Assembly (NCBI RefSeq): GCF_031501865.1
Contig: NZ_JARRCW010000002.1
Coordinates: forward strand, 62,001-126,000
Length of the DNA: 64,000 bases
Reading direction: 5' to 3'
Source: Pseudovibrio sp. M1P-2-3
GTDB lineage: Bacteria > Pseudomonadota > Alphaproteobacteria > Rhizobiales > Stappiaceae
The notes beneath the pieces are model-generated. The model saw only the letters and a program-made list of their open reading frames with translations, made no database searches and was not told the DNA's origin. The translations under genes and the position numbers were made by a program. Positions 1 to 64,000 of this stretch are shown in pieces; the first letter of the stretch is position 1; each line of letters opens with the position of its first letter.

Positions 1-2
1 GG

Positions 3-590
3 AGCCGTGCATACCCAATACCTTTGCAGGCAACGCTAAAATTATCTTTTGCAGCAACATCTGGATACCTACAAAAATTAAGTAGCATTCCATTGGATCA
101 GTTTGCGCAAGGACACCAAGTAGATGCAAGAGTAGCGATGGAGGTAAGTCCTGTCCCAAAAGAGCTTACAATGAATATTACAATGGCTACCAACAACTAT
201 GGTTTGCTGTCTATGTACATGAAACTGGATAACCTAAATAATCAAATCCTATCTGGTTTAGACGCGATTATTCGTCCACCGGACATCATTACTGAAGAAG
301 ATGCAAAAAGATATATATCAAAGGTAAAAACTGGCTTATCTAATATGAGGTTACAGCTAATTGTTGCAAACGGTAAAATAAGCAGCGTTTTGGAGGCTGT
401 TTGGAAAGCGTATCAGGGGGACGGTATTCTCCCATTTACAGGAAATAGCCACTCAATAAATATTGTTGGAAAGCCACAAAAGAATAGAGAATTATACCAC
501 TTCTTCCCACAGCTGAAGTCTGATCGCGAAAAGAATGAGAGCTCCCAAAATTTACAGTTTCTCAAAACCAAGACAAATGAAAGTGACTAA
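3..590 (+). CDS. hypothetical protein, 5' end outside window
   Basis: The reading frame is open from the left edge to a TAA at 588-590, so the true start probably lies upstream; the first in-window start is a TTG at 24 with no ribosome binding site. The visible part is about 195 residues, soluble, with no transmembrane segment. A central stretch is hydrophilic and helix-prone, and the Lys/Asn/Ser-rich C-terminus looks disordered. I do not recognise the family. The gene is followed by a 157-bp spacer and converges with the small minus-strand gene ending at 748. Confidence 0.6.
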   Translation, partial: SRAYPIPLQATLKLSFAATSGYLQKLSSIPLDQFAQGHQVDARVAMEVSPVPKELTMNITMATNNYGLLSMYMKLDNLNNQILSGLDAIIRPPDIITEEDAKRYISKVKTGLSNMRLQLIVANGKISSVLEAVWKAYQGDGILPFTGNSHSINIVGKPQKNRELYHFFPQLKSDREKNESSQNLQFLKTKTNESD

Positions 591-654
591 TAAACTGATT
601 TAATTACAGGTTTCCATCATACAATGGTGGGCCCTCTAAAGGCTCAGGTATATG

Positions 655-724
655 GAAGGTCGGCATACTTTTATCCAAAAGCAATCCCGTTTATTTACTG
701 CGATAAGGTCATAAGCCGACCTTC
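655..724. repeat. 10-bp inverted repeat in a convergent spacer
   Basis: GAAGGTCGGC at 655-664 is matched exactly by its reverse complement at 715-724, with about 50 nt between. A second, smaller hairpin (CTGTAG, CTAT, CTACAG) overlaps the stop codon of the minus-strand gene at about 739-754. The site lies between two convergent genes, so a role in transcript 3' ends is plausible, but there is no T-run. Confidence 0.35.
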
Positions 725-747
725 TACAACCTGAAACCTGTAGCTAT

Positions 748-1053
748 CTACAGTTTATCGCAGTTTTCTATATGCCATTCAGAGCTATGCTCAATTTTGT
801 CTAAAGCATTTATTATCTCTGTTCTTTCAAAATAACTTTCTAAGTTGGCATCCCCTGCATCAGCAAATAAGTTGGAAAAATCCTTGAGGGTGCAGCCATC
901 CCAATACCCACGGCATAATATATCTTCAATTGAACTTTTGTCTGCACCTGTCAGCCCATCAAGTAGATCATGCTTTTGCAACATGGTTTCTAAGGTTGCA
1001 TAGCGCTCTTTGAGAAAAGTCTCACTTTGCGTTTTATTTGAAGTCATTTCCAT
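748..1053 (-). CDS. small hypothetical protein
   Basis: About 101 residues, acidic (Asp/Glu-rich C-terminal half), soluble, with no signal peptide or membrane segment. Two in-frame ATGs lie at the start. GAAGGA is only 3 nt from the first and 9 nt from the second (residue 3), so translation may begin at residue 3. It lies just outside the IS3-interrupted gene and reads in the same direction as that gene and the pentapeptide-repeat gene, so the three may once have been one transcription unit. Family not recognised. Confidence 0.55.
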   Translation of the reverse strand: MEMTSNKTQSETFLKERYATLETMLQKHDLLDGLTGADKSSIEDILCRGYWDGCTLKDFSNLFADAGDANLESYFERTEIINALDKIEHSSEWHIENCDKL

Positions 1054-1341
1054 ATGTCCTTCAGTATTTGTAACTTAATTTATGAATTATCTAATTCCAT
1101 CTATGTTATTTACAAGTGCGGTTCTCAACAATTGCTCTATCTTCCAATTATTTATTTTACAGATAGAGCGTACCTTTTCAACTTCATCTGTGTGGTACCA
1201 TCCTGATATGCGAACTCTTTTTTTCCTATATTTAGCGACTGTGCTGCTGGTACTGAAAGAGATGGCTCGGGAAATCTGAACAGGTGGTATAAGTGGATTT
1301 CGCTTCTGAAACTGGCATTATGCCACGAACAGGAGAATTAC

Positions 1342-1650
1342 ATGGCAAGACGTCCAAGGCGCAATCACAGCCCGGCTTTTAAGGCGAAAGTAGCGTTAGC
1401 TGCCATCCGCGGTGAGAAAACGCTGAGCGAACTGGCCCAAGACTTTGATGTCCATCCCAATCAGATCAAAGTGTGGAAGGATCAGGCACTTGTCGGCATG
1501 CCGGATGTGTTCGGCGCTGACCAACAGGGCAAAGTCGAAGCCGAGGTCGATATCAAGCACCTTCATGCCAAGATCGGCGAGTTGACATTGGAAAATGATT
1601 TTTTGTCCGGTGCGCTCACCAAAGCCGGGCTGCTGAGCGCCAAAAAATGA
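1342..1650 (+). CDS. IS3 transposase orfA (helix-turn-helix)
   Basis: 102 residues. The N-terminal half is a helix-turn-helix of the IS3/IS911 OrfA type (FKAKVALAAIRGEKTLSELA, then a DVHPNQIKVWK recognition region). The C-terminal half is a short leucine-zipper-like helix that mediates OrfA/OrfAB multimerisation in the family. The start ATG follows AGGAGAATTAC, a good ribosome binding site. The 3' end overlaps orfB as ATGA and contains a run of six A, so an OrfAB fusion by -1 frameshifting is possible, as is usual for IS3 elements. Confidence 0.9.
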   Translation: MARRPRRNHSPAFKAKVALAAIRGEKTLSELAQDFDVHPNQIKVWKDQALVGMPDVFGADQQGKVEAEVDIKHLHAKIGELTLENDFLSGALTKAGLLSAKK

Positions 1651-2480
1651 TTGACCGCACCCACAAACTGTCCATCAGCCGTCAGACCAAAGCGCTGGGG
1701 ATCTCGCGCGGTTCTGTATATTATCTACCCCGGCCAGTTTCACAGGAAGAACTCGCCCTTATGCGCCGGTTGGATGAGTTGCATCTGCAATATCCCTTTG
1801 CCGGGAGCCGTATGCTGCAACGGCTTTTGAAAGCGCAAGACCATAATATCGGGCGCTTTAAGGTTCGCTCCCTGATGAAACGGATGGGCATTGCAGCCCT
1901 TTACCGGCGCCCCAACACCTCCAAGCCAGCACCTAGGCACAAAATCTACCCGTATTTGCTGCGCGATCTTAAGGTCACAAAACCCAATCAAGTCTGGGCC
2001 ACCGACCTGACGTATATTCCTATGAAAAAGGGGTTTGTCTATCTGGTCGCCATCCTTGACTGGTACACACGCAAAGTCCTGTCATGGAGACTGTCGAACA
2101 CTATGGAAGCGGATTTTTGCATTGAGGCTCTGGAGGAAGCGCTACGCAAGCACGGCAAGCCGGAGATTTTCAATTCAGACCAGGGCTCCCAGTTCACCAG
2201 TCAGGAATTCATCAAGGTGCTGAAACGTGAAGACATCAAGATTTCCATGGACGGCAAAGGGGCTTGGAGGGACAACGTGTTTGTCGAACGGCTCTGGCGG
2301 ACCATCAAGTACGAGGAGGTCTATCTCAAGGCTTACGCAAGTGTAGGTGAGGCCAGAAAGTCCATCGGGACATACATCGCTTTTTATAACCAAACTCGAC
2401 CACATTCATCGCTTGACGGGCAGACCCCGGATCAGGCTTACTACAATCATGCGCCGCAAAACCATCAAACAGCGGCATAA
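1647..2480 (+). CDS. IS3 transposase orfB (DDE integrase core)
   Basis: 277 residues with the HTH_21-like N-terminal region and an rve-type catalytic core. The triad is visible as TDLTYIPM, NSDQGSQFTS and the Glu in VFVERLWRTIKYEEVYL. The C-terminal YNQTRPHSSLDGQTPDQAY is the classic end of IS3 OrfB. Its ATG overlaps the orfA stop (ATGA) at 1647-1650, so it could be made by re-initiation or, as the OrfAB fusion, by slippage on the A6 run. It is full length for the family, with no inactivating change seen. Confidence 0.92.
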   Translation: MIDRTHKLSISRQTKALGISRGSVYYLPRPVSQEELALMRRLDELHLQYPFAGSRMLQRLLKAQDHNIGRFKVRSLMKRMGIAALYRRPNTSKPAPRHKIYPYLLRDLKVTKPNQVWATDLTYIPMKKGFVYLVAILDWYTRKVLSWRLSNTMEADFCIEALEEALRKHGKPEIFNSDQGSQFTSQEFIKVLKREDIKISMDGKGAWRDNVFVERLWRTIKYEEVYLKAYASVGEARKSIGTYIAFYNQTRPHSSLDGQTPDQAYYNHAPQNHQTAA

Positions 2481-2782
2481 ACGGAGCGCATCCACTTAAG
2501 AAAAGCGTTTCCCTGTACAAACAAACCGGACCACCTCTGAATTTAGCTTTACTTTTATTGCGGATCACATATTTCGAATTGCATTCGGATAGGATTTTTT
2601 CAAAACCGGAAGCTTTGAGATGCATGTTGATGCATTTGGCCAAAATCTCTTGCTTGTTGAGAAATGTAGTATCCTTGACTTGCTCTACTTTAGATGCAAT
2701 CGGGAATTCAACAAAGGCAGAGAGTTGTTTAGACTCTCTTCGGTCGATTGTGACACCATTTTTCCGCTTTTGGAGTGCTCTA

Positions 2783-4363
2783 TTAACGCGAACGGCCACA
2801 ATCACTCCCCTTTAATCGTGTCCCACTACCCTTCCATTGCTGGCTATTGTCTGGATAGATAATTGCTGGACCATGCGGATTATCAATATGCCCGTTTGTT
2901 TTACGCCTTACGGTGATTGTGCCATCCCGCCCCGCCAGAAGTCTATGTGTTGTTGCATCGTGGTCAAAGTTATCAACCTTGTGATAGTTCAGGATGTCTT
3001 TTGAAAAAGTATTTATCAGCTCTAATGCAGTTGGGATCTCATCAACAGAGCAGGTATCTGAGTCGAGTACTTGCCCATCGGCATTATACATAAAGCTGGT
3101 TGTGTTATCGGGTTTTTTGGGATCTTTCCAAATAGCAACCATTTCTCCGCTTTTACGTAGGTAGATCGCATCTGGGCCTAAGGTACGTTTCCCTTCCTGG
3201 ACAAGCAAAACATCTCTCGTCAATCCCAGTTCTCCATCTTGAGATGCACTCATTTTATTCAAAGCCACAGCCAGGTGCTTACGATCGCATACAATGACAT
3301 CTATTTGACCTGAAATAAGGGTTCCAACGCGTTGGAATATACAACTACGATTGGTGGAGCGCATAAGAGATTTCACGATTACAGCTTCATGCTTACTCAT
3401 TAATGCTACTGCCAACTCTTTGGCAGCAATTGTCCCCTCTTTGAGGGCATGGATTTTACTGCGGATTTTCAAGACTTTTTCGTCAAAGTAGTTTGACACA
3501 GTACTAAAGACTTTTTCTTTAACCTCATCTTGAATGTAACCAACTAAACCCGCGACTGCGATAAACCCAGCACCAGAACCTAATGCTTTTTCAACCGGTG
3601 ATAAATCCAGTTCGAGAGGTACATAGCGCGATGCAATTAACGGGCCCATAATACCAGCAGCAACTGTTATGCCTTTCACAATTTTCCCAACCAGTTTGTC
3701 AGAGGCAAACCCTCTGTTGGACTGCCCTAATTCAGCGCCCTCATAGTTGTTCCCTGCTATGAGCGCGGAGTCTGTGAAGTCGGGTAGGCTTTTGGCCGGG
3801 ATTTTTATGGTTGGTGCTAGATTTGCCTTTCTGAAGTTATTCCGTACTAATGTGGCCCCGGACCAATCAACATTACTCATGGACGACCTTGAAAAGTCGG
3901 TTTTATTGAGCTTTGCATTTACGAACGTGCTGCTACCGAGAGCACATTCAGAAAAATTGGCGTTTTCAATGCAAGCGTGCTTGAAGTCGCTAAAGGTTAA
4001 ACTTGCACCAGTAAAGGTGGTTTCTTTGGGATTGTCTTGATAAACAACGTCAAGAGGCTTGATGTCACACCCATAGAAGTTTGCTCTAAAAGCTGACAAT
4101 CCATTTGCTTTTAGACCGTGCAACTTGGTTTGTGCAAAATTTGCTCTATTTGCTATTGAACCAGTTAAATCAGCCCCTGACAGGTCAGCACCGCAAAAAT
4201 CACCATTGCTAAAATCTCTATTCCTCAAAGACAGTCCACGTAAATTTGCGCGCTGAAGGCTTTTATTACGTTTGACGAGAGTTTCGACAAACTGGCCGTA
4301 TGTTTTCGATTTGCCCTCATACAGGGGATTTCCATCAACATCGCGAATTGTGATCAGTTGCAT
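2783..4363 (-). CDS. pentapeptide-repeat membrane-associated protein
   Basis: 526 residues. Residues about 38-190 contain tandem pentapeptide repeats of the A(D/N)LXX type (for example ANLRG, ADLSG, ADLTG, ANFAQ), which form a right-handed quadrilateral beta-helix. A hydrophobic Gly/Ala-rich segment follows at about 230-280 and may be one or two membrane helices. The C-terminal half (about 300-526) is soluble and includes GRDGTITVRR, which resembles a beta-strand repeat. Family members have diverse roles, from DNA mimicry to scaffolds and effectors, so no function is assigned. Its 3' end overlaps the IS3-split gene by 23 bp. The upstream spacer holds two TATCCTA copies shared with the divergent bactofilin gene. 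Confidence 0.75.
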   Translation of the reverse strand: MQLITIRDVDGNPLYEGKSKTYGQFVETLVKRNKSLQRANLRGLSLRNRDFSNGDFCGADLSGADLTGSIANRANFAQTKLHGLKANGLSAFRANFYGCDIKPLDVVYQDNPKETTFTGASLTFSDFKHACIENANFSECALGSSTFVNAKLNKTDFSRSSMSNVDWSGATLVRNNFRKANLAPTIKIPAKSLPDFTDSALIAGNNYEGAELGQSNRGFASDKLVGKIVKGITVAAGIMGPLIASRYVPLELDLSPVEKALGSGAGFIAVAGLVGYIQDEVKEKVFSTVSNYFDEKVLKIRSKIHALKEGTIAAKELAVALMSKHEAVIVKSLMRSTNRSCIFQRVGTLISGQIDVIVCDRKHLAVALNKMSASQDGELGLTRDVLLVQEGKRTLGPDAIYLRKSGEMVAIWKDPKKPDNTTSFMYNADGQVLDSDTCSVDEIPTALELINTFSKDILNYHKVDNFDHDATTHRLLAGRDGTITVRRKTNGHIDNPHGPAIIYPDNSQQWKGSGTRLKGSDCGRSR

Positions 4364-4448
4364 ACCAGATCCTTTATATAATTATTCTTTTTTAAATCAC
4401 AATTTCTTGCAAGTTTCAGTCATTAAAATTAGAAATATAATTAGACTC

Positions 4449-4474
4449 TATCCTATATCATTTATATTATCCTA
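4449..4474. promoter_or_regulatory. tandem TATCCTA motif
   Basis: TATCCTA occurs at 4449-4455 and again at 4468-4474, 19 bp apart, in the divergent spacer between the pentapeptide-repeat gene and the bactofilin gene. In this orientation it cannot be a ribosome binding site for the bactofilin. It is one of the clearest copies of the motif that recurs across the element. Confidence 0.55.
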
Positions 4475-4475
4475 A

Positions 4476-5114
4476 TTGATAGAATTGCAATATTTTGAAA
4501 TAGGCTCATCAAGAATGATTTTATCTGCTGCATATAATAAGGCGCAGGATGCGTTTTCTCCTGAAACAACGGTTCAAGGGAATGCAAAAAAAGACATCAT
4601 TGCGAAAAAGGTAACGATCTGTGAAAATGCAGTCTTGGTTGGAAGCATTAAAGCAGATACGGTAATCATCCATGGATCAGTGCAAGGTGATATAAAGTCC
4701 AAAATCTGTAAAATATCAAATACGGCAAGTGTAAAAGGCAATATCCAATCCGAGAAATTGACCAACCTTAACAGCTTTGAGGGCTATGCATTTGTAGACC
4801 TATATGAGGCTGGAAAAAATGCTGTTACAAAAGGCTCCCTCTATGCCTCTCGCATCCACTTATTGCAGTCTTGTAATGTTACGGCATGCTTTGAGCAACG
4901 TGGTGCAGTGGAAGCAAAGAAACTTGAGGCGTCAATCTTTGATAACTTTCTCGAAGATACGCAGGAAAACGAGACCCTAAAACCATTTCCAGTTCAAAAA
5001 TCCTTGAGCCGGCAACTAAGTGATATAAAACGGAATAATATGAATGAAAGCATTCCGCTCCCTACTCCCATTGGAAATACAGATGAAATCCCAGAGTTTC
5101 TACGGATTGTATAA
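4476..5114 (+). CDS. bactofilin-family polymer-forming protein
   Basis: 212 residues from the TTG at 4476; an ATG at residue 14 (4515) is an equally plausible start, as neither has a strong ribosome binding site. Residues about 33-120 show the bactofilin signature of short beta-rungs: VQGNAKKDIIAKKVTI, LVGSIKADTVIIHGSVQGDI, KGNIQSEKLTN. A flexible tail (about 155-212) ends in a proline-containing segment. Bactofilins polymerise without nucleotide into membrane-bound scaffolds and often recruit cell-wall enzymes. Here it lies next to a lysozyme/extensin-like wall protein at 5.9 kb, so a role in localising wall remodelling is a reasonable inference. Confidence 0.75.
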   Translation: MIELQYFEIGSSRMILSAAYNKAQDAFSPETTVQGNAKKDIIAKKVTICENAVLVGSIKADTVIIHGSVQGDIKSKICKISNTASVKGNIQSEKLTNLNSFEGYAFVDLYEAGKNAVTKGSLYASRIHLLQSCNVTACFEQRGAVEAKKLEASIFDNFLEDTQENETLKPFPVQKSLSRQLSDIKRNNMNESIPLPTPIGNTDEIPEFLRIV

Positions 5115-5176
5115 TTCACCATGGACCAAATTTGATGCTTTCAGCCATGTGGATTGCCCGAATGTTATAAGTTCGG

Positions 5177-5446
5177 CTAAAATCGAAGAGGAACTGATTT
5201 ATTAATCAGTTTGTCCAACACGTTCAGGAAGTCCTCATTCTCACGAGGTGGAAGTGCCTTGATTTGCCAAAATGCCAGATGTAACTCTGACGATGGGGCC
5301 GGGGTTATTTGTGTATGAATGGTAGGGTGCTCACTGGTAGGTTGACTGATACAGCCACCTAACAAATAGGACAACATGATCAAAAATATCGTTGGTTCAT
5401 TTAGATTGTCCAATATTTTGCGGAACTTGTTGGCTTGCATTGACAT
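5177..5446 (-). CDS. small putative lipoprotein
   Basis: 89 residues if started at the ATG at 5446, which is preceded by TTGAGG at 5 nt; an upstream ATG at 5479 is in frame but has no ribosome binding site. A hydrophobic segment runs into a lipobox-like LLGGC, after which the mature part is short, Pro/Ser/Thr-rich and then helical. The n-region is unusually long for a lipoprotein (about 20 residues). No family recognised. It converges with the bactofilin gene and is divergent from the 5491 gene. Confidence 0.5.
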   Translation of the reverse strand: MSMQANKFRKILDNLNEPTIFLIMLSYLLGGCISQPTSEHPTIHTQITPAPSSELHLAFWQIKALPPRENEDFLNVLDKLINKSVPLRF

Positions 5447-5466
5447 TTTCGCCTCAAGATAAAAGA

Positions 5467-5513
5467 ATAGGATAAACAAAGTTGGGTGTCATGAATAAAT
5501 TAATTTATCCTAT
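5467..5513. promoter_or_regulatory. TAGGATA/TATCCTA pair near divergent starts
   Basis: ATAGGATAA at 5467-5475 lies in the spacer between the divergent lipoprotein and secreted-protein genes. TTATCCTAT at 5505-5513 lies in opposite orientation just inside the 5491 coding region. Together they form a spaced inverted pair of the element-wide motif. Confidence 0.45.
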
Positions 5514-5898
5514 ATTCCTATCTTTATTGACTGTGTCAGCACCATATGCGCAACCATTGTCAATTCCAATTGTATATGAACAATTTTCTCAAAACACTCC
5601 TGAAGCCCTTAAGTACTGGGGGAAATCAGCCATGGATGCAGAGGGAACTTTGGTTTCACCTAGCATCTTTGTCGGGAACGTGCCAGTCGGATCGATCCTA
5701 CTTACTGTAACCATGCTCGCAGCACCCAGTGTATGTGGCCTCAATGAGTGTCCAGTACGTATTTTTAAAGATGATAAGATGTTAGCAAGCTTCAACTCTT
5801 GCGATAATGTAATGTTCCATAGCCTCAGTCAATCTGGATATTTCTTCCGCGGTTGTGATGATATTTATCCTACCGGGCTTGTAAAACATGATGATTAA
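5491..5898 (+). CDS. secreted hypothetical protein
   Basis: 135 residues from the ATG at 5491. The N-terminus is a signal peptide (two-residue basic start, hydrophobic core, likely cleavage after APYA-Q at about residue 22). The mature part has four cysteines (CGLNECP and a C-terminal NSCD...GCDD pair), consistent with periplasmic disulphides, and a central hydrophobic beta-rich stretch. Family not recognised. Its end overlaps the start of the next gene by 11 bp, so the two are co-translated with the wall hydrolase-like protein. Confidence 0.65.
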   Translation: MNKLIYPIFLSLLTVSAPYAQPLSIPIVYEQFSQNTPEALKYWGKSAMDAEGTLVSPSIFVGNVPVGSILLTVTMLAAPSVCGLNECPVRIFKDDKMLASFNSCDNVMFHSLSQSGYFFRGCDDIYPTGLVKHDD

Positions 5899-7375
5899 GT
5901 CACCCTTTATAACTCGTATAGCCCTCTTATGTCTTGTCGTAGGTAACAGCTGTCAGTTAAGTGCCGCCAAAAGTATTGGTGAAACCGTTACAGAAAAATC
6001 GAACCAGACATGTGGTAACAACTCTGCCAGAGATATTGTTGGTGCATTAGAGTCCGGAGGGTCGGGAGGCTATCAAGCAGTGAACTCCCATGGCTACTTG
6101 GGTCGGTATCAAATTGGCGAGGCGAAACTTCAAGATTTAGGTTATACCATTCCAGATGGAAACTCTAAGGACAACAGCTTCACGTGGTCAGCAAAGGCTC
6201 GCCGTGAATTAAATGTATCAAATAATCAGGATTTTTTAAACCAACCTGATATTCAAGAGCGGGTCTATACGGAGATCAATCAGCTCAATATTGACTATCT
6301 GGATGATGCCAATCGAGCAATTGGTGATACTTTACCCTGTGGGTCTACGATCACACAAGATGCCCTTTTGGCCGGTGCTCAATTTGGTGCGCAAAAGGTT
6401 AAAAACTATGTCAATAATGGATATAAGTGCATTTATGAGGGGGGGGCTCAAGAAAATACAGTTGATGGCAATGGGGTATGTGTTGAAAAGTATATGTGCG
6501 CCGTGGCCGGATGTTCGACTATCCAAAAGGACATGAGCAAGAAAACATGTGATGTTGTTATGCCTATGCTTAGTGCCATTGATTGCTCCACCTACCCGCC
6601 CCAAGCGCAGAAATTTTGTAAGAAATATAAGCCACAACTGATGACGCGAGCACAATGCGATACAGCAGAAGAATTATCAAAAGAGGCTGAGAAAGGTCCT
6701 AATGCGGACGCGTGTGAGAATATGACGTTTGGACCAGGTACCGGAAGCTGGTCTTTTGTTCTTGCCTGCTCCTTTGCTGAGAACCTTCCTGCAGACCAAG
6801 ACGGAGTGACCAATCCTCCAACATTTGTTGGGGACCCTGAATGTATATCCAAGTTGCGCGAAACGGGCGCACAGTTCTCAGAGCTAGGAAATTACACAAA
6901 CGGATCCATTGGAGGTTATAGCTGCGTGATTCCAAATGCAGTCTCCATTTCGCGCTCTCCAAGTATGGAGTGGGGACGAAAATTGACCCTTATGTGTGAT
7001 ACAGCTTTGCAAATGGTTAACTTTGATAAGGAACTCAAATCTCTAGGCGCGAGTGAATACTATGACATATCTTCTACCCGTACATGCGGACCTAAACGGG
7101 ACAAAAACGGTAATAAACCGGGTACTGTTACAGAACATGCACTTGGACGTGCAATTGATGTGGGTGGGTTTATCGTTAACGGCACAAAGTACTCCTTTGG
7201 TGAGATTGCAAACGCTAAAAATGGGGCGGGAACTGCCAAGACAGCTATTGTAAAGAAAGCCTATGATGCAGCTTGTGAGAACTTTAATCTCGTTTTGTCC
7301 CCCAACTATCCTGGGTATCAAGGCGCTTATGTCCATTTCCACTTGGAGCAAGCAGGAATGAGTGGATGCGAATAA
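5888..7375 (+). CDS. lysozyme-like plus extensin-like peptidoglycan protein
   Basis: 495 residues with an N-terminal signal peptide. Residues about 48-175 look like a lysozyme/transglycosylase fold: GALESGGSGGYQ with a candidate catalytic Glu55, then LGRYQIG. The middle (about 195-330) is cysteine-rich and of unknown function. The C-terminal 110 residues match the extensin-like (M15-related) domain: a cysteine before the core, TEHALGRAIDVGGF with His417 and Asp423, and HFHLE near 483, which are zinc-ligand positions in M15-type peptidases. A protein combining glycan-cutting and peptide-cutting modules fits local opening of the wall, as needed for a secretion machine. It overlaps both neighbours (11 bp upstream, 10 bp downstream). 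The domain calls rest on motif recognition from memory. Confidence 0.75.
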   Translation: MMIKSPFITRIALLCLVVGNSCQLSAAKSIGETVTEKSNQTCGNNSARDIVGALESGGSGGYQAVNSHGYLGRYQIGEAKLQDLGYTIPDGNSKDNSFTWSAKARRELNVSNNQDFLNQPDIQERVYTEINQLNIDYLDDANRAIGDTLPCGSTITQDALLAGAQFGAQKVKNYVNNGYKCIYEGGAQENTVDGNGVCVEKYMCAVAGCSTIQKDMSKKTCDVVMPMLSAIDCSTYPPQAQKFCKKYKPQLMTRAQCDTAEELSKEAEKGPNADACENMTFGPGTGSWSFVLACSFAENLPADQDGVTNPPTFVGDPECISKLRETGAQFSELGNYTNGSIGGYSCVIPNAVSISRSPSMEWGRKLTLMCDTALQMVNFDKELKSLGASEYYDISSTRTCGPKRDKNGNKPGTVTEHALGRAIDVGGFIVNGTKYSFGEIANAKNGAGTAKTAIVKKAYDAACENFNLVLSPNYPGYQGAYVHFHLEQAGMSGCE

Positions 7376-7866
7376 ATAGAACCTACGTGTTTGTCTGTCT
7401 GGTGTTCACATTTATGAGCAGTGCGTTTGCAGATGAAAGACATGATCATGAAAAAGCTTCAGATCTTTCTTTTTTCTTAACCGCAAACTTTAAACTGCCA
7501 GTGTGGAGGAGGTATCACCCCCTCCATCAAAGGGTGGAAACGGAGGTCGTTGTTCCGGATTTACTTGAGCATGGGAACCACAGTGAACAAAAGCCCGTGT
7601 TCGCTATGTCTCTTGTACAGCTACTAGGAGATAATACTCCCGAACTGTTTATTCTCAATCGATCAAATGGACGGTGCAATCAGGATGGTTGTTTAGTTCA
7701 AATCTACAAATTATCAGCTGGCAGCTGGTATAAAATATATGAGAACACGGCCTCAGCAATTGTTTATAGGCCAGAAAAAGGACAAGTACCAGCCAAAATC
7801 GCCTCAATAGGTGATACCCCCTCTATCCATACCTGGAGCCCATTAGCTGGGGCATTTAATAAATAA
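7366..7866 (+). CDS. secreted hypothetical protein
   Basis: 166 residues starting inside the end of the preceding wall-hydrolase gene (10-bp overlap). It has a signal peptide ending near SSAFA-D. The mature domain has a strand-rich core (SLVQLLGDNTPELFILNRSNG...CLVQIYKL) resembling secreted proteins that report on large-molecule content, but I cannot assign it to a family. It is the third gene of a likely operon with 5491 and 5888. The IS256 element lies immediately downstream. Confidence 0.6.
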   Translation: MRINRTYVFVCLVFTFMSSAFADERHDHEKASDLSFFLTANFKLPVWRRYHPLHQRVETEVVVPDLLEHGNHSEQKPVFAMSLVQLLGDNTPELFILNRSNGRCNQDGCLVQIYKLSAGSWYKIYENTASAIVYRPEKGQVPAKIASIGDTPSIHTWSPLAGAFNK

Positions 7867-7897
7867 GCGCCACAATGGAAAAGAGAGAGCTATAACT

Positions 7898-9264
7898 GAA
7901 TCTGGTGTATGGGGCTTTTGATATAGCAGCGTATCGGGTTGAATGTTTGATGCCTAAATCAAGATTTCAACCAATTGGAGATACGCTACCATGGATAAGG
8001 ATAATGTTCTTGATCTTCCCCGTCAAAGAGCTGGTTTTGATGATTCACTGACACAATTGCTGCGTGAAGGAGCGAGGGAGTTGTTGCAGAAAGCTATTGA
8101 AGCCGAACTTCAGTCTGTTCTTGGCAGTTACCAAGGTGAACTTGAAGAGAGTGGTAAAGCTCGAATTGTGCGTAATGGCTACCATCCTGAGCGCGAAATC
8201 CAGACCGGGATTGGCCCCGTTTCAGTGAAGGTACCCAAGGTTCGCGCACGCTCCGGCAAAGCTGTGACATTCCATTCAGCCCTTGTACCTCCTTATGTGC
8301 GCAAGGCTAGAAGTCTGGAAGCCGCCTTACCGTGGCTTTACCTGAAAGGGATTTCAAGCGGTGAGATGGAAGAGGCCTTGAGGGTTCTGGTTGGTCCCGA
8401 GGCGAGTGGTCTTTCTGCCAATACCGTCGCCAGGCTGAAGAGAGAATGGAAGGGCGAGTATGAACACTGGCGTCAGTCTCGTCTGGATCAGGACGAGTGG
8501 GTCTATATCTGGGCGGACGGCATTTACAGCGGCCTGCGGGCAGAAGATGTTAAACTGTGCACCCTTGTTGTGATTGGTGTTAACGCGCTGGGACACAAGA
8601 AGTTTCTTGCTATCGAGGACGGTGTGCGCGAAAGCACGCAGAGCTGGCGGGAGGTGCTGTTAAAGTTGAAAGAGCGTGGCATGAACGCGCCCAAACTGGC
8701 AACCGGTGACGGGGCTATGGGGTTCTGGCTCGCCCTTGACCAAGTCTACAGCACGACCCGCCATCAACGCTGCTGGGTGCATAAGGCAAACAATATCGTG
8801 GGCTACCTGCCCAAGTCTGTGCAGGACAAGGCAAGGGTTGCCCTAAAGGATATTTGGATGGCGCCGACGAAGGCAGAGGCTGAAACGGCTTTTGATCTGT
8901 TTGTTGAACAGTTTGAGGGTAAGTATCCCAAGGCCGTAGAATGCCTTCTCAAGGACCAACACGACCTCCTCACGTTCTATGATTTTCCGCAGATGCATTG
9001 GCAGTCCATCCGCACCTCTAACCCCATTGAATCCACATTCGCTACTATAAGACACCGCACCAAACGCGCTAAGGGGTGCCTGAGCCGCGATGGTATGCTG
9101 CAGATGATGTTCAAACTCGCGCAATGCGCACAGACAAGATGGCGAAAACTACGCGGCTTTGCCGATCTTGGCAAACTCATCACAGGCATCGACTTCAAAG
9201 ATGGAATTGAACAACAACAACCCGATCAGAAAGCTGCTTAAGCAAATGCTCATACACCAGAATT
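7898..9264 (+). mobile_element. IS256-family insertion sequence
   Basis: Imperfect terminal inverted repeats share TCTGGTGTATG (left about 7901-7911, right about 9252-9262 on the complement) around a full-length Mutator-type transposase. No convincing 8-9 bp target duplication is seen: TATAACTG lies to the left and TGACTATA to the right. The flanks may have been rearranged or mutated after insertion. The exact ends are uncertain by a few bases. Confidence 0.75.
7991..9241 (+). CDS. IS256-family transposase (Mutator type)
   Basis: 416 residues, full length for the family. The catalytic triad is visible: Asp in YIWADGIYSGLR, Asp in ATGDGAMGFW and Glu in SNPIESTFATIRHRT, with the conserved CWVHKANNIVGYLPKSVQ between the second Asp and the Glu. 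The start ATG follows GGAGATACGCTACC. No inactivating change was seen, so the element may be active. Confidence 0.93.
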   Translation: MDKDNVLDLPRQRAGFDDSLTQLLREGARELLQKAIEAELQSVLGSYQGELEESGKARIVRNGYHPEREIQTGIGPVSVKVPKVRARSGKAVTFHSALVPPYVRKARSLEAALPWLYLKGISSGEMEEALRVLVGPEASGLSANTVARLKREWKGEYEHWRQSRLDQDEWVYIWADGIYSGLRAEDVKLCTLVVIGVNALGHKKFLAIEDGVRESTQSWREVLLKLKERGMNAPKLATGDGAMGFWLALDQVYSTTRHQRCWVHKANNIVGYLPKSVQDKARVALKDIWMAPTKAEAETAFDLFVEQFEGKYPKAVECLLKDQHDLLTFYDFPQMHWQSIRTSNPIESTFATIRHRTKRAKGCLSRDGMLQMMFKLAQCAQTRWRKLRGFADLGKLITGIDFKDGIEQQQPDQKAA

Positions 9265-9369
9265 GACTATATCTCGAAAAGAGATTATGATCACTCAAAC
9301 AGTTAGCATCGTTATAGAAAGATACCAGCAGTACCAAGCGTTACTTGTGTGTCCCTGCAGATGAGAAAT

Positions 9370-10332
9370 TTATCTACTATTCGAAGGTGGGCTGGTGTGA
9401 ACCATTTTGCTCATTCCCTTATAGATCACATAAGCTGCCAAGACCTTTTGAACATAACCTCTGGTCTCTTTGAAGGGGATAGATTCACACCATATAATCG
9501 CTGCTGTTAAACTCACTCTTGGGTCCCCAAAACGGGTTATCCAATCATCAACATTTGTCCGTCCAGCGTTATAAGCAGCAATGGCGAGCATCATATTGCC
9601 ATTGTAGTATGTGAGAAGGTCTCCAAGGTATTTTGATCCAATCGCCACGTTGTAATCCCCGTTCCCGGCCAATAGATCCATACGCAATCTAGAACCTACG
9701 GAGTTTACAATATCACGCGCAGTTGCTGGCATAACTTGCATTAGTCCAAGTGCACCTGCCGGTGATACTGCAGTAACGTTAAATCGTGACTCTTGCCAAA
9801 TTACAGCCAGCAAGAGAGATAAAGGCACTCGCTTATCCTTCCACAAATAACTCGCATATGGAAATTTTGACGTAATATCTGAATGGAAACGCTTTTCATG
9901 ACTATAGCTTCCAAACTGCCGAGCAAGCGCAGAATAGTATTCGTGGCCAGCTAAGCTTGCCTTATACATATCTGTCTCGGCTAGACTTGGATTTCCAGTT
10001 TGACGTTTTACAAACCCTCGCCAAAAGTATCCTTTTGCTATTGTGTCTGCATTTTTCTCACCATCAATAGAACTGATCATATTCGTAAAATGTACAAGAG
10101 CCCTTTGATTCCAACCGTTTATATATGAGAGAAACCCTTGATAAAATTCATGATCAATCCCGGCAGCCTTTTCAGTAGATGTAAATAGACTAAGGCTTAT
10201 ATATGCCTCCTGAGCTCTACCCTGCTCACTTAACTCCATCGCACGCTCACGAACTTTAAGCCATGACTCATCAGCCCTTGAAGGATAAGAGGCAATCAAT
10301 AGGATATGTAGTGCAAGGATAATATGCTTCAC
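9370..10332 (-). CDS. soluble lytic murein transglycosylase (Slt-type)
   Basis: 320 residues with a signal peptide (mature from about residue 21). A helical-repeat region (about 25-160) is followed by a C-terminal lysozyme-like SLT domain: IWQESRFN with catalytic Glu181, VSPAGALGLMQVMPATA, then NVAIGSKYLGDLL, AIAAYNAG and the late ESIPFKETRGYV. It cleaves the glycan strand to 1,6-anhydro-muropeptides in the periplasm. At 320 residues it is about half the size of E. coli Slt70. Transglycosylases of this kind usually accompany type IV secretion genes, opening the wall for the channel. It overlaps the upstream gene by 4 bp. Confidence 0.9.
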   Translation of the reverse strand: MKHIILALHILLIASYPSRADESWLKVRERAMELSEQGRAQEAYISLSLFTSTEKAAGIDHEFYQGFLSYINGWNQRALVHFTNMISSIDGEKNADTIAKGYFWRGFVKRQTGNPSLAETDMYKASLAGHEYYSALARQFGSYSHEKRFHSDITSKFPYASYLWKDKRVPLSLLLAVIWQESRFNVTAVSPAGALGLMQVMPATARDIVNSVGSRLRMDLLAGNGDYNVAIGSKYLGDLLTYYNGNMMLAIAAYNAGRTNVDDWITRFGDPRVSLTAAIIWCESIPFKETRGYVQKVLAAYVIYKGMSKMVHTSPPSNSR

Positions 10333-10964
10333 AAGGTTGCAAATACTGTGTGATTCAGACTAAATACCTCTTCTTCAATAACAAGATGCGAAAGAGATAG
10401 TATGTCCATAGCTGATACGTCTCCCTGTATGAACATACCGTTACTCTCAGCAACTACGTCTGCTATGTTTGACAGTAATACTTTAACATCACCAGTATGT
10501 GTCTGATAATTGCTAAGTCTTGTTTTGATAAATTCTTCGATCAAAGAGTATAAATACAATTTATTTTCGTCTGCTTCTTGATGGTATGCAGAGAACGTTA
10601 TTGCCTCGACAGTAAATAAAAATACCTCTCTGTAGAGAGCCCCAAGACCATATGGACGATAATCTGAATATTTGTAGAGCGCATGGGCAATACTGCGCGC
10701 ACATAACTTTGTGACCTGTGAATGGTCGACTTTCTTGGACTTAAGGTCATTCCCAACTGCCAACACTATGGTTTCACGACCATTATCCAATATACCAAGA
10801 TCTTCCCACTCTTCATCTTGGTAAGTTTCAAAGACTTCACTGTATGGAGATGCAACAGATACTAGTGAAATACCAAGTATGTTTGTATCAATAATCATAT
10901 CATTCAGGGCAGCGTTTACTAACCTAAGATCCTTACTTAAGCTTTGTTTTTGTGTCTCTAACAT
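10329..10964 (-). CDS. hypothetical protein coupled to transglycosylase
   Basis: 211 residues, soluble and acidic, without signal peptide or membrane segment. It is mostly alpha-helical, with an unexplained conserved-looking AVGNDLKSKKVDHSQVTKL region. Its stop overlaps the transglycosylase start by 4 bp, so the two are very likely translated together; it may be a cytoplasmic partner or regulator. Family not recognised. A 406-bp AT-rich spacer lies upstream. Confidence 0.6.
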   Translation of the reverse strand: MLETQKQSLSKDLRLVNAALNDMIIDTNILGISLVSVASPYSEVFETYQDEEWEDLGILDNGRETIVLAVGNDLKSKKVDHSQVTKLCARSIAHALYKYSDYRPYGLGALYREVFLFTVEAITFSAYHQEADENKLYLYSLIEEFIKTRLSNYQTHTGDVKVLLSNIADVVAESNGMFIQGDVSAMDILSLSHLVIEEEVFSLNHTVFATL

Positions 10965-11370
10965 CAGACATTAACCTATTCGTAGTTACAATTGTACCCA
11001 TATCAATCAGAAAGCGAGTTTGTGGCTTCTAGCTCATTTTTTAGCCACAAAAAAGATTTATTTAAAAATTTACCTTAAAGGCCAAGCCCCCTACCACTTT
11101 CGTTTAAAAGAAAGTTACCTAGAATATTTGCAAGTTTCATTATAAACTTTTACGTGTTTTTTTATTTTTTTTTACACAGTTAGAAAAATGAGACTTGGAT
11201 ACGTGTTCATACCTATCTACTGAGTTCACTAACAATATATCATGATGCGATGTGGCAATAACATGACTATCCTATTCAGGTTATCTTTCTATCCTATTCA
11301 GAATAAAACTTGCTTTATCAAAAATATTATTAGGAGTATGCTGTGAAGAAATGAGATAAAGGTACCCTAA
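10965..11370. other. AT-rich divergent spacer
   Basis: 406 bp between divergent genes. No plausible gene was seen. It contains T/A-rich tracts around 11,155-11,175, a short hairpin at about 11,097-11,116 (ACTTTC...GAAAGT), and the tandem CTATCCTATTCAG sites listed separately. It probably holds promoters for both directions. Confidence 0.5.
11267..11301. promoter_or_regulatory. tandem 13-bp direct repeat CTATCCTATTCAG
   Basis: Identical 13-mers occur at 11267-11279 and 11289-11301, centres 22 bp apart (about two helical turns), 70 bp before the ADP-ribosyltransferase-like gene. Both contain the TATCCTA core of the element-wide motif. The spacing suits two dimers bound on one DNA face. Confidence 0.55.
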
Positions 11371-11991
11371 ATGATCAATGCACGGCATGGAAGCCAACGA
11401 TGGAAATCACCACCAGAAGTTAAGCGCCCGAAGGGGGGGAGAGCTGAAGCGGGACCGGGTATATACCTTACAAATTTACTTGAGCGCGCCATGACATACG
11501 CTACAGGCAGCGGTGCATGCATGCATTTAGGTATCTCACCCAACCTTGTTCTGACCAAAGACGTTCACATTGAACCGCAGGATGCGCTTTCTTTTCTGCG
11601 TAAGACCAGAGGTATAAAAGAGCGGTCTCACTTGGAAGATGACATTCGCTATGAAATAGGTGGAAGTAGAGAGAACCGACAATCAATAAGCCTTGAACAA
11701 ATTATAAACCTATTTGTTAACTCTGATAACTGCATTGGAGAAAAGGCCCTTTCTTTGAATAGTTTTATTCTAGAAAAGGGTGCTCATGCTTCCCTACAAT
11801 GGATTTCAGGTAAAGAGGATTGGCTGGTTGTCCATGACCCAGAGATTATTACGTCACACGAACGGGTTCTTTCAAAAGATTTAGATCTGTATCAAGCACA
11901 ATTGCCTTGCTTTCGAGATCAGATTACCCAGTACACGAAAACGTACGATGGAAATGAAGGACAACGAAGGACATGTAGGCCAGTCCCATGA
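11371..11991 (+). CDS. ADP-ribosyltransferase-like protein (tentative)
   Basis: 206 residues, no signal peptide. The N-terminus reads RHGSQRW, then GPGIYLTNLLERAMTYA at residues about 28-44. This His-Gly-Ser...Gly-x-Gly-Ile-Tyr-Leu-Thr...Ala...Tyr-Ala layout is the hallmark of ADP-ribosyltransferase folds (PARP-like and DUF3990-like proteins). A later acidic region could supply the third catalytic residue but I cannot place it. If correct, it could be a toxin or a substrate of the Dot/Icm-type system. An AAAGG lies 8 nt before the ATG. The gene ends inside the next one (ATGA overlap) and is preceded by tandem 13-bp operator-like repeats. Confidence 0.5.
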   Translation: MINARHGSQRWKSPPEVKRPKGGRAEAGPGIYLTNLLERAMTYATGSGACMHLGISPNLVLTKDVHIEPQDALSFLRKTRGIKERSHLEDDIRYEIGGSRENRQSISLEQIINLFVNSDNCIGEKALSLNSFILEKGAHASLQWISGKEDWLVVHDPEIITSHERVLSKDLDLYQAQLPCFRDQITQYTKTYDGNEGQRRTCRPVP

Positions 11992-13022
11992 ATATTACAC
12001 GTAGGTCCATCACAATTGGCGCCATCTCATCAATGCCTTTGATGGCACCCTCTAGCACTATTGCCCAAACACTGCTACAGCCCAACTTAACTGGCAAAGA
12101 CAAGGCATACATTCGATATGCAACACATGGTAACTTTGCAGTTCCGCTAAACCCGTTACGTTACAAAAGCACATTAGGAGGTCAGTATATTATTTTTTGC
12201 CCACTCCCTGATACAGGGGCGGCTACCAACATAATAGTATTTTCCCACTCATTACTTTCGGATCCTCTGGCATATAAGGACTTGTTATGGCATTGGGCGT
12301 CCCATGGGTTCACTGTTATTGCCCCTATTCATGATGACTCTCTCTTGAGCAGAGGCGTTACGCTCCGGGAAAGATCCCACTTATCTGTGCCAGATTGGAA
12401 ACTTAAGCAGCTCTTGACCGATCAATCATCATGGTATGACCGTACCCGCGCTTGCTCGGACATTCTAAATATGATTAGCGAGTTTGAAAAAGTAACAAAC
12501 TGCGAAATTAAGACGGATAGGCCAATAATTGCCGGGCATGGATTTGGCGCCTTTATATCTCAACTCATCGCGGGGGCTAAAACCAGCAATATGCCTGATG
12601 ACACGACCAGGTATTACAATCCAAACTTCCGGGTTAAGCTCTTTCTCTCACCGTTTGGAAACGGCATGTTAAACTTGGATGAGACTTCTTGGCATCCAGT
12701 TGAGGGACCAACTCTTTCTGTTGTACCTGAAGAGAGCGACAATGTCTTCAAGACTGATGTCAACAGCCGCACTCAATTGTTTAAAATGGCAAGTAACAGC
12801 TACCATCATTTGGCAGTTCTAAAGGGCAAGTCTTCATCGAGGTATATCCAACAATTGACTGAACTTAACTCCAATGAAAACCAAATGATTGTTGGGACGA
12901 AAGCATTAACAGCTGCCTTTATTCGAGCCTATGGAGCTTATGACGCAGATAGTTTTTCACATATGCGGTTTAATTTTTTCCAAAATCAGTCACTTGGAAA
13001 AATTATTGAAAGAAGACGCTGA
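11988..13022 (+). CDS. exported alpha/beta-hydrolase-fold protein lacking nucleophile
   Basis: 344 residues. The N-terminus has a twin-arginine-like signal (RRSITIGAIS..., hydrophobic stretch, likely cleavage near TIAQ-T). The body matches the dienelactone hydrolase/acyl-hydrolase type: FSHSLLSDPLAYKDLLWHWASHGF, IAPIHDDS, then IIAGHGFGAF at about 180-189. In active enzymes this elbow is G-x-S-x-G; here the nucleophile position (residue 185) is Gly, encoded GGA. A late His candidate is in YHHLAV. It is therefore probably not a classical serine hydrolase but a binding or regulatory protein. It overlaps the ADP-ribosyltransferase-like gene by 4 bp. Confidence 0.65.
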   Translation: MNITRRSITIGAISSMPLMAPSSTIAQTLLQPNLTGKDKAYIRYATHGNFAVPLNPLRYKSTLGGQYIIFCPLPDTGAATNIIVFSHSLLSDPLAYKDLLWHWASHGFTVIAPIHDDSLLSRGVTLRERSHLSVPDWKLKQLLTDQSSWYDRTRACSDILNMISEFEKVTNCEIKTDRPIIAGHGFGAFISQLIAGAKTSNMPDDTTRYYNPNFRVKLFLSPFGNGMLNLDETSWHPVEGPTLSVVPEESDNVFKTDVNSRTQLFKMASNSYHHLAVLKGKSSSRYIQQLTELNSNENQMIVGTKALTAAFIRAYGAYDADSFSHMRFNFFQNQSLGKIIERRR

Positions 13023-13180
13023 TGCCCCCCCCCTCTTTTGTTCCCCACAAGGCGTGCTCGTAATCGGTCACGTTGGTACATCATTTCAATTTTAAAGCGT
13101 ATTTTCATGCTCATAAAGTATCTATTCAAAGCCTTACTTCCCAATTCAAACTGTCGGAATACGTCATACCCATTTTATAT

Positions 13181-14080
13181 TCAGCGCTGCATTCTTTGGG
13201 TTAAGTCCAATAAGGCGTCAACACTGGCAGTTGGTTCCCCAAAATAGCTTTGGTACTGATGTGGTTCAACTGTTTTAACATTGCCCTCCACCTTCTTAAG
13301 CCATAACCATAAATTACTATCTTTAATCATCCCTTTTGCGACAGTCGCCGGCCGGCCAGGCCCGCCTGCGTCCGCGACACAATCGCTACCTTCCGGAAGT
13401 CGATCGTCACGTTTCATTGTCTCCAGCTTCATATTTTTTGAATGGATAACCGATGTTCTGCATGAACGTGACAACTCACGATGAACTTCCCCCTTCCAGC
13501 GGTCCAAATACATACGTTCTATGTAATCAGCCGCAGTTTGCGCGCTCTCATAACCAGATGCATAAGCCATCTTTCTCCACTCAGAACGATACTTGCCGCC
13601 AATAGTAAATGTTGCCTCTCCTGAAATCAGGCCATGCGCTAATGTGGCAAATGTGGAAGCAAAAGCCTTCTCAGGCTCACTAACACCTTCATCAAGACAA
13701 TGGGCTGCGTGATATAGCAATAACCATGCTTGCACATCGTGTAAGGGAGCGCGCAAGTTCATTGGGAGGGAACTGTTGCCCATCTGATTGGCAACATATT
13801 CCCCGTTGATTTGATCAGAGGGAGGCGCAATAACACAGGCACGTTTTCCTGATGTATAGTCCATGGTCCACGCAACTCCCATAGGTTCACTGTGTCCCTT
13901 TAAGAACTGAACATCCGCTATATTACAAAACTCATTTGTTTTTGAACACAAACCATTAGAAGCCTGTTGCCAAAAGTCTAAAGTATCATGTGTACGTGTG
14001 GTCACAACAATATCAATATTCTTTGTTTGCTCCATTCCGGTTATTAATTGGAGTGCAAGAAGAATGACCTCAAAACTCAT
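13181..14080 (-). CDS. hypothetical protein with His-rich centre
   Basis: 299 residues. The N-terminus is hydrophobic (a weak signal or anchor), followed by a domain with several cysteines (about 43-52 and 82). The central LLLYHAAHCLDEG followed by EPEKAFASTFATLAHGLISG resembles metalloprotease-like proteins, with two His, then Glu and a second His further on, but a canonical HExxH is absent. The C-terminal third is basic. It is the last gene of a five-gene minus-strand cassette (15948 to 13181). Family not recognised. Confidence 0.6.
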   Translation of the reverse strand: MSFEVILLALQLITGMEQTKNIDIVVTTRTHDTLDFWQQASNGLCSKTNEFCNIADVQFLKGHSEPMGVAWTMDYTSGKRACVIAPPSDQINGEYVANQMGNSSLPMNLRAPLHDVQAWLLLYHAAHCLDEGVSEPEKAFASTFATLAHGLISGEATFTIGGKYRSEWRKMAYASGYESAQTAADYIERMYLDRWKGEVHRELSRSCRTSVIHSKNMKLETMKRDDRLPEGSDCVADAGGPGRPATVAKGMIKDSNLWLWLKKVEGNVKTVEPHQYQSYFGEPTASVDALLDLTQRMQR

Positions 14081-14091
14081 ATTATTTGACC

Positions 14092-14457
14092 TTAATTAAA
14101 TTTGATATATGGATAAAAAAGCAGCCCAATTAACAAAAACATATATGAGACAAGAACCACGATCTTTATAAAGTCACGCTCGGCAAACCGTGTGGCCGGT
14201 TGCTTACACAAACATGCCTCAATTGCGTTTATGGCCTTCAATTCTGTTTCAATTGGAAGATAAATGCTTTTGCGTGTCCAGACCTGCTTCGGGAAAATAG
14301 GAAGATCATGCAAATGGTCTTTCATTTGCCCCTCTTCACTCTCCTTATATAAACAGGACCGTCCTAGCCCCTTTCTTTCATAGTATACACCCCAAATACG
14401 AAATCCAAATGTCTGTTCCATATGTTCAGGACAAGCTATATATGCAAAGTCAGCCAT
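14092..14457 (-). CDS. small tail-anchored membrane protein
   Basis: 121 residues. The N-terminal soluble part has three cysteines. One strong hydrophobic helix lies at the extreme C-terminus (about 99-118, IVVLVSYMFLLIGLLFYPYI), which suggests tail anchoring in the inner membrane with the rest in the cytoplasm. Its start overlaps the end of the upstream gene by 8 bp. No family recognised; it is a member of the 13.2-15.9 kb cassette. Confidence 0.55.
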   Translation of the reverse strand: MADFAYIACPEHMEQTFGFRIWGVYYERKGLGRSCLYKESEEGQMKDHLHDLPIFPKQVWTRKSIYLPIETELKAINAIEACLCKQPATRFAERDFIKIVVLVSYMFLLIGLLFYPYIKFN

Positions 14458-14965
14458 GTTGATCCGTTCTTGCGACTTCTAGACCTACATAAAGTGCCAG
14501 CGATGCAATTGATGTCTCAATCAGCCACGAAAATAACCCTTCGGTATCAAAACTCGTTTTTATATATTGTAGAGCACTCGTTCCGATCTCTTCCATTTGC
14601 AGCTCTCTTTTGCAGTGTTGCCACAATACATCCGTTAGCAATGAAGCTGATGAGCCCACCAGTATGGGTGAGAACCTGGACATAGTGTGGATCCTTTTGA
14701 TCCGTTCATCCATTTGCCGTGGCCATAGGCCAAGGATTTTGAGTATCAATCGGCTCTCACCACCGTCCCGAATGGCGCGGATACTTATATCCTTCAAGTG
14801 TTCATGAGTGAAAAGAAGGGACAACTTATTCTCACTTAAATGCTGGTTGGTAATGGCTGAGACAATAGAATAAGGACAAGCTAATTGTATTTTCCGTGTT
14901 ATTTTATTTGCCAAGACTTCAAAGGAGCCAGTCTCACAATTCTTGAATTTCACATAACTCACCAA
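14450..14965 (-). CDS. hypothetical protein
   Basis: 171 residues. The N-terminal half is mixed alpha/beta, and a hydrophobic stretch near the C-terminus (about 143-162) may be a membrane-associated helix. It overlaps the following tail-anchored protein gene by 8 bp, so the two products are probably made in equal amounts. Family not recognised. Confidence 0.5.
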   Translation of the reverse strand: MVSYVKFKNCETGSFEVLANKITRKIQLACPYSIVSAITNQHLSENKLSLLFTHEHLKDISIRAIRDGGESRLILKILGLWPRQMDERIKRIHTMSRFSPILVGSSASLLTDVLWQHCKRELQMEEIGTSALQYIKTSFDTEGLFSWLIETSIASLALYVGLEVARTDQHG

Positions 14966-14992
14966 GCATCCCCTCCTACTTGGCCGTTCAAA

Positions 14993-15733
14993 TTATGGGA
15001 CATAATTGAGCTGTCCACCAGTTTGCTTAAATGACTGAAATCGAGGCTTTCCAAAAACCAGCTCCAATAGACTTTTTGGTACCTTTTGTACTTCAAGGTT
15101 TCGATCTCTAATAAATACATTATCGCACCCCAATAGGGTCAAGAGAGCAATGATTAGTACTGTTTCACGTGAGCCTTCCTCTACAATTATTCGTGCTTGA
15201 TTTTCACTTTTCGTGGCCACAATGGCATCTTGAAAGCCCCTGGGAACCGAGAAGTTTAAAGATGCCAAAATACGATCAAAGCTCTCCTCAGCAACATTGG
15301 AATAAAACTCGCGTGCATTATAGGCTGCACCGCTCAAATATGCAGTATCAAGACTTCCCAGAACCATACTATGCCCCAAGACCTCACCCAGCTTCCAAAC
15401 GGGGAACATCATTGTCCTCTCGCCGTTCTGAGGAGTGTTAAAAATCAAACAACCACTTATTCCGGAGGGTCCATTGGGAGCATGACGCGGAGCAAGTCCC
15501 CATTCAAGCCATAGAACCTGATCTCCTTTGGGTACACTTATTTTATCTAAGTTGCATTCAATTATTCTGGGATTATGGGTGATGATCTGCCAAACTCTTT
15601 CGCAGTGCTCAAACCCAATATGTATCTTATCTGCGCGCTGCATCAAATACTGCAGCTGAATAAACTCTTCAAATCCGCCTCCTTCCCTCAATCGGGTGGC
15701 GAGTTGATCGAAAAGCGGAAATGTATAAGGCAT
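14993..15733 (-). CDS. hypothetical protein
   Basis: 246 residues, soluble, no signal peptide. The central region WLEWGLAPRHAPNGPSGISGCLIF is glycine/proline-rich, and RETVLIIALLTLLGCDN (about 193-209) is a buried hydrophobic helix. The end is a basic region with GKPRFQSFKQTGGQL. This C-terminus resembles the tail of plasmid or phage proteins of unknown role, but I cannot name it. Its ATG overlaps the stop of the DksA/TraR-like gene by 1 bp, so it is translationally coupled. Confidence 0.55.
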   Translation of the reverse strand: MPYTFPLFDQLATRLREGGGFEEFIQLQYLMQRADKIHIGFEHCERVWQIITHNPRIIECNLDKISVPKGDQVLWLEWGLAPRHAPNGPSGISGCLIFNTPQNGERTMMFPVWKLGEVLGHSMVLGSLDTAYLSGAAYNAREFYSNVAEESFDRILASLNFSVPRGFQDAIVATKSENQARIIVEEGSRETVLIIALLTLLGCDNVFIRDRNLEVQKVPKSLLELVFGKPRFQSFKQTGGQLNYVP

Positions 15734-15948
15734 TATCTATATAGCCTCTTTTGCCTTTCTTTGTCTCGTTCACATTCCATACATCTGATTGCATTTGGTG
15801 CAGCCCTGCGGCGATCAAGACCAATTGGTTCTTCGCAGTCCCGGCAATGTTTATGAGAACTATGCGTTCTTAGCTGGGTTTGAATAGACCGAATTTCGTT
15901 GTTGCGAATATTCTCAACATATGACTGCGCAAAATCTACATTATCCAT
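15733..15948 (-). CDS. DksA/TraR-family zinc-finger protein
   Basis: 71 residues, the size of plasmid- and phage-encoded TraR. The C-terminal C4 zinc finger is clear: C35-x2-C38, then C56-x2-C59, with the family's PIGLDRRRAAPNAIRC spacing. TraR-like proteins bind the RNA polymerase secondary channel and mimic DksA plus ppGpp to reset transcription. As first gene of a five-gene unit it may regulate the element or its host. An acidic N-terminal helix precedes the finger. Confidence 0.85.
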   Translation of the reverse strand: MDNVDFAQSYVENIRNNEIRSIQTQLRTHSSHKHCRDCEEPIGLDRRRAAPNAIRCMECERDKERQKRLYR

Positions 15949-16026
15949 ACTAGATCCATATTTAGATTAAAACAGGTCATATCACGCTATGAGCTTATCC
16001 ATATTAAGTCAAGAAGCTATGATAAT

Positions 16027-16034
16027 TATAGGAT
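16027..16034. promoter_or_regulatory. single TATAGGAT motif
   Basis: TATAGGAT lies about 105 bp upstream of the 16138 gene, in the divergent spacer with the DksA/TraR-like gene. It is a single copy, weaker evidence than the tandem sites. Confidence 0.3.
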
Positions 16035-16137
16035 GGCAGGAAATAAATTCCTATGGGAATAAAAATAGGTTGAAGCTTGCAGTCATAGCTTTCAGTGTCA
16101 TATTACATTTCGAACTCTTATAGCGGGCATATAGTTA

Positions 16138-16707
16138 ATGGATCCTATTCAAAAAGCTCTTGGGCGGAGTACTAAAGGTGCTGCAAAACGATCATATCTT
16201 CAGGATTTAAACGAGATCTTGACAACTTATTATGGTTTGGATTACGGAGCCATCTCTCAACAAGCTCTGTTAATGGGTGAGGACGAACTTCGAAATGCAA
16301 GGGATTCCAAAATAAAACCCAGTATTTTTGCAGGTGAGTTAGCTGAACGGTTGGCATTGATGAGTGTCTCTCATTCTCAAAAATACGCTCCAACCTATAA
16401 TAAGCTTAAACTTGCTGCAGTCTATTATGCCCGTCACGAGAATAAATGGAATCTGGGATTAAAAGCAACGCCCATCCGTCAAGAATTGAACGGGGTAAGT
16501 GTTCTGAAGCCACACGTAACTAATAAACAGATTGGATTTGCAGTTCACCACTATCCTGGTGCTCAACTGCAATATGGGATTAAAATTTCCACACCTGAGG
16601 GCAATAATAACAAACCTGATACTTACTTTGGCCCTGACATTGATCAGGCAATTGCGTCCATGGAACTTGCATTAAAACCGTCCTCCCGGCCCTCTCATAA
16701 GTTGTGA
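16138..16707 (+). CDS. hypothetical protein
   Basis: 189 residues, soluble. The N-terminal half is helical and charged; the C-terminal half contains AVHHYPGAQLQYGIKIS and a Lys/Pro-rich tail. No catalytic motif or known domain seen. The start ATG at 16138 has only a weak ribosome binding site. It stands alone between the DksA/TraR cassette and a convergent two-gene minus-strand unit. A CCGAAA...TTTCGG hairpin follows the stop at 16720-16740. Confidence 0.5.
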   Translation: MDPIQKALGRSTKGAAKRSYLQDLNEILTTYYGLDYGAISQQALLMGEDELRNARDSKIKPSIFAGELAERLALMSVSHSQKYAPTYNKLKLAAVYYARHENKWNLGLKATPIRQELNGVSVLKPHVTNKQIGFAVHHYPGAQLQYGIKISTPEGNNNKPDTYFGPDIDQAIASMELALKPSSRPSHKL

Positions 16708-16846
16708 CTACTCCTTGCCCCGAAAGAAGAGGAGTTTCGGAAAATTTGGTTAACCGTTGATATCTGGTTGGCGCACACCAAAGGGGCATGTTGTAAGATG
16801 CATACACAGGATATCGTGGATTTCATAGTACACTTGAGTCAAGCCT

Positions 16847-16886
16847 TACGTGCCCATTTTCTCATTCTGCACCAAATGGGCACGTA
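16847..16886. terminator. 13-bp perfect inverted repeat between convergent genes
   Basis: TACGTGCCCATTT at 16847-16859 pairs exactly with 16874-16886, loop about 14 nt. It lies between convergent genes (16707 and 16924), so a bidirectional transcript end is the natural reading. There is no T-run, so an operator is a weaker alternative. Confidence 0.45.
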
Positions 16887-16923
16887 CAACCTGTAACCAC
16901 GTATGATAGGAAAGCAGCCCCAC

Positions 16924-17430
16924 TCAACCTTCGCGGAGCATAAGGGTATCTATTAATTTCACAGCCTCACGCCTTCCCCCAGCACCTTCGGTCCATGCCC
17001 CGCCGTGTTCTTTGACCCAAAGTGCCACAGATAACCATCCATTTCCGTCCCTAAGAACAAGAGCAATGGATGGAGCCATGAATTTAGCGGTTAGATATTC
17101 AAGTGACGCAGGTTCCAATTCCAGAAGGGATTGAAGATCAAGCAACCTGTGGTCTTCAGCATCAGGCTTGAAACTAATAAGGTTGACCCCCCCAATAGTC
17201 CGTAATGGTGCAGCCCAATCCTCTATGAAATAATCTACCTCAAGGTTTCGTTGAATACTATCGCCTATTTGTGATAATTCTATAGGAACAACCAAAACCC
17301 ACCTCGGCGGCGGTAACACCTTCCCTCTTGCACGCTCTGGCCACAAGGGCATTGCCTGAGAAACACTAATCACTAAAAAATATGATATATAAAAGCCAAG
17401 ACATATAGATCCAATAAGATGTCTTTGCAT
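16924..17430 (-). CDS. secreted or anchored hypothetical protein
   Basis: 168 residues with an N-terminal hydrophobic signal (cleavage possibly after SQAM). The mature region has a PPPRWVLVVPIEL motif and an alternating strand pattern (LALVLRDGNGWLSVALWV). Lies 9 bp after the GcrA-like zinc protein gene, so the pair is an operon. Family not recognised. Confidence 0.55.
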   Translation of the reverse strand: MQRHLIGSICLGFYISYFLVISVSQAMPLWPERARGKVLPPPRWVLVVPIELSQIGDSIQRNLEVDYFIEDWAAPLRTIGGVNLISFKPDAEDHRLLDLQSLLELEPASLEYLTAKFMAPSIALVLRDGNGWLSVALWVKEHGGAWTEGAGGRREAVKLIDTLMLREG

Positions 17431-17439
17431 CTGAACCCC

Positions 17440-17964
17440 TTAGTGAGACAGTGAGAAACTGTAATCAGCCGTACTTTGACTTCGGCAAACAGTACACATC
17501 CGATTGTGCTTTCCTTCTGAAACAAAACGAGTTTCACAACACAAGCAGGACCGATACCTTTTCTCCTGCGTGGATGGAGTAGTCACCCCACTCAGGAAAT
17601 CTTCTGGAAGGGTAATGAGCTTAAAGATATCCTCAGTACTCTCTCTCAGAATATATTGGCAAACACTGTCGATAGACCGCCCAAGCTCGGCTGCGACAAG
17701 ATCGACTCTGACCTTACCGCTCCTATTCGTGTGCCGGCTAATTGACCCGTCCAAGACAACAAGTTCCTCATCTTTAAATAAAATTCTTGAATTCACCGTC
17801 GTGGATCGCCTCGGTAAACTCAGCCGAGAGGCCTGCGACTGTATGGATAAAATGGATCGCTCCAGATAATAGGATATCACAAACAGACTGCCTACTTGTG
17901 ACCATAGACTTATAAGCAAAGCCACTTCATCCTCACGCCATCTCTTTACCTTTCGAGAGTTCAT
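17440..17964 (-). CDS. GcrA-like N-terminus with C4 zinc finger
   Basis: 174 residues from the ATG at 17964 (TAGG at 9 nt); an in-frame TTG three codons earlier is less likely. The N-terminus RWREDEVALLISLWSQVGS...ILSIQSQASRLSLPRR resembles the helix-turn-helix start of GcrA, the alphaproteobacterial cell-cycle regulator. The C-terminus CLCCETRFVSEGKHNRMCTVCR is a C4 zinc finger of a type common in small alphaproteobacterial regulators. A DNA-binding regulator is the best reading, and it could govern the divergent Dot/Icm operon that starts 146 bp away. Confidence 0.65.
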   Translation of the reverse strand: MNSRKVKRWREDEVALLISLWSQVGSLFVISYYLERSILSIQSQASRLSLPRRSTTVNSRILFKDEELVVLDGSISRHTNRSGKVRVDLVAAELGRSIDSVCQYILRESTEDIFKLITLPEDFLSGVTTPSTQEKRYRSCLCCETRFVSEGKHNRMCTVCRSQSTADYSFSLSH

Positions 17965-18032
17965 GCAACTCAACCTACATACTTGTTGACACTTATCACT
18001 TCTTTAGACAGAAAGGATCATTCAGTAACAAT

Positions 18033-18108
18033 TTATCCTAGCCACATATATCATTTATCACTATGATGTAATAATTAAATACGAATAAGGATAAAATTTA
18101 ATAGGATA
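18033..18108. promoter_or_regulatory. TATCCTA/AGGATA cluster before dotI operon
   Basis: Three copies of the motif lie before the first Dot/Icm gene: TTATCCTA at 18033-18040, AAGGATAA at 18087-18094 and TAGGATA at 18102-18108, in both orientations and reaching to within 3 nt of the ATG. The last two can also serve as purine-rich ribosome binding sites; the first cannot. Confidence 0.55.
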
Positions 18109-18110
18109 TT

Positions 18111-18779
18111 ATGTCTAACGCAAAGAAGCCCCATAAAGCAAACTCTGGGATGCAATCCCAACTGGATAAGGTTATTGGTGCAAAGGTCGCGATCCATGCT
18201 ACATCCAGAGAAAGCTACCAGACTTTCATGCGGATTATCTTCGGGCTGATTTGCATTATTGCACTTTTGTCATTCTTTATCATATACTTGGCCATGCGCC
18301 CGGTAGAGGAGCGCAATTATGCTGTAGACCCTCAAGGCAGAATTCTCCCCTTACAAGCTCTTTCAGAGCCAATCCAGTCGGACAATTATGTCATCAACTG
18401 GGCGTCAACATCCCTACAGGCTGCCTACACTATGTCGTGGGCGAGTATGGAAGAATTCAATGCTAGAAATAGGCATAATTTTACCGATGCAGGTTGGCAT
18501 GGTTTTGAAAAAGCGATCACTCAATCAGGCTTTCTAGAAAACATGACCAATAATCAGGTCATCACCAGTGCTGTGGCAAACGGTGTGCCTATCATCAACG
18601 CTCGTGGAGTAACTTCTAGTGGCCAATATGGTTGGTTGGTTGAAGTTCCTCTGATGCTTCAAATGCGCAGTGCGTCTAAAGTCGTGAACAAGTCATTGCT
18701 TGCCCAGATTACGATTGTCCGCCGTCCTGTAACAGAAAATCCAAGAGGGCTTGGGATTGCTCAAATTACAACTCAATAG
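18111..18779 (+). CDS. dotI: DotI/IcmL-type T4BSS inner-membrane protein
   Basis: 222 residues. A single N-terminal membrane helix (about 41-64, FMRIIFGLICIIALLSFFII) is followed by a periplasmic domain with the IcmL/TraM signature: AAYTMSWASMEEFNARNRHNFTDAGW and the late QITIVRRPVTENPRGLGIAQ. DotI forms a ring at the inner membrane of the type IVB machine. This is the first gene of the operon, preceded by a TATCCTA/AGGATA cluster. Its end overlaps dotH by 29 bp if dotH starts at its TTG. Confidence 0.9.
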   Translation: MSNAKKPHKANSGMQSQLDKVIGAKVAIHATSRESYQTFMRIIFGLICIIALLSFFIIYLAMRPVEERNYAVDPQGRILPLQALSEPIQSDNYVINWASTSLQAAYTMSWASMEEFNARNRHNFTDAGWHGFEKAITQSGFLENMTNNQVITSAVANGVPIINARGVTSSGQYGWLVEVPLMLQMRSASKVVNKSLLAQITIVRRPVTENPRGLGIAQITTQ

Positions 18780-19728
18780 ATCTCAAATGGCGCAAGCTGG
18801 CACGCTAGCTCTGTCCATAAGCCTTATCGCGACAGCCTTCCAAGGGCAGGCTGTCGCTCAGGATCTTATTATTCCTGAGACTTATGATTACCAGTTGGAC
18901 GACCAAGATAATGCCAACTTAAATGTTGGAATGGAAAAGAAAAACTACAATCCTACAGATGAAATGCTTCGCGAGGCTCTTAGTAATATCGTTCCAATCA
19001 CTCCTGAACAAATCCTTGATGCCCGGCGACACAATCAGATCGTAGAAGACGCCCGCTCTAAGCCTCTGGATCCAATACAGCAAAACTCGCGATCTTTACC
19101 AATCAGCTTGAAATCTGGAGAAGCTTCACCGGTTATAAACGTCTCGCCTGGATGGATTTCAACGATAACATTCTCTGATGTAACCGGTCAGCCATGGCCA
19201 ATTTTGTCAGTGATCAACGGCAATCCGGACGTATATAATATCCAAACAACAGGAAAGCCTGGTGAAAGTAATATCCTAACGATTAGTGCCGGATCCGCCA
19301 GCATTCCGACAAATGTTGCGATCACCCCAGTTGGAGCAAATGTTCCTATAATGGTCACCCTGCAACCATCGCGATCCCGTGTGGATTACAGAGTTGACGC
19401 ACTTATCGACCAACGCGGACCTAACGCAAAGGTCAACTATTCCTCGGTAAGCTCACTTACAAATGAAACTGACGACAGTACCATGTTGTCCTTCTTGGAC
19501 GGGGTTCCCCCGGCTAAGGCCAAGTCTTTAAAGACCACAGATAAGCAGGTTGAGAGTTGGTCCTTTAATGATCGCCTATATGTGCGGACCAATAAGACTT
19601 TGCTCTCCCCAGCATATATGGCCACACAATCCAATGCCAGTGGCATTCATATTTACGTCTTAGAAAGCACTCCGGTCCTGCTAATTGGAGACAGGGGTCG
19701 CATATCTAAAGTTAGCATAAAAGGGTAG
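18751..19728 (+). CDS. dotH: DotH/IcmK-type outer-membrane core protein
   Basis: 325 residues from the TTG at 18751; the ATG at 18787 is the alternative. It begins with a signal peptide ending near AVAQ-D. The C-terminal half is the beta-rich IcmK/TraN domain (PGWISTITFSDVTGQPWPI, then MVTLQPSRSRVDYRVDALIDQRGP), counterpart of VirB9. With DotC and DotD it forms the outer-membrane ring. Size agrees with family members. It overlaps dotI upstream and dotG by 1 bp downstream, so translation is coupled. Confidence 0.88.
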   Translation: MGLLKLQLNRSQMAQAGTLALSISLIATAFQGQAVAQDLIIPETYDYQLDDQDNANLNVGMEKKNYNPTDEMLREALSNIVPITPEQILDARRHNQIVEDARSKPLDPIQQNSRSLPISLKSGEASPVINVSPGWISTITFSDVTGQPWPILSVINGNPDVYNIQTTGKPGESNILTISAGSASIPTNVAITPVGANVPIMVTLQPSRSRVDYRVDALIDQRGPNAKVNYSSVSSLTNETDDSTMLSFLDGVPPAKAKSLKTTDKQVESWSFNDRLYVRTNKTLLSPAYMATQSNASGIHIYVLESTPVLLIGDRGRISKVSIKG

Positions 19729-20915
19729 TGCTTTTCAAAATGAAGGCGTTCATAAAAAATATTAAAACCAGTATAGGTGGATCCAAAAAAACGCTACTAA
19801 TCGCACTAGGGATCTTTCTTGTGGTGATGGCGGTACTGTTTCTTTTTGACAGTGAACCAACGGTAAATCCATCTACGGTCACGACCCTGCGGGACATGCG
19901 TGGAACTGTTCAAGGGGCAAACCCCCTTGCTCCTGAATATCGTAAGCAGGTTGAAAAAGCAGATCAAAAACGCATAGAAGATGCGCTTGCGACAGGGGGC
20001 ACTGCTTTACCAACAATCATTGCTGGAGATACCCATGAAGCTGTGCTTCCACTAGATATAGAAGAAGAGGTGCCTCCGCTGGTCCTGGAAGAGCCAGAGG
20101 AGGAGACGGAGGTCAAAAATGCTGCCCAACCCGACTTCATATTCGAACCGGACCCTCAGCAGCATTTTGCATCACCGGTACAGAAAGTCTCAAACCCTGA
20201 GGATATTGGACGTATTGAAGAGTACCTTCGGACCCTTACCACCAACGCTCCCGTTGCAAGTGTTGAGACTGTTTATTCGGGAACTTACTATCAAGACCTA
20301 GAACAAGCCAGTGCCGAAGACACAGAGCCGTCCTCACCACGAAAGGACGAGGATGAACCGCAGGTTTCCATGCCACTTGCTGGGACTGTCCTATATGGCC
20401 AACTGATTAGCCGGGCAAACTCTGATACTCCAGGCCCCGTACTCGCAACTATTTTACAAGGCCCTCTCGCTGGATCACGTTTGATCGGCTCTTTTACCTT
20501 GCGCCAGAACACCTTGGTGATCGATTTCCAAACCGTTGCTGTTAAACAGTATCAAGGTCGGGAGATAAATAAAACTTTCCCTGTCAACGCTGTAGCAGTA
20601 GATACAAAGTATATAGGTACGGGATTGGCAACCAAAGTAAACCGGCACCTTGCGCAGAAGATTGGATTTACGTTCCTATCAGGACTTGCCCAAGGTATTG
20701 GATCTGCTATTTCGCAAAACGGCAGTACGACAACTGTTCGTTCAGATGGCTCAGTCACAACCTCTACAAGCGACCTCAATACGACTGAGAGCTTACTTTC
20801 CGCGTCAGGTCAGGCAGTTTCCCAAACAGGGCAATTATTGATGTCAGAATACGGTTCCCGGCCAACAACGGTCATTGTCGAAGCAGGAACTCAACTAGGC
20901 GTACTTTTCTATTAG
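19728..20915 (+). CDS. dotG: DotG/IcmE-type core protein, short form
   Basis: 395 residues from GTG at 19728; the ATG at 19740 is also possible. Membrane helix about 22-40, then a proline/glutamate-rich linker (about 90-145). The C-terminal 180 residues match the VirB10/TrbI-like domain: AGTVLYGQLISRANSDTPGP, GPLAGSRLIGSF and the final ...IVEAGTQLGVLFY. It is close to the length of IncI TraO and lacks the long pentapeptide-like repeat region of Legionella DotG. It spans the periplasm and links the inner- and outer-membrane rings. Confidence 0.9.
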   Translation: MLFKMKAFIKNIKTSIGGSKKTLLIALGIFLVVMAVLFLFDSEPTVNPSTVTTLRDMRGTVQGANPLAPEYRKQVEKADQKRIEDALATGGTALPTIIAGDTHEAVLPLDIEEEVPPLVLEEPEEETEVKNAAQPDFIFEPDPQQHFASPVQKVSNPEDIGRIEEYLRTLTTNAPVASVETVYSGTYYQDLEQASAEDTEPSSPRKDEDEPQVSMPLAGTVLYGQLISRANSDTPGPVLATILQGPLAGSRLIGSFTLRQNTLVIDFQTVAVKQYQGREINKTFPVNAVAVDTKYIGTGLATKVNRHLAQKIGFTFLSGLAQGIGSAISQNGSTTTVRSDGSVTTSTSDLNTTESLLSASGQAVSQTGQLLMSEYGSRPTTVIVEAGTQLGVLFY

Positions 20916-20924
20916 GAGATTCCA

Positions 20925-22409
20925 ATGGCCGGTAAATTCAATGAAGATAGTCACGGAGCTGACTTTGACTCAAGTGACTTCACAACAAACGATTTTGAAA
21001 CAGATCACCTATCTGACACGTTCGGGCAAGATAAAGAGCACCCCGAGGAAGCTTCTTTGCCGGATTTTGTAGCAGAAACACAGTTCGCTGAGTTTGATCC
21101 GCAAAGCAACGAGGAAGATAGTACGAGTTTTTCCAGTTCGTTTAACAGTTTGGCTGTTGAGGATGATGATAACACTCAATTCCCGAATGCGTTAGATGCT
21201 TTTAGCAATGATGGGGGGGATGACACCCTCTCTGATTGGCAAGGAGATGTCGAAAACTCACATGATCCTTATGGGGACGTCCCCAACCCATTCATGGACG
21301 AAAGTTCTGAAAAAGACGTGCCCCCAGAGGAGGGGTTTGGCGAGGCTCCCCCCACCAAAGGGGACGAGGACGATGGGAGTGACTTTTTTGGAGGAGATCC
21401 AGATCCATCAGACGCCCTAGCGAAACTGGATAATCTGGAGAAGGACACCTCAACCTCTTTTACAGAAAGTCAGGCCGATGATGAAGAGGACCTAAATGGT
21501 GTTGAGGATGAAGATCTTAATGAGACTGATGCACCACAGGAAAACACCTCTGACCAGGGTGGAAAAAAGAAACTCATACTCTATGCATTGGCAGGTGGGC
21601 TTGCTTGCGCTGCTGGTATGGGGGCTTTTTTGTATCTGGGTATGGGAAATCAAAGAGTTTCTACTCCCCAACCTGTAGCCACCGCGCAACAAAATGATTT
21701 CCCCGCAGGCTTGCCACCCATGGAGAGCGATCAAACACCGCAAACTCAACCTGTGGTAATTCCTGGTGCAACAAGTGACTTTGACTTAGATGATCAAGCC
21801 TATTCAAGCACAAGTCAGCCCCAACCAGACTTTTTTAATAAAAAACAGGCATTTACACCTTCGCAAAATACAATTTCGCCAGTGCCTGCCCAAAATCTCC
21901 AACTTCCTGATGATATTGTACGCTTAGAAGATGGAGAGAAGGAAAAGCTTAACAAGCTGCTAGAGCTTGATGAAAGGGCATTGACGAACCAAATAGATCA
22001 GCTGGAAAGTACAATTGTCTCACTGACACAAAAAATTGAACGGCTAGAAAAAGGTCAGAAGTCGTTTGAGAAGAAAATCTTCTCATCACAGCAAGTGGTA
22101 CGATCCCCAAATAGCCATAGTGAGCAAAAGAGGGATGCTACTGAAAAGCCACCCCAAAAGAGAAATAGCACCGGCATCCGTCTGTCATCGCGGCCTTTGA
22201 ACGAAAAACCACCAGCTTTGAAGCCCCCAATCGTTCCAGATGCTCATCTTCGCTCTGTATCTGGAAGCACTGCAACAGTTCTAATTGACGGTAACTATAT
22301 GGACCTTACTGTTGGAGATAGGATCCCTGGGGCCGGGAAAGTTAATGCAATCCGCAAATATCGTTCTCAATGGTATCTCATTACTGATGGCGGACTTGTG
22401 ACACCATAA
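20925..22409 (+). CDS. DotF/IcmG-like (TraP-like) membrane protein
   Basis: 494 residues, much longer than typical DotF or TraP. Residues 1-210 are very acidic (Asp/Glu/Ser-rich, probably disordered and cytoplasmic). One membrane helix lies at about 214-238. The periplasmic part has a coiled coil (about 330-380, LDERALTNQIDQLESTIVSL) and a compact C-terminal domain with GNYMDLTVGDRIPGAGKV. Topology and operon position match DotF/IcmG, which follows DotG in both Legionella and IncI. The extended acidic head is unusual. Sequence identity to the family could not be tested, so the name is tentative. Confidence 0.6.
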   Translation: MAGKFNEDSHGADFDSSDFTTNDFETDHLSDTFGQDKEHPEEASLPDFVAETQFAEFDPQSNEEDSTSFSSSFNSLAVEDDDNTQFPNALDAFSNDGGDDTLSDWQGDVENSHDPYGDVPNPFMDESSEKDVPPEEGFGEAPPTKGDEDDGSDFFGGDPDPSDALAKLDNLEKDTSTSFTESQADDEEDLNGVEDEDLNETDAPQENTSDQGGKKKLILYALAGGLACAAGMGAFLYLGMGNQRVSTPQPVATAQQNDFPAGLPPMESDQTPQTQPVVIPGATSDFDLDDQAYSSTSQPQPDFFNKKQAFTPSQNTISPVPAQNLQLPDDIVRLEDGEKEKLNKLLELDERALTNQIDQLESTIVSLTQKIERLEKGQKSFEKKIFSSQQVVRSPNSHSEQKRDATEKPPQKRNSTGIRLSSRPLNEKPPALKPPIVPDAHLRSVSGSTATVLIDGNYMDLTVGDRIPGAGKVNAIRKYRSQWYLITDGGLVTP

Positions 22410-22424
22410 GAAGGTAATGAAAAG

Positions 22425-23156
22425 ATGGCAGGTCAAAAACAACAACTCATCTTAAGTGTGAAATGTAAGAACTGGAGAATGAACAGCCAAGATTCACATA
22501 AAGCTGATACCGAGTTCAAAACAATGCGTACCAAAGCACTTAAGAGAGATAAGCAGACCTGCCAGTTTTGCGGATTTAAAGACAAACAATGGCAAGAAGT
22601 CCATCATCTAAACGATGACCACAGTGATAATCGTCTCTCTAATTTGATAACGATATGTGCGTTTTGTCATAATTGTCACCACATAGGTTATGCCGGAGTA
22701 CAAAAGGAGGCCGTTCTTATTTGGGCTCCTGAAGTAACCCAACAAGAACTTCATCATATTGTCCGTTCATGTCTGGTGGCCAAGGCTTGGGCAGACAAGT
22801 GCCTTGCAAAACCTGGGATCTTACAAAAGGTTCGTTTAAATGCACTGAAAAACAATGACAGTTGTCAAGCTCTATTGAGTGCGCTGCGTGCAAGAACCCG
22901 TGATGCAGAGAAATGGATTTTGACAAGCGATCCCACTGTTTTGGCTAATATGCTCCTTACTTTACCACATAAAGACTATCAGCGCAGACATGAGTTCTTA
23001 TCGGGCATTCGCCTTCTTCCACTTGGTTATAGAGCACATGAGGGTGGAAATCTTTATGAGCAACGGGCAAAGAAATGGATCGAACAAGGAGGCGTTTATT
23101 CAAACCTGAAACCTGAAACCTGGTCGTCATTGGCTGATGGTTTTTTAAACTCTTAA
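22425..23156 (+). CDS. dotN: DotN/IcmJ-type coupling-complex protein
   Basis: 243 residues. The N-terminus carries an HNH-like zinc motif (RDKQTCQFCGFKD, VHHLNDDHSDNRLSNLITIC, FCHNC) in the arrangement of IcmJ/DotN: LILSV...NWRM, then the two cysteine pairs. In Legionella DotN belongs to the type IV coupling complex with DotL and DotM, and the fold is structural rather than nucleolytic. Its place after DotG and DotF matches the icm order, so a homing endonuclease is unlikely. The C-terminal third is helical. Confidence 0.8.
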   Translation: MAGQKQQLILSVKCKNWRMNSQDSHKADTEFKTMRTKALKRDKQTCQFCGFKDKQWQEVHHLNDDHSDNRLSNLITICAFCHNCHHIGYAGVQKEAVLIWAPEVTQQELHHIVRSCLVAKAWADKCLAKPGILQKVRLNALKNNDSCQALLSALRARTRDAEKWILTSDPTVLANMLLTLPHKDYQRRHEFLSGIRLLPLGYRAHEGGNLYEQRAKKWIEQGGVYSNLKPETWSSLADGFLNS

Positions 23157-23176
23157 TCTTTGGGGAATATCAGTTC

Positions 23177-24616
23177 ATGCGGCCCGACACCATGTTGGAT
23201 AAGCGCTTCGGCGTGGTTTTTTTTGATGATGTCGATGACCCGAATTCAGGATGGGCCTGCCTTGGAGGTGGGCCTGATACAAAACCCAAGCGCATAAGCG
23301 GTCCCGAAGATCTGTCCACCAGTGCTATCTGGTGGTGTAATGTGGATCTGAAGAGCGGCGACAATCGACTGGAATTCTGGCGCCTATCGCAATTACGCCC
23401 CAATTATTATCTTCCAATAAAACTGGCACGCCTTCTGGCCGAATGGAGCATCGACATGCAAACAGCTCCACCTAGTGCCGTGACCCAGTTTGCAGCAGTT
23501 CTATTTACTCGGATAATGACGCTATCCTATCGTTTGATACAAAATATAGACCCCGACAGGAAAGCATCAGACATCTTCGTTGGTATGAGGCTTGCCGAAG
23601 ATTACGTGCAAATCATGCCAACGCCTTTATACCCAAAAGACGAAGCTGCCTCAATTATGCAAGCAGGCAAGGCGTTTGAACACTTTACCGCAACATCAAT
23701 CCCACCCCGAAAGAGCTCGCGCCTCTACACAGTTATAAAACCTCGCATTCCATACGCTTTGGAAATGTTGCGTACCCCAATCCCTCATTTTGACAAACCC
23801 TTCGAATTTGTCAGTCGGCGCAAACTGCAAAAATTTGGGCCAAACATTATATCGCATCTACAAAGTCTGAATAAACCAGCAATGGCCGAAATCTCTGTTG
23901 AGCGTATTGATGGGGAGCTGGCCAAGATTTTTGGATTTGCCGCCTCGACCAGCCGCGCCAAAAGATCCCAGCGCTCATGGGTGACAACACCAGAGTTCTC
24001 CAGCCTGGCCCGGCACGCTGAAATAGAGGTCAACAGTGCGTGGATTGGGGAAAGCTATACCACATACATGGACCACCTCCCTCACCCCATAAAAGCCTTC
24101 CTCACCTCTCCTGCAAGTGGGGTCTCGTGGTCTGCTGGTATAGTTGCTGAAACTATATGGCGCGCAACTGGCCTGGCTGATAGCACTGGTTTTGGTATGG
24201 GCTCCCCCATCAGTGAAAACGCAAAAACATCATGGCAAGGCGCATGGATCCGCGGTGCAGACAAAATTAGCATGTTTGAGACAGCGTGGAAGCTGACCCA
24301 ACAAGAGCATTCAGTCATCAGCTATGGTTCAGGATGGCTGCACGCTTCAGTATTTGATGAGGAAAAAACGGAATTTCAAAGAGATGCTCTGTCTGTCGGC
24401 ATGTACCCCTCCATGTTGTCTGTTGAGCCGAAAGAGTTCTCTATGGATGAGAAAATCCAATGGGGCGGCGCGCCCAATGCGTACCTTTTGGTGGCCATAC
24501 ACATGGCCTGTAAAAACAAAATTTTGGACCAGCTGGATATGGCACCACTCCAACCTAGGAAGACGCAGGAGGAATATGTTCGAAACCTGTTTTCATCCCT
24601 TGGGGCACTAAAGTAA
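23177..24616 (+). CDS. large hypothetical protein in the DotO slot
   Basis: 479 residues, soluble, with no signal peptide and no Walker motif, so it is not DotO/IcmB even though it occupies the position that ATPase holds after DotN in many systems. Tryptophan-rich (for example GPEDLSTSAIWWCNVDL, SGVSWSAGIVAETIWRATGL). The last 150 residues contain TAWKLTQQEHSVISYGSGW and a helical tail. It starts 20 bp after dotN and is almost certainly co-transcribed. I do not recognise a family; a dedicated T4BSS accessory protein is inferred from context only. Confidence 0.65.
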   Translation: MRPDTMLDKRFGVVFFDDVDDPNSGWACLGGGPDTKPKRISGPEDLSTSAIWWCNVDLKSGDNRLEFWRLSQLRPNYYLPIKLARLLAEWSIDMQTAPPSAVTQFAAVLFTRIMTLSYRLIQNIDPDRKASDIFVGMRLAEDYVQIMPTPLYPKDEAASIMQAGKAFEHFTATSIPPRKSSRLYTVIKPRIPYALEMLRTPIPHFDKPFEFVSRRKLQKFGPNIISHLQSLNKPAMAEISVERIDGELAKIFGFAASTSRAKRSQRSWVTTPEFSSLARHAEIEVNSAWIGESYTTYMDHLPHPIKAFLTSPASGVSWSAGIVAETIWRATGLADSTGFGMGSPISENAKTSWQGAWIRGADKISMFETAWKLTQQEHSVISYGSGWLHASVFDEEKTEFQRDALSVGMYPSMLSVEPKEFSMDEKIQWGGAPNAYLLVAIHMACKNKILDQLDMAPLQPRKTQEEYVRNLFSSLGALK

Positions 24617-24626
24617 TGTGGTTACT

Positions 24627-24646
24627 CCTCGCCCGAATGGGCGAGG
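24627..24646. terminator. GC-rich hairpin after the dotI operon
   Basis: CCTCGCCC (24627-24634), loop GAAT, GGGCGAGG (24639-24646): a perfect 8-bp stem starting 10 bp after the 24616 stop. Only a short T-stretch follows (CTTTC), so it is a moderate terminator or a processing site. It separates the five Dot/Icm-type genes from the MucR-like gene. Confidence 0.5.
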
Positions 24647-24869
24647 CTTTCGCCCTGTTGGATAGATACAAGGATTTCCAAGTGGGCTGGACAGTTTCAA
24701 CGTTCTTGGGAACGCAATATTTAATACCCCCCTGTATTTTTATGAGTTGCAAAATTGGCAATTTCCAAGCAATGACAGCACTCAAGCTTCTTATTGATTT
24801 CTTTTCTCATTTTTTTTATCTATTTGTGATCTATTGTGAGAAAGTCGGTCCACGGAGAACAGCACAAAT

Positions 24870-25466
24870 ATGGGGTCTAATATTCGCAACCTTGATGCGG
24901 CAACAGTAGAAATTCTGGTCAACGGAACAGCCAGACTTGTCTCTGCCAGCTTAGCCAAAAGTGATATTGAGAACCAGCATGTGCCCTCAATCATTGAAGA
25001 TGTCTTTAGTGAGCTCGTCTATACTGCCCAATCCTTACAGGAGCCGCGACCAGTCTTTGAAATGGAAGTACTTCAGGAGATCACACCTCCCTCCCCTCAC
25101 AGACAGCTTCCTGCCCCTCAAAAACACACCGCCAAAAGTGTTCCCGTTCCGCAACTAGATTTCAGTTTTGACGACCAATCTGAGGTCGTTGAGCCCTCCC
25201 CAGCCCCAGCCCCAGAAAAAACACTCCACAAGCCTGTATTCTCTGGCGTAACCCTATATTTTGATGGGATCATTTGTCTGGAAGACAACAAAAAGGTTTT
25301 AAACCTAAGGGAACACCTCAAATCCCATCATAATATGAGACCACAAGAATATCGAGACAAATGGAAGCTACCTGAAACATATCCGATGATCGCCCCTTCC
25401 AAACTCATGAAACAGGCTGCAACTCACCGTGTGGATCCGGCCACATCAAAACTAATCCCACTGTAG
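24870..25466 (+). CDS. MucR/Ros-family zinc-finger regulator with extended N-terminus
   Basis: 198 residues, longer than the usual 140 or so. Residues 1-60 are the helical oligomerisation region of Ros/MucR proteins. About 65-120 is a proline-rich linker. The C-terminal 75 residues are the Ros/MucR domain: DGIICLEDNKKVLNLREHL, KSHHNMRPQEYRDKWKLP and TYPMIAPSKLM. MucR-type proteins bind AT-rich DNA with T-A steps, often as silencers of acquired genes. Position between two Dot/Icm genes suggests it controls the transfer system. It is also a good marker for an alphaproteobacterial host. Confidence 0.85.
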   Translation: MGSNIRNLDAATVEILVNGTARLVSASLAKSDIENQHVPSIIEDVFSELVYTAQSLQEPRPVFEMEVLQEITPPSPHRQLPAPQKHTAKSVPVPQLDFSFDDQSEVVEPSPAPAPEKTLHKPVFSGVTLYFDGIICLEDNKKVLNLREHLKSHHNMRPQEYRDKWKLPETYPMIAPSKLMKQAATHRVDPATSKLIPL

Positions 25467-25494
25467 CCATAGATTTTCCTTTTTAAACTCAGCT

Positions 25495-25536
25495 TATAAG
25501 GATAAATTACAGATAGAATAATCTTATATTTATCCT
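25495..25536. promoter_or_regulatory. AAGGATAA / TTATCCT pair
   Basis: TATAAGGATAAA at 25495-25506 and TTATCCT at 25530-25536 form an inverted pair of the element-wide motif with about 25 bp between, ending 18 bp before the ATG at 25555. Neither overlaps the ribosome binding site GAGGAGA, so neither copy can be explained as one. Confidence 0.5.
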
Positions 25537-25554
25537 GAATTGAGGAGACTTCAT

Positions 25555-26076
25555 ATGGAAAATGAAGAGAAGGTAAATAACAAAACATCAGCACTTGGCC
25601 AAATAACCGGGTTTTCTGTGATTGGTTCTACGGTCAAGTCTAGCATAAATTATCCAAGGGCGGCGTATACCCGTACTAAACAAACTATTGATCTTCTTAG
25701 AAGCCCATCAAGGAAAACAAGAACACCAGATTTGGATGACAGTCTGGATGAGCATGACAAATTCCAGCTGGCGCAGTCCTTTTACCGAACCTCAGAACGC
25801 AACATTGAAGCGGCTGTAAAAAATACTTTCAGATCCTTTTATCTCTATCTAATAATGATGGGACTACAATCAGTCTATGTCATTTGGAAAATTTATGGAT
25901 CTTCCATTTCCTCCTTGATGGTTTTTGTGCAGCTCTCTGTGTTTATTATGCTTTCAGCATTGGCGTTCAGGTGCAGTTACACAAACTATATTTTCAGGAC
26001 AAGGTCTCTTCCAACCATCGTATCTTATTTAAAATCAGGACGGCTTTTACCAAGCAAGCAACAGGCAAATTTATAA
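25555..26076 (+). CDS. small inner-membrane protein next to DotA
   Basis: 173 residues from the ATG at 25555, which follows GAGGAGA at 6 nt; an upstream in-frame TTG (25540) lies within that site and is not the start. Two membrane helices at about 100-120 and 125-148 (YLYLIMMGLQSVYVIWKIYG and MVFVQLSVFIMLSALAF), with the N-terminus charged and probably cytoplasmic. It is convergent with dotA. In IncI plasmids small membrane proteins of unknown role sit beside the DotA homologue, and the same place here suggests an apparatus component. Confidence 0.6.
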   Translation: MENEEKVNNKTSALGQITGFSVIGSTVKSSINYPRAAYTRTKQTIDLLRSPSRKTRTPDLDDSLDEHDKFQLAQSFYRTSERNIEAAVKNTFRSFYLYLIMMGLQSVYVIWKIYGSSISSLMVFVQLSVFIMLSALAFRCSYTNYIFRTRSLPTIVSYLKSGRLLPSKQQANL

Positions 26077-26102
26077 CTCTTAATATCCACTTGCACATCT
26101 CA

Positions 26103-26140
26103 ATCATAATGCCCGCAATATGCGGGCATTATGATTTTTG
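26103..26140. terminator. strong bidirectional terminator
   Basis: AATCATAATGCCCGCA (26103-26118) pairs perfectly with 26122-26137, loop of three (ATA), followed by T5 on the plus strand and with a matching A-rich flank for the minus strand. This is a 16-bp stem between convergent genes 25555 and dotA. It is the strongest terminator in the window. Confidence 0.9.
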
Positions 26141-26191
26141 GTTTGTGGCAGAGGTATTCTTTAGAGTTAAACTACCTTTGCTGAAGCACTT

Positions 26192-28450
26192 CTATTTTTG
26201 TATCGGCCCCTGGGAGACCTCCGTACTTTTTGATTTGGAAGGGGTCGTTGGGCCATCCAAGTCATTTTTGCCACCATTTCCCTTACCCTTACCTTTTCCG
26301 TCAGGTTTTGGTCCCGCGGGTTTCATATTCGACATAATTGCGTTTGCACCACCAGCTGTTGCACCCGTAACGGCCGCTACAGCTGCATGGCTTTCATGCT
26401 GGTCTTGATAACCGGCGGAGTTAATACCCATCCAGGCTCCAACGCGATCCGCAATAGTGGGAATCATCGAGTATAGACGAAGAGTAAAATGCCACTGGAG
26501 AAACATAATAATCACAGTTTCGGCAATGAACGTCCAAATCCACGATAAAACATCAATATTGGCTGGATGTTCCATTGGATTAAGACTATCGCGATCAACT
26601 GAAACCAAATCCCATACGGCGCCCCAACTGACATTCAGCGTATTAATCATAACGGGAAGGAGAGCCATACACCCGATAAAGGCCAGCATCCCGATGGCCG
26701 GGCGTAGTAGAAGATTAAATAGGAGCCCAACACCTGCGGACTGTTGCTGGTCCACAAGATCCTGGCCATCCATACGTATGAACACAAACGCCCATAAGAC
26801 AACCGCAATTGCTGCTTCCAAGAAAGCCACGGCCCAGCCAAAACCCATGATTAGTACCATGACGAATGGGATAAGCGGAAGAATGTAGGTGTGTAACATG
26901 CCAGCAATAAGGGCAACGAGTACCCCATAGCTGAGCCACCCAAGTAAGTTACCAACAAACTTTTCAATAAATGCAGCACCACCTACCCCAATCGCAGGGA
27001 CTAACCATGAAGATGCAGTTCCAACACGTGCCGCGAAAGTTGCTCCCTCCATTGTAGCCATACCAATGATCGCAACGTCTGCGCCCAGTAAGAGCATTCT
27101 GCCACGCCAAATCATATCACCAACAGGATCATTGGACCATTCACTCCAATCTAAACCTGGCGACCCCATTATTCTCGGGCTGGTCGTGCTGATGATATCT
27201 TCAAAAGCACCCTCGATCTTCCCCATCGCATATTTTTGCGAGGAAGCCTTATTGTTAATCGGTTCAGTGGGAGTTTCCTCCCCCCCCTGTCCTGTCTCGG
27301 AAGGATCACTAGCTGGCGTGCTACTGGCAGTTGACATGTTAGAAACATTTTTGAAAGTGGTCACAAGCCATGAGTAACCGGCAACTGACGGGCCTAATAA
27401 AGTTTCACTGGGAGAACTATAATCCGGCAATTCATTAATCACTGTGGTCGTAGTGGCCGCGATTTTGGATAGGATGCGCTCGTACGCTCCAGCCATCATA
27501 AAGCCGCCCTTATCCACTAGGGTAAATAACTGGCTTGATTGTTGCTCGGTTAGAGACCCTTGATAAATTACTTTGGCCTTTTTCCTAAGACCATTGTTCC
27601 AAACTTCAATTCTCTTATTTCGAAAATCATGAAAGTCGCCGGGAACATAACCGTTCTCACGAAGTGTACCCGCAAGAGCAACAGACGCCTCGTTAAAGTT
27701 ATTTTCCTTCGGCAGAAGCGCGATCACTGTCTCCCAATTGAATCTATCAAGGTATTTTGCGATATTGTCTGCCATTTTTAAGGTTAGGCCCGACCGGGCT
27801 ACGGCAGTCAATTTATGGGCAGAACCATCGGAGGTAAACGTATTGAGTTGCAGTTCGCCGCAAACTCCATAGTTAAAATATTCAACCCCATCGCGAATAT
27901 ATTGACGCCGGCTTCTAGGGGGATAGGTGATCGTACGCAAGAATGTATTATATTGGCGCTGCTCGTTAAAATATCTTAAACACATCTCACTGTCGAACAG
28001 GGCATCAAAGACACGCTCACCTTGCGTACTTTTTACAACCACACTTATGGGGTTGGATTTGTATTTTTCCATATAGGCTTTAATGGGGGCATTGCCCAAC
28101 TGGATGGCCGCCCGGCCAATCACATCCCGCAATAAATAGTGTCCTGCTGAAAACCCGTCTGACAAGGGAATGAGTAGGCCGAACCCTAAGATGACACGGA
28201 TCGGAGCATAGAGCTGATGATATTTATCGCCCAAGACCCTCCCACTTGAAGCGGTGCTGACAACCCCCGAGATGATATGCCACCCCATCAATAATGCGCC
28301 AAAAAAGGTAACTACCCCGCTGACGGTCCCAAAAGCATCACCTATTGGGCTTTCTCCCAACGGGAAGAGAGCTTCCACCCACCGCCAGGCAAGGTCTGTG
28401 TCTTTAGGCTCAGCCAGAAGATCTGAAATCGTGCTTGCCACTGTACTCAT
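26192..28450 (-). CDS. dotA: DotA/TraY-type polytopic membrane protein
   Basis: 752 residues. A hydrophobic N-terminus (about 40-65 and 85-100) is followed by a large periplasmic region (about 105-370). Several closely spaced helices lie in the C-terminal half (about 470-680), including MGFGWAVAFLEAAIAVVLWAFVFIRMDG, which matches the DotA/TraY core. The C-terminus is Gly/Lys/Pro-rich and disordered. DotA is essential for transfer in the family and is the largest polytopic protein of the system. It reads opposite to the other block-1 genes, with a strong terminator at its 3' end. Confidence 0.85.
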   Translation of the reverse strand: MSTVASTISDLLAEPKDTDLAWRWVEALFPLGESPIGDAFGTVSGVVTFFGALLMGWHIISGVVSTASSGRVLGDKYHQLYAPIRVILGFGLLIPLSDGFSAGHYLLRDVIGRAAIQLGNAPIKAYMEKYKSNPISVVVKSTQGERVFDALFDSEMCLRYFNEQRQYNTFLRTITYPPRSRRQYIRDGVEYFNYGVCGELQLNTFTSDGSAHKLTAVARSGLTLKMADNIAKYLDRFNWETVIALLPKENNFNEASVALAGTLRENGYVPGDFHDFRNKRIEVWNNGLRKKAKVIYQGSLTEQQSSQLFTLVDKGGFMMAGAYERILSKIAATTTTVINELPDYSSPSETLLGPSVAGYSWLVTTFKNVSNMSTASSTPASDPSETGQGGEETPTEPINNKASSQKYAMGKIEGAFEDIISTTSPRIMGSPGLDWSEWSNDPVGDMIWRGRMLLLGADVAIIGMATMEGATFAARVGTASSWLVPAIGVGGAAFIEKFVGNLLGWLSYGVLVALIAGMLHTYILPLIPFVMVLIMGFGWAVAFLEAAIAVVLWAFVFIRMDGQDLVDQQQSAGVGLLFNLLLRPAIGMLAFIGCMALLPVMINTLNVSWGAVWDLVSVDRDSLNPMEHPANIDVLSWIWTFIAETVIIMFLQWHFTLRLYSMIPTIADRVGAWMGINSAGYQDQHESHAAVAAVTGATAGGANAIMSNMKPAGPKPDGKGKGKGNGGKNDLDGPTTPSKSKSTEVSQGPIQK

Positions 28451-28480
28451 GCAGAATCATCCAAATATGATATTTATATA

Positions 28481-28589
28481 TTATCCTTAGTATATTGACG
28501 TCTCATCCTGTACGCAAACGCAAAGTCTTACTTAACATTTTAAATTGACTCGCTAATCAACTCATAGTAGAGTATACGATATAGGATAA
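28481..28589. promoter_or_regulatory. TTATCCTTAG and TATAGGATAA in divergent spacer
   Basis: TTATCCTTAG at 28481-28490 faces dotA and TATAGGATAA at 28580-28589 faces the 28609 gene. Each is 20-40 bp from the start codon it precedes. The 158-bp spacer therefore has one motif copy per divergent promoter. Confidence 0.5.
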
Positions 28590-28608
28590 CATGTAGTTTA
28601 GGGTAATA

Positions 28609-28923
28609 GTGATGAAAACTGCGGATTTAAGAAAAGAGCGCCGCAATATAATCGTTGGCGGGATCGCATTGCTGATAGCGGGGTACTATTTTGTCTTCTC
28701 CCCCCTTAAGGCATCCTGGGACGAGGAAGCCCGCATGATGGCAGCTTATAAAGCCCAAGTTATGGCGGAATATGATGAAGCCGTGAAAAACACTGCATCC
28801 CTCACAGAGGAGCAATTGAGATGTTTCGCACGCTACGGCCGGTTTGATCGGGATTCGTCTGTGCCAGATTTTGATCGAAACTATGTAAACTACATGTGCG
28901 GGTACACCGGAAAAGCTGACTAG
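28609..28923 (+). CDS. small single-helix membrane protein
   Basis: 104 residues. GTG at 28609 or ATG at 28612; AGGG lies 5-8 nt upstream. A basic N-terminus is followed by one membrane helix (about 14-32, IIVGGIALLIAGYYFVFSPL) and then a charged helix and a domain with two cysteines (LRCFARYG and YMCGY). No family recognised. Divergent from dotA, with a motif copy 20 bp upstream. Confidence 0.55.
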   Translation: MMKTADLRKERRNIIVGGIALLIAGYYFVFSPLKASWDEEARMMAAYKAQVMAEYDEAVKNTASLTEEQLRCFARYGRFDRDSSVPDFDRNYVNYMCGYTGKAD

Positions 28924-29519
28924 GTATCTCATCATCAGACGGGATTATTCCCACTATTAATGTGGTATGCTGTCCCGGCGTGAGATCGATCAAGCAGGTC
29001 AGCATCCAAGAAATAACGCTGAATTATAACGGGTTTTGTGGATCTATCCGGCTCTGGTCAACTGCTCCTATCAAAAGCTGCCCTAAACTACATGTGTAAA
29101 CTGGCTCAACGCCAAGCACTCCTCACGGCCCTGAAAAGCTTTGGGGAGTGCTTTTTATAGAGGGTAAACATTCCATGGGCGAAGGGACTGCCTTTGATCA
29201 CTTCAGCAATCGATCGAAAAAAACAGTAGTGATTACTGTTGTGTTTGTATTCACGGATGTAAATAGAACGTAAATTTACATGAAGGCACGCTTTAGGGGC
29301 GCGGAAATGAGACAGTCCGTCCGAGCGAAAACCGGATTGCTCACCTAGTGTACAGGCCAAGATTTTGCCCCATACCTTCTCGAAACATCCAAAGTATGCG
29401 CTCTATCCTAATTTATTCTCATATTTCACTACGAAGTTATCCATTTATTGTAGAATTAATATTGAAATTTAAGATCAAATTAAGGATATAAGAAAGAGGT
29501 ATTAAACGGGATAGGATAA
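28924..29519. other. 596-bp spacer with possible small RNA
   Basis: No convincing coding region. A rho-independent terminator at 29114-29157 has no gene immediately upstream, so a short non-coding transcript of about 200 nt may end there. ATGCTG...CAGCAT at about 28966-29005 could be its 5' stem. A second hairpin, AACAGTA...TACTGTT, lies at about 29223-29241. The last 120 bp contain TATCCTA and TAGGATA copies before the MarR-like gene. Confidence 0.4.
29114..29157 (+). terminator. rho-independent terminator without an upstream gene
   Basis: AAGCACTCC (29114-29122) pairs with GGAGTGCTT (29145-29153) and a T5 run follows. It is 190 bp beyond the nearest plus-strand stop, which suggests either a long 3' UTR for the 28609 gene or a separate small RNA. 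Confidence 0.65.
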
Positions 29520-29520
29520 A
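29404..29520. promoter_or_regulatory. TATCCTA and ATAGGATAA before marR-like gene
   Basis: TATCCTA at 29404-29410, AAGGATATA near 29483, and ATAGGATAA at 29511-29519 directly abutting the ATG. The last copy doubles as ribosome binding site (AGGA, 3 nt gap). The first is 110 bp upstream and cannot. If the motif is an operator of the MarR-like protein, this would be autoregulation. Confidence 0.45.
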
Positions 29521-29876
29521 TGAATATAACAAACCCTGAAGAGGCAATTAATTTTAGCAAGGCCTTAAGGAAGTTTGAGCAATGCATTCGCAACTCAAGC
29601 TGCAATCCGATGGCACGTAACCTTACCCTTTTACATATTCTCATTTTAATAGAGCTCCAAAATGGTCCCCTCTTGACCACTCAACTTGGACAAAGGCTTG
29701 AGTTTCAAAAGAACCTTTCTCCCAGCCTTATTAAACTGGAGCGCATGGCCATTATCACCAGAAGTAACAATCATCAAGACGCACGGCAAAAAACCATTGA
29801 ACTCACCAACCATGGTGAGCTGCTTATTGCTGATATTAAAGACTTTTGGGAAGAAAGGAAGGAGACACATCACTAG
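29520..29876 (+). CDS. MarR-like winged-helix regulator
   Basis: 118 residues, short for MarR (usually about 140). Helix-turn-helix and wing region: LTLLHILILIELQNGPLLTTQLGQRLEFQKNLSPSLIKLERMAIITRSNNHQDARQKTIELTNHG. The DxR-type wing (HQDARQKTIELT) matches the family. MarR proteins are dimers that bind palindromes near their own promoters. It is the first gene of a three-gene unit with a hypothetical protein and a class A penicillin-binding protein, and a candidate reader of the TATCCTA motif. Confidence 0.75.
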   Translation: MNITNPEEAINFSKALRKFEQCIRNSSCNPMARNLTLLHILILIELQNGPLLTTQLGQRLEFQKNLSPSLIKLERMAIITRSNNHQDARQKTIELTNHGELLIADIKDFWEERKETHH

Positions 29877-30425
29877 ATGACAGCACGTAGCACCCCAAAC
29901 TCTGTATTGAAGATCAGTTCAGTCTCTGCCCGAAATCTACACAAGGCTCGGTCTGTGTGCCCTCCTGAGCTTATGTGCTGTAGTCTGGCAATCGCAAATA
30001 GTTATCTGATTTTTCTCTCCCGGAATTGGAGTGTACCCGTTACCTATAGACGAAACTGTATAAGTACCAAGCATGCATCTATAGCAATCAATGAATTTAT
30101 GAGTAACCGGCCAGACCTTCGGAGCGATGCCTACACACAAAGCAGGCACGATCTAAAACCCGCGATGCTTTGGGATGCGCTTGCTATTGATCTGTTAATT
30201 GTCCATATGAGCACAAATTTTAGTCAGCAGCACTTTGAGTTGAGCTCATATTGTTGGAAGGCATTTTATGCCAATCGTAAGCACGCTGTAAAAGCTGTAC
30301 AAAGGCTTTATCTGTTTGCCAACGCCCATAGTGTTGAAATGCTACCAGATCGGTCAATTTTGAAAACACACCCCAAACAAGTTCAGGGGCTGGCCAGCAC
30401 CCTGCCTCCCCTCTACCGTCAATAG
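29877..30425 (+). CDS. hypothetical protein between regulator and PBP
   Basis: 182 residues, starting one base after the MarR-like stop. Soluble, with several cysteines in the first third (CPPELMCCSLAIANSY) and a helical C-terminal half. No family recognised. The tight spacing on both sides (0 bp and 3 bp) indicates a single transcription unit with the penicillin-binding protein. Confidence 0.5.
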   Translation: MTARSTPNSVLKISSVSARNLHKARSVCPPELMCCSLAIANSYLIFLSRNWSVPVTYRRNCISTKHASIAINEFMSNRPDLRSDAYTQSRHDLKPAMLWDALAIDLLIVHMSTNFSQQHFELSSYCWKAFYANRKHAVKAVQRLYLFANAHSVEMLPDRSILKTHPKQVQGLASTLPPLYRQ

Positions 30426-30428
30426 TTC

Positions 30429-32552
30429 ATGGTTATTCTTAGGCGCCTGATCATAGTGTGTTTGTTACTGTTGGCACTCCTTTTCGGAGCTGGCATCTCC
30501 CTAAGTGCATACTACATTAATAGGGTCTCTAAAGACCTCCCCCAGAAGTTCACCGACCCAATCCAGCGCCCAGAAGAAGGGATCACAATTACCGACCGCA
30601 ATGGGGTAACACTGGCAACATTTGGAAAAAAGAATAAAACATTCACTCCCTTATCCAAAATCCCGAAACATATCATAGCAACTTTTGTTGCCGTTGAGGA
30701 TAAACGGTTTTGGCACCATACGGGCGCTGACCCGTTTGCTATGGCGCGAGCTGCCTGGCTAGCTCTCACAGGAAAACGAATTACCGGAGCCTCCACTATC
30801 ACGCAGCAAGTTGTCAAAAATATTCTCTTAAACGATGCACGCACGTTAGAACGTAAGGTTCAGGAAATTATTCTAGCCCGCAGACTTGAGCGAGATCTTG
30901 GCAAACATGCAATTCTTGAGACATACCTAAATGAAATCTATCTTGGTGCTGGCGCTTACGGCATAGCAGCTGCAGCAGAGGTCTACTTTGGCGAGCCTTT
31001 GAACCAACTCAATACCGCGCAAGTCGCCCTTCTAGCCGGTTTGCCAAAGGCCCCTTCTGCTTATAACCCACGTGCCTATCCTGAAAAAGCTCTCAAACGG
31101 CGGAATTTTGTCATTAGCAGATTGCACCGAACAGGGCTTATTTCTCAAAGTCAGCTATTTGAACTTCAAGCGCTCCCTTTAGATCTAAAGAAGGCGGCTG
31201 GAAAACATACGGACACTGGGATAGCCTACTCCACCCGCTTAATGCTTAAACATCAGCCAACTCACCACAACAACAAAGCCAGCACCCTCGTTTCTTCTAT
31301 AGATGAAGCAATGCAGGCAAATGTGTTTACATCTTTACAACAAGGGCTCATTCAACTGGATCTCAAAGAGGGATGGGCTGGACCTGAAGCACGTAATCAA
31401 CCACTTGTTACAGACTGGATATCGCCTCCAAACTGGGCAAAGTCACAACCAGATATTCTAACCCCTGCCATTGTCCAAAACATCACAGATGTGGTTTCCT
31501 TCACAACGCCTACCGGGATCATACATTTAGATCTCGATGATGTTAAAGAAACGGTCGTCCGCTCTAGCTATGACTTAAGGGTCGGGGACGGAGTATTTCT
31601 TTCAGAGGTTGAGGGATCCTATGTAATGTCGCAACGTCCTCGGCTAGATGGTGCAGCCATGGTCATGGATGTAAACAACGGGCAGATTCTCGCAATGAGT
31701 GGGGGCTTCAGCTTTTCTCAAAGCCAGTTCAACCGAGCATTGCAAGCACGCAGGCAAACAGGATCCCTAATGAAACCACTGGTCGCGCTGTCTGCTTTAC
31801 AAAATGGATATACGCCCCAAAGCCTGGTCCTTGATATTCCAATAAAGCTGAGAGGCACACAACCAGGAGAGTATTGGGCTCCGCATTCACCCCGTCCTCC
31901 GGAAGGCCCCATATCTCTCAAGAAAGCAATTGTGGAATCTCGAAATTATAGTGCTGTACGCTTGCTGCATAAACTGGGTATTCCGCAGCTTAAACAAACA
32001 GCTTCCCGCCTGGATATCAAACTCGCTCGCGCCATGGACTATTCCATAGCCTTGGGAACCAACGAAATGACACCTGCTCAAGTGGGGGCAATGTTTTCAG
32101 CCTTTGCAAATGGCGGCGTTCCCGTTGTTCCCACATTATTTGCTGAATCTGAAAAAAATACATACAACAGACAAAGCCCAATATCTGGAAATCAATATGA
32201 CCGCTCGTTTCACCTGCTTAACGATATTTTGAAAGAGGTTCCAATCACCGGTACCGCAAAACATGCATTTCGCGGCTACACACTTCCTATCGCCGTGAAA
32301 ACCGGTACGACCAATCAATCTAGGGACGTTTGGACAGTTGCCTATAACAAAAATATTGTCGTGGTTGTCTGGATTGGCAGAGATGATTATTCGCCTTTGC
32401 CCATCGGAACCACTGGTGGAAATAGCGCTGCATATATCGTCCGCAATATTCTGGAAGCTCTGCCTGATAGGTATCTTCATCAATCCAACGCTATCAAGCC
32501 TCTAGGGGCAGAGCAAAAGATAACTCATCCAGCAATACCACCCACATTTTAA
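30429..32552 (+). CDS. class A penicillin-binding protein (PBP1A-type)
   Basis: 707 residues. N-terminal membrane anchor (about 7-27). The glycosyltransferase-51 domain includes AVEDKRFWHHTGADPFAMAR and STITQQVVKNILL, with YLNEIYLGAGAYGIAAAAE. The transpeptidase domain has all three motifs: S446-L-M-K449, S504-R-N506 and K624-T-G626. Both polymerising and cross-linking activities are expected in the periplasm. Full length and intact. Carriage of a bifunctional wall synthase on a mobile element, coupled to a MarR-like gene, is unusual; it may replace or supplement host PBPs during pore formation. Confidence 0.92.
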   Translation: MVILRRLIIVCLLLLALLFGAGISLSAYYINRVSKDLPQKFTDPIQRPEEGITITDRNGVTLATFGKKNKTFTPLSKIPKHIIATFVAVEDKRFWHHTGADPFAMARAAWLALTGKRITGASTITQQVVKNILLNDARTLERKVQEIILARRLERDLGKHAILETYLNEIYLGAGAYGIAAAAEVYFGEPLNQLNTAQVALLAGLPKAPSAYNPRAYPEKALKRRNFVISRLHRTGLISQSQLFELQALPLDLKKAAGKHTDTGIAYSTRLMLKHQPTHHNNKASTLVSSIDEAMQANVFTSLQQGLIQLDLKEGWAGPEARNQPLVTDWISPPNWAKSQPDILTPAIVQNITDVVSFTTPTGIIHLDLDDVKETVVRSSYDLRVGDGVFLSEVEGSYVMSQRPRLDGAAMVMDVNNGQILAMSGGFSFSQSQFNRALQARRQTGSLMKPLVALSALQNGYTPQSLVLDIPIKLRGTQPGEYWAPHSPRPPEGPISLKKAIVESRNYSAVRLLHKLGIPQLKQTASRLDIKLARAMDYSIALGTNEMTPAQVGAMFSAFANGGVPVVPTLFAESEKNTYNRQSPISGNQYDRSFHLLNDILKEVPITGTAKHAFRGYTLPIAVKTGTTNQSRDVWTVAYNKNIVVVVWIGRDDYSPLPIGTTGGNSAAYIVRNILEALPDRYLHQSNAIKPLGAEQKITHPAIPPTF

Positions 32553-32599
32553 AATAGTCCTTTATGAATATCGATCTTGTTCCTTGCATAAAGCCAATC

Positions 32600-32606
32600 T
32601 ATCCTA
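32600..32606. promoter_or_regulatory. TATCCTA copy
   Basis: A single TATCCTA lies 41 bp before the ATG of the 32647 gene in an orientation that cannot be a ribosome binding site; the real site is AAGGAG at 32632-32637. Confidence 0.4.
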
Positions 32607-32646
32607 ACAACCATTAGGTTTAACAAGTGCCAAGGAGACAAGTGTA

Positions 32647-33891
32647 ATGGCTCAGGTGGCCTCCCCTACGCCAACAGGTGCTGGACGTCCTCCCCCTATG
32701 TCAAATACCCAGTACCAGCAACTCGACAATACGGATTTTGGTAATGGTATTCTACCACCGTTCACATTGGGCAGCAGTGCTGCTATTCAGAAAGGGCAAC
32801 ATCTGAATGGCGACATGAAGCAAACACCAAACACCCCCCTTTCAGTCACTGATGTCAAAGAGCGGCTCTCTGACTACTTTCTGGGAAAAATCAGTCCACA
32901 GTCCCTTGCGGACTGGCAAAAATATCTTGCCCAGAATTTTTTGGCCCTCAAAAGTATCGCGAACAAAGCGGGTGACATCGTCAACTATATCGTTGATGTC
33001 ACGTCCAGTAAAAAAATTGATGCTAAGAGCATAATTCCTGAGTTGGGCTACAAGGAGTTATTGTTGAGTGAGTTAAGGCGGGAAGCAAACGGAATATTTG
33101 GCCCGGAAGGCGCGCCAGACTTCCCCAACTCATGGGAGGCAGTGTCCATGTCTTCTGAATTTTCTGATCGCGCTGTCGCTTATACAGTCGGAGAAGATAA
33201 GGCCGGCTATTTCGGTGAGATTGTTGGTTATTCGAGTGGCAACGTACAAACAAATATGAAACTGATTAGAGCAGCACAAGAGAAAGGGATCAAGTTAATC
33301 ATCCCCTTTCATAAGGATCCTGTGACAGGAAAAAGACAGCTGCTTGAAGGGCTGCCAATCTTGAGAGCCGACAGAACCATGCGCGGTGATTTGGTAGATA
33401 AACGTCTTTCCCATACAAACCTGTCGCAGCACTTTGGAATGACCATGCATCAAGCACAAAGAAAGGCTTTAAAAAAGCAAGAGCAAGCGGCCAATGATCG
33501 AGCGTTTCTCACAATGAGCGGGATAGAAACCGTTCGCGCACCAAAACCAGCAGAAAACCAAAAACAAGGCTTTGGCCACCGCAATCGTCACAAACCAGAA
33601 GATATGGCCTTGTATCGCCAAACTGACGGATCAATTTTTGTATTTAACCAAAAGTTAAATGAACCGGCAAATATTCCTGTGGCAAATCTCCCGCAAGGGG
33701 AATACCCACGCTTTGATCCAAATGGTGCCTACGAAGGTGTAAGTGAGGTCAAGATTAACGCTGTAACTCATCTGGACAATAACGGAAATGAGGTCAACCT
33801 CGACCGGAAACTACAAAAACCCCAAGCCGCCAGTGAGCAAATCTCAAAAAGAGATGTAAATCTGGCTGCGCGTCCCCAAATCTACCACTAG
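32647..33891 (+). CDS. large hypothetical protein
   Basis: 414 residues, soluble, good ribosome binding site (AAGGAG). The N-terminal 50 residues are Pro/Gly/Gln-rich and disordered. The middle contains KDPVTGKRQLLEGLPILRAD and a long charged helix (about 270-300). The C-terminal part includes FDPNGAYEGVSEVKINAV and a basic tail. No signal peptide or membrane segment, no catalytic motif. Its size and disordered ends would suit a secreted substrate or relaxosome accessory protein, but that is conjecture. A terminator follows directly. Confidence 0.6.
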   Translation: MAQVASPTPTGAGRPPPMSNTQYQQLDNTDFGNGILPPFTLGSSAAIQKGQHLNGDMKQTPNTPLSVTDVKERLSDYFLGKISPQSLADWQKYLAQNFLALKSIANKAGDIVNYIVDVTSSKKIDAKSIIPELGYKELLLSELRREANGIFGPEGAPDFPNSWEAVSMSSEFSDRAVAYTVGEDKAGYFGEIVGYSSGNVQTNMKLIRAAQEKGIKLIIPFHKDPVTGKRQLLEGLPILRADRTMRGDLVDKRLSHTNLSQHFGMTMHQAQRKALKKQEQAANDRAFLTMSGIETVRAPKPAENQKQGFGHRNRHKPEDMALYRQTDGSIFVFNQKLNEPANIPVANLPQGEYPRFDPNGAYEGVSEVKINAVTHLDNNGNEVNLDRKLQKPQAASEQISKRDVNLAARPQIYH

Positions 33892-33901
33892 TTTGGAATT
33901 A

Positions 33902-33921
33902 GCCCGCCCTATCGGGCGGGC
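33902..33921. terminator. GC-rich bidirectional hairpin
   Basis: GCCCGCCC, loop TATC, GGGCGGGC: a perfect 8-bp stem at 33902-33921 between convergent genes (33891 and 33930). No T-run follows, so a structural transcript end is likely but not certain to be intrinsic. Confidence 0.7.
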
Positions 33922-33929
33922 AACTGATC

Positions 33930-34418
33930 CTATAAATTACGACATTTTACGGCAGCTTCTTTTGAAGCTTCTGTAAAGCCGAGTAAAGAATATACTTCTT
34001 TGGCTCTATTCCCATATGCATCCTTCCAGCTCACAGTCATCTGCTTGCCTGCTTTCATAGCTGCAATCAACCGGCGCTCAGGCGCGCCAGATCCGACGAA
34101 AGCAGCTTGTTTGAACGAAAGTGCCTCAAATCGCCGTCCGTCCACATCAAAAGATACAGTCCACTGATCACTATTTAAGACACCTGCTCCAACTGAAATA
34201 GCAGAGACCGTATTTTGGGCAGGATAATATAGAACCGATAAATGGCCATCCTTCTTACCCTTGATTTTATTTATAGTTTTCCCATCGATTGGATAAGTCG
34301 ATGCCCAACAAAGTGTATCGTTCCCAAATACTGACCAATCCTTCACAGCTTGGAAGGCAGAAACGGGTGATATGCTTAAAAGGGTCAGTACTATTGTTGG
34401 GATAAATGTTCTCATCAT
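33930..34418 (-). CDS. IalB-family secreted protein
   Basis: 162 residues with a signal peptide (mature from about FQAVKDW). The fold markers of the invasion-associated locus B family are present: W-x-V...CWA at the start, and a C-terminal strand-turn TVSWKDAYGNRAKEVYSLLGFTEASKEAAVKC with the terminal cysteine. IalB-like proteins are small periplasmic or surface beta-barrel-like proteins typical of alphaproteobacteria; in Bartonella one is tied to erythrocyte invasion, but free-living species carry many. Role here unknown. Confidence 0.75.
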   Translation of the reverse strand: MMRTFIPTIVLTLLSISPVSAFQAVKDWSVFGNDTLCWASTYPIDGKTINKIKGKKDGHLSVLYYPAQNTVSAISVGAGVLNSDQWTVSFDVDGRRFEALSFKQAAFVGSGAPERRLIAAMKAGKQMTVSWKDAYGNRAKEVYSLLGFTEASKEAAVKCRNL

Positions 34419-34590
34419 ATATACACCGCTTACTTTATCCTTTTACCTTATCTTCTCGCTGTGGCCCACAACCCCAACTGTTAAGGCCAAATTATCATAT
34501 ATTTTCGACAATCTAAAGACAAACTAGGTATAAAATTGGCTTGTTTCTGAAAGAACAAATGACTAATACTCTCTAAATGAGTTGTCGTTT

Positions 34591-34606
34591 ATCCTATTTA
34601 TAGGAT
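34591..34606. promoter_or_regulatory. perfect palindrome ATCCTAT-TT-ATAGGAT
   Basis: A 16-bp dyad in which the two half-sites of the recurrent motif face each other with 2 bp between. It is 10 bp before a weak ATG frame (34617) and 420 bp before the 35012 gene. This is the clearest sign that the motif is a dimer-binding operator. TTATCC and TTATC copies also lie near 34435-34452 before the IalB gene. Confidence 0.6.
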
Positions 34607-34616
34607 CATTAATTTT

Positions 34617-35012
34617 ATGGGTACTGTGCACCTGATTATAGGTCTCTTTTGTGGGAGTTTGAAATTGTCTACACTGACAATAGGAAAATCAAATAGTAAA
34701 GCCCCCGAAAAGTACCTGTCTCACGTATGTGTGAAACTATTTCCGTTTTTCTTATCAGCCAACAGCCTAGATAGTATCTATAAATATTCAATTCGTAATA
34801 AATTACAAAAATATAGTATTATGTACTATCAGAAAAATATACTACTGTCCCTACAACATATTCATAACTATATATATATAATTATGAACTATTATATTAA
34901 TCATGCCAATGTATATATGATAGCACCTCTAATGCCCATACATGTTAAACTTAATGTCAATTTAAGTTACGTCAAGAACAATCCAAACCATGTTGAAGGT
35001 CATTTAGTATAA
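34617..35012 (+). CDS. doubtful AT-rich reading frame
   Basis: 131 codons with very low complexity (Ile/Asn/Tyr/Lys-rich) in a region that reaches roughly 80 percent A+T around 34,780-34,910. The composition argues against a real protein. In favour are a palindromic motif 10 bp before the ATG, as before other genes, and the stop overlapping the next ATG (TAATG). No ribosome binding site. It may instead be a long AT-rich leader for the 35012 gene that attracts a MucR- or H-NS-like silencer. Confidence 0.2.
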   Translation: MGTVHLIIGLFCGSLKLSTLTIGKSNSKAPEKYLSHVCVKLFPFFLSANSLDSIYKYSIRNKLQKYSIMYYQKNILLSLQHIHNYIYIIMNYYINHANVYMIAPLMPIHVKLNVNLSYVKNNPNHVEGHLV

Positions 35013-36064
35013 TGAAGCCAATATTGATCATCCACTTTTTGGCGCTTGTATTTTCCATGGCATCACCGGCCTCAGCTAATGAAGCTTGTCACCAAATACT
35101 CTCTAAGATTTTACAAAATTCAAGTTACTTCGGCACATATATGTTAGAAGTCCCTGGCAAGACTGATACTATTAAAGTCTATCGACACAGAGATGATGCT
35201 CGAATACTTGCCAGCTTTCACATGCAAGCAAGTAAGCCCCTTGTTGGAACTTCACGTGCCGATGTAATTGCAAACCTAACAAGAGAGAGTGAACACTCAC
35301 TTCAAGCACTCCAGCATAGTGGACGAAAAGTTCAATATACCATTACAGCCCAAGACCCAATAACCCTGACATGGCTAGAAACTAGGGAGCTTGCGAAGAT
35401 CGGTCCTGCTTATGTGGCCAAATCTACCTTGCGTTTTACCCCGCAATGCACACTTGTGGCTGACTATCTCTCACCAAGTGTCTTTCTTCTTCAGTCCCGA
35501 TGGCGTGAGCTCAGTAACCACATCGTAAACCTTGGACGCACAGCTCGACATATTGTAGTTCCGGATCTTACTCTAGTCCAAAACACTGCTCCTCAAGGGA
35601 TCATGTCTCTGGCAATTAATTTTGGTGTACCGTTCATGGCAGGCATCCTATTTGCTTTTGGTATAGCGACTTTTCGGCCTATCGAAAGCCTATCGACACT
35701 CGGCCGTCTTCTTTACATCGCTTTGCCAACCGCCGTCTGCCTTTACGCTTTAAAAATTCTGGATGCTGATGTTGTCAGTATACTCGAGCAACTGAGTATT
35801 CAACAAAATGTAGGCTTTCTTGCTTTGCTTATCTGGACTGTTCTACTGGCTATGATCTCATTATTGGCCGGGGAGAAGACTACCCTATTGTTTTTAACTA
35901 CGTCCATGGCCACAGGTCTGACACTCGTAACGGCAAACTTCCTGAACTGGACACCTGCTAACGTCAATTTTAACATGATTGGTATCCTTCTATTGGTATC
36001 GGGTTGTACAATCCTGTTTGCGTGGCTTTCCGATTTTAAGATAACCTCAAAATTAAAGAGATAA
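35012..36064 (+). CDS. secreted/polytopic hypothetical protein
   Basis: 350 residues with a signal peptide (cleavage near PASA-N). A periplasmic domain of about 165 residues has two cysteines (AC...QC) that could pair. Then come about five membrane helices (about 195-345), e.g. FGVPFMAGILFAFGIATF and LALLIWTVLLAMISLLAG. The layout of a periplasmic sensor domain on a membrane bundle resembles accessory or signalling proteins, but no family was recognised. It is followed at 15 bp by the DnaJ-like gene. Confidence 0.6.
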   Translation: MKPILIIHFLALVFSMASPASANEACHQILSKILQNSSYFGTYMLEVPGKTDTIKVYRHRDDARILASFHMQASKPLVGTSRADVIANLTRESEHSLQALQHSGRKVQYTITAQDPITLTWLETRELAKIGPAYVAKSTLRFTPQCTLVADYLSPSVFLLQSRWRELSNHIVNLGRTARHIVVPDLTLVQNTAPQGIMSLAINFGVPFMAGILFAFGIATFRPIESLSTLGRLLYIALPTAVCLYALKILDADVVSILEQLSIQQNVGFLALLIWTVLLAMISLLAGEKTTLLFLTTSMATGLTLVTANFLNWTPANVNFNMIGILLLVSGCTILFAWLSDFKITSKLKR

Positions 36065-36078
36065 AATAGGGTTTAACA

Positions 36079-36891
36079 ATGAGTGTCTTTAGTACACTAG
36101 GGTTGCCAAGTACTGCATCTGAAGCTGACGTTAAAAAAAGCTTCAAAGCCTTGGCGAGAGCCATACATCCCGATAGTTCTACTGGAACTCATCATTGCTC
36201 TGTAGACTTCACACGCTTAGTAGATGCCAAAAACACCGCTCTGCAGCTCATTAGAGCGCACTCCCTACAAAGTGCACTGATCACATATCGTATACCACTC
36301 GATCTTGCCCTTAATGGAGGGCCGCTCAATATAATTGAAGATACAATTGCGTGCGGGCATTGCGACCAACGAGGGTACATACCTTTGAAAGAGCTCCAGC
36401 CGTGTACAGAGTGTAAAGGTAGCGGTCGTGGTACTCCACAATATCATGGCTCCATTACCGTAGACACAAACTGTCTAATTTGTCAGGGAAACGGTGAGAC
36501 AAAAACCATACCATGCCAATCATGTCACACAAAAGGAACCTTACGCGATATAGAGGTCTATCTAGACATCCCAAAACTATGCGCTGACAATGAATTCATA
36601 TTTGGTGATGGGTTAATTAATCACAAACCAGCATGTATCGGGGTCCATATTAACATTATCCCCTGCGACCATGTAGAAATCAGAGACATGGATATATTTG
36701 TCACCAAACAAGTATCACACTCCTTCCTACGTCAAGGTGGCAAACTACCAATTGTACTACCTGATAGAACAAAAGCGTTTCTTAACATAAAGCCAAACAG
36801 CGTAAGCCCAATCAGATTCAAAATTGCTCAAAAAGGATTGCACCGGCAACACCAATTTGGTGACTGTTATTACATGGTGACGTCTGCGTGA
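36079..36891 (+). CDS. reduced DnaJ-like co-chaperone
   Basis: 270 residues (DnaJ is about 375). J domain with the essential HPD at 30-32 (ARAIHPDSS). Instead of the Gly/Phe-rich linker there is a short spacer, then four CxxC pairs of the zinc-binding domain (C92/C95, C109/C112, C132/C135, C146/C149). The remainder is a shortened substrate-binding region. It should stimulate an Hsp70 partner. As an element-encoded J protein next to a membrane protein it could service assembly or a substrate of the transfer machine. Confidence 0.8.
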   Translation: MSVFSTLGLPSTASEADVKKSFKALARAIHPDSSTGTHHCSVDFTRLVDAKNTALQLIRAHSLQSALITYRIPLDLALNGGPLNIIEDTIACGHCDQRGYIPLKELQPCTECKGSGRGTPQYHGSITVDTNCLICQGNGETKTIPCQSCHTKGTLRDIEVYLDIPKLCADNEFIFGDGLINHKPACIGVHINIIPCDHVEIRDMDIFVTKQVSHSFLRQGGKLPIVLPDRTKAFLNIKPNSVSPIRFKIAQKGLHRQHQFGDCYYMVTSA

Positions 36892-36991
36892 TCCATAAAA
36901 TAATCGCTCTATTAAGAGCCTAAATCTAGCTCAAAGAACACTTGAGTTGACTTGTCCCAGCCAGGAAGGGCGAGGAATTAAAGAACAATTG

Positions 36992-38062
36992 TTAAAACCG
37001 CCGATGATCACTCTTATATTCCGTCATATTCTGTGAGTTATAAAGTTCCATTTGAGAATAGCCTTGAATGAGCTGGCGTAAATGCGTTTCACGGCGTTGA
37101 GCCAAGCTGGCAAAGCGAAAAATCTCGCCATTTGTCAGGAGTGGCTTTCCATTTGGGATAGGGACCGCCTTTACATTCATGGGTATGATAGATTTGCCTC
37201 TAGCACCACATATTTGTGTTCGCAGGCTAACTGGATGTAACGAAGAGACTTTTTTGGAAATTGGTGCCCTGTAAGGGGCATAGGTTCCATCAAAAGCGCT
37301 GTCTAGCATTTGGACAGTCTCTTTATATCGTTCCTTTTTACTTATCCCACCTAGCATTACACTTAAAAAAGCATGCTTCCCTCTTCGGGCAGCAGCTATA
37401 AGGTTATATCCAGAAGAACAGGTGTATCCTGTTTTAAGGCCAATCGCCCCAGTATAAGTGTATAAAAGGGGATTGGTGTTGCGTAGTGTCTTCCCATTAT
37501 ACTGCAGCTCTTTAATAGAAAATAAATACATATATTCTGGGAACTCCATCAAGACTTTCCTTGATAATAGAGCCATCTCTCGTGCGGTCGTGACTTGATT
37601 TGTTGCAGGAAGGCCATGGGGCGTCATAAAGTGAGTTGAAGACAGCCCCATAGCTGCAGCCGTTGTATTCATACGCTCAATAAACGAGGGTAGATCACCA
37701 CTTAGGTGCTCTCCAATCGCAACAGCCACATCATTTGCACTTCTTGTCAAGAGAAGGCGTAGGGCACTCTCCAACGGTAATCCATACCCTGCAGGAAGGC
37801 CTATCTTACTTGCAGGTTGTTCAGCAGCCAACTTACTGAATATGACCAGCCCGTTTGCATTTTTCTTGCCAGATTTTATATCTGATAGAGCCAAATAAGC
37901 GGTCATTATCTTAGTTAAGGATGCAGGATACCAACTTTCATCAATCCGCTCGCCCGATAAAATCTCCCCAGTATTGAGGTCCATGATTAGTTTGGGCCCT
38001 GCATTTGCTTTGGAAGCACAAAATAAAGCAATCACGCAAAATGCAAACAAACGAAACCACAT
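36992..38062 (-). CDS. D-alanyl-D-alanine carboxypeptidase (PBP5/6-type)
   Basis: 356 residues with a signal peptide (mature from about residue 22). The three active-site motifs are present: S48-L-T-K51 (LTKIMTAYLAL), S108-A-N110 and K210-T-G212. A C-terminal domain follows to about 356, shorter than in E. coli DacA, with no obvious amphipathic membrane anchor. It trims the terminal D-Ala of stem peptides and so limits cross-linking. Third wall enzyme of the element; two motif copies lie upstream. Confidence 0.92.
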   Translation of the reverse strand: MWFRLFAFCVIALFCASKANAGPKLIMDLNTGEILSGERIDESWYPASLTKIMTAYLALSDIKSGKKNANGLVIFSKLAAEQPASKIGLPAGYGLPLESALRLLLTRSANDVAVAIGEHLSGDLPSFIERMNTTAAAMGLSSTHFMTPHGLPATNQVTTAREMALLSRKVLMEFPEYMYLFSIKELQYNGKTLRNTNPLLYTYTGAIGLKTGYTCSSGYNLIAAARRGKHAFLSVMLGGISKKERYKETVQMLDSAFDGTYAPYRAPISKKVSSLHPVSLRTQICGARGKSIIPMNVKAVPIPNGKPLLTNGEIFRFASLAQRRETHLRQLIQGYSQMELYNSQNMTEYKSDHRRF

Positions 38063-38128
38063 GAAACTGCCAGTCCTACTCTACTATCGACGTGATTATC
38101 TATAATATTTTATCCTTTCTTTATCCAT

Positions 38129-38154
38129 AAAAAAACCTCCCTAGAAGGGAGGTT
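38129..38154 (-). terminator. rho-independent terminator on the minus strand
   Basis: AACCTCCCT (38134-38142) pairs with AGGGAGGTT (38146-38154), loop AGA. On the minus strand the stem is followed by T7. It ends the dotD-to-38287 operon before the carboxypeptidase gene. TTATCCTTTCTTTATCC at 38110-38126 then precedes the carboxypeptidase start, and TTATCCTAT lies at 38267-38275. Confidence 0.85.
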
Positions 38155-38286
38155 AAGTTCGCCAAACATCAGAATATCATCTCGCCAGATAGCGGGCACA
38201 TACTGATAAGATAGCCTTCGGGGAAAATGAAAGCAATCTTTAACAATCATCCTTTTAGATAATATTTTATCCTATGTCAATTAAAA

Positions 38287-39207
38287 TTAAGGCTCTAGAC
38301 CAAAAGATAACATATCATCCTCTGTCTCTATATCGCCTCCACCTGGCAGTGGAATTTTAACTGAATTACCAAGCCCGATCCATGTACCGTCTTCAGGAAT
38401 GGTGGGTATACCATTTCCTTGTTTATATTTGTCAACGACAGAAGATGGTAAGTGTATGATCCGGTTTGGTGTATCGTAATCCTGTACTGGTTTTACAAAA
38501 CCGCTTTCAACTAAAAAATCAAGAAGCTTGCGTGAATAGTGAGGGAAATCCGCGGTTGTAAGGTCCGGTTTACCTTCCGCTTCATCAAAGAAGGATATCA
38601 GATCCAATCTCTCTGCTTCACTAAGCTTTGCTGCCTTAATTTTGTCTTTGAATTGTTCAACTGGTATGAGCGAATCAGGGGACTTTGCAGGGGGAGCAGA
38701 GATAACCCCGGCGAGGTTCAGCCCCAAATTCATTTCGCTGTTATCTTGAGTTGGGAGACTATACTGCTCTATCTGTTGGCTCGACATAGCTTGAGGAAAT
38801 ATCGGCCCTTCGTGAGTTCCAACTCCTGATTTTAGATAGAAAACCCCTCCTAGCATTAACCCCGCTCCTATCACTAGTGCTATAAATGGATCAACAGTAC
38901 GTGCACGATAGGATATGGCTTTATAGTTCCTTTTTGGGGGAGCTGGCATGGAGAGGGAAGGGCCACGATCGTATACGATGCTGCCGCAAATTTCTAGATA
39001 CAGTTTTGCAACTTCATCAAGTCGCCCCTCAAAAACGACGACTTTGGTCTCCTTTTCCGAATTAGAAAGCGTTGTTGCATCGTCACAATAGAGGATAAAC
39101 GATGTCTCACTTTCACTCATCCAAAAACGTTTTACCTGGCCATCTACCAATACCGTGCATCCTTTATCTGCAAAGTATGGTGATGTTCTGTTATCCATAT
39201 TCATCAT
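38287..39207 (-). CDS. hypothetical membrane protein after DotM
   Basis: About 306 residues from the ATG at 39207, which has AAAGG at 5 nt; the frame is open further (to 39243) but overlaps dotM. Layout: cytoplasmic N-terminal domain (1-90), one membrane helix (about 107-126, VDPFIALVIGAGLMLGGVFY), then a periplasmic or linker region with Pro-rich parts and a helical domain with AERLDLISFFDEAEG. The end is glycine-rich and acidic. It takes the slot after the DotM gene, where coupling-complex accessory genes lie in other systems. Family unknown. Confidence 0.6.
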   Translation of the reverse strand: MMNMDNRTSPYFADKGCTVLVDGQVKRFWMSESETSFILYCDDATTLSNSEKETKVVVFEGRLDEVAKLYLEICGSIVYDRGPSLSMPAPPKRNYKAISYRARTVDPFIALVIGAGLMLGGVFYLKSGVGTHEGPIFPQAMSSQQIEQYSLPTQDNSEMNLGLNLAGVISAPPAKSPDSLIPVEQFKDKIKAAKLSEAERLDLISFFDEAEGKPDLTTADFPHYSRKLLDFLVESGFVKPVQDYDTPNRIIHLPSSVVDKYKQGNGIPTIPEDGTWIGLGNSVKIPLPGGGDIETEDDMLSFGLEP

Positions 39208-39226
39208 AGGAACCTTTGAAACTTTA

Positions 39227-40381
39227 TCACAACAACAAATCATCCGGGTCTTTTGGCGTATTAAAATACGCCTCTAAATCCACAATCCCCTCGCGGGCCA
39301 TAACAAACTCTAGCCCATCCACCGCTCCGTCTACTTTTGCATCAACAATTGCCCTCCCAACGGCTGTTTCCGCTTTAAAGTGACTTACAATTCCGGCAGC
39401 CTCAATATGGTAAGTAGGACGCCCATCATTATTGAGGACATAAAACAAGGTTCGGTCATACCACTTAGTCCATAAGAACTCTGAACTTGGAATAAGAGAA
39501 ACCTTCGTCTTTGCCCGTCTTGCAAATCCCATAACAACAGTATGCTCATAGGCATGGTACTTGCCGATTTTTTTCAAAAGCTTACGTATGCGTTCATCAG
39601 AGCTATATGTATTGATGAGACGCTTCATTTCCGCCTCTCCAGAGTTTTGCAATGCGCACGCAACACTCAGCTTCTGCCTTTCACATAAGGCATCTGGATG
39701 ACGTATTAGATGCAAAATATGGAGGATCAGCACAACTTTTGTCGTCAATGGCGCTTCATCAAATCCACGCCAGCGGGCTCCTAACTGGTGTGTAAACGCA
39801 CCGATGGCTACGCTTTGATCAAGAACGCCATCTTTTAATGGGACAGAGTTATCTCTCATCCATTCCATTGGGGTTTTCTGTTGTGCCACTTTTGCGCCCA
39901 AGCCCTCTGGTTCAAACTTTAAACTGCTTGTCGCAACTTTCCAATGTTTAGCCTGGTAATCTGCAAGGCTTTCTTGGCCATTAGTCGTCCCGGCCAGATT
40001 AAATCTTCTGGCATATCGCCCCCCCGGCATCTTTAGATAAACCCAGACCGCCATAAATAGAATACAAGGTGCATAAACCCATCTGGTGATGCTTCCAACG
40101 CTTTGACGAACAAATGAGTACTCACGCCACGAGACATCTTGCCCAGCAGATTGCCGACCATCAAAGACACTTTCTATGAAATCAAGAACGGACGTGCCAC
40201 GCTCACCTAAACCACGAACTGAATCAATAATTTGTACTGATACCCAATCCAACGCAAAGGTTGGATATATGATCACTGAACGAGCGTATTGCCAAAAGAA
40301 CCACCCACCGGCTATGACGGCAATTAGAATTGCAATCACAACAACTTCCGTTTGGTCTCCCCCATCCTTCCCTTCAGCCAT
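39227..40381 (-). CDS. dotM: DotM/IcmP (TrbA)-type coupling-complex protein
   Basis: 384 residues. Two membrane helices (about 13-33 and 100-117), then the cytoplasmic DotM domain with its most conserved run KYHAYEHTVVMGFARRAK, SSEFLWTKWYDRTLFY and GRPTYHIEAAGIVSHFKAE. In Legionella DotM, DotL and DotN form the receptor for effector proteins; in IncI plasmids the homologue is TrbA. Here it follows a ParM/ParR pair in one operon. No DotL homologue is seen in the window. Confidence 0.9.
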   Translation of the reverse strand: MAEGKDGGDQTEVVVIAILIAVIAGGWFFWQYARSVIIYPTFALDWVSVQIIDSVRGLGERGTSVLDFIESVFDGRQSAGQDVSWREYSFVRQSVGSITRWVYAPCILFMAVWVYLKMPGGRYARRFNLAGTTNGQESLADYQAKHWKVATSSLKFEPEGLGAKVAQQKTPMEWMRDNSVPLKDGVLDQSVAIGAFTHQLGARWRGFDEAPLTTKVVLILHILHLIRHPDALCERQKLSVACALQNSGEAEMKRLINTYSSDERIRKLLKKIGKYHAYEHTVVMGFARRAKTKVSLIPSSEFLWTKWYDRTLFYVLNNDGRPTYHIEAAGIVSHFKAETAVGRAIVDAKVDGAVDGLEFVMAREGIVDLEAYFNTPKDPDDLLL

Positions 40382-40387
40382 TATACC

Positions 40388-40768
40388 TCACATCAAGTTT
40401 CCAAGTTTCTGCACTTTTGCAGGAACTGATCCAACTTTAGTCGGTTCTGTTTCTGCACTTATCCTATCATTTTGTGCATAGACAACAGGGGCCGGAGCCA
40501 TTGGCTGAGGCTCTGGATTTGGAGCACTCGTTCGAATAGGAGCCTTTGGCCTGGACTTTGGCTTTGACCTTGTTAGGTTGCATTCATTCAGTATATCTTG
40601 GGGTAAATCGCCTTGTTCAACCAGCTTATCTATTCCAGCGTCAATGATCTTGCGAAACACAACTTGTGGCCTGTCATGTTTTTTTGCCGCAGCCCAAACC
40701 GCAATAGTCCTTTGGTCTGCAGGAAGATCAGGATTTAGGTAAATCTGTACCTTTACCGAAGCGGCCAT
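40388..40768 (-). CDS. ParR/StbB-like partner of the actin-like ATPase
   Basis: 126 residues. N-terminal 50 residues look like a ribbon-helix-helix or short helical DNA-binding unit (KVQIYLNPDLPADQRTIAVW, then RPQVVFRKIIDAGIDKLVEQG). The rest is a Pro/Lys-rich tail, as in many ParR/StbB adaptors, whose C-terminus contacts the ParM filament. It lies 2 bp after the ParM-like gene, the order of parMR operons. No direct DNA repeats (parC) were found near 41.8 kb, so the centromere may be elsewhere. Confidence 0.6.
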   Translation of the reverse strand: MAASVKVQIYLNPDLPADQRTIAVWAAAKKHDRPQVVFRKIIDAGIDKLVEQGDLPQDILNECNLTRSKPKSRPKAPIRTSAPNPEPQPMAPAPVVYAQNDRISAETEPTKVGSVPAKVQKLGNLM

Positions 40769-40770
40769 GT

Positions 40771-41802
40771 TTAAACACTCTCATCCTCTGTTTCCCTCGC
40801 CTGATACATGGCATACTTGTAAAGACCGCGAACATTTGAGTATTCAGGATCGGCTTCAACTGTCCCGTTTTGTTTATAGGCTTCCACGATCTCCCGAAAT
40901 AATGCACTGCCCCCACCAACAAACAGAACCTTTTTAAAACTGGCCCCTGAGCCAAGATTTCGTTGGATTGCCTGTCCAATCTGGCTTTGCTGCATTCTAA
41001 CCGCCTCAGTTACCTCCTTGGTAACATCCTGGCTTTTACCCCACAAATCGATCCGGTTGTTGCGTACTGCTGCGTTCAAAACCGCTAGGGAAAAGTCATC
41101 TTCAATATCAAACTTCTTGCGCAACTGGTTCTGCAAGGCTTCATAAACACTGAGAACTCCTTTGTTAATGGATCCGGATCTGGCATGGTCAATATGTTCG
41201 CCAGAGACAACAGTGGCGATATCTGTGGTACGCCCGCCAATATCCACCACAGCCACATCTCCCTTCAGATCAACCTTTGGCTTAAATTGATCATCCAAAG
41301 CATAATCCACCCATGCGGCAACGGCTTGACAGCCCACCTGTACTTCATTGATTTGTGCAATCTCTACTTCTTTATTGGCAGGGGTAATTGCTTGGCTGAG
41401 GTTACCAACTTTTCGTGCAATTAATTCATCGTTGCGTTCTGCATCTTTAAAATAGTTGGCAACTGGAAGTCCTGAAATAACATTAACTTTTTGTCCTCCA
41501 AAACCTGCGCTAATCAAGGCATGGTTGACAAGCACCCTATTGTTTGTCGAATAATGAAATTCATTAAACTCTGTCGAGACACTTGGAATGTTATCAGATA
41601 CCGTATAAGGGCCGTTTTCGGTTTCATACATTCCAATCATACCTCCACCTCCAATGGCGCCCAATCCAAATCTGCCTTGGCGGACAGTTGATCGAATACA
41701 CATTTTAACTTCTTGGCCATCAGGTAGAAAACCATAAACTTTTGTCTGAGCATACCCATCATCTACCGCGATCACCGGGCAGTTTTTATCTTCGAATTGC
41801 AT
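40771..41802 (-). CDS. ParM/StbA-family actin-like ATPase
   Basis: 343 residues. Actin-fold nucleotide motifs: phosphate-1 IAVDDGYAQTKV (about 11-22), phosphate-2 VAVVDIGGRTTDIATV (about 183-198, Asp187) and the adenosine motif KKVLFVGGGSALF (about 297-309). StbA/ParM filaments push plasmid copies apart before division. It has a good start (AAAGGATAA before ATG). It is embedded between IcmT and DotM in the same operon, unusual for a segregation gene, which suggests that transfer and segregation are jointly controlled. Confidence 0.88.
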   Translation of the reverse strand: MQFEDKNCPVIAVDDGYAQTKVYGFLPDGQEVKMCIRSTVRQGRFGLGAIGGGGMIGMYETENGPYTVSDNIPSVSTEFNEFHYSTNNRVLVNHALISAGFGGQKVNVISGLPVANYFKDAERNDELIARKVGNLSQAITPANKEVEIAQINEVQVGCQAVAAWVDYALDDQFKPKVDLKGDVAVVDIGGRTTDIATVVSGEHIDHARSGSINKGVLSVYEALQNQLRKKFDIEDDFSLAVLNAAVRNNRIDLWGKSQDVTKEVTEAVRMQQSQIGQAIQRNLGSGASFKKVLFVGGGSALFREIVEAYKQNGTVEADPEYSNVRGLYKYAMYQARETEDESV

Positions 41803-41812
41803 CTTTTATCCT

Positions 41813-42142
41813 TTAATTATCCATAGAAATTGGTTTGAGATTGATTGGTTCTGACTTAGGTTGATATTGACTTGTATACCCAAAATCAGCGAATTCACGG
41901 CGCATATGATAGGGCACCGGATAACGGTGCCTGCCTGTAAAAAAACACCTGATAGATCTTAGTGTTCCCATCACTCCAAGCCCTATATGTTCAGCGTACC
42001 AACCGAAACCCAGAGCAAGAATATCAATTGTGATGGTGAACCAATTTATAGAAAACAAGCTCAGTGCTATAACCAAACCAATGCGAACATCAAACACAAA
42101 AAACTTGGGAGTTTTGTAAGTATACTGCCAGTTTGCCATCAC
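41813..42142 (-). CDS. icmT: IcmT-type T4BSS inner-membrane protein
   Basis: 109 residues. N-terminal W-Q-Y-T-Y-K-T-P-K-F-F-x-x-D motif (W5 to D18), then two membrane helices (about 20-36 and 38-60). The family's basic patch GRHRYPVPYHMRREFADFG follows. IcmT (IncI TraK-like) is required for pore function in Legionella. Ten bp downstream begins parM, eight bp upstream ends dotB. Confidence 0.85.
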   Translation of the reverse strand: MMANWQYTYKTPKFFVFDVRIGLVIALSLFSINWFTITIDILALGFGWYAEHIGLGVMGTLRSIRCFFTGRHRYPVPYHMRREFADFGYTSQYQPKSEPINLKPISMDN

Positions 42143-42149
42143 TTCTCAC

Positions 42150-43304
42150 TTATACAGACGCAATAAACTCGAAAGTTTGCGGCGTAATCCTGCCTTGCTG
42201 TAACAGCTTCCGTCCGCTGTCAATCATTGTCTGCCCCCGTCCACGGCGCTCCAAAAGCAAACTCCTAGCATGTGCCGGCCATGCCCCATAATCAATCGCA
42301 GTAAATGAATCTCTCACTTGCCGATCAAACACTAAATATTCGCGGCACCCAACTTGTCCCCCTCCTTTGCGCGGAACCAAGATCTGACAGACAACCATCC
42401 GCAGAGTGCTTAAGATTGAGTGTGCGTTTGCACGCTGGCTGGCATATGGAAACAGGTTGATTGCTCTTGAGAGCGTATCTGCCACTGATGTCGTGTGGAG
42501 TGTGGAGATCAACAGGTGACCGGTTTGCGCGATACTAACGGCTGCCTGCATGGTTTCCGTATCGCGGGTCTCACCTAAATTCACGATAGTTGGACAGCGG
42601 CGCATACCATTCCGGACACAGTAAGCAAACTCACTCTCACCACTCCCTTCTCTGGGTTTTATATGCTTGCCCGCATGAGATTGGAAGACAATCGAATTGG
42701 GCATCTCCACCTCATCGTACACATATTCAATGGGGCTCGAATACTCCAAAACTTTCTCATGAGCTTCAGGGTCCTCAAGGCGATCCTTCAATAAAGAGGC
42801 CACTAAGGTAGACTTCCCCGACCCAGTTGGTCCAGTTACCCAAATCATTCCATTTAAGGGGCGAAAATTATTGATGATGTCTTCTTCAATTTCCAAGTCC
42901 GAAAGATCCGGAGGGGACCCTGGAAGGGAACGTAATGTGATTTGAATACCATCGCCATCCCCTGATCGGCCACCAGAAATGTTCACCCTGAACCGCAACC
43001 TCCTATAACGATCTAGATTGATGTTATAGGAGGGATCAAGGTCTTTACCTGAACTAACCTCACCGACTGCATTCGCCCCATAAAGATCACGCGCCATCTG
43101 GTTAATTTGATCACTGTTTAGAGGAAAATTTGTTATGGGCCAGAGCTTGCCACCGATATGTCCGACTGCCGGCAGCTCAGGCTGCAGTGTTATATCTGAC
43201 GCTTTATGTTCAGATGCCCATATTAGCAACTCACGAAGAAATTTGTCACCGCTGTTATAATAGCCTGGATATTTAGACCCATCGTGGCCACTTGAAAAAC
43301 CCAC
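42150..43304 (-). CDS. dotB: DotB/TraJ-type secretion ATPase
   Basis: 384 residues, starting at GTG with GGAAGGA upstream. PilT/VirB11-like fold: N-terminal domain (about 20-140), Walker A GPTGSGKST at 158-166, Asp box LEYSSPIEYVYDE, Walker B-like region IVNLGETRDTETMQAAV and the His box GHLLISTLHTTS. It powers assembly or transport from the cytoplasmic face. Full length and intact. Only ATPase of the transfer machine found in the window. Confidence 0.93.
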   Translation of the reverse strand: MGFSSGHDGSKYPGYYNSGDKFLRELLIWASEHKASDITLQPELPAVGHIGGKLWPITNFPLNSDQINQMARDLYGANAVGEVSSGKDLDPSYNINLDRYRRLRFRVNISGGRSGDGDGIQITLRSLPGSPPDLSDLEIEEDIINNFRPLNGMIWVTGPTGSGKSTLVASLLKDRLEDPEAHEKVLEYSSPIEYVYDEVEMPNSIVFQSHAGKHIKPREGSGESEFAYCVRNGMRRCPTIVNLGETRDTETMQAAVSIAQTGHLLISTLHTTSVADTLSRAINLFPYASQRANAHSILSTLRMVVCQILVPRKGGGQVGCREYLVFDRQVRDSFTAIDYGAWPAHARSLLLERRGRGQTMIDSGRKLLQQGRITPQTFEFIASV

Positions 43305-43317
43305 GTTTATCCTTCCC

Positions 43318-44388
43318 TTAAAAGTGATCTTTCTTTAGATCCGGCGCTAATTTTACAGGTGTAGGAACAACAGGCGGGACGCTTTTTTTACCCTGCACGC
43401 TCGGTTTGTCCCAGGCACTTGTACTTTTGCGCACCTCGTCGATAACTGTATCTTTGAGTTCACGTACACCCTCAATCTGGCCACTATCAGATTGATATGT
43501 CGGCGAGCTCTCCCATTTGTTTGTGTCAAGAACTAGTTTGGAATCTTGAGTAATTCGAATGGCCCGGTCGTTCACACGCATGTTCTCGCCATTTCCAGTT
43601 GTGCCCATGGACCCTAAAGCCACAATAGGAGAGGTTACTTTCCCCTCTTCCAAAAGACGCTTGTACCGTACCATCCCTGCATAGTCTCTAGACAACCGTG
43701 CAAGGTTTGTTTTGAAAATTTGATTGGCCTGCTCCTCACCTTCCCTCCATCCTCGGGTGACACCTTTTACCCAGATATCGCCTTCCGCTTTATTGTTCGG
43801 TGTAAGTGCTGCAGGTACTTCACTTGCCTCCTCAAATGAACTGATGAGGTAGCTTTGCCAAAGAGGGGGAACAGACGTAAAGCGGGCTTGATCTATCACC
43901 TCATAGACCGTATCAGCCACACGAAGTGCTTTGCCTTTTTCATATAACTCCCAAGCTTCCTTAGCCTCAACAATAACAGGTGGGGTAATTATGGAACCAT
44001 CAGGCCCATCAATCATAACTGATGTGAATTCAAAAAGCTCAGCAAGTTCACTTGAATTTGTTTGCAATGTTTGATTGATCTTGTCCGTCCGGTAAGCAAG
44101 TCCTGAACGAGCACCATATGAAAGCGCCGCTTCCTCCAGAGCTGTAATCCGAAGTGTATCAAGCCCTTTTTCCCCTTCATTGCCCTGGAGGGGCTTTCCT
44201 TTTCTTAAAACCTCTTCGAGGGAGGGGGGACGGACGTCCACTTTCTTATCCTTTGCTTGACCTTTTGAACTCAAGCTCAGTTTGGAAACATTAGGTTGGG
44301 TATCATCAGCACTCATCACACCGCCATACGATTGGCACCCACTTAAAATGGAGCCGCATAGGAGTGTTATTACCAAACGTGTCGACAT
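43318..44388 (-). CDS. dotC: DotC-type outer-membrane lipoprotein
   Basis: 356 residues. Lipobox LSGC with acylated Cys18, then a linker and the DotC/TraI domain: ALEEAALSYGARSGLAYRTDKINQTL, TPPVIVEAKEAWELYEKGKALRVADTVYEVI and ARFTSVPPLWQSYL. It forms part of the outer-membrane ring with DotD and DotH. It has a longer C-terminal tail (Pro/Lys-rich) than Legionella DotC. Confidence 0.9.
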   Translation of the reverse strand: MSTRLVITLLCGSILSGCQSYGGVMSADDTQPNVSKLSLSSKGQAKDKKVDVRPPSLEEVLRKGKPLQGNEGEKGLDTLRITALEEAALSYGARSGLAYRTDKINQTLQTNSSELAELFEFTSVMIDGPDGSIITPPVIVEAKEAWELYEKGKALRVADTVYEVIDQARFTSVPPLWQSYLISSFEEASEVPAALTPNNKAEGDIWVKGVTRGWREGEEQANQIFKTNLARLSRDYAGMVRYKRLLEEGKVTSPIVALGSMGTTGNGENMRVNDRAIRITQDSKLVLDTNKWESSPTYQSDSGQIEGVRELKDTVIDEVRKSTSAWDKPSVQGKKSVPPVVPTPVKLAPDLKKDHF

Positions 44389-44410
44389 TTGCTTTCTCCA
44401 AATCTAAAGG

Positions 44411-44917
44411 TTAGCGGACCATAGAGTGTGAATTGGTTCTATAGCGGAACTCAACAATCTTCTGATTGGGATCCAGACTCACCTCGCCAAATGGGTAGGC
44501 CTGTTCACCAATCTGTGAGAGAATGTGTACAACCTTACCTGAACGAACACGAATGTGGACCATGGGTACAGTAGCAGGCGGATTCCCGCCCTCACGAACT
44601 TGATAGCCGATCATATTTGCAACACGCTCGACAGCTTCCTTGGCAGGTCCAGACCATATAAAATCCGTCTTTCTCTCCAACTCTTCAGGTAATGACTGTT
44701 CATCCAGTACTAATTTGCCAGGGATTGTCCGGCTGACTTGAACACGCGCCAGTTCCTGCTGCGCTGCAGCTGCTTGGTCAGCCGCTTCTTTCAACAACCC
44801 AACCGTGACCTGATCAGCCTCAGGTACCGGTGATACAACTTCAATAGGTGTATTACTCCGACACCCAGCCATACCTAAAAGGCAAATTACCAAAATAGAC
44901 CTGATCCTAATTTTCAC
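44411..44917 (-). CDS. dotD: DotD-type outer-membrane lipoprotein
   Basis: 168 residues. Lipobox GMAGC with Cys19; then a helical linker and the small secretin-N-like domain (about 78-160) with AVERVANMIGYQVREGG and the late SLDPNQKIVEFRY. First gene of the block-2 operon dotD-dotC-dotB-icmT-parM-parR-dotM. Two motif copies lie 15 and 76 bp upstream of the start. Confidence 0.9.
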   Translation of the reverse strand: MKIRIRSILVICLLGMAGCRSNTPIEVVSPVPEADQVTVGLLKEAADQAAAAQQELARVQVSRTIPGKLVLDEQSLPEELERKTDFIWSGPAKEAVERVANMIGYQVREGGNPPATVPMVHIRVRSGKVVHILSQIGEQAYPFGEVSLDPNQKIVEFRYRTNSHSMVR

Positions 44918-44931
44918 GGCAACGCTCTCGT

Positions 44932-45187
44932 ATTATCCTATACAAACCACTACTTCTATCTACGCTGCAATTGGTGAGAGAGGCAAGTTATTTTATCCTA
45001 ATCGACCTTTCTAAACGTGCTGTGCGTCATATCAATTCATTTATTGCCTATTTTGAATGTTTTTAAGTGATATTACCTTTATTTAACCTGCACTATTGTG
45101 TTGCATGTGTACATAATTTCATTAGAGAGCTTATATATTGTGTTTAATTTTCGCATAATTCAGATATTAGCTATCCTATTATAGGTA
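44932..45187. promoter_or_regulatory. motif cluster upstream of dotD
   Basis: ATTATCCTATA at 44932-44942, TTATCCTAAT at 44993-45002 and the near-palindrome TATCCTATTATAGGTA at 45172-45187 (CCTAT-T-ATAGG dyad). The first is TATAGGATAAT in the direction of dotD and overlaps where a leader or -10 would be. A further TTATCCTGAG lies at about 45239. Confidence 0.55.
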
Positions 45188-45437
45188 TTCTTGCCATAGT
45201 AGGTACGCTTTAACCTAAAATGGAAAGTGTCCTTTACTTATCCTGAGATGTTGGAAGTGAGACAGATGGAAGCAACGAGCGTTGTTTAATTATCTATATA
45301 GCTATTTTCGACCGTTGTTGGCTCTCCCAGATGCCCGTGAAATCTTACAACACAGCTGTCTGTTTTATTTTGTCAATCAGCTTCATTATTTTGTCACATA
45401 TCTTGCATGTAACGGGGGGAGCCTTGCAAAAATAATA

Positions 45438-45713
45438 ATGTCCCTAATAAATCTTCAGCGTTCACATCCCTTACAAAAACACGCTTCCTATACACAAAGC
45501 GCCGCTGTGAGAGCTAAAACCACTACAAACACGCCCCCCCTCAACACCAAAGTCCATGACCCCACAACACCATTAACCAAGCCCCCTAAATCATTGCCCC
45601 TGACAAACAGGCAAGCCTTGGCAATTTTTCAAGGTCAGCCCAACCATAGCTCACGGCTCCTTCGCAAAAGTAATGTCCGCTCCACATCAAAGCAGCCTCC
45701 CACCCCTCTATAA
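45438..45713 (+). CDS. doubtful small basic protein
   Basis: 91 residues from the ATG at 45438; a longer frame from TTG at 45282 is less likely. Thr/Pro/Lys/Ser-rich, strongly basic, low complexity, and without a clear ribosome binding site. It could be a disordered nucleic-acid-binding protein or non-coding DNA. The frame ends exactly at the first of two 14-bp repeats. Confidence 0.25.
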   Translation: MSLINLQRSHPLQKHASYTQSAAVRAKTTTNTPPLNTKVHDPTTPLTKPPKSLPLTNRQALAIFQGQPNHSSRLLRKSNVRSTSKQPPTPL

Positions 45714-45771
45714 CTGTTGGCACTTTTTATTCTTCAAGCCCACTCAACTGATATTCCACTGTTGGCACTTT
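45713..45771. repeat. two 14-bp direct repeats ACTGTTGGCACTTT
   Basis: Identical copies at 45713-45726 and 45758-45771, 45 bp apart and about 80-135 bp before the tyrosine recombinase. They could be arm- or core-type recombinase sites, or operator repeats. TTGGCA within each resembles a -35 hexamer, so tandem promoters are an alternative. Confidence 0.45.
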
Positions 45772-45848
45772 CCAATCTGTCAGCTCCCTTAATCCAAAAC
45801 AGACCGTTCCTAAAAACATTCTGAGCTAACACAAATTCAGGTTCTATC

Positions 45849-47072
45849 ATGAATGAGCAATCCGAAAGAAACGAATACAAGACACCCGAAGCTAAGCTCC
45901 TGGATACCCAAGATTTAAGTCATCGGGCCCTGCAGTTTATTGATGCGGAAAAATCAAAACTTACTCGAAAGATCTCAGACACTGCCCGTGCTCTCACACC
46001 GGTTACAAAAAATATCGTAACTGATGTGACCCGGACGGAGCAAACCCATAGTGACTATCTAGATCGCGGCAGAAGTTTACTTCAAAGCTACCTTCGAGCT
46101 ATTGGTCAGCCGACGAACAACCTAGAAATGGTCGACCCTGAAGAGTTTGTCGCTTATCTGTTTTCGCGCAGGCCTGAGTGGGCGGGCAGTACATGGCGTT
46201 ACTACAAGCAAGCTGCCATTGAAATTGTAGCTGCCATGCCATTTGAAAATTCAGGGACCGCACTTTCCATATTAGAGAGTGACTACGATAGTCCTATCCC
46301 ACAATCCAGCCCCTACTATCAAAAAACAACTTCCGACCCTGAAAACATAAAGAGCTCACCACGCCAAACAAGTTCGGCAAAATCAAAACGTTTTCCAAAA
46401 GAAGACTTTGATAAATTACAAAATTACCTACAAAACTTTTCAAGATCCAAGTGGGCTGTAACCCTCTCTCACTGGTTAACCGCTGGCATATTAACTGGAC
46501 TTCGCCCCACTGAGTGGCAAGTCAATCATATCGCTCAGTTTAACGGGGATGGAGGAAAACGTGACTACCTTCTTGTGGGGAATGCTAAGGCAACAAATGG
46601 CCGGGCAACTGGTTCAATCAGAACCCTTGATATAACGGAGCTCTCTGCCCAAGATAAAGCTTCCATTCAATTTATGTCCAGCCATGGGTCTGCTTGGTTT
46701 CAACGCGAAGAGTTTACATTGGTACAAAACGCGTGTTCAGCGCTGCTGACACGTGCCTCCCAAAAGCTCTTCAAACGTTCTCAATACTGCCTTTACACCC
46801 TACGTCATCAATTCATTGCGAACCAAAAAAAAATACACCCCCCCGCTCATGTGGCCGCCCTTGTTGGGCATAATGATATCCGAACTGCACAAAGCCACTA
46901 TGGAAAGCGACGGTCAGGCTGGAGGCTGCATGATCAATCTGGAACCGTTCATCCGATTAAATCAGAGGTACAGTTTGTGAAAAAAATTATACGCCACAAC
47001 AACGAAACTATTCGCAAAAAAGTTGCTGCAGGTTTGATATCCCCTGCTAAGGCAAAGGATATGTACTTGTGA
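45849..47072 (+). CDS. tyrosine recombinase
   Basis: 407 residues. An SAM-like N-terminal region (about 65-140, with WAGSTWRYYKQAAIEIVAAM) precedes a catalytic domain from about 180. The catalytic residues are visible: R219 in TGLRPTEW, R319 preceded by T-L and followed by H320 in YTLRHQFIA, H341 in LVGHNDIRTA and the nucleophile Y351 in SHYGKRRSG. Such enzymes integrate or resolve mobile elements. Unusually the last 55 residues extend beyond the nucleophile as a charged tail. Two 14-bp repeats lie directly upstream. It is not obviously XerC/D or a phage lambda-type integrase. Confidence 0.85.
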   Translation: MNEQSERNEYKTPEAKLLDTQDLSHRALQFIDAEKSKLTRKISDTARALTPVTKNIVTDVTRTEQTHSDYLDRGRSLLQSYLRAIGQPTNNLEMVDPEEFVAYLFSRRPEWAGSTWRYYKQAAIEIVAAMPFENSGTALSILESDYDSPIPQSSPYYQKTTSDPENIKSSPRQTSSAKSKRFPKEDFDKLQNYLQNFSRSKWAVTLSHWLTAGILTGLRPTEWQVNHIAQFNGDGGKRDYLLVGNAKATNGRATGSIRTLDITELSAQDKASIQFMSSHGSAWFQREEFTLVQNACSALLTRASQKLFKRSQYCLYTLRHQFIANQKKIHPPAHVAALVGHNDIRTAQSHYGKRRSGWRLHDQSGTVHPIKSEVQFVKKIIRHNNETIRKKVAAGLISPAKAKDMYL

Positions 47073-47278
47073 ATAGGTAAGGAAATAAAACCCGGTACCG
47101 GCGGAAGCGATCACATTCCAAGGTAGGCCTGTGCAATCCCAATCCAATGCGCTCATGTGTGGGGGGACGGGCCTGAAAGAGGGCAAAATCAAACTAAAAA
47201 TCTAGTATACTTATAATTAATTTAAGTTTAATTGTGCACGCAAAGATTGATAAATTAAAGGGTGTACAATTGACTGGC

Positions 47279-47866
47279 ATGCAATCCATTTCTCTTAAAA
47301 CGCTAACGGTCTCTCTTGGCTTGCTCATGGGGTTACAAGGGTGCGTTACAAACAGCGCCTCACCAATATCAGGCCAAAAAACCGCTACACAAAAAGCAAT
47401 TGGTAAATGTGTAGCCAGTATGGTGATTACCACTGGCGTTGGCGCTCTTGTTGGAGCTGCTGTCGGCCGCTCAGGAAGCTCTGCAGGCAGAGGTGCTTTA
47501 GCTGGAGCTGCTGTAGGTGTTGGCTCTTGCGCAGTCCTTATACATGTTGCTGCCGCTGAAGACAGGAAACGGCTTGAAGATGCTGAAAGAAAAGCAGTTC
47601 AGCTTAATCACAGCAGCACCTCAAAAATTAAAACCTCTTCAGGCACACACGTAACTGTTCAAACCAAAGTTACCAAGGCTCCAGTTCCTGTAACCCGGCC
47701 TGGTAACAATACACCGGTTTCGGAAAAACAAGAGACTGCTACTCCTCAATTTACTGCTTGCCGATATGCAGAACAAAAGGTCTCGGTCCAAGGAAAGTCA
47801 GCATCCAGTGGCAAGCAATTGTGGTGCCGCATGGAAACTGGCGACTGGCACCCCATCAATCAATAA
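47279..47866 (+). CDS. glycine-zipper lipoprotein
   Basis: 195 residues from ATG 47279; TTG at 47270 has a better spaced AAAGGG and GTG at 47234 is possible. Lipobox LQGC. Then a glycine zipper (about 50-80, GVGALVGAAVGRSG, GALAGAAVGVGS) as in 17-kDa surface antigens and SlyB-like proteins. A charged helix and a Thr/Pro-rich linker follow. The C-terminal TACRYAEQKV...GKQLWCRMETGDWHP has two cysteines and resembles RT0821/Lpp0805-type surface proteins. It is the first gene of the envelope operon to 52155. Confidence 0.75.
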   Translation: MQSISLKTLTVSLGLLMGLQGCVTNSASPISGQKTATQKAIGKCVASMVITTGVGALVGAAVGRSGSSAGRGALAGAAVGVGSCAVLIHVAAAEDRKRLEDAERKAVQLNHSSTSKIKTSSGTHVTVQTKVTKAPVPVTRPGNNTPVSEKQETATPQFTACRYAEQKVSVQGKSASSGKQLWCRMETGDWHPINQ

Positions 47867-47893
47867 CCTCCAACGAGCAAGCGAGTTTTTAAA

Positions 47894-49210
47894 ATGCAGA
47901 CCAAGCAGGCATGTAACTATCTTGATGAGAATTTTTGCACCGCCGGCAATGAGCCGGGGGGCATCGAGGCCTCTCTTTTGGAGGCTATTGAAAGTGAATG
48001 TAATTTAAAGCGTATACGCCTGTCTGATCCATCAGGGAGTACACCAAAAGGTCTCACCCCTGCCATGGAAAATTGGTATATGGCCAATGTTGCCTACCCC
48101 AGAGTTGCGGCACTTGAGGAAATCAATCGGGCCTACCAAAATGTGGAGGATGACAAGGGCACCTCAGCTGTTTTCTTAGAAGGGGAACAATCACGACTAC
48201 AAGATACGAGAATTCGGGAAAAGCGTGCTGCGTTAAAGCAAATGCAACAAGCGCACAATTCTGATTTCACACAACTGGAAGAAGCTGGCCAAAAACTCGA
48301 AGAAAAAACCGCACTCTACGATGAGATGCGAAGTGAGTATAATGGCCGGGAAGCAAAACTAACCCCCTGGTGGTATATCCCGGCACTCATCATCGTTCTT
48401 ATCACTGAAACACTGGTAAACTACGAGAGTTTCAACGCAGTTAAACTCTTCACACCAGCTCTCGCCCTTGGATCCACATTGATTATTGGCATTGCTCTAG
48501 CACTTGCCTCACACATGCACGGGACTGTTTTACGGCAATATAAATCACTTGCTGGCCGGCACAGGAAAAATGTCGACCGTGCCACGGGTTGGCGAATGGC
48601 AGGTCTTGGTACGGTATGTTTAGCCGTTGTCATGGCCGCTGTATGGTATGCAAGAAGCCAATATTTTGCAGGCCAACTTATTTCTTTCTCTGTTCTTGGC
48701 GGTCAAGCACCAAGTGCATTGACCGTTATTGGCGGCTCAATGATCATGAATGTGGTGGTTTGGATCGTTGGGGTTATTATCGCATTTGTTGCCCATGATG
48801 AAGATCACTTTTTTCCACTTACACTCAAAGAAAAAAGGGCCGCAGAAAAAGAAGTCGAGCAGCTTAGTAAAAAAATCGAGAAAATAAAGCGCGCAGAATA
48901 TGGGCGCATAAATGAAGATATTGATGTCAAGATTAGTAAGCTGCAGTCGAAAAATAGAGTTTTCAAGCCAGCTGACGACATGAAAGACGAGTATGAGCAT
49001 GCACAACAGATGCTCAGAGCTCTTAAAGAGCAGGATCAACGGATCCTGTCCATATTGAACAACTACCGCTTAAAGTTGATCGAAGCTTTAGGGGAGAAAA
49101 AATGTAAATTCGCGCTCACATCAGAGTTAAAGGACGTGAAAGCAGAGATCATGGATCCGATTGACTACAAAGCCTACCGCTTGTCATTAAACTACCACAC
49201 GGAGGCATGA
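47894..49210 (+). CDS. coiled-coil polytopic membrane protein
   Basis: 438 residues. N-terminal cytoplasmic helical region with heptads (about 90-150), then four membrane helices (about 160-178, 187-208, 235-255, 278-300), then a long C-terminal coiled coil (about 315-425, EKRAAEKEVEQLSKKIEKIK). Both ends are probably cytoplasmic. No MotA/TolQ signature was seen. Overlaps the next gene by 4 bp (ATGA). Its tight linkage to secreted and OmpA-domain partners suggests an envelope-spanning assembly. Family not recognised. Confidence 0.65.
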   Translation: MQTKQACNYLDENFCTAGNEPGGIEASLLEAIESECNLKRIRLSDPSGSTPKGLTPAMENWYMANVAYPRVAALEEINRAYQNVEDDKGTSAVFLEGEQSRLQDTRIREKRAALKQMQQAHNSDFTQLEEAGQKLEEKTALYDEMRSEYNGREAKLTPWWYIPALIIVLITETLVNYESFNAVKLFTPALALGSTLIIGIALALASHMHGTVLRQYKSLAGRHRKNVDRATGWRMAGLGTVCLAVVMAAVWYARSQYFAGQLISFSVLGGQAPSALTVIGGSMIMNVVVWIVGVIIAFVAHDEDHFFPLTLKEKRAAEKEVEQLSKKIEKIKRAEYGRINEDIDVKISKLQSKNRVFKPADDMKDEYEHAQQMLRALKEQDQRILSILNNYRLKLIEALGEKKCKFALTSELKDVKAEIMDPIDYKAYRLSLNYHTEA

Positions 49211-50448
49211 TGATGCGTGTCATTGCAACATTACTTGCGCTTGTATGTTTAACGGGAACAGCACCTGCACAGGTTAGAACCGAAAACGCCACCTGCGCCA
49301 GAACTTTGTCTGAGCAGCCACTACGCCAAACATTAATCGTCATTGACGGAGCAATGGTTGCTCCTGATACAGACAACGGCCCTTCCGCAAAGAACCAAAA
49401 TTGGCGCCGTTTTCTCACCTCCTTGTTAAATCCATCGGGGCCAAACAGCAGCAATAGCTTCTCCCCAAATGAACCCGTAACAGTTGCCATCGCCAGTTCT
49501 GATGGCGCGAGCCTCTCTCCCATTTTCCAAGGATGCATGCCAATCGTGAGTGCAGCGGAAGCTGAAAAGCTCGATAGCCAGACCAGTTCTTTGGATACAT
49601 TTATTGGGAGAGACTGGAGGTCAAGGCACAAAAAACAGGCGGAAACCTTTTTAAACTCGCTTGTTATGGCATCCGTGGAAGGCATCAACAATGTCTCCAT
49701 TGGGGGGACGGAGAAGGTTCGTTTCACTGAAAGCGGGCTCATTGAAAGTATGCAACGTAATCCGATGATATCCTTGGACAAGGGAATCCCTAGAATTCTC
49801 ATTCTAACAGACATGGATCTCTACACATTTCCAAATGGGGATATCACAACCATTCGGGCGGCGGCACGTTCAGAAGGCATACGGGGGGGGGGCAACTTCC
49901 TACGCGCAGAAACCCATATTTTTGCACAGGGCCTGGGCCAGCATGACCAATTGGATGCTTATTTGAAGCCCTACTTTCTCTCCCAACAGGCCAACTTGGT
50001 CTCGATCGGATCTTTCGGGGCAGCTCTGCCTTCCAACAGCCAGCCCACATCCGTTTCAGTATTTCAAGGTGTTGCCGACTTCCCACAAGGGACTTACCCA
50101 ATGCGTATGCGCCTGGCAAAAGACCAATCAAATTCGATCGTAAACTCATGGGTGGAAGTGCAATCGGATCAAAACCGTTTTGTTCCGTTTAATGGGCTAT
50201 TAAATTGCCAAACAGATACACAGTGTGAATACATCGGAGATCGGGTGTTTGCCCAAATTTGGTCAGACAACCCAAACCCTGAGCCGGAATGTTTGCAGTG
50301 GATGGCATTTGCCGGCATGAGAGAACTCTCGTTTTCCATTGAGGGGGAACAAATTACCGGGAATGTCTCGGATCCAGCTTGTGAAATTGTGGGCCGGGAA
50401 GAGGGCATTTCGTTTAAACTTACGAAGGTTTCCAATGGCTTATTCTAA
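49207..50448 (+). CDS. secreted vWA-like hypothetical protein
   Basis: About 411 residues; three tandem ATGs (49207, 49210, 49213), with GGAGG best spaced for the third. Signal peptide ends near APAQ-V. The mature part has Rossmann-like strands TLIVIDGAM (about 43-50) and PRILILTDMDLY (about 198-209) with acidic residues after them, reminiscent of a von Willebrand A fold; a classical DxSxS is absent. The C-terminal 120 residues are beta-rich with a cysteine pair (NCQTDTQCEY). Overlaps the OmpA-domain gene by 14 bp. Confidence 0.6.
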   Translation: MMMRVIATLLALVCLTGTAPAQVRTENATCARTLSEQPLRQTLIVIDGAMVAPDTDNGPSAKNQNWRRFLTSLLNPSGPNSSNSFSPNEPVTVAIASSDGASLSPIFQGCMPIVSAAEAEKLDSQTSSLDTFIGRDWRSRHKKQAETFLNSLVMASVEGINNVSIGGTEKVRFTESGLIESMQRNPMISLDKGIPRILILTDMDLYTFPNGDITTIRAAARSEGIRGGGNFLRAETHIFAQGLGQHDQLDAYLKPYFLSQQANLVSIGSFGAALPSNSQPTSVSVFQGVADFPQGTYPMRMRLAKDQSNSIVNSWVEVQSDQNRFVPFNGLLNCQTDTQCEYIGDRVFAQIWSDNPNPEPECLQWMAFAGMRELSFSIEGEQITGNVSDPACEIVGREEGISFKLTKVSNGLF

Positions 50449-51358
50449 AAAGATGCCTTTGGCTTTACTGTTCATTCTTTCAACTATAGTGTCAGGGCTG
50501 TCTATCAGCCCTGCCCTATCTGCATGTCCCCCAGGATTTCCTAAGGGGTTACCGTGCCCTCAAGAGGCGTGGGAAACTGTTGGTTTAGAGCACGCAGATC
50601 GCCGGGAGCGTCTACTTCGGTTAACTGATGCAGGCTTAAATCTCCAATTCTTTGAAGAAACAATCACAAAGGAGATGCATGGGCTTTCTGACTTTCCAAC
50701 AGACATACCTGTTTTGCGCGTCGTTGCACAACATGATGTTTTTTTTGACCGCGGAAGTAGCCAAGTAAAACCTGAAGCCTATCCGATCCTCGATATAATT
50801 GCCCAAAGTCTACAAAAAGAACCTCCGGATGTATCTGTATTTATTGTGGGACATACAGATTCAGATGGACCGGATGAATACAATAAACAACTGGGATTGG
50901 ACCGGGCTAAAACAGTAAGCGATATGCTCGCCAGACGAGGTGTTTATCAGGCAAATATATTCCGGATCTCTTTTGGCGAAAGCCTACCCATTGCAACAAA
51001 CGCTACAATAAAAGGAAAGGCTCGAAACCGGAGAGTGGAGTTTTTATTTGCCGCCCAAACACAAGCAATCGTTGCAAGCTTTGGAAAGCAAATGGTCAAC
51101 ATTTGTTCCGATCCAAATCAGGCACAGCAAAGACTATGTCAAAAATCTAAGGTGAGCTTGGATGCAGAGAAAGTATTTGTCACCTCCAATTACAACAAAA
51201 ATATCAATAGCCTGAACCGTAAAACACAAACGGTCATGGACAATAAGGAGCTGAGCAGCTCGCAATTAAACCACACTATTTCGAATATTGAATTACAACG
51301 AAAAAAAATCCCAATAGAAATCAGCAGACAAAAAATTGTCATTCAACTAGACAGATAA
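50435..51358 (+). CDS. OmpA-domain peptidoglycan-binding protein
   Basis: 307 residues starting inside the end of the preceding gene. Signal peptide ends near SPALSA-C; if C31 is acylated it would be a lipoprotein, but the lipobox is poor. OmpA C-terminal domain at about 100-215: VFFDRGSSQVKPEAYPILD, IVGHTDSDGPDEYNKQLGLDRAKTV and the Arg-binding KARNRRVEF, which bind diaminopimelate of the wall. A helical C-terminal extension of about 90 residues follows. It should tie the operon's assembly to peptidoglycan. Confidence 0.88.
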   Translation: MAYSKKMPLALLFILSTIVSGLSISPALSACPPGFPKGLPCPQEAWETVGLEHADRRERLLRLTDAGLNLQFFEETITKEMHGLSDFPTDIPVLRVVAQHDVFFDRGSSQVKPEAYPILDIIAQSLQKEPPDVSVFIVGHTDSDGPDEYNKQLGLDRAKTVSDMLARRGVYQANIFRISFGESLPIATNATIKGKARNRRVEFLFAAQTQAIVASFGKQMVNICSDPNQAQQRLCQKSKVSLDAEKVFVTSNYNKNINSLNRKTQTVMDNKELSSSQLNHTISNIELQRKKIPIEISRQKIVIQLDR

Positions 51359-52155
51359 TGTTTAAATTTTACCTCGCCTCTTTATTAATGATAATGGCTG
51401 GTCCGGTGGAAGGCTTTGCGGATACCCCTTCCCCGATCACCTATTGTCGCTCTTTGTTTCATACAGTTGTACAACAACCCGACAGCAATGGTGGATGGAT
51501 TGCCACAACTTCAAACAATGAAAACAAATTATGCCTTTATGGCTCACTTAGTGATATTGATCTGGCATACTTCAAAAAGACTATAACCAATATTGATAAG
51601 ATTGATGTCATTGTTCGATCTTCAGGCGGACCTGTTGAGACTTGGCTTACCGTGGCAGAGCTACTCTCTCATAAAGTGCACGAGCTAACAGTAGATGAAC
51701 TTTGTTTTTCAAGCTGTGCAAACTATATAGTACCGATTGCCCGGCAAATTACATCCGGGCCCAATAGTTTAATAGCATGGCATGGCGGCCCATACATGCC
51801 AAAGAGCTCACGCACTGATGGATTTTGTTCATTGGCAGATCATAATTGCTTGGCACTGGCTCGCCGCACAGAAGTTTTGTATAAAAAACACAATATTAGC
51901 TCAGATTTGTTGAGAGTATCAGGCACTGTTCCCCATCATAAAAAGTATAGGAGTTTGATATCAACTCTTGCCAACATGCAACTGTTAGATAGCTCAATGC
52001 CGCTACCTGTCGCCGGTTATGCTTTTTCCCCGGATCGACTCAAAGCATATGGCATACATAGTACCTCCAGAATGTGGCATGCAGGGGCCGATATTGATAT
52101 CGCCCTTCTATCACTCCGGCGAAATCAAAACCTCTTGCTCATGGAATCCCCTTAA
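51358..52155 (+). CDS. secreted ClpP-like (crotonase-fold) protein
   Basis: 265 residues with a signal peptide (mature from about ADTPS). The ClpP/SppA-like fold is suggested by IDKIDVIVRSSGGPVETWLTVAELL and DELCFSSCANYIVPIARQ, where Ser in CFSSCAN is the candidate nucleophile (about residue 121), followed by IAWHGGPYM with a candidate His. Such secreted ClpP-like proteins are common in alphaproteobacteria but biochemically obscure. Its start overlaps the OmpA gene stop (TAATG). It is the last gene before the abrupt change of gene content. Confidence 0.65.
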   Translation: MFKFYLASLLMIMAGPVEGFADTPSPITYCRSLFHTVVQQPDSNGGWIATTSNNENKLCLYGSLSDIDLAYFKKTITNIDKIDVIVRSSGGPVETWLTVAELLSHKVHELTVDELCFSSCANYIVPIARQITSGPNSLIAWHGGPYMPKSSRTDGFCSLADHNCLALARRTEVLYKKHNISSDLLRVSGTVPHHKKYRSLISTLANMQLLDSSMPLPVAGYAFSPDRLKAYGIHSTSRMWHAGADIDIALLSLRRNQNLLLMESP

Positions 52156-52160
52156 CCTAA

Positions 52161-52364
52161 TCGCATGAAGTAGAGACAGCAAAGCTCGAAGTGCGTTCAG
52201 GATCTGAATTGACAGTTGCAGTGGTATCTTCAACGCGAACCGGAATAAAGGCTGTCGCTTCCGGGACATCAATGGCGTTAGGTCGGTCAGGCTGGACGTA
52301 TATGGACACCCCCGATATGCAAGCAGTGATTTATGAAACTTTGGAAAGTGAGGTCAGGCACTGA
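52161..52364 (+). pseudogene. gene remnant, 5' truncated
   Basis: An open frame of 67 codons without a start codon runs directly after a stop at 52158. It encodes ETAKLEVRSGSELTVAVVSS...MALGRSGWTYMDTPDMQAVIYETLESEVRH, which looks like genuine protein. Read into the IS it ends at TGA 52362-52364. The frame at 53644 on the other side of the IS110-like element begins HPIAYEQYLKTQE and could be the continuation. The protein is unrecognised. Confidence 0.5.
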
Positions 52365-52557
52365 CGTATATTCGGCCTCTATTTGCGACCTTACTCCGTC
52401 GCGGGCCCCTATGGAGATCCGTCGAACCGGTCCAATTCGCTTACGCGCACTTTAAATGTGCTCCGTCCGGCAGTGGTTTTCCGGTTCTGTCTCAATGACC
52501 ATTTTCCTTAGCTTCTTCGGTCCTGCTCACATAGCTTATCAGGGAGCATTGCCATCT
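52365..52557 (-). ncRNA. candidate bridge-RNA region of the IS110-like element
   Basis: This 193-bp GC-rich non-coding stretch lies downstream of the transposase. IS110-family elements encode a structured bridge RNA in their longer non-coding end, and in the IS1111 subgroup this is the 3' side. Several short stems are visible (for example near TCCGTCGCGGGCC and CCGGCAGTGG...CCGG). Position is the main evidence; no fold was computed. Confidence 0.35.
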
Positions 52558-53580
52558 TCAGCCGATAGCAGTCTCCCGATAAGATTCTTTTGTTTGCAAT
52601 AAAGCCCAGACAATACGGGCCATCTTGTTGGCAAGGGCGACAGCCACCAGCATAGAAGGTTTACGGTCCAACATCCGTTGCAACCATGCCCCCTCACGGG
52701 CACCGCGCAGCTTGGCCCACCGGACCACTGCCATTGCCCCGGTAATCAGAAGGCGCCGAATATCTCTTTGTCCCATCTTGGAGGTGCGTCCCAACCGCTC
52801 CTTACCTCCACTGGAAAACTGTTTGGGAGTTAGACCGAGCCAGGCAGAAAAATCTCTTCCCTTTGTGAAGATCTCAGGCGGCGGCGCAAACGCCAGAATG
52901 GCAGATGCGGTGATCGGGCCGATACCAGGAACTGCCATCAAACGTGTCGCAACTTCCTCCTTTTCGGTTGTTCGGTTGATAGCCTTCAGGAGCTCATTAA
53001 TTTTCTCCTGCAGGCTCACAATCTGATCGAGAAGCATATGACTATAGCTCTCAACCGTTTCTGGCAGGTCCTGCCCCTTTGTTTGGAGCAGTTCTCGCAA
53101 TGCCTTGAGATGAACAATCCCTTTTGCTGCAAGCAGACCATGCTCTGCCAGATGCGCCCGCAAGGCATTAATCGTTTGCGTTCGCTGGCGCACAAACAGA
53201 TCCCGGGTTTTGAAAGCCATACAGCCTCCCTGCTGTTCACTGCTTTTGACGGCAACAAAGCGCATGGTTGCGCGGGAGGCTGCCTCCGCAATGGCCTCAG
53301 CATCTACTGCATCATTTTTCTGCCGTTTGACAAACGGTTTCACATAGACGGGAGGAACCAGTTTTGCCTCATGGCCGAGGCGGTTAATTTCCCGCGCCCA
53401 GTAATGAGCGGTCGCACAAGCTTCCATAGCCACAACAGTCGGGGGCAAGCTTTCTAAAAATGGCAACAGTTTTGCTCTGGAGAGTTTTTTGCTGAAAATC
53501 GGTTTTCCACTCTTGTCGGCACCATGTGCCTGAAAAACATTCTTAGCCAGATCAAGTCCTACTATGTAAAGTTCTTTCAT
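52558..53580 (-). CDS. IS110-family transposase
   Basis: 340 residues. N-terminal RuvC-like DEDD domain with GLDLAKNVFQAHG, VVAMEACATAHYWAREI and QKNDAVDAEAIAEAA. The C-terminal Transposase_20 domain contains MAVPGIGPITASAILAF, FSAWLGLTPKQFSSGGKERLG and GQRDIRRLLITGAMAVVRWA with the catalytic Ser region. Full length, no disruption. Recombination is guided by an element-encoded RNA in this family. Confidence 0.93.
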   Translation of the reverse strand: MKELYIVGLDLAKNVFQAHGADKSGKPIFSKKLSRAKLLPFLESLPPTVVAMEACATAHYWAREINRLGHEAKLVPPVYVKPFVKRQKNDAVDAEAIAEAASRATMRFVAVKSSEQQGGCMAFKTRDLFVRQRTQTINALRAHLAEHGLLAAKGIVHLKALRELLQTKGQDLPETVESYSHMLLDQIVSLQEKINELLKAINRTTEKEEVATRLMAVPGIGPITASAILAFAPPPEIFTKGRDFSAWLGLTPKQFSSGGKERLGRTSKMGQRDIRRLLITGAMAVVRWAKLRGAREGAWLQRMLDRKPSMLVAVALANKMARIVWALLQTKESYRETAIG

Positions 53581-53643
53581 GGACGCCTCCTATACAAGTG
53601 GTCTGACACCACTTTGGCACAGTAAAGCCTGAAAGGGGGTGTC

Positions 53644-53940
53644 CATCCCATCGCTTACGAACAATATCTTAAGACACAGGAAACAAGCATTAGATCCGAT
53701 GCAAGGAATGCGGCTGACCGGAGCACACTCGGGTTTGATGAAACCCGGTGGGCGGTTCTTACCTCAATAGATGCAACAAATCCGAACGCTGGCAGCGCTG
53801 TATTACTCTCATTTAGTAGTGCATCAAGGACTTTCGCGTTGGGTAACGCCCCCGATCTCACCCACTCAATATTTCGAAATTGGCTCCAAAAAATGGAGAA
53901 AAATATACACTGGGACGAACAAGGGAAAGGGGCCGCGTGA
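53644..53940 (+). pseudogene. 3' part of an interrupted gene
   Basis: An open frame of about 98 codons begins at the IS edge (HPIAYEQYLKTQETSIRSDAR) and ends at TGA 53938-53940 with LQKMEKNIHWDEQGKGAA. It has no start codon of its own and lies in the same direction as the 52161 remnant. The joint at ...SEVRH/HPIAYEQ is consistent with one gene cut by the IS, but the exact reading frame across the joint cannot be proven here. Protein unrecognised; alternative is a separate truncated gene. Confidence 0.5.
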
Positions 53941-54101
53941 TGATTAAACAAATCCGATGGCAACTTAGCAAGAAGATATTCAAACTATGGATCTGGGTGA
54001 CCCCTGGCGACTGGTTGGTGCCCATGTTCAAGTCTATTCGTAAGGTAGATGAAAATGAACTTTGGGAGACTAAAGATTCACCAAAATCTAGGGGCAGTTA
54101 G
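53940..54101 (+). CDS. small hypothetical protein
   Basis: 53 residues, basic with a Trp-rich core (RWQLSKKIFKLWIWVTPGDWLVPMFK). The ATG overlaps the TGA of the preceding frame (TGATG) and is preceded by AAAGGGG, so it is coupled to that gene. Probably real given the ribosome binding site and coupling. No family recognised. Confidence 0.5.
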   Translation: MIKQIRWQLSKKIFKLWIWVTPGDWLVPMFKSIRKVDENELWETKDSPKSRGS

Positions 54102-54113
54102 TTAGAGGTGAAA

Positions 54114-54278
54114 ATGACTGAGAAGATCGACTACAACACCAAAGAAGAGCTTGAGGATTTAATCTTAGAAATCGACGTAATACTTGAAACTGGCGGAGTC
54201 GTGGGGACTGCTATGTTCGCCACTCTAGCAGAGCTGGTTAAGCTGAAAAAGTCCGAGCAGCCCAGATCGGCCACTTAA
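54114..54278 (+). CDS. small acidic hypothetical protein
   Basis: 54 residues, starting MTEKIDYNTKEELEDLILEI and ending SEQPRSAT. Helical and acidic. Good ribosome binding site AGAGGTG at 3 nt, 12 bp after the previous gene and 12 bp before the next, indicating an operon of three small genes. Function unknown; size and neighbourhood would suit a chaperone or immunity-type protein. Confidence 0.5.
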   Translation: MTEKIDYNTKEELEDLILEIDVILETGGVVGTAMFATLAELVKLKKSEQPRSAT

Positions 54279-54290
54279 TAGGAGGTGGGA

Positions 54291-54602
54291 ATGACACGAG
54301 ACGAGCAGTTGGAGTTTTACAGTCAAGTTCAGGAAGTTAAGCAGACTGTAGTAGCCTTAAACGGGCCTTACAAAGAAACAACTTCTATTCTGCATCAGTT
54401 AGATCTGATGCATGAGACGTGGGTCGAGGATGAAATCGTAGACTGGGAAGTTTGTGAGAAAGGCATCGTTTTAGACGAGACAACTTCCCAAGATGAAGGT
54501 GGCTGGTTTTGCAAAGGAAACCGCTCTTCGAGAACATCGAGCATCAAACCAGAGCCGTTGCTTGAAAACAAAAAGTGCGAAAGATTGTTGACGCTACCAT
54601 AA
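54291..54602 (+). CDS. small hypothetical protein, 3' end possibly replaced by IS
   Basis: 103 residues from the ATG at 54291, preceded by a perfect AGGAGGTG. Residues 1-85 are helical and acidic. The last 15 codons run into DNA related to an IS630 remnant, so the original C-terminus may have been lost. Third gene of the small operon that starts at 53940. Not recognised. Confidence 0.45.
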   Translation: MTRDEQLEFYSQVQEVKQTVVALNGPYKETTSILHQLDLMHETWVEDEIVDWEVCEKGIVLDETTSQDEGGWFCKGNRSSRTSSIKPEPLLENKKCERLLTLP

Positions 54603-54794
54603 GTTTGTGTGAACTACGGGATGCTCTTTTCATGGCCAAGGGCGTCAAAGTTCATTTCAGATCGATCTCCAATATTCTACATCGGCATGGCTTTAAATAT
54701 AAAACAGACAGTGGAGGCAACAGAGCGGGACAAGCTTCCTGTCCACAAAGCACGCGAGGAATGGCTTGAAGAACGCCAGACTGTAAGGCTTTAG
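54560..54794 (+). pseudogene. IS630-family transposase remnant
   Basis: Two overlapping frames give pieces of an IS630 transposase: RKIVDATISLCELRDALFMAKGVKVHF...FKYKT and, in the -1 frame, TVEATERDKLPVHKAREEWLEERQ. They align with the intact element at 57.7-58.7 kb ([18 protein letters not shown]...[22 protein letters not shown]). Even the frame change lies at the homologous place, although the A8 slippery run has decayed to AAAAC. Only about 75 codons remain. Confidence 0.75.
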
Positions 54795-55217
54795 AACTCA
54801 CAACGCTCCCCATATTTTTCAGGCATGAAACACAATATTGATGGGGTAAATTCAGCCCAGAATAGGCTCTCACTTAAAAGTGAAAGACCCCGTCTTCGCC
54901 TGGCAAGCATGAGTTAATTTGATGAGGTTATGCCTTAAATCGCAACATGTTACATTACAAAAAATTTAGATATCTTCTCCTTTCCAAATACTGAAAATTA
55001 TACTCAATCATTACATTCATGTAATTTAAATATAGATATTTCTACCAATATTTGCTACATAACCTTACGGCAGTTAAGCGATGAAGGAGAAATTAAAATA
55101 GAAAACCCCCAACATCGATAATGTAATAATAAAAGATACGCTCATTAATACATAAATAATCAAAGTTAAACAGAAGCATCTACTATAATATACGCTTCAA
55201 TGATCATCGTTGAGTAG
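54795..55217. other. AT-rich leader of the RTX gene
   Basis: 423 bp with no supportable gene. It includes the perfect palindrome ATTACAT-TC-ATGTAAT at 55010-55025, a CACTT-AA-AAGTG dyad near 54,870, and increasing A+T content toward the RTX start. A promoter region with an operator is the simplest reading. Confidence 0.4.
55010..55025. promoter_or_regulatory. palindromic operator candidate
   Basis: ATTACAT-TC-ATGTAAT, two perfect 7-bp half-sites with 2 bp between, about 195-245 bp upstream of the RTX gene's alternative starts. Unlike the TATCCTA family. Confidence 0.35.
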
Positions 55218-55739
55218 ATGAATTCATATTTAACTCTGATAGTAACTATAAAAGACTGGAAAGCGACTATGACTAGTGCTGTTCAAAAATATCAAGTAGG
55301 TAGAGATGGCGACGACATCCTCCATGGAGATAACGGTTCAGATCACATAAGCGGAGGAAAAGGGGCCGACAAAATATGGGGTTATGGTGGAGATGATACC
55401 CTAGACGGCAATAGAGGTAGTGACAGAGTTGACGGCGGAGGTGGAGACGACATCGTCACTGGTGGCAAAGGAGACGACACTCTTATAGGTGGCGGTGGCC
55501 AGGATACATTTATTTTCTCCCGCGACGATGACAAAGACGTCATTAAAGACTTCAATACCTCTGACGACACAATTTTGCTGGAAGGTTTTGGAAGCAACAA
55601 AAACAGCTTCAACGAAATCATGAACCATGCCAGCAACGAAGATGGCAATGTGGTGATCGATCTGGGAAGTGGTGATGTACTCACACTGAACGGTTTAAGT
55701 AAATCCGATCTAAGCTCGGACGACTTCTCCTTCGGTTAA
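55218..55739 (+). CDS. small RTX calcium-binding protein
   Basis: 173 residues from 55218; an ATG at 55269 (GGAAAG upstream) gives 156. Residues about 28-100 hold seven to eight nonapeptide repeats of the GGxGxDxLx kind (GDDILHGDNGSD, GGDDTLDGNRGSD, KGDDTLIGGGGQD), which bind Ca2+ as a parallel beta-roll. The last 60 residues (DVIKDFNTSDDTILLEGF..., ending DDFSFG) fit an uncleaved C-terminal type I secretion signal. No enzymatic or large passenger domain. It lies near the VCBS adhesin-like gene, which likewise would use type I secretion. Confidence 0.85.
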   Translation: MNSYLTLIVTIKDWKATMTSAVQKYQVGRDGDDILHGDNGSDHISGGKGADKIWGYGGDDTLDGNRGSDRVDGGGGDDIVTGGKGDDTLIGGGGQDTFIFSRDDDKDVIKDFNTSDDTILLEGFGSNKNSFNEIMNHASNEDGNVVIDLGSGDVLTLNGLSKSDLSSDDFSFG

Positions 55740-55763
55740 GTTTCCCAAATAGCACATAGAAAG

Positions 55764-55796
55764 AACTCCGCCAGTTTCCCGAGGTGGAGTTTTTTT
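55764..55796 (+). terminator. rho-independent terminator after the RTX gene
   Basis: AACTCCGCC (55764-55772) pairs with GGTGGAGTT (55783-55791, one G-U pair), followed by a T7 run. 25 bp after the RTX stop. Confidence 0.85.
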
Positions 55797-55951
55797 GTGT
55801 GCGGGTACAGGGCAAAAAAGAGAGCGGAATATCCGCCCTCTTTCAAGTGGGGTAAGTCCAGTTGGTTAGTAAGCGTCTGGGCTGACCGACCTAACGCCCT
55901 TGAAATTCGTGGTTTAAGTTCGGCCTGATTTAATTATGCAGGACTAGACTT

Positions 55952-56338
55952 ATGAGCAAGAAAAACAAGACGTATTGGAGTGAAGAGGACAAGCGCACCG
56001 TTTGTGAGGAAGCTTTGTCGTCCCGTGAATCTATCGCCCAGGTTGCCCGCAGAAACGGGCTTAACAAAGGGCGTCTTTATAATTGGCTTAAGGACAAACG
56101 TTATAATCCTTCCCCAAAGCCTGCCATTGATGCCCCTGAACCTACAGCCTTTGTTCCGGTTAGCGTTGAAAACGCAACTGTATTTGAGAAGTCAGCTCCT
56201 GAATGCTCACCGAACTTTGTTGTTTCAAATTCAGAGTTGGTGATGGAAATCAGGTTGGTTGCAGGACATGAAGTGCGCCTGAGTGGTTGCTTGAATGAGC
56301 AGCAGCTTACCGCAGTTCTCGCGGGGCTCGCCACATGA
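55952..56338 (+). CDS. IS66 TnpA (helix-turn-helix)
   Basis: 128 residues. N-terminal HTH_8/IS3-OrfA-like fold ([39 protein letters not shown]), then the conserved IS66 C-terminal strand region ending [31 protein letters not shown]. Overlaps tnpB by 4 bp (ATGA). Confidence 0.88.
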
Positions 56339-56682
56339 TTCCGGTTCCCAGTAATGCACGCGTGTGGCTGGCCGCAGGCATCACAGATATGCGTTGTGGT
56401 TTTAACACTTTGGCGGCCCGAGCAGAAAATATCCTAAAGGAAGACCCGTTCAGTGGCCATCTGTTTGTATTTCGCGGCCGACGGGGCGATTTGTTGAAGA
56501 TCATCTGGTGGGATACGCAGGGTGGTTGTCTATTTTCCAAAAGATTGGAGCGCGGCCGCTTTGTCTGGCCTGCGGCTAAGAATGGTAAGGTCAGTCTATC
56601 AGCATCGCAATTATCACTCCTTCTAGAAGGAATTGACTGGCGTATGCCGCAGACAACGTGGAAGCCACTCACAAACGGTTAA
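56335..56682 (+). CDS. IS66 TnpB
   Basis: 115 residues, full length: [62 protein letters not shown] and the terminal [15 protein letters not shown]66 Orf2 protein, required with TnpA and TnpC for transposition. The expected tnpC is absent downstream. Confidence 0.9.
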
Positions 56683-56726
56683 CCCTTTCAATTCCTTGGA
56701 TTTACTGTTGGAAATCCTGCTTTATA

Positions 56727-57680
56727 TGTTTAGTCCCGCGAGAAGATGGAATCAGTTTATCGTTGACACCATCTTGTAAGGAGGGGCTATGGGACAGGTA
56801 TTACACGGTAGCGCCACGACTACTCACGCGGTTCGATCGGCCATCCAAAAATCGGATGCAACAATCAAAGAGCTGAGTACCCGATATAACATCAATCCCA
56901 AAACGGTTATGAAGTGGAAAAAACGTAGCAGCGTAGAAGATCAACCTATGGGCCGGAAAAATCCTCGCTCTACCGTTCTTACTGTGGCTGAAGAGGCTGC
57001 GTGTATTGCTTTTCGCAAGCACTCTTTACTCGCGCTGGATGACTGCCTTTATGCTCTGCAGGAAACGATCCCGAAGTTGACCCGCTCATCCCTCCACCGT
57101 CTATTCCAGCGCCACGGGATTTCGCGTCTGCCAGCCCCAGATAAGAACAAGACCAAAAAACCTTTCAAAGCCTATCCGATCGGTTACTTTCACATCGATA
57201 TCGCGGAGGTGCGAACTGCGGAAGGCAAGCTTTATTTGTTCGTTGCCATTGATAGAACGTCGAAGTTTGCCTTTGTGGAACTGCATGAGAAAGCCACCAG
57301 AAGGATTGCTGGCAACTTTCTTCGCAACCTCATCATGACTGTACCTTATAAAGTCCACACCGTGCTGACCGACAACGGGACCCATTTCACCGATCCCAAA
57401 GGCGACAGTTGGAATGCTCAGGACGTGAAGCGTATGCTCGCGACCGGTCAGGTCGAACGTATGAACCGCACCATCAAAGAGGCCACGGTTCGACGCTATT
57501 ATTACCAGACACACAACCTGCTGCGCACTCATCTGGAAACGTTCATACAGGCTTATAACTTCGCCAAACGCCTCAAGGCTCTCAAAGGACAAACACCCTT
57601 TGAATACATTACCAAACAATAGACAAAAGAGCCGGACAGGTTCATAAAACAACCACACCATCTCCTCGCGGGACTTAACA
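56727..57680 (+). mobile_element. IS481-family element with intact target duplication
   Basis: Terminal inverted repeats of 23 bp with 21 matches (TGTTTAGTCCCGCGAGAAGATGG at 56727-56749 and its partner at 57658-57680) and a 6-bp target duplication TTTATA at 56721-56726 and 57681-57686. The boundaries are thus certain. It is 954 bp, shorter than usual because its transposase has an internal deletion. Confidence 0.9.
56789..57622 (+). pseudogene. IS481 transposase, internally deleted and with premature stop
   Basis: HTH region KELSTRYNINPKTVMKWKKR, then IGYFHIDIAEVRT and LTDNGTHF with the first two Asp. The reading then jumps from VKRMLATG directly to GQVERMNRTIKEATV, whereas family members carry a further 25-35 residues here. 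After ITKQ a TAG replaces the expected Trp codon, and the frame resumes with TKEPDRFIKQPHHLLAGLN, the normal family C-terminus. The enzyme is therefore dead or nearly so. Confidence 0.85.
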
Positions 57681-57697
57681 TTTATAGTCTTGAGCCT

Positions 57698-58656
57698 TTA
57701 TACTGAAACATATCCAGCTGCCTTGAAGTAATTCCAACACTCTTGGGGTGTGAACAGATCGCATATGTCACCCAGAGCCTTTATCAAGGTCTCAAAGGTT
57801 CTGGCTTTCATTCTGCGTAGGTGTGCTTTGAGCTTGGAAAACGCCATTTCGATAGGATTGAGATCAGGAGAATAGGGCGGCAGAAAAAGGAACCAACACC
57901 CGCTTTGTCTGAGGGCCCTTGCGGCTTCTGGAACTTTGTGTGTGGACAGGTTATCCAGAATGACCACCGTTTTAGGGTGCAAGCATGGAGCCAGTTGTGT
58001 CGTGATATAAGTGGTGAATGCCTTGCCATTCATGGCCCCGTCCAGAACCCAGGGCGCAATGAGTCCCTCGTGGGTCAAACCGGCGATAAAGGTCTGGTTC
58101 TGCCAGCGTCCAAACGGCGCTGTGTCAAGGGCTCGTTCCCCTTTAAAGGCTCGGCCTCGCAGCCGGGTTAAATTCGTTTTAACACTGGTTTCATCGAGAA
58201 ACACCAGTCTCTCAGGCAGATCACGCATTATAGGCTGACGGGTGTGGCGCCATTCATCTCTGGCATTTTGTACATGGAGTTTGCCACGCTCGGTTGCCAC
58301 CAACGATTTTTTTTATAGGTGTAGCCAAGACGGCGCAAAGCCTTGGAGACGGAAGTATGGTGAACCCTCACTCCCTCAGCCATGAAAAGTGCATCACATA
58401 ACTCCATCAACGTGATATCTCCGTCTTGATTGACCAGCTCGCGCAAGAAGGAGAGGTAGGGCTCCAATTTTCCGCCTCCCTTTGGGCGCCCTGTCCTGAC
58501 CGGGATTAAACTCTGCCCCTCCCGAACTTTACGGGCCAAGCGAGATCCTGATGCTGGAGAGATCAGCAGGCGGCGTGCTGCTTCACGCCCGCTCATCCCG
58601 GATAAAATGAGCCTTTTAAAGCGAAGGCGTAAATCAAGTGAAAGTGGCCGGCCCAT
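57698..58656 (-). CDS. IS630-family transposase made by -1 frameshift
   Basis: First frame 58656-58228: HTH ([32 protein letters not shown]) and a linker to [20 protein letters not shown]...LGYTYKK. A run of eight A (58305-58315 region) then allows a -1 shift into the second frame, [17 protein letters not shown]..., which carries [19 protein letters not shown] (first Asp), [11 protein letters not shown] and the DDE-type end [20 protein letters not shown]. Fusion of the two gives about 318 residues, full length. Such A-run frameshifting is common in IS630 elements. Confidence 0.88.
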
Positions 58657-58680
58657 GTGATCTCCTCCCTAAAAGGAGTG

Positions 58681-58890
58681 AATCACAAATCAACCTGATT
58701 GGGAATCCCCAATCGATTCAGCGTTGCGCCTCATTGCTTTAATGGCCTGTCCTTGGAAAAAGGCGGACGCTCTTTAGTCTTGCAAGAAATCTAGAAAGAC
58801 TGATTTTTAGAGGTGCCCTTTAGAGTATAATACCAACGGCACCTGTTTTTGACTCGGGATGAGGATTCCCAAATCACTTGAATTGTGATT
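58681..58890. repeat. inverted pair of about 28 bp shared by two IS630 elements
   Basis: AATCACAAATCAACCTGATT...GGAATCC at 58681-58708 matches the reverse complement of 58863-58890 in about 26 of 30 positions. Each copy lies about 25-50 bp before a transposase start (minus-strand element at 58656, plus-strand element at 58915). They are probably homologous operators or transposase-binding sites of the two elements. Confidence 0.65.
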
Positions 58891-59987
58891 CAACATTGGG
58901 AAAGGAGATTCCCAATGTCAGCGATCCCATTGCGCCGAGACTATGATGCTTCTTCGTTACGAACTCTTGCTTGTCAAAGTAAGGATGTCAGGCAGAGCCG
59001 CCGCCTTCTTGCTCTTGCTGCTGTTTATGATGGGTTGTCGCGCTTGGAGGCGGCACGCATGGGCGGCATGGACCGCCAAACACTGCGAGACTGGGTGCAT
59101 CGGTTTAACGCAGAAGGGCCGCACGGCCTGTACAATCGTAAGATCCCGGGCCGTGTCCGGTGGTTAAATAAAGAGCAAATGGCTGAATTTGCAGATCTGG
59201 TTGAGGCTGGGCCTGATTTACAACAACACGGCGTAATTCGCTGGCGTCGGCGGGATCTGCAAGGTGTGATCGAGCAGAAGTTTGGGGTCAGCTATAGCGA
59301 AAGGGCTATTTCAAGCCTCCTCAGAGTTCTGGGATTTTCTCGGGTCAGCGTTCGGCCACAGCACCCGGCACAGGACGAGCAAGTTATGGAGACATATAAA
59401 AAAACTTCCATGCCCGGCTTAAAGAAATAAAAGCGCGCTTGCCCTCACAAACATCCATGGAAATCTGGTGGCAGGACGAAGCCCGCATTGGTCAAAAAAA
59501 TGGGCTCACCAGAAGGTGGGCAAAAAAGGAACGAGACCACGGGCTCCCAGCGACGGGCGCTATCAATCAACTTATGTATTCGGGGCCATCTGCCCCGCCC
59601 ACGGCAAAGGGGCAGCACTTGTTTTGCCCAAAGCCAATACCAATTCCATGCAGCTTCACCTTAAAGAAATCAGCCGAACCGTCGCCAAAGGGGCGCACGC
59701 AGTGGTCCTGATGGATCAAGCGGGTTGGCATACAACGGCAAAACTGAAGTTGCCTGATAATATAACCATCTTGCTGCTCCCACCCCGTTCTCCGGAGCTC
59801 AACCCGGTTGAAAATGTTTGGCAGTACTTACGGCAAAACTGGCTCTCTAACCGAACCTTTCAAGACTACCAGGAAATTGTCGATGCCGCCTGTTCCGCTT
59901 GGAATAAGCTTATTCAACAACCCCGCGCAATCTCATCAATCGGTAGACGAAATTGGGCGCATACAGGTCAATTATAAGTGCCGTTGG
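58833..59987 (+). mobile_element. second IS630-family element
   Basis: The ends are CCAACGGCAC (58833) and GTGCCGTTGG (to 59987), each bordered by TA (58831-58832 and 59988-59989), the TA target duplication typical of IS630. The enclosed transposase reads through two -1 shifts. Confidence 0.8.
58915..59977 (+). pseudogene. IS630 transposase with two -1 frame changes
   Basis: Starts at ATG 58915 (AAGGAG upstream): RRDYDASSLRTLACQSKDVRQSRRLLALAAVYDG... HTH, to METYKK. A -1 change in an A7 run leads to NFHARLKEIKARL...IWWQDEARIGQKNGLTRRWAKK, where an A AAA AAG slippery heptamer leads by a further -1 change to GTRPRAPSDGRYQSTYVFGAI...VVLMDQAGWHTT...LPPRSPELNPVENVWQYLR. All three DDE residues exist across the frames. 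One shift may be programmed; two in one gene suggest decay unless both work. Confidence 0.8.
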
Positions 59988-60043
59988 TATAAAGCCTGAA
60001 TACAATGTGCTCTAAATACACGCTGAGTTTAGACACTGTAGAT

Positions 60044-63000
60044 CTAATTCGAACCGCTTTCATCCATGGGGTCCGTCGGCTGTATATCTTCGAATGTATC
60101 TGATGGGTCCAGCTGTGTATGAATATCGGGTTGGGGATCGCCTGAGTGCAGGCCTCCATCCAACTCGGTTAAGACCTCGTCCGGCACATCAAAGGTTGTA
60201 GGCATGGCATATTCAACTCCGACGGCATTAAGATAGGTGCTTCCTTCAAGATCCAATTGTGTTCCAGTTTGACTTTGCATCGCGCCAACGGCTGTCAGGT
60301 ACGGAAGTAGACTGTCCTCTTCAACCTGTTGGATATCGTCCGTTATGGGTTCATCACTGGCTATTGGAGGAGATGGCGGTGGTAAATGTAAGCCCTCATC
60401 CGTCCCATGCACCTCAATTTGAACAGTATGGGTCTGGGTTTCACCATCTGCTGTGTGCACCGCGACTTGAAAACTCTCATGAGCTGTATCTCCATGATCA
60501 AGCCCTTGAGTAGTAGTTAGAGAGTTATCAAGTTGGTAATGCCAAGCGCCGTGCTCATTAATGGAAAAATTTCCATAGTTTCCTGAGACCTGTGTTTGTT
60601 CTAGAAAGGTGGGCTTATCGCCAGTGTCAGTATCCGTAGCCGTTAGCTGGCCGGAGATTGTATCTCTCAACGCATCTTCTGTAACTGACCCAGTATCCGC
60701 TCCAGATATGACGGGATGATCTTCATGACCACTTACATTAACAGTGATTTGTTGATGCAATATAGTGCCATCGGTCGCATGCGCTGTAACAAGGAATGTA
60801 TCAGTTTCAACCTGCCCACCACTGAGATGCTGAGTATCGGGATTGTGATTATCCAACCGGTAGGACCACGCACCGCTGGCATCTATTTCAAAGTGCCCAT
60901 AAGTGCCTGAGACAGCATGCTGGCTCTGGAAGGCTACAGTCTCCCCACTGTCAGCATCATGCCCGACAAGCTGCCCTGTGACTGCTTGTATAGCATCTTC
61001 CTTTATGGACCCGGTGTGATGACCCGATATAACAGCAGTATCATTGCTGCCCATTATATCAACGGCTACATCTCTCGATATTAATTTCCCGTGGGAATCC
61101 GTTGCCTGGATCGTCGCATGATCTTGTATGACATCTCCGTGCTTGAGAGACTGAATTGCGGCCTCCCCATTATTTAGAGCGTAGTGCCAGTTTCCATGGG
61201 CATCGACAGTAAAGGTGCCGTGAGAACCATTTGCATTGGGATCAACGGACCACGTGTAGTGATGGGTTTCATCGAGAACGCCATCACCACTTACTGGATC
61301 CAAATGGCCACTTACACTCGTCACTTTATCTTCTGTGACCGCTGCTCTTAGCACGCCGCGCAACGTGTAGTCAGGCCCATTGGCAGCCATAGTAACAACA
61401 ATATGTTGACGTGTTTGATGCCCATCACTATCTGTTGCAACAATTTTAAAAGTTTCCTGCGGGTGTCCTCCCGCTCGTGCTGCTGCTATGAAGGCGTCTT
61501 GTTTAGGGCCACTATGAATGAGCTCATAGGTCCAATGGCCATTCGGCTCAATGAGTAACCTGCCAATGTCCGTATCAATATTTGCAGCTTCTCCCGGCAC
61601 CCAACTTTGGCCATTCACTGTTACAGTCAGCGGATCTTTGTTATCTGCATCGGTAACAAACAACTCTCCTTCCGCATGAAGATGAGTCCAGTTTCCTTGC
61701 TTTATTGCCCGTTCTGACTCCAAAGTGCCGCTGATGATTGGATTGTCATCCGTTCCGGCTATCTTGATTGCTACTACAGCAGAGTGTTTTTGACCGGAAG
61801 TTTCCGTTACAGGTAACAGGAAGTTTTCTTGTAACCCTTCCCCGGTCTTGAGACCTTGTATAGCCTTGTCGCCGTTGTTCAGCTGATAACTATAGGAGCC
61901 GTCTGCATTTACATTTAAAGTACCGTAATTTCCAACATAGGCTCCAGGGTGGTCAATATGCCCGACTTGCTGTCCCGGGATGACCTGCCCCATTGCTGTG
62001 ATTGAAGAATCTTCTTTCAAACTGGCTGTCGTATGCATCGTGAGTGGGTTGGCAGCTACTACGAAATGGTGTTGCGCAGTAGCCTTCATTCCTGCCAGTG
62101 TATTGAGTGTGCCCTGTACCAGAAGGTTTTGGTCTGCAATGGCGGCAATATCTTGCCCTGGAACAGTCACCTGCCATTTATTGCCTTGTACAGTTGCCGA
62201 ATAATGGATTCCGGCTATTTCAAGATCAACTTTACTTCCGTCAAGAGCATTAGCTGTCTCCCCGTTGATGAGGAGAGGTTTCCCATGCTCTCCGCTGTCA
62301 ATCAGGTCATCCCCGCCAACACTGTTGATCACAAGTACTGGCCTATCGTGAGCGATATAGACTTTCTGAGTGATAAAATTCCCTGCCTGCATATCATAGA
62401 ATCTGAAATTGTGATCGCCAGTCAATAGATTGAAGTTGCTACCATCAATCGACCAATGACCACTGGCATCTACTATGGCAGAAGCATTACTCCCATAAAG
62501 TAAGACGATTTCATGCCCAGGTGTGCCTGTACCATGATAAACTAGTGTATTATCCGTTGTAATAAAATCAGAATGACTAAGTCCTGTATCCTGACTGATG
62601 GACGAAACTGCTAGAGGAATGTGGTTGATATCCAGCAATCCGTGGGAGAGTATTGTTTCATGACCATCTCCAATTGTCATTGTCACTGGGATATCGGTTA
62701 TTGTTTTGCCGTGAACGGGCGTAAACACCCACTCGCCATTGCTGTTTTGAGCAAATGAGCCATATTGAGCGTCCACATCCACTTGAGTAACTGACAAGTT
62801 ATCATTGTCAGGATCAGTCGCACCGGCCAACTTCAGCAGATCGCCCGGACTAAATGTTTTTGTTAAACCGTCTGTTACCTCGCCCATATCTACTGGTGCG
62901 GCGGATGTTGCTGTCACAACCGGTCGGTCATTGGTACCCGTGAGGTTTATTGTAAGGTTCTGCTGCGCTTGCCCTCCATCTCCATCGGTCACGGTAATGG

Positions 63001-64000
63001 GTATAGTTAATGCCTTGTGAGCGCCCTCAGCCAAGCTGTTATAAGCCGCATTTGAGGGATCAAATCGATAGTGCCCATTTGCGTCAATTTGAAACCCATC
63101 TATCTGGGCTGTGCTGGTATAATGCAAGCTACTCTTAGGACTGTCTATATCCGTCGCTGTCATGTGCCCTGTGACAACTCTTCCGCCCTCCGTTGCTGCA
63201 GTTGTCGCAGCACTTAAAACTGGAGCATCATTGGTGCCGCGCAGTTCAACAACAATATTGTGTGTTGTACCATCTGCAGAAGATACCCGGTACGTCGCAT
63301 GCTCTACTTGCCCTGCGGCAAGTTGCTGAACTTGTTGGTTACTGTTATCTACCACATAACTCCAGTTCCCAGCGGCATCGATGTGTAGGTTCCCCCCAAA
63401 TGGGTCGGAAATCGCGTGCTCCCCAAACTGGCTGAACTGGAAGTGTTCTTGTGTAGGCCCATCAGGATCGGTGATATTAAGATTCCCGCTGATGACGATA
63501 CGTCCAGATACTTTGTCTTCTATTGCTGAGCCAGTATCCGTTCCGGAGATTACCGCTTTGTCCGAGGCGGCAGCCAACGTTGTTGTTGCACCCGTGTGTG
63601 TTACCCCCCCATGAGCATCATGGACGTCGAAGCCAAAGTGCACTTGCCCGTTGTAATCTTTCTCAGGTGTAAATGTATAAGTTCCATCTTTGTTGTCGCG
63701 AACCGAGCCATGATCCACACGTAGGAGTTCGATACTTAATTTACCCACATCATTCGCGTCAACATCAACCGTATTGGCGAGAAGCTGCGCCTTGGTTAGT
63801 GTCTGGGAAATATCCTCGGTTCCACTGTTGAGTGTAACCGTAGAAGAACAGTAGGGCCGGTCATTACTGCCGTGAATAGTAATAGTGATGTCATGAGAAG
63901 TTCCATCCTTGGAATAAACTGTAATTGTATCTGTTACAGATTGACCGGCGCCCAGCTGGTCGATAGCAGTCCCGTGTGATGTTGCAAGCCCCCCCACGAA
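60044..64000 (-). CDS. VCBS-repeat adhesin-like protein, 5' end outside window
   Basis: The reading frame is open from the right edge to TAA at 60044, so at least 1,318 residues are present and the N-terminus lies beyond 64,000. At least eight VCBS/cadherin-like repeats of 90-110 residues can be seen, each ending in GTNDAPV or GTDDNPIISGT, GSNDTAVISG, GHEDHPVISG, with Asp-rich calcium-binding loops (DADSGETVAFQ). The C-terminal 120 residues are acidic, with DEPITDDIQQVEEDSLLPYLT, and lack RTX repeats. Such proteins are exported by type I secretion and mediate adhesion or biofilm formation. The upstream DNA begins with G7 (63992-63998 region), a possible phase-variation tract. Confidence 0.9.
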   Translation of the reverse strand, partial: FVGGLATSHGTAIDQLGAGQSVTDTITVYSKDGTSHDITITIHGSNDRPYCSSTVTLNSGTEDISQTLTKAQLLANTVDVDANDVGKLSIELLRVDHGSVRDNKDGTYTFTPEKDYNGQVHFGFDVHDAHGGVTHTGATTTLAAASDKAVISGTDTGSAIEDKVSGRIVISGNLNITDPDGPTQEHFQFSQFGEHAISDPFGGNLHIDAAGNWSYVVDNSNQQVQQLAAGQVEHATYRVSSADGTTHNIVVELRGTNDAPVLSAATTAATEGGRVVTGHMTATDIDSPKSSLHYTSTAQIDGFQIDANGHYRFDPSNAAYNSLAEGAHKALTIPITVTDGDGGQAQQNLTINLTGTNDRPVVTATSAAPVDMGEVTDGLTKTFSPGDLLKLAGATDPDNDNLSVTQVDVDAQYGSFAQNSNGEWVFTPVHGKTITDIPVTMTIGDGHETILSHGLLDINHIPLAVSSISQDTGLSHSDFITTDNTLVYHGTGTPGHEIVLLYGSNASAIVDASGHWSIDGSNFNLLTGDHNFRFYDMQAGNFITQKVYIAHDRPVLVINSVGGDDLIDSGEHGKPLLINGETANALDGSKVDLEIAGIHYSATVQGNKWQVTVPGQDIAAIADQNLLVQGTLNTLAGMKATAQHHFVVAANPLTMHTTASLKEDSSITAMGQVIPGQQVGHIDHPGAYVGNYGTLNVNADGSYSYQLNNGDKAIQGLKTGEGLQENFLLPVTETSGQKHSAVVAIKIAGTDDNPIISGTLESERAIKQGNWTHLHAEGELFVTDADNKDPLTVTVNGQSWVPGEAANIDTDIGRLLIEPNGHWTYELIHSGPKQDAFIAAARAGGHPQETFKIVATDSDGHQTRQHIVVTMAANGPDYTLRGVLRAAVTEDKVTSVSGHLDPVSGDGVLDETHHYTWSVDPNANGSHGTFTVDAHGNWHYALNNGEAAIQSLKHGDVIQDHATIQATDSHGKLISRDVAVDIMGSNDTAVISGHHTGSIKEDAIQAVTGQLVGHDADSGETVAFQSQHAVSGTYGHFEIDASGAWSYRLDNHNPDTQHLSGGQVETDTFLVTAHATDGTILHQQITVNVSGHEDHPVISGADTGSVTEDALRDTISGQLTATDTDTGDKPTFLEQTQVSGNYGNFSINEHGAWHYQLDNSLTTTQGLDHGDTAHESFQVAVHTADGETQTHTVQIEVHGTDEGLHLPPPSPPIASDEPITDDIQQVEEDSLLPYLTAVGAMQSQTGTQLDLEGSTYLNAVGVEYAMPTTFDVPDEVLTELDGGLHSGDPQPDIHTQLDPSDTFEDIQPTDPMDESGSN

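Follow-up and report, generated by a model that had tools for sequence, protein, structure and literature searches.

What does the heptamer TATCCTA/TAGGATA, repeated in the spacers of a Dot/Icm-type transfer region, stand for? The window, meaning the whole stretch of 64,000 nucleotides that was analysed, is C2:62001-126000 in a genome of 4.96 Mb in eight contigs; C2 is 253 kb long, no overlap was found between its ends, and it may therefore be a complete plasmid or a fragment. Dot/Icm-type transfer genes lie at 18.1-21 kb and 38-45 kb of the window (dotI, dotH, dotG/TrbI, dotM, a T2SSE-type ATPase gene, dotC/TraI and dotD), accompanied by a ParM-like gene at 40771. Gene content, by which the system is known here, places it with the MPF_I / Dot-Icm-like systems (dotI, dotH, dotG, dotC and dotD, by PF11393, PF12293, PF03743 [TrbI, dotG-type domain], PF16932 and PF16816). 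DotH is uncommon in the host's kin, being found in 2 of 201 genomes with the host's own counted. The genes needed for the argument are as follows.

17440..17973, minus strand: candidate reader of the word, with a GcrA-like HTH repeat, a Myb-like repeat and a C-terminal CxxC...CxxC ribbon (homologues and structure models)
18111..18779, plus strand: dotI/icmL-like transfer gene, first of the dotI-dotH-dotG operon (Pfam PF11393, 8.5e-38)
18751..19728, plus strand: dotH/icmK-like transfer gene (Pfam PF12293, 3.4e-59)
19728..20915, plus strand: dotG/TrbI-like transfer gene (Pfam PF03743, 1.2e-11)
24870..25466, plus strand: MucR/Ros zinc-finger gene, a rival reader (Pfam PF05443, 1.5e-20)

Exact copies of TATCCTA on both strands of the whole window numbered 25, against a mean of 5.46 and a maximum of 14 in 100 shuffles. 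In the spacers between 4.4 and 45.2 kb there were 15 (null mean of 0.97, maximum of 5 in 500 shuffles), as expected from the earlier note on this DNA, which had taken the word for an element-wide operator. Density in this region was 4.28/kb in spacers and 0.24/kb in open reading frames (ORFs), compared with 0.13/kb in the spacers of 140 kb of chromosome. Ten of the 25 exact copies nevertheless lie in ORFs, so that the description of the word as hardly present inside genes is true per kilobase but not by count; the copy at 5506 is inside a predicted ORF, as is that at 5468 if longest-ORF starts are used. Among the 23 positions first reported, 17 carry the exact heptamer (within 2 bp), five carry TATCCT with another seventh base, and one (16027, TAGGATG) matches neither. 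The tandems 19 and 22 bp apart were confirmed as exact copies at 4449/4468 and 11268/11290, and the reported dyads were borne out at 34590. The copies that entered the argument are listed below; all are exact except the variant at 18087.

4449..4455, plus strand: predicted operator copy TATCCTA, in tandem with 4468 (19 bp), in the divergent spacer before the bactofilin gene; in a spacer and not resembling a ribosome binding site (RBS)
4468..4474, plus strand: predicted operator copy TATCCTA (RBS screen)
5468..5474, minus strand: TAGGATA directly 5' of a TTG start (ORF of 138 aa); RBS-like, so that a dual reading is possible
11268..11274, plus strand: predicted operator copy in a direct repeat (CTATCCTATTCAG) with 22-bp spacing
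11290..11296, plus strand: predicted operator copy, second member of the 22-bp tandem
18034..18040, plus strand: predicted operator copy in the divergent spacer between the regulator gene and dotI
18087..18093, minus strand: variant AAGGATA in the regulator/dotI spacer (variant count)
18102..18108, minus strand: TAGGATA adjoining the dotI start, also RBS-like
28582..28588, minus strand: predicted operator copy between the gene for a 752-aa protein (26192-28450) and 28609
29404..29410, plus strand: predicted operator copy 5' of the MarR/HxlR-like gene
29512..29518, minus strand: TAGGATA ahead of the MarR/HxlR-like start, RBS-like
32600..32606, plus strand: predicted operator copy ahead of 32647
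34590..34596, plus strand: predicted operator copy forming the left arm of a dyad, TATCCTATTTATAGGAT
38268..38274, plus strand: predicted operator copy, 205 bp 5' of the D-Ala-D-Ala carboxypeptidase-like gene
44934..44940, plus strand: predicted operator copy 5' of the dotD-like gene
44994..45000, plus strand: predicted operator copy 5' of the dotD-like gene
45172..45178, plus strand: predicted operator copy

The limits first drawn for the word, 4.4 to 45.2 kb, proved too narrow, as it also occurs on C2 at 0-62 kb and 200-236 kb. Its reported absence from the 47-64 kb part of the window holds for spacers, not for an exact copy at 56430 in an ORF. C2 was divided, after the distribution of copies had been seen, into a low-GC portion (0-110 and 200-253 kb) and a middle portion (110-200 kb); the middle holds four TATCCTA copies, one of them in a spacer, and the two commonest spacer 7-mers of the low-GC portion are AGGATAA and TAGGATA. 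Genes were predicted by in-house scripts in two versions, which gave 19.3 and 35.9 kb of low-GC spacer.

The copies might be ribosome binding sites and -10 boxes that share no regulator. In low-GC C2, AGGATA is indeed the top hexamer directly 5' of ATG (12 of 101 genes, versus 8 of 212 chromosomal genes), and 17 of 56 spacer TATCCT copies are RBS-like against a background of 12% (ORFs of at least 30 aa). The earlier caution that some AGGATAA copies are ribosome sites is thus correct for a share of them. When an ORF of at least 70 aa was required, RBS-like copies at about 4.4-45.2 kb made up 4 of the 26 TATCCT copies in spacers and 2 of the 15 heptamers there. The remaining 13 heptamers have a density of 3.63/kb, 28-fold that on 440 kb of chromosome (0.13/kb), and ribosome sites as the whole explanation were rejected. 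The word is also missing from the top words of the window's chromosome, although the ribosomes are identical, and the related plasmids described below show equal orientation and helical phasing. We consider it very unlikely that ribosome sites and -10 boxes account for the copies.

We then compared the spacers of related elements. TATCCTA itself is not kept near DotH relatives (a maximum of two spacer copies at any of 55 loci). A dominant spacer word of its own marks each of seven further giant alphaproteobacterial plasmids (one of them a contig) that carry related Dot/Icm-type genes, and the dominant words of all eight elements are of the (A/T)AGG(A/C) type, spelled TAGGATAA (the window's), AAGGAAAAC, CAAGGATTG (twice), CAAGGATAA, AAGGCCTT, AAGGATTCG and GAAGGAACG. 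Words were ranked by the excess of every spacer 8-mer over an order-2 model, counting distinct contexts only; EM motif discovery had drifted to low-complexity sequence, and the analysis relied on exact words and on counts of single substitutions. The top 8-mer of low-GC C2 was AGGATAAA (28 versus 2.6 expected), followed by TAGGATAA (23 versus 1.8). Top 8-mers elsewhere were AAGGAAAA in Thalassospira xianhensis (105 versus 9.7), AAGGATTG in both Bosea RAC05 (36 versus 2.7) and Bosea ANAM02 (26 versus 1.6), CAAGGATA in Acetobacter persici (40 versus 4.4), AAGGCCTT in A. pasteurianus (40 versus 4.6, palindromic, so that every place is counted twice), GAAGGAAC near the transfer genes of Methylorubrum AM1 (42 versus 2.7) and AAGGATTC near those of Rhizobium leguminosarum (29 versus 1.3); in distant parts of the latter plasmid AAGGATTC is still first with few copies (6 versus 0.4). 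The T. xianhensis element (contig 1, 423 kb; L048) carries AAGGAAA in tandems and dyads, including in its dotI spacer.

The top 8-mer was not of the (A/T)AGG(A/C) type in the window's chromosome, C2 at 110-200 kb, the distant part of AM1, the Acidiphilium and Rhodovastum plasmids (both with a divergent regulator homologue) or the OB3b plasmid (DotH present, regulator not found). Nor was the top word of the remaining T. xianhensis contigs, on which AAAGGCCG ranked third (13 versus 3.3). The portions analysed were 400 of 709 kb (Bosea RAC05), 400 of 526 kb (A. persici), 200 of 692 kb (Bosea ANAM02), 200 of 471 kb (A. pasteurianus), 120 plus 40 distant of 1324 kb (R. leguminosarum), 160 plus 40 distant of 1261 kb (AM1) and 99 of 209 kb (OB3b). 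By single-substitution counts, the words are specified over 8 to 10 positions in most elements, less sharply in A. pasteurianus, and most tolerated changes fall in the 3' half or at either end.

Between 45 and 214 spacer sites were counted in each sampled element; in T. xianhensis every one of 22 20-kb bins contains sites, as does every one of the 20 bins sampled in A. persici. Counting patterns were picked after the rankings, and they differ slightly between the orientation, clustering, phasing and bin counts. As had been noted for the window, copies occur in both orientations, and there is no orientation bias in the eight elements. Site density fell from divergent to co-directional to convergent spacers in seven of eight elements, and convergent spacers were poorer in sites than divergent ones in all eight. 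Copies in promoter spacers are single or in arrays about two, three or four helical turns apart, and the sites are helically phased, a signal that comes mostly from one plasmid. Taken with the same-design words in the seven related plasmids, none of them dominant in sampled host DNA, the lack of orientation bias, the divergent-spacer density and the phasing strongly support the reading of TATCCTA/TAGGATA as an element-wide operator, and we regard that reading as very probably correct. It is plausible that one element-encoded regulator stands behind all copies.

The word could instead mark promoters for a sigma factor encoded on the plasmid, as seven of the eight plasmids carry a large sigma-70 gene (region 2 match, frames of 518-702 aa). 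The window's contig, however, has no sigma-70 gene, all four matches in the genome being on C1; the words prefer no orientation, stand at no fixed distance from genes and occur in phased arrays, and TTGACA -35 boxes are present separately from them. A sigma factor is thus highly improbable as the reader. A few copies adjoin a -35 box in one relative, a hint of repression; the analogy of GcrA with sigma-70 would suggest activation.

For the operator reading, the gene at 17440-17973, the divergent neighbour of dotI with homologues in T. xianhensis, Bosea and R. leguminosarum, may encode the reader. Protein searches found the regulator in 8 of 72,556 plasmid records, making ten with the window and T. 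xianhensis, and each of the eight word-bearing elements has one full-length copy. A search of seven records gave a regulator match in six, one broken or partial (the L047 genome), and W01 has a second, partial match. In the two Acetobacter plasmids the regulator and dotH are far apart; the Rhodovastum plasmid, which has a homologue, gave no DotH match. At 1e-6, matches occur in 35 of 385 genomes of the class and, except in the own genome, are short stretches, mostly of the C-terminal ribbon; no further full-length relative was found in these 385 genomes, the own genome aside, and none in two scans of viral contigs. The regulator is present in 1 of 29 genomes of the T. xianhensis genus. Sites are clustered 5' of the regulator gene; these were counted apart with hand-set starts, since the per-family test listed 14 of 23 families plus 12 operon heads and the regulator's family was not in that listing.

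The label GcrA-like, given to 17440 beforehand, is in keeping with the fold comparison for one repeat. When structure models were compared, the two repeats of the T. xianhensis protein aligned with GcrA and Myb domains, repeat 1 along almost all of the GcrA DNA-binding domain (5yiu and 5yiv; 48/49 and 44/45 residues, 29-32% identity). Pfam includes a curated GcrA family model, and a scan of five homologues (E up to 1) did not return it, which speaks against the label at family level. Foldseek alone gave no match at E of 0.001 or better, and when the regulator profile was searched against PDB sequences, the hits were weak ones to Myb and to unrelated proteins. Judged from sequence and predicted structure, 17440 is the best supported of the three reader candidates put forward in the earlier note, and this two-repeat GcrA/Myb-like zinc-ribbon protein probably reads the word. 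The MarR-like 29520, another of the three, was rejected, as it is missing from the listed C2 genes with homologues in at least two of the seven other plasmids.

The third, the MucR-like 24870, is a weaker candidate. Were the MucR/Ros zinc-finger proteins of the elements to read the word, it would serve as a plasmid-wide silencer site, and MucR proteins have been described as H-NS-like oligomerising regulators. PF05443 is present in 8 of 8 records with the word and 0 of 2 without it, regulator homologues being present in all ten; MucR is still a rival because the two word-less plasmids with divergent regulator homologues also lack MucR genes. We nevertheless prefer the GcrA/Myb-like protein, with moderate confidence, for three reasons. 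The MucR/Ml targets that have been described are short (5 bp) and AT-rich, contain a T-A step and are recognised through the minor groove (PMC5693944), a pattern not found in a word with a constant GG and 8 to 10 specified positions in most elements. MucR genes lack a site excess, two C2 MucR families having 4 versus 4.1 upstream sites each and 4 of 9 plasmid MucR genes checked having a site within 250 bp upstream. Finally, it is the homologues of the word-less exceptions, Acidiphilium and Rhodovastum, that differ most from the window's protein (21 and 23% identity). In addition, the AM1 homologue of the window's MucR appears by eye to have lost finger residues. Reading by MucR is unlikely.

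About as improbable is a different reader encoded by the element, of nucleoid, partition or silencing type, in which case the GcrA/Myb-like protein would be no more than linked to the transfer genes. The plasmid-wide, phased and orientation-neutral sites, as in the T. xianhensis bins, fit a nucleoid-type protein. Against such a reader count the poverty of convergent spacers in sites, the two Acetobacter plasmids that keep the regulator away from dotH, and the recognised regulators among the listed shared C2 genes, which are GcrA/Myb-like and MucR-type (by eye and Pfam, part scanned).

The explanation that we find probable as a whole is a plasmid-wide operator read by the GcrA/Myb-like protein of 17440-17973. 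TATCCTA/TAGGATA would then be the word that a plasmid-wide transcription regulator binds; the design is repeated with differing spelling in all eight elements, giant plasmids or contigs from different alphaproteobacteria. The GcrA-like repeat would read the common AGG core and the Myb-like repeat the variable part; reader molecules would sit side by side on one face of the DNA, govern the promoter of their own gene and switch many plasmid genes jointly, the dotI-dotH-dotG transfer operon among them. Between repression and activation, repression is slightly preferred.

GcrA, the Caulobacter cell-cycle regulator and sigma-70 cofactor, resembles the candidate in the alignment of repeat 1 of the T. 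xianhensis homologue and in that R. leguminosarum AAGGATTC (31 copies) includes GATTC, a GANTC site. It differs in that the window protein is plasmid-borne, with a Myb-like repeat as its second and a zinc ribbon at the C terminus, and in that seven of the eight words contain no GANTC, which in methylated form is the target of GcrA; GANTC in the spacers of all eight elements is at 0.34-0.93 of expectation. GcrA is described as binding and acting with sigma-70 (PMC7987155), whence the idea of a partnership with the plasmid sigma in seven of the eight. Tentatively, the elements may form a family of giant alphaproteobacterial plasmids with their own transcription programme, in which a GcrA-derived two-repeat regulator reads plasmid-wide phased operators. 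It would have left methylated GANTC, of which the R. leguminosarum word keeps a trace, for words private to each element, and in seven of eight plasmids it may partner a plasmid primary-type sigma; regulator and word would co-diverge, insulating each plasmid from its relatives. One design recurs on plasmids of hosts as dissimilar as Rhizobium, Methylorubrum, Bosea, Acetobacter and Thalassospira; around a constant core the spelling differs between relatives, a natural series for regulator/site co-change. It bears on the possible recruitment of a cell-cycle regulator fold by a mobile element and on transfer-gene control in giant plasmids, each of which yields a list of candidate target promoters.

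The literature searched (mostly non-subscription, as titles and abstract starts) made no mention of the motif or regulator. Plasmid-wide regulons of smaller plasmids such as RK2 have about a dozen operators, compared with 45 to 214 spacer sites in each element sampled here, where the word varies between elements. Repeated operator-like words are present as in a KorA/KorB-type regulon, and a single reader would complete the likeness. KorB and KorA of IncP RK2 are plasmid-encoded and silence plasmid promoters, as the candidate reader might, but KorB is a CTPase sliding clamp locked by KorA (PMC11790492), whereas a GcrA/Myb-type reader is proposed here. MucR/Ros silencers are alphaproteobacterial global regulators. 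Among eukaryotes, the Myb-type domain of plant OsMYBS1-3 and MYBST1 reads GGATA/TATCCA (PMC12586236), and these MYB-related proteins may be likened to the window protein at the level of fold only.

AAGGATTC, the operator word in the initial 120 kb of the R. leguminosarum plasmid pRlX5 (the short repeated spacer word proposed as a plasmid-wide control site), contains GATTC, which is a GANTC methylation site. In each of the eight word-bearing plasmids, spacers held fewer GANTC sites than expected (0.34 to 0.93 of the expected number). Among independent words in the spacers of T. xianhensis contig 1, TGTTGACA ranked next in enrichment after the operator word (40 versus 4.7 expected) and is apparently a strong −35 box; this word or its 7-mers were also enriched in R. 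leguminosarum and Rhodovastum spacers. On the Acidiphilium plasmid W08, the top spacer 8-mer after de-duplication was AATTCGAA (20 versus 3.1 expected), possibly that plasmid's own operator, and tRNA genes may explain part of its count.

A large sigma-70 gene was found on seven giant plasmids or contigs, possibly encoding a plasmid-borne primary-type sigma factor.

Sigma-70 genes (position; each a large frame within the range of 518 to 702 aa)
T. xianhensis contig 1, 254840
Bosea RAC05, 203921
Bosea ANAM02, 397431
R. leguminosarum pRlX5, 566581
AM1 megaplasmid, 1212433
A. pasteurianus, 310665
A. persici, 396932

Several repeats and genes were observed on the 253-kb Pseudovibrio contig outside the window. 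Eleven copies of AAAGTCCC at contig positions 2182 to 3297 (stretch L009) adjoin a RepA_C gene (997 to 2040) and resemble iterons. In stretch L023, AACCTGAACC occurs 14 times in an overlapping run with 6-bp steps (215570 to 215660), near which CAGCTGTCAA forms six close pairs in opposite orientation (214329 to 215843); both are possibly origin or partition repeats. A cluster of CxxxCxxC proteins (31201 to 37163 and 49230 to 52768; stretches L010 and L011), shared with T. xianhensis and R. leguminosarum, looks, by eye, like radical-SAM enzymes. A second dotI/icmL-like gene lies at 43985 to 44686 (L011:3985-4686; Pfam, 1.3e-40).

Within the window, the dotI operon includes an HNH-type protein (22425 to 23156); a search of the seven other plasmids found homologues of it in six. 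A glycine-aspartate repeat protein (55218 to 55739) resembles, as judged by eye, RTX calcium-binding repeats, and a long, repetitive surface-type protein (60044 to 64000) continues past the window end.
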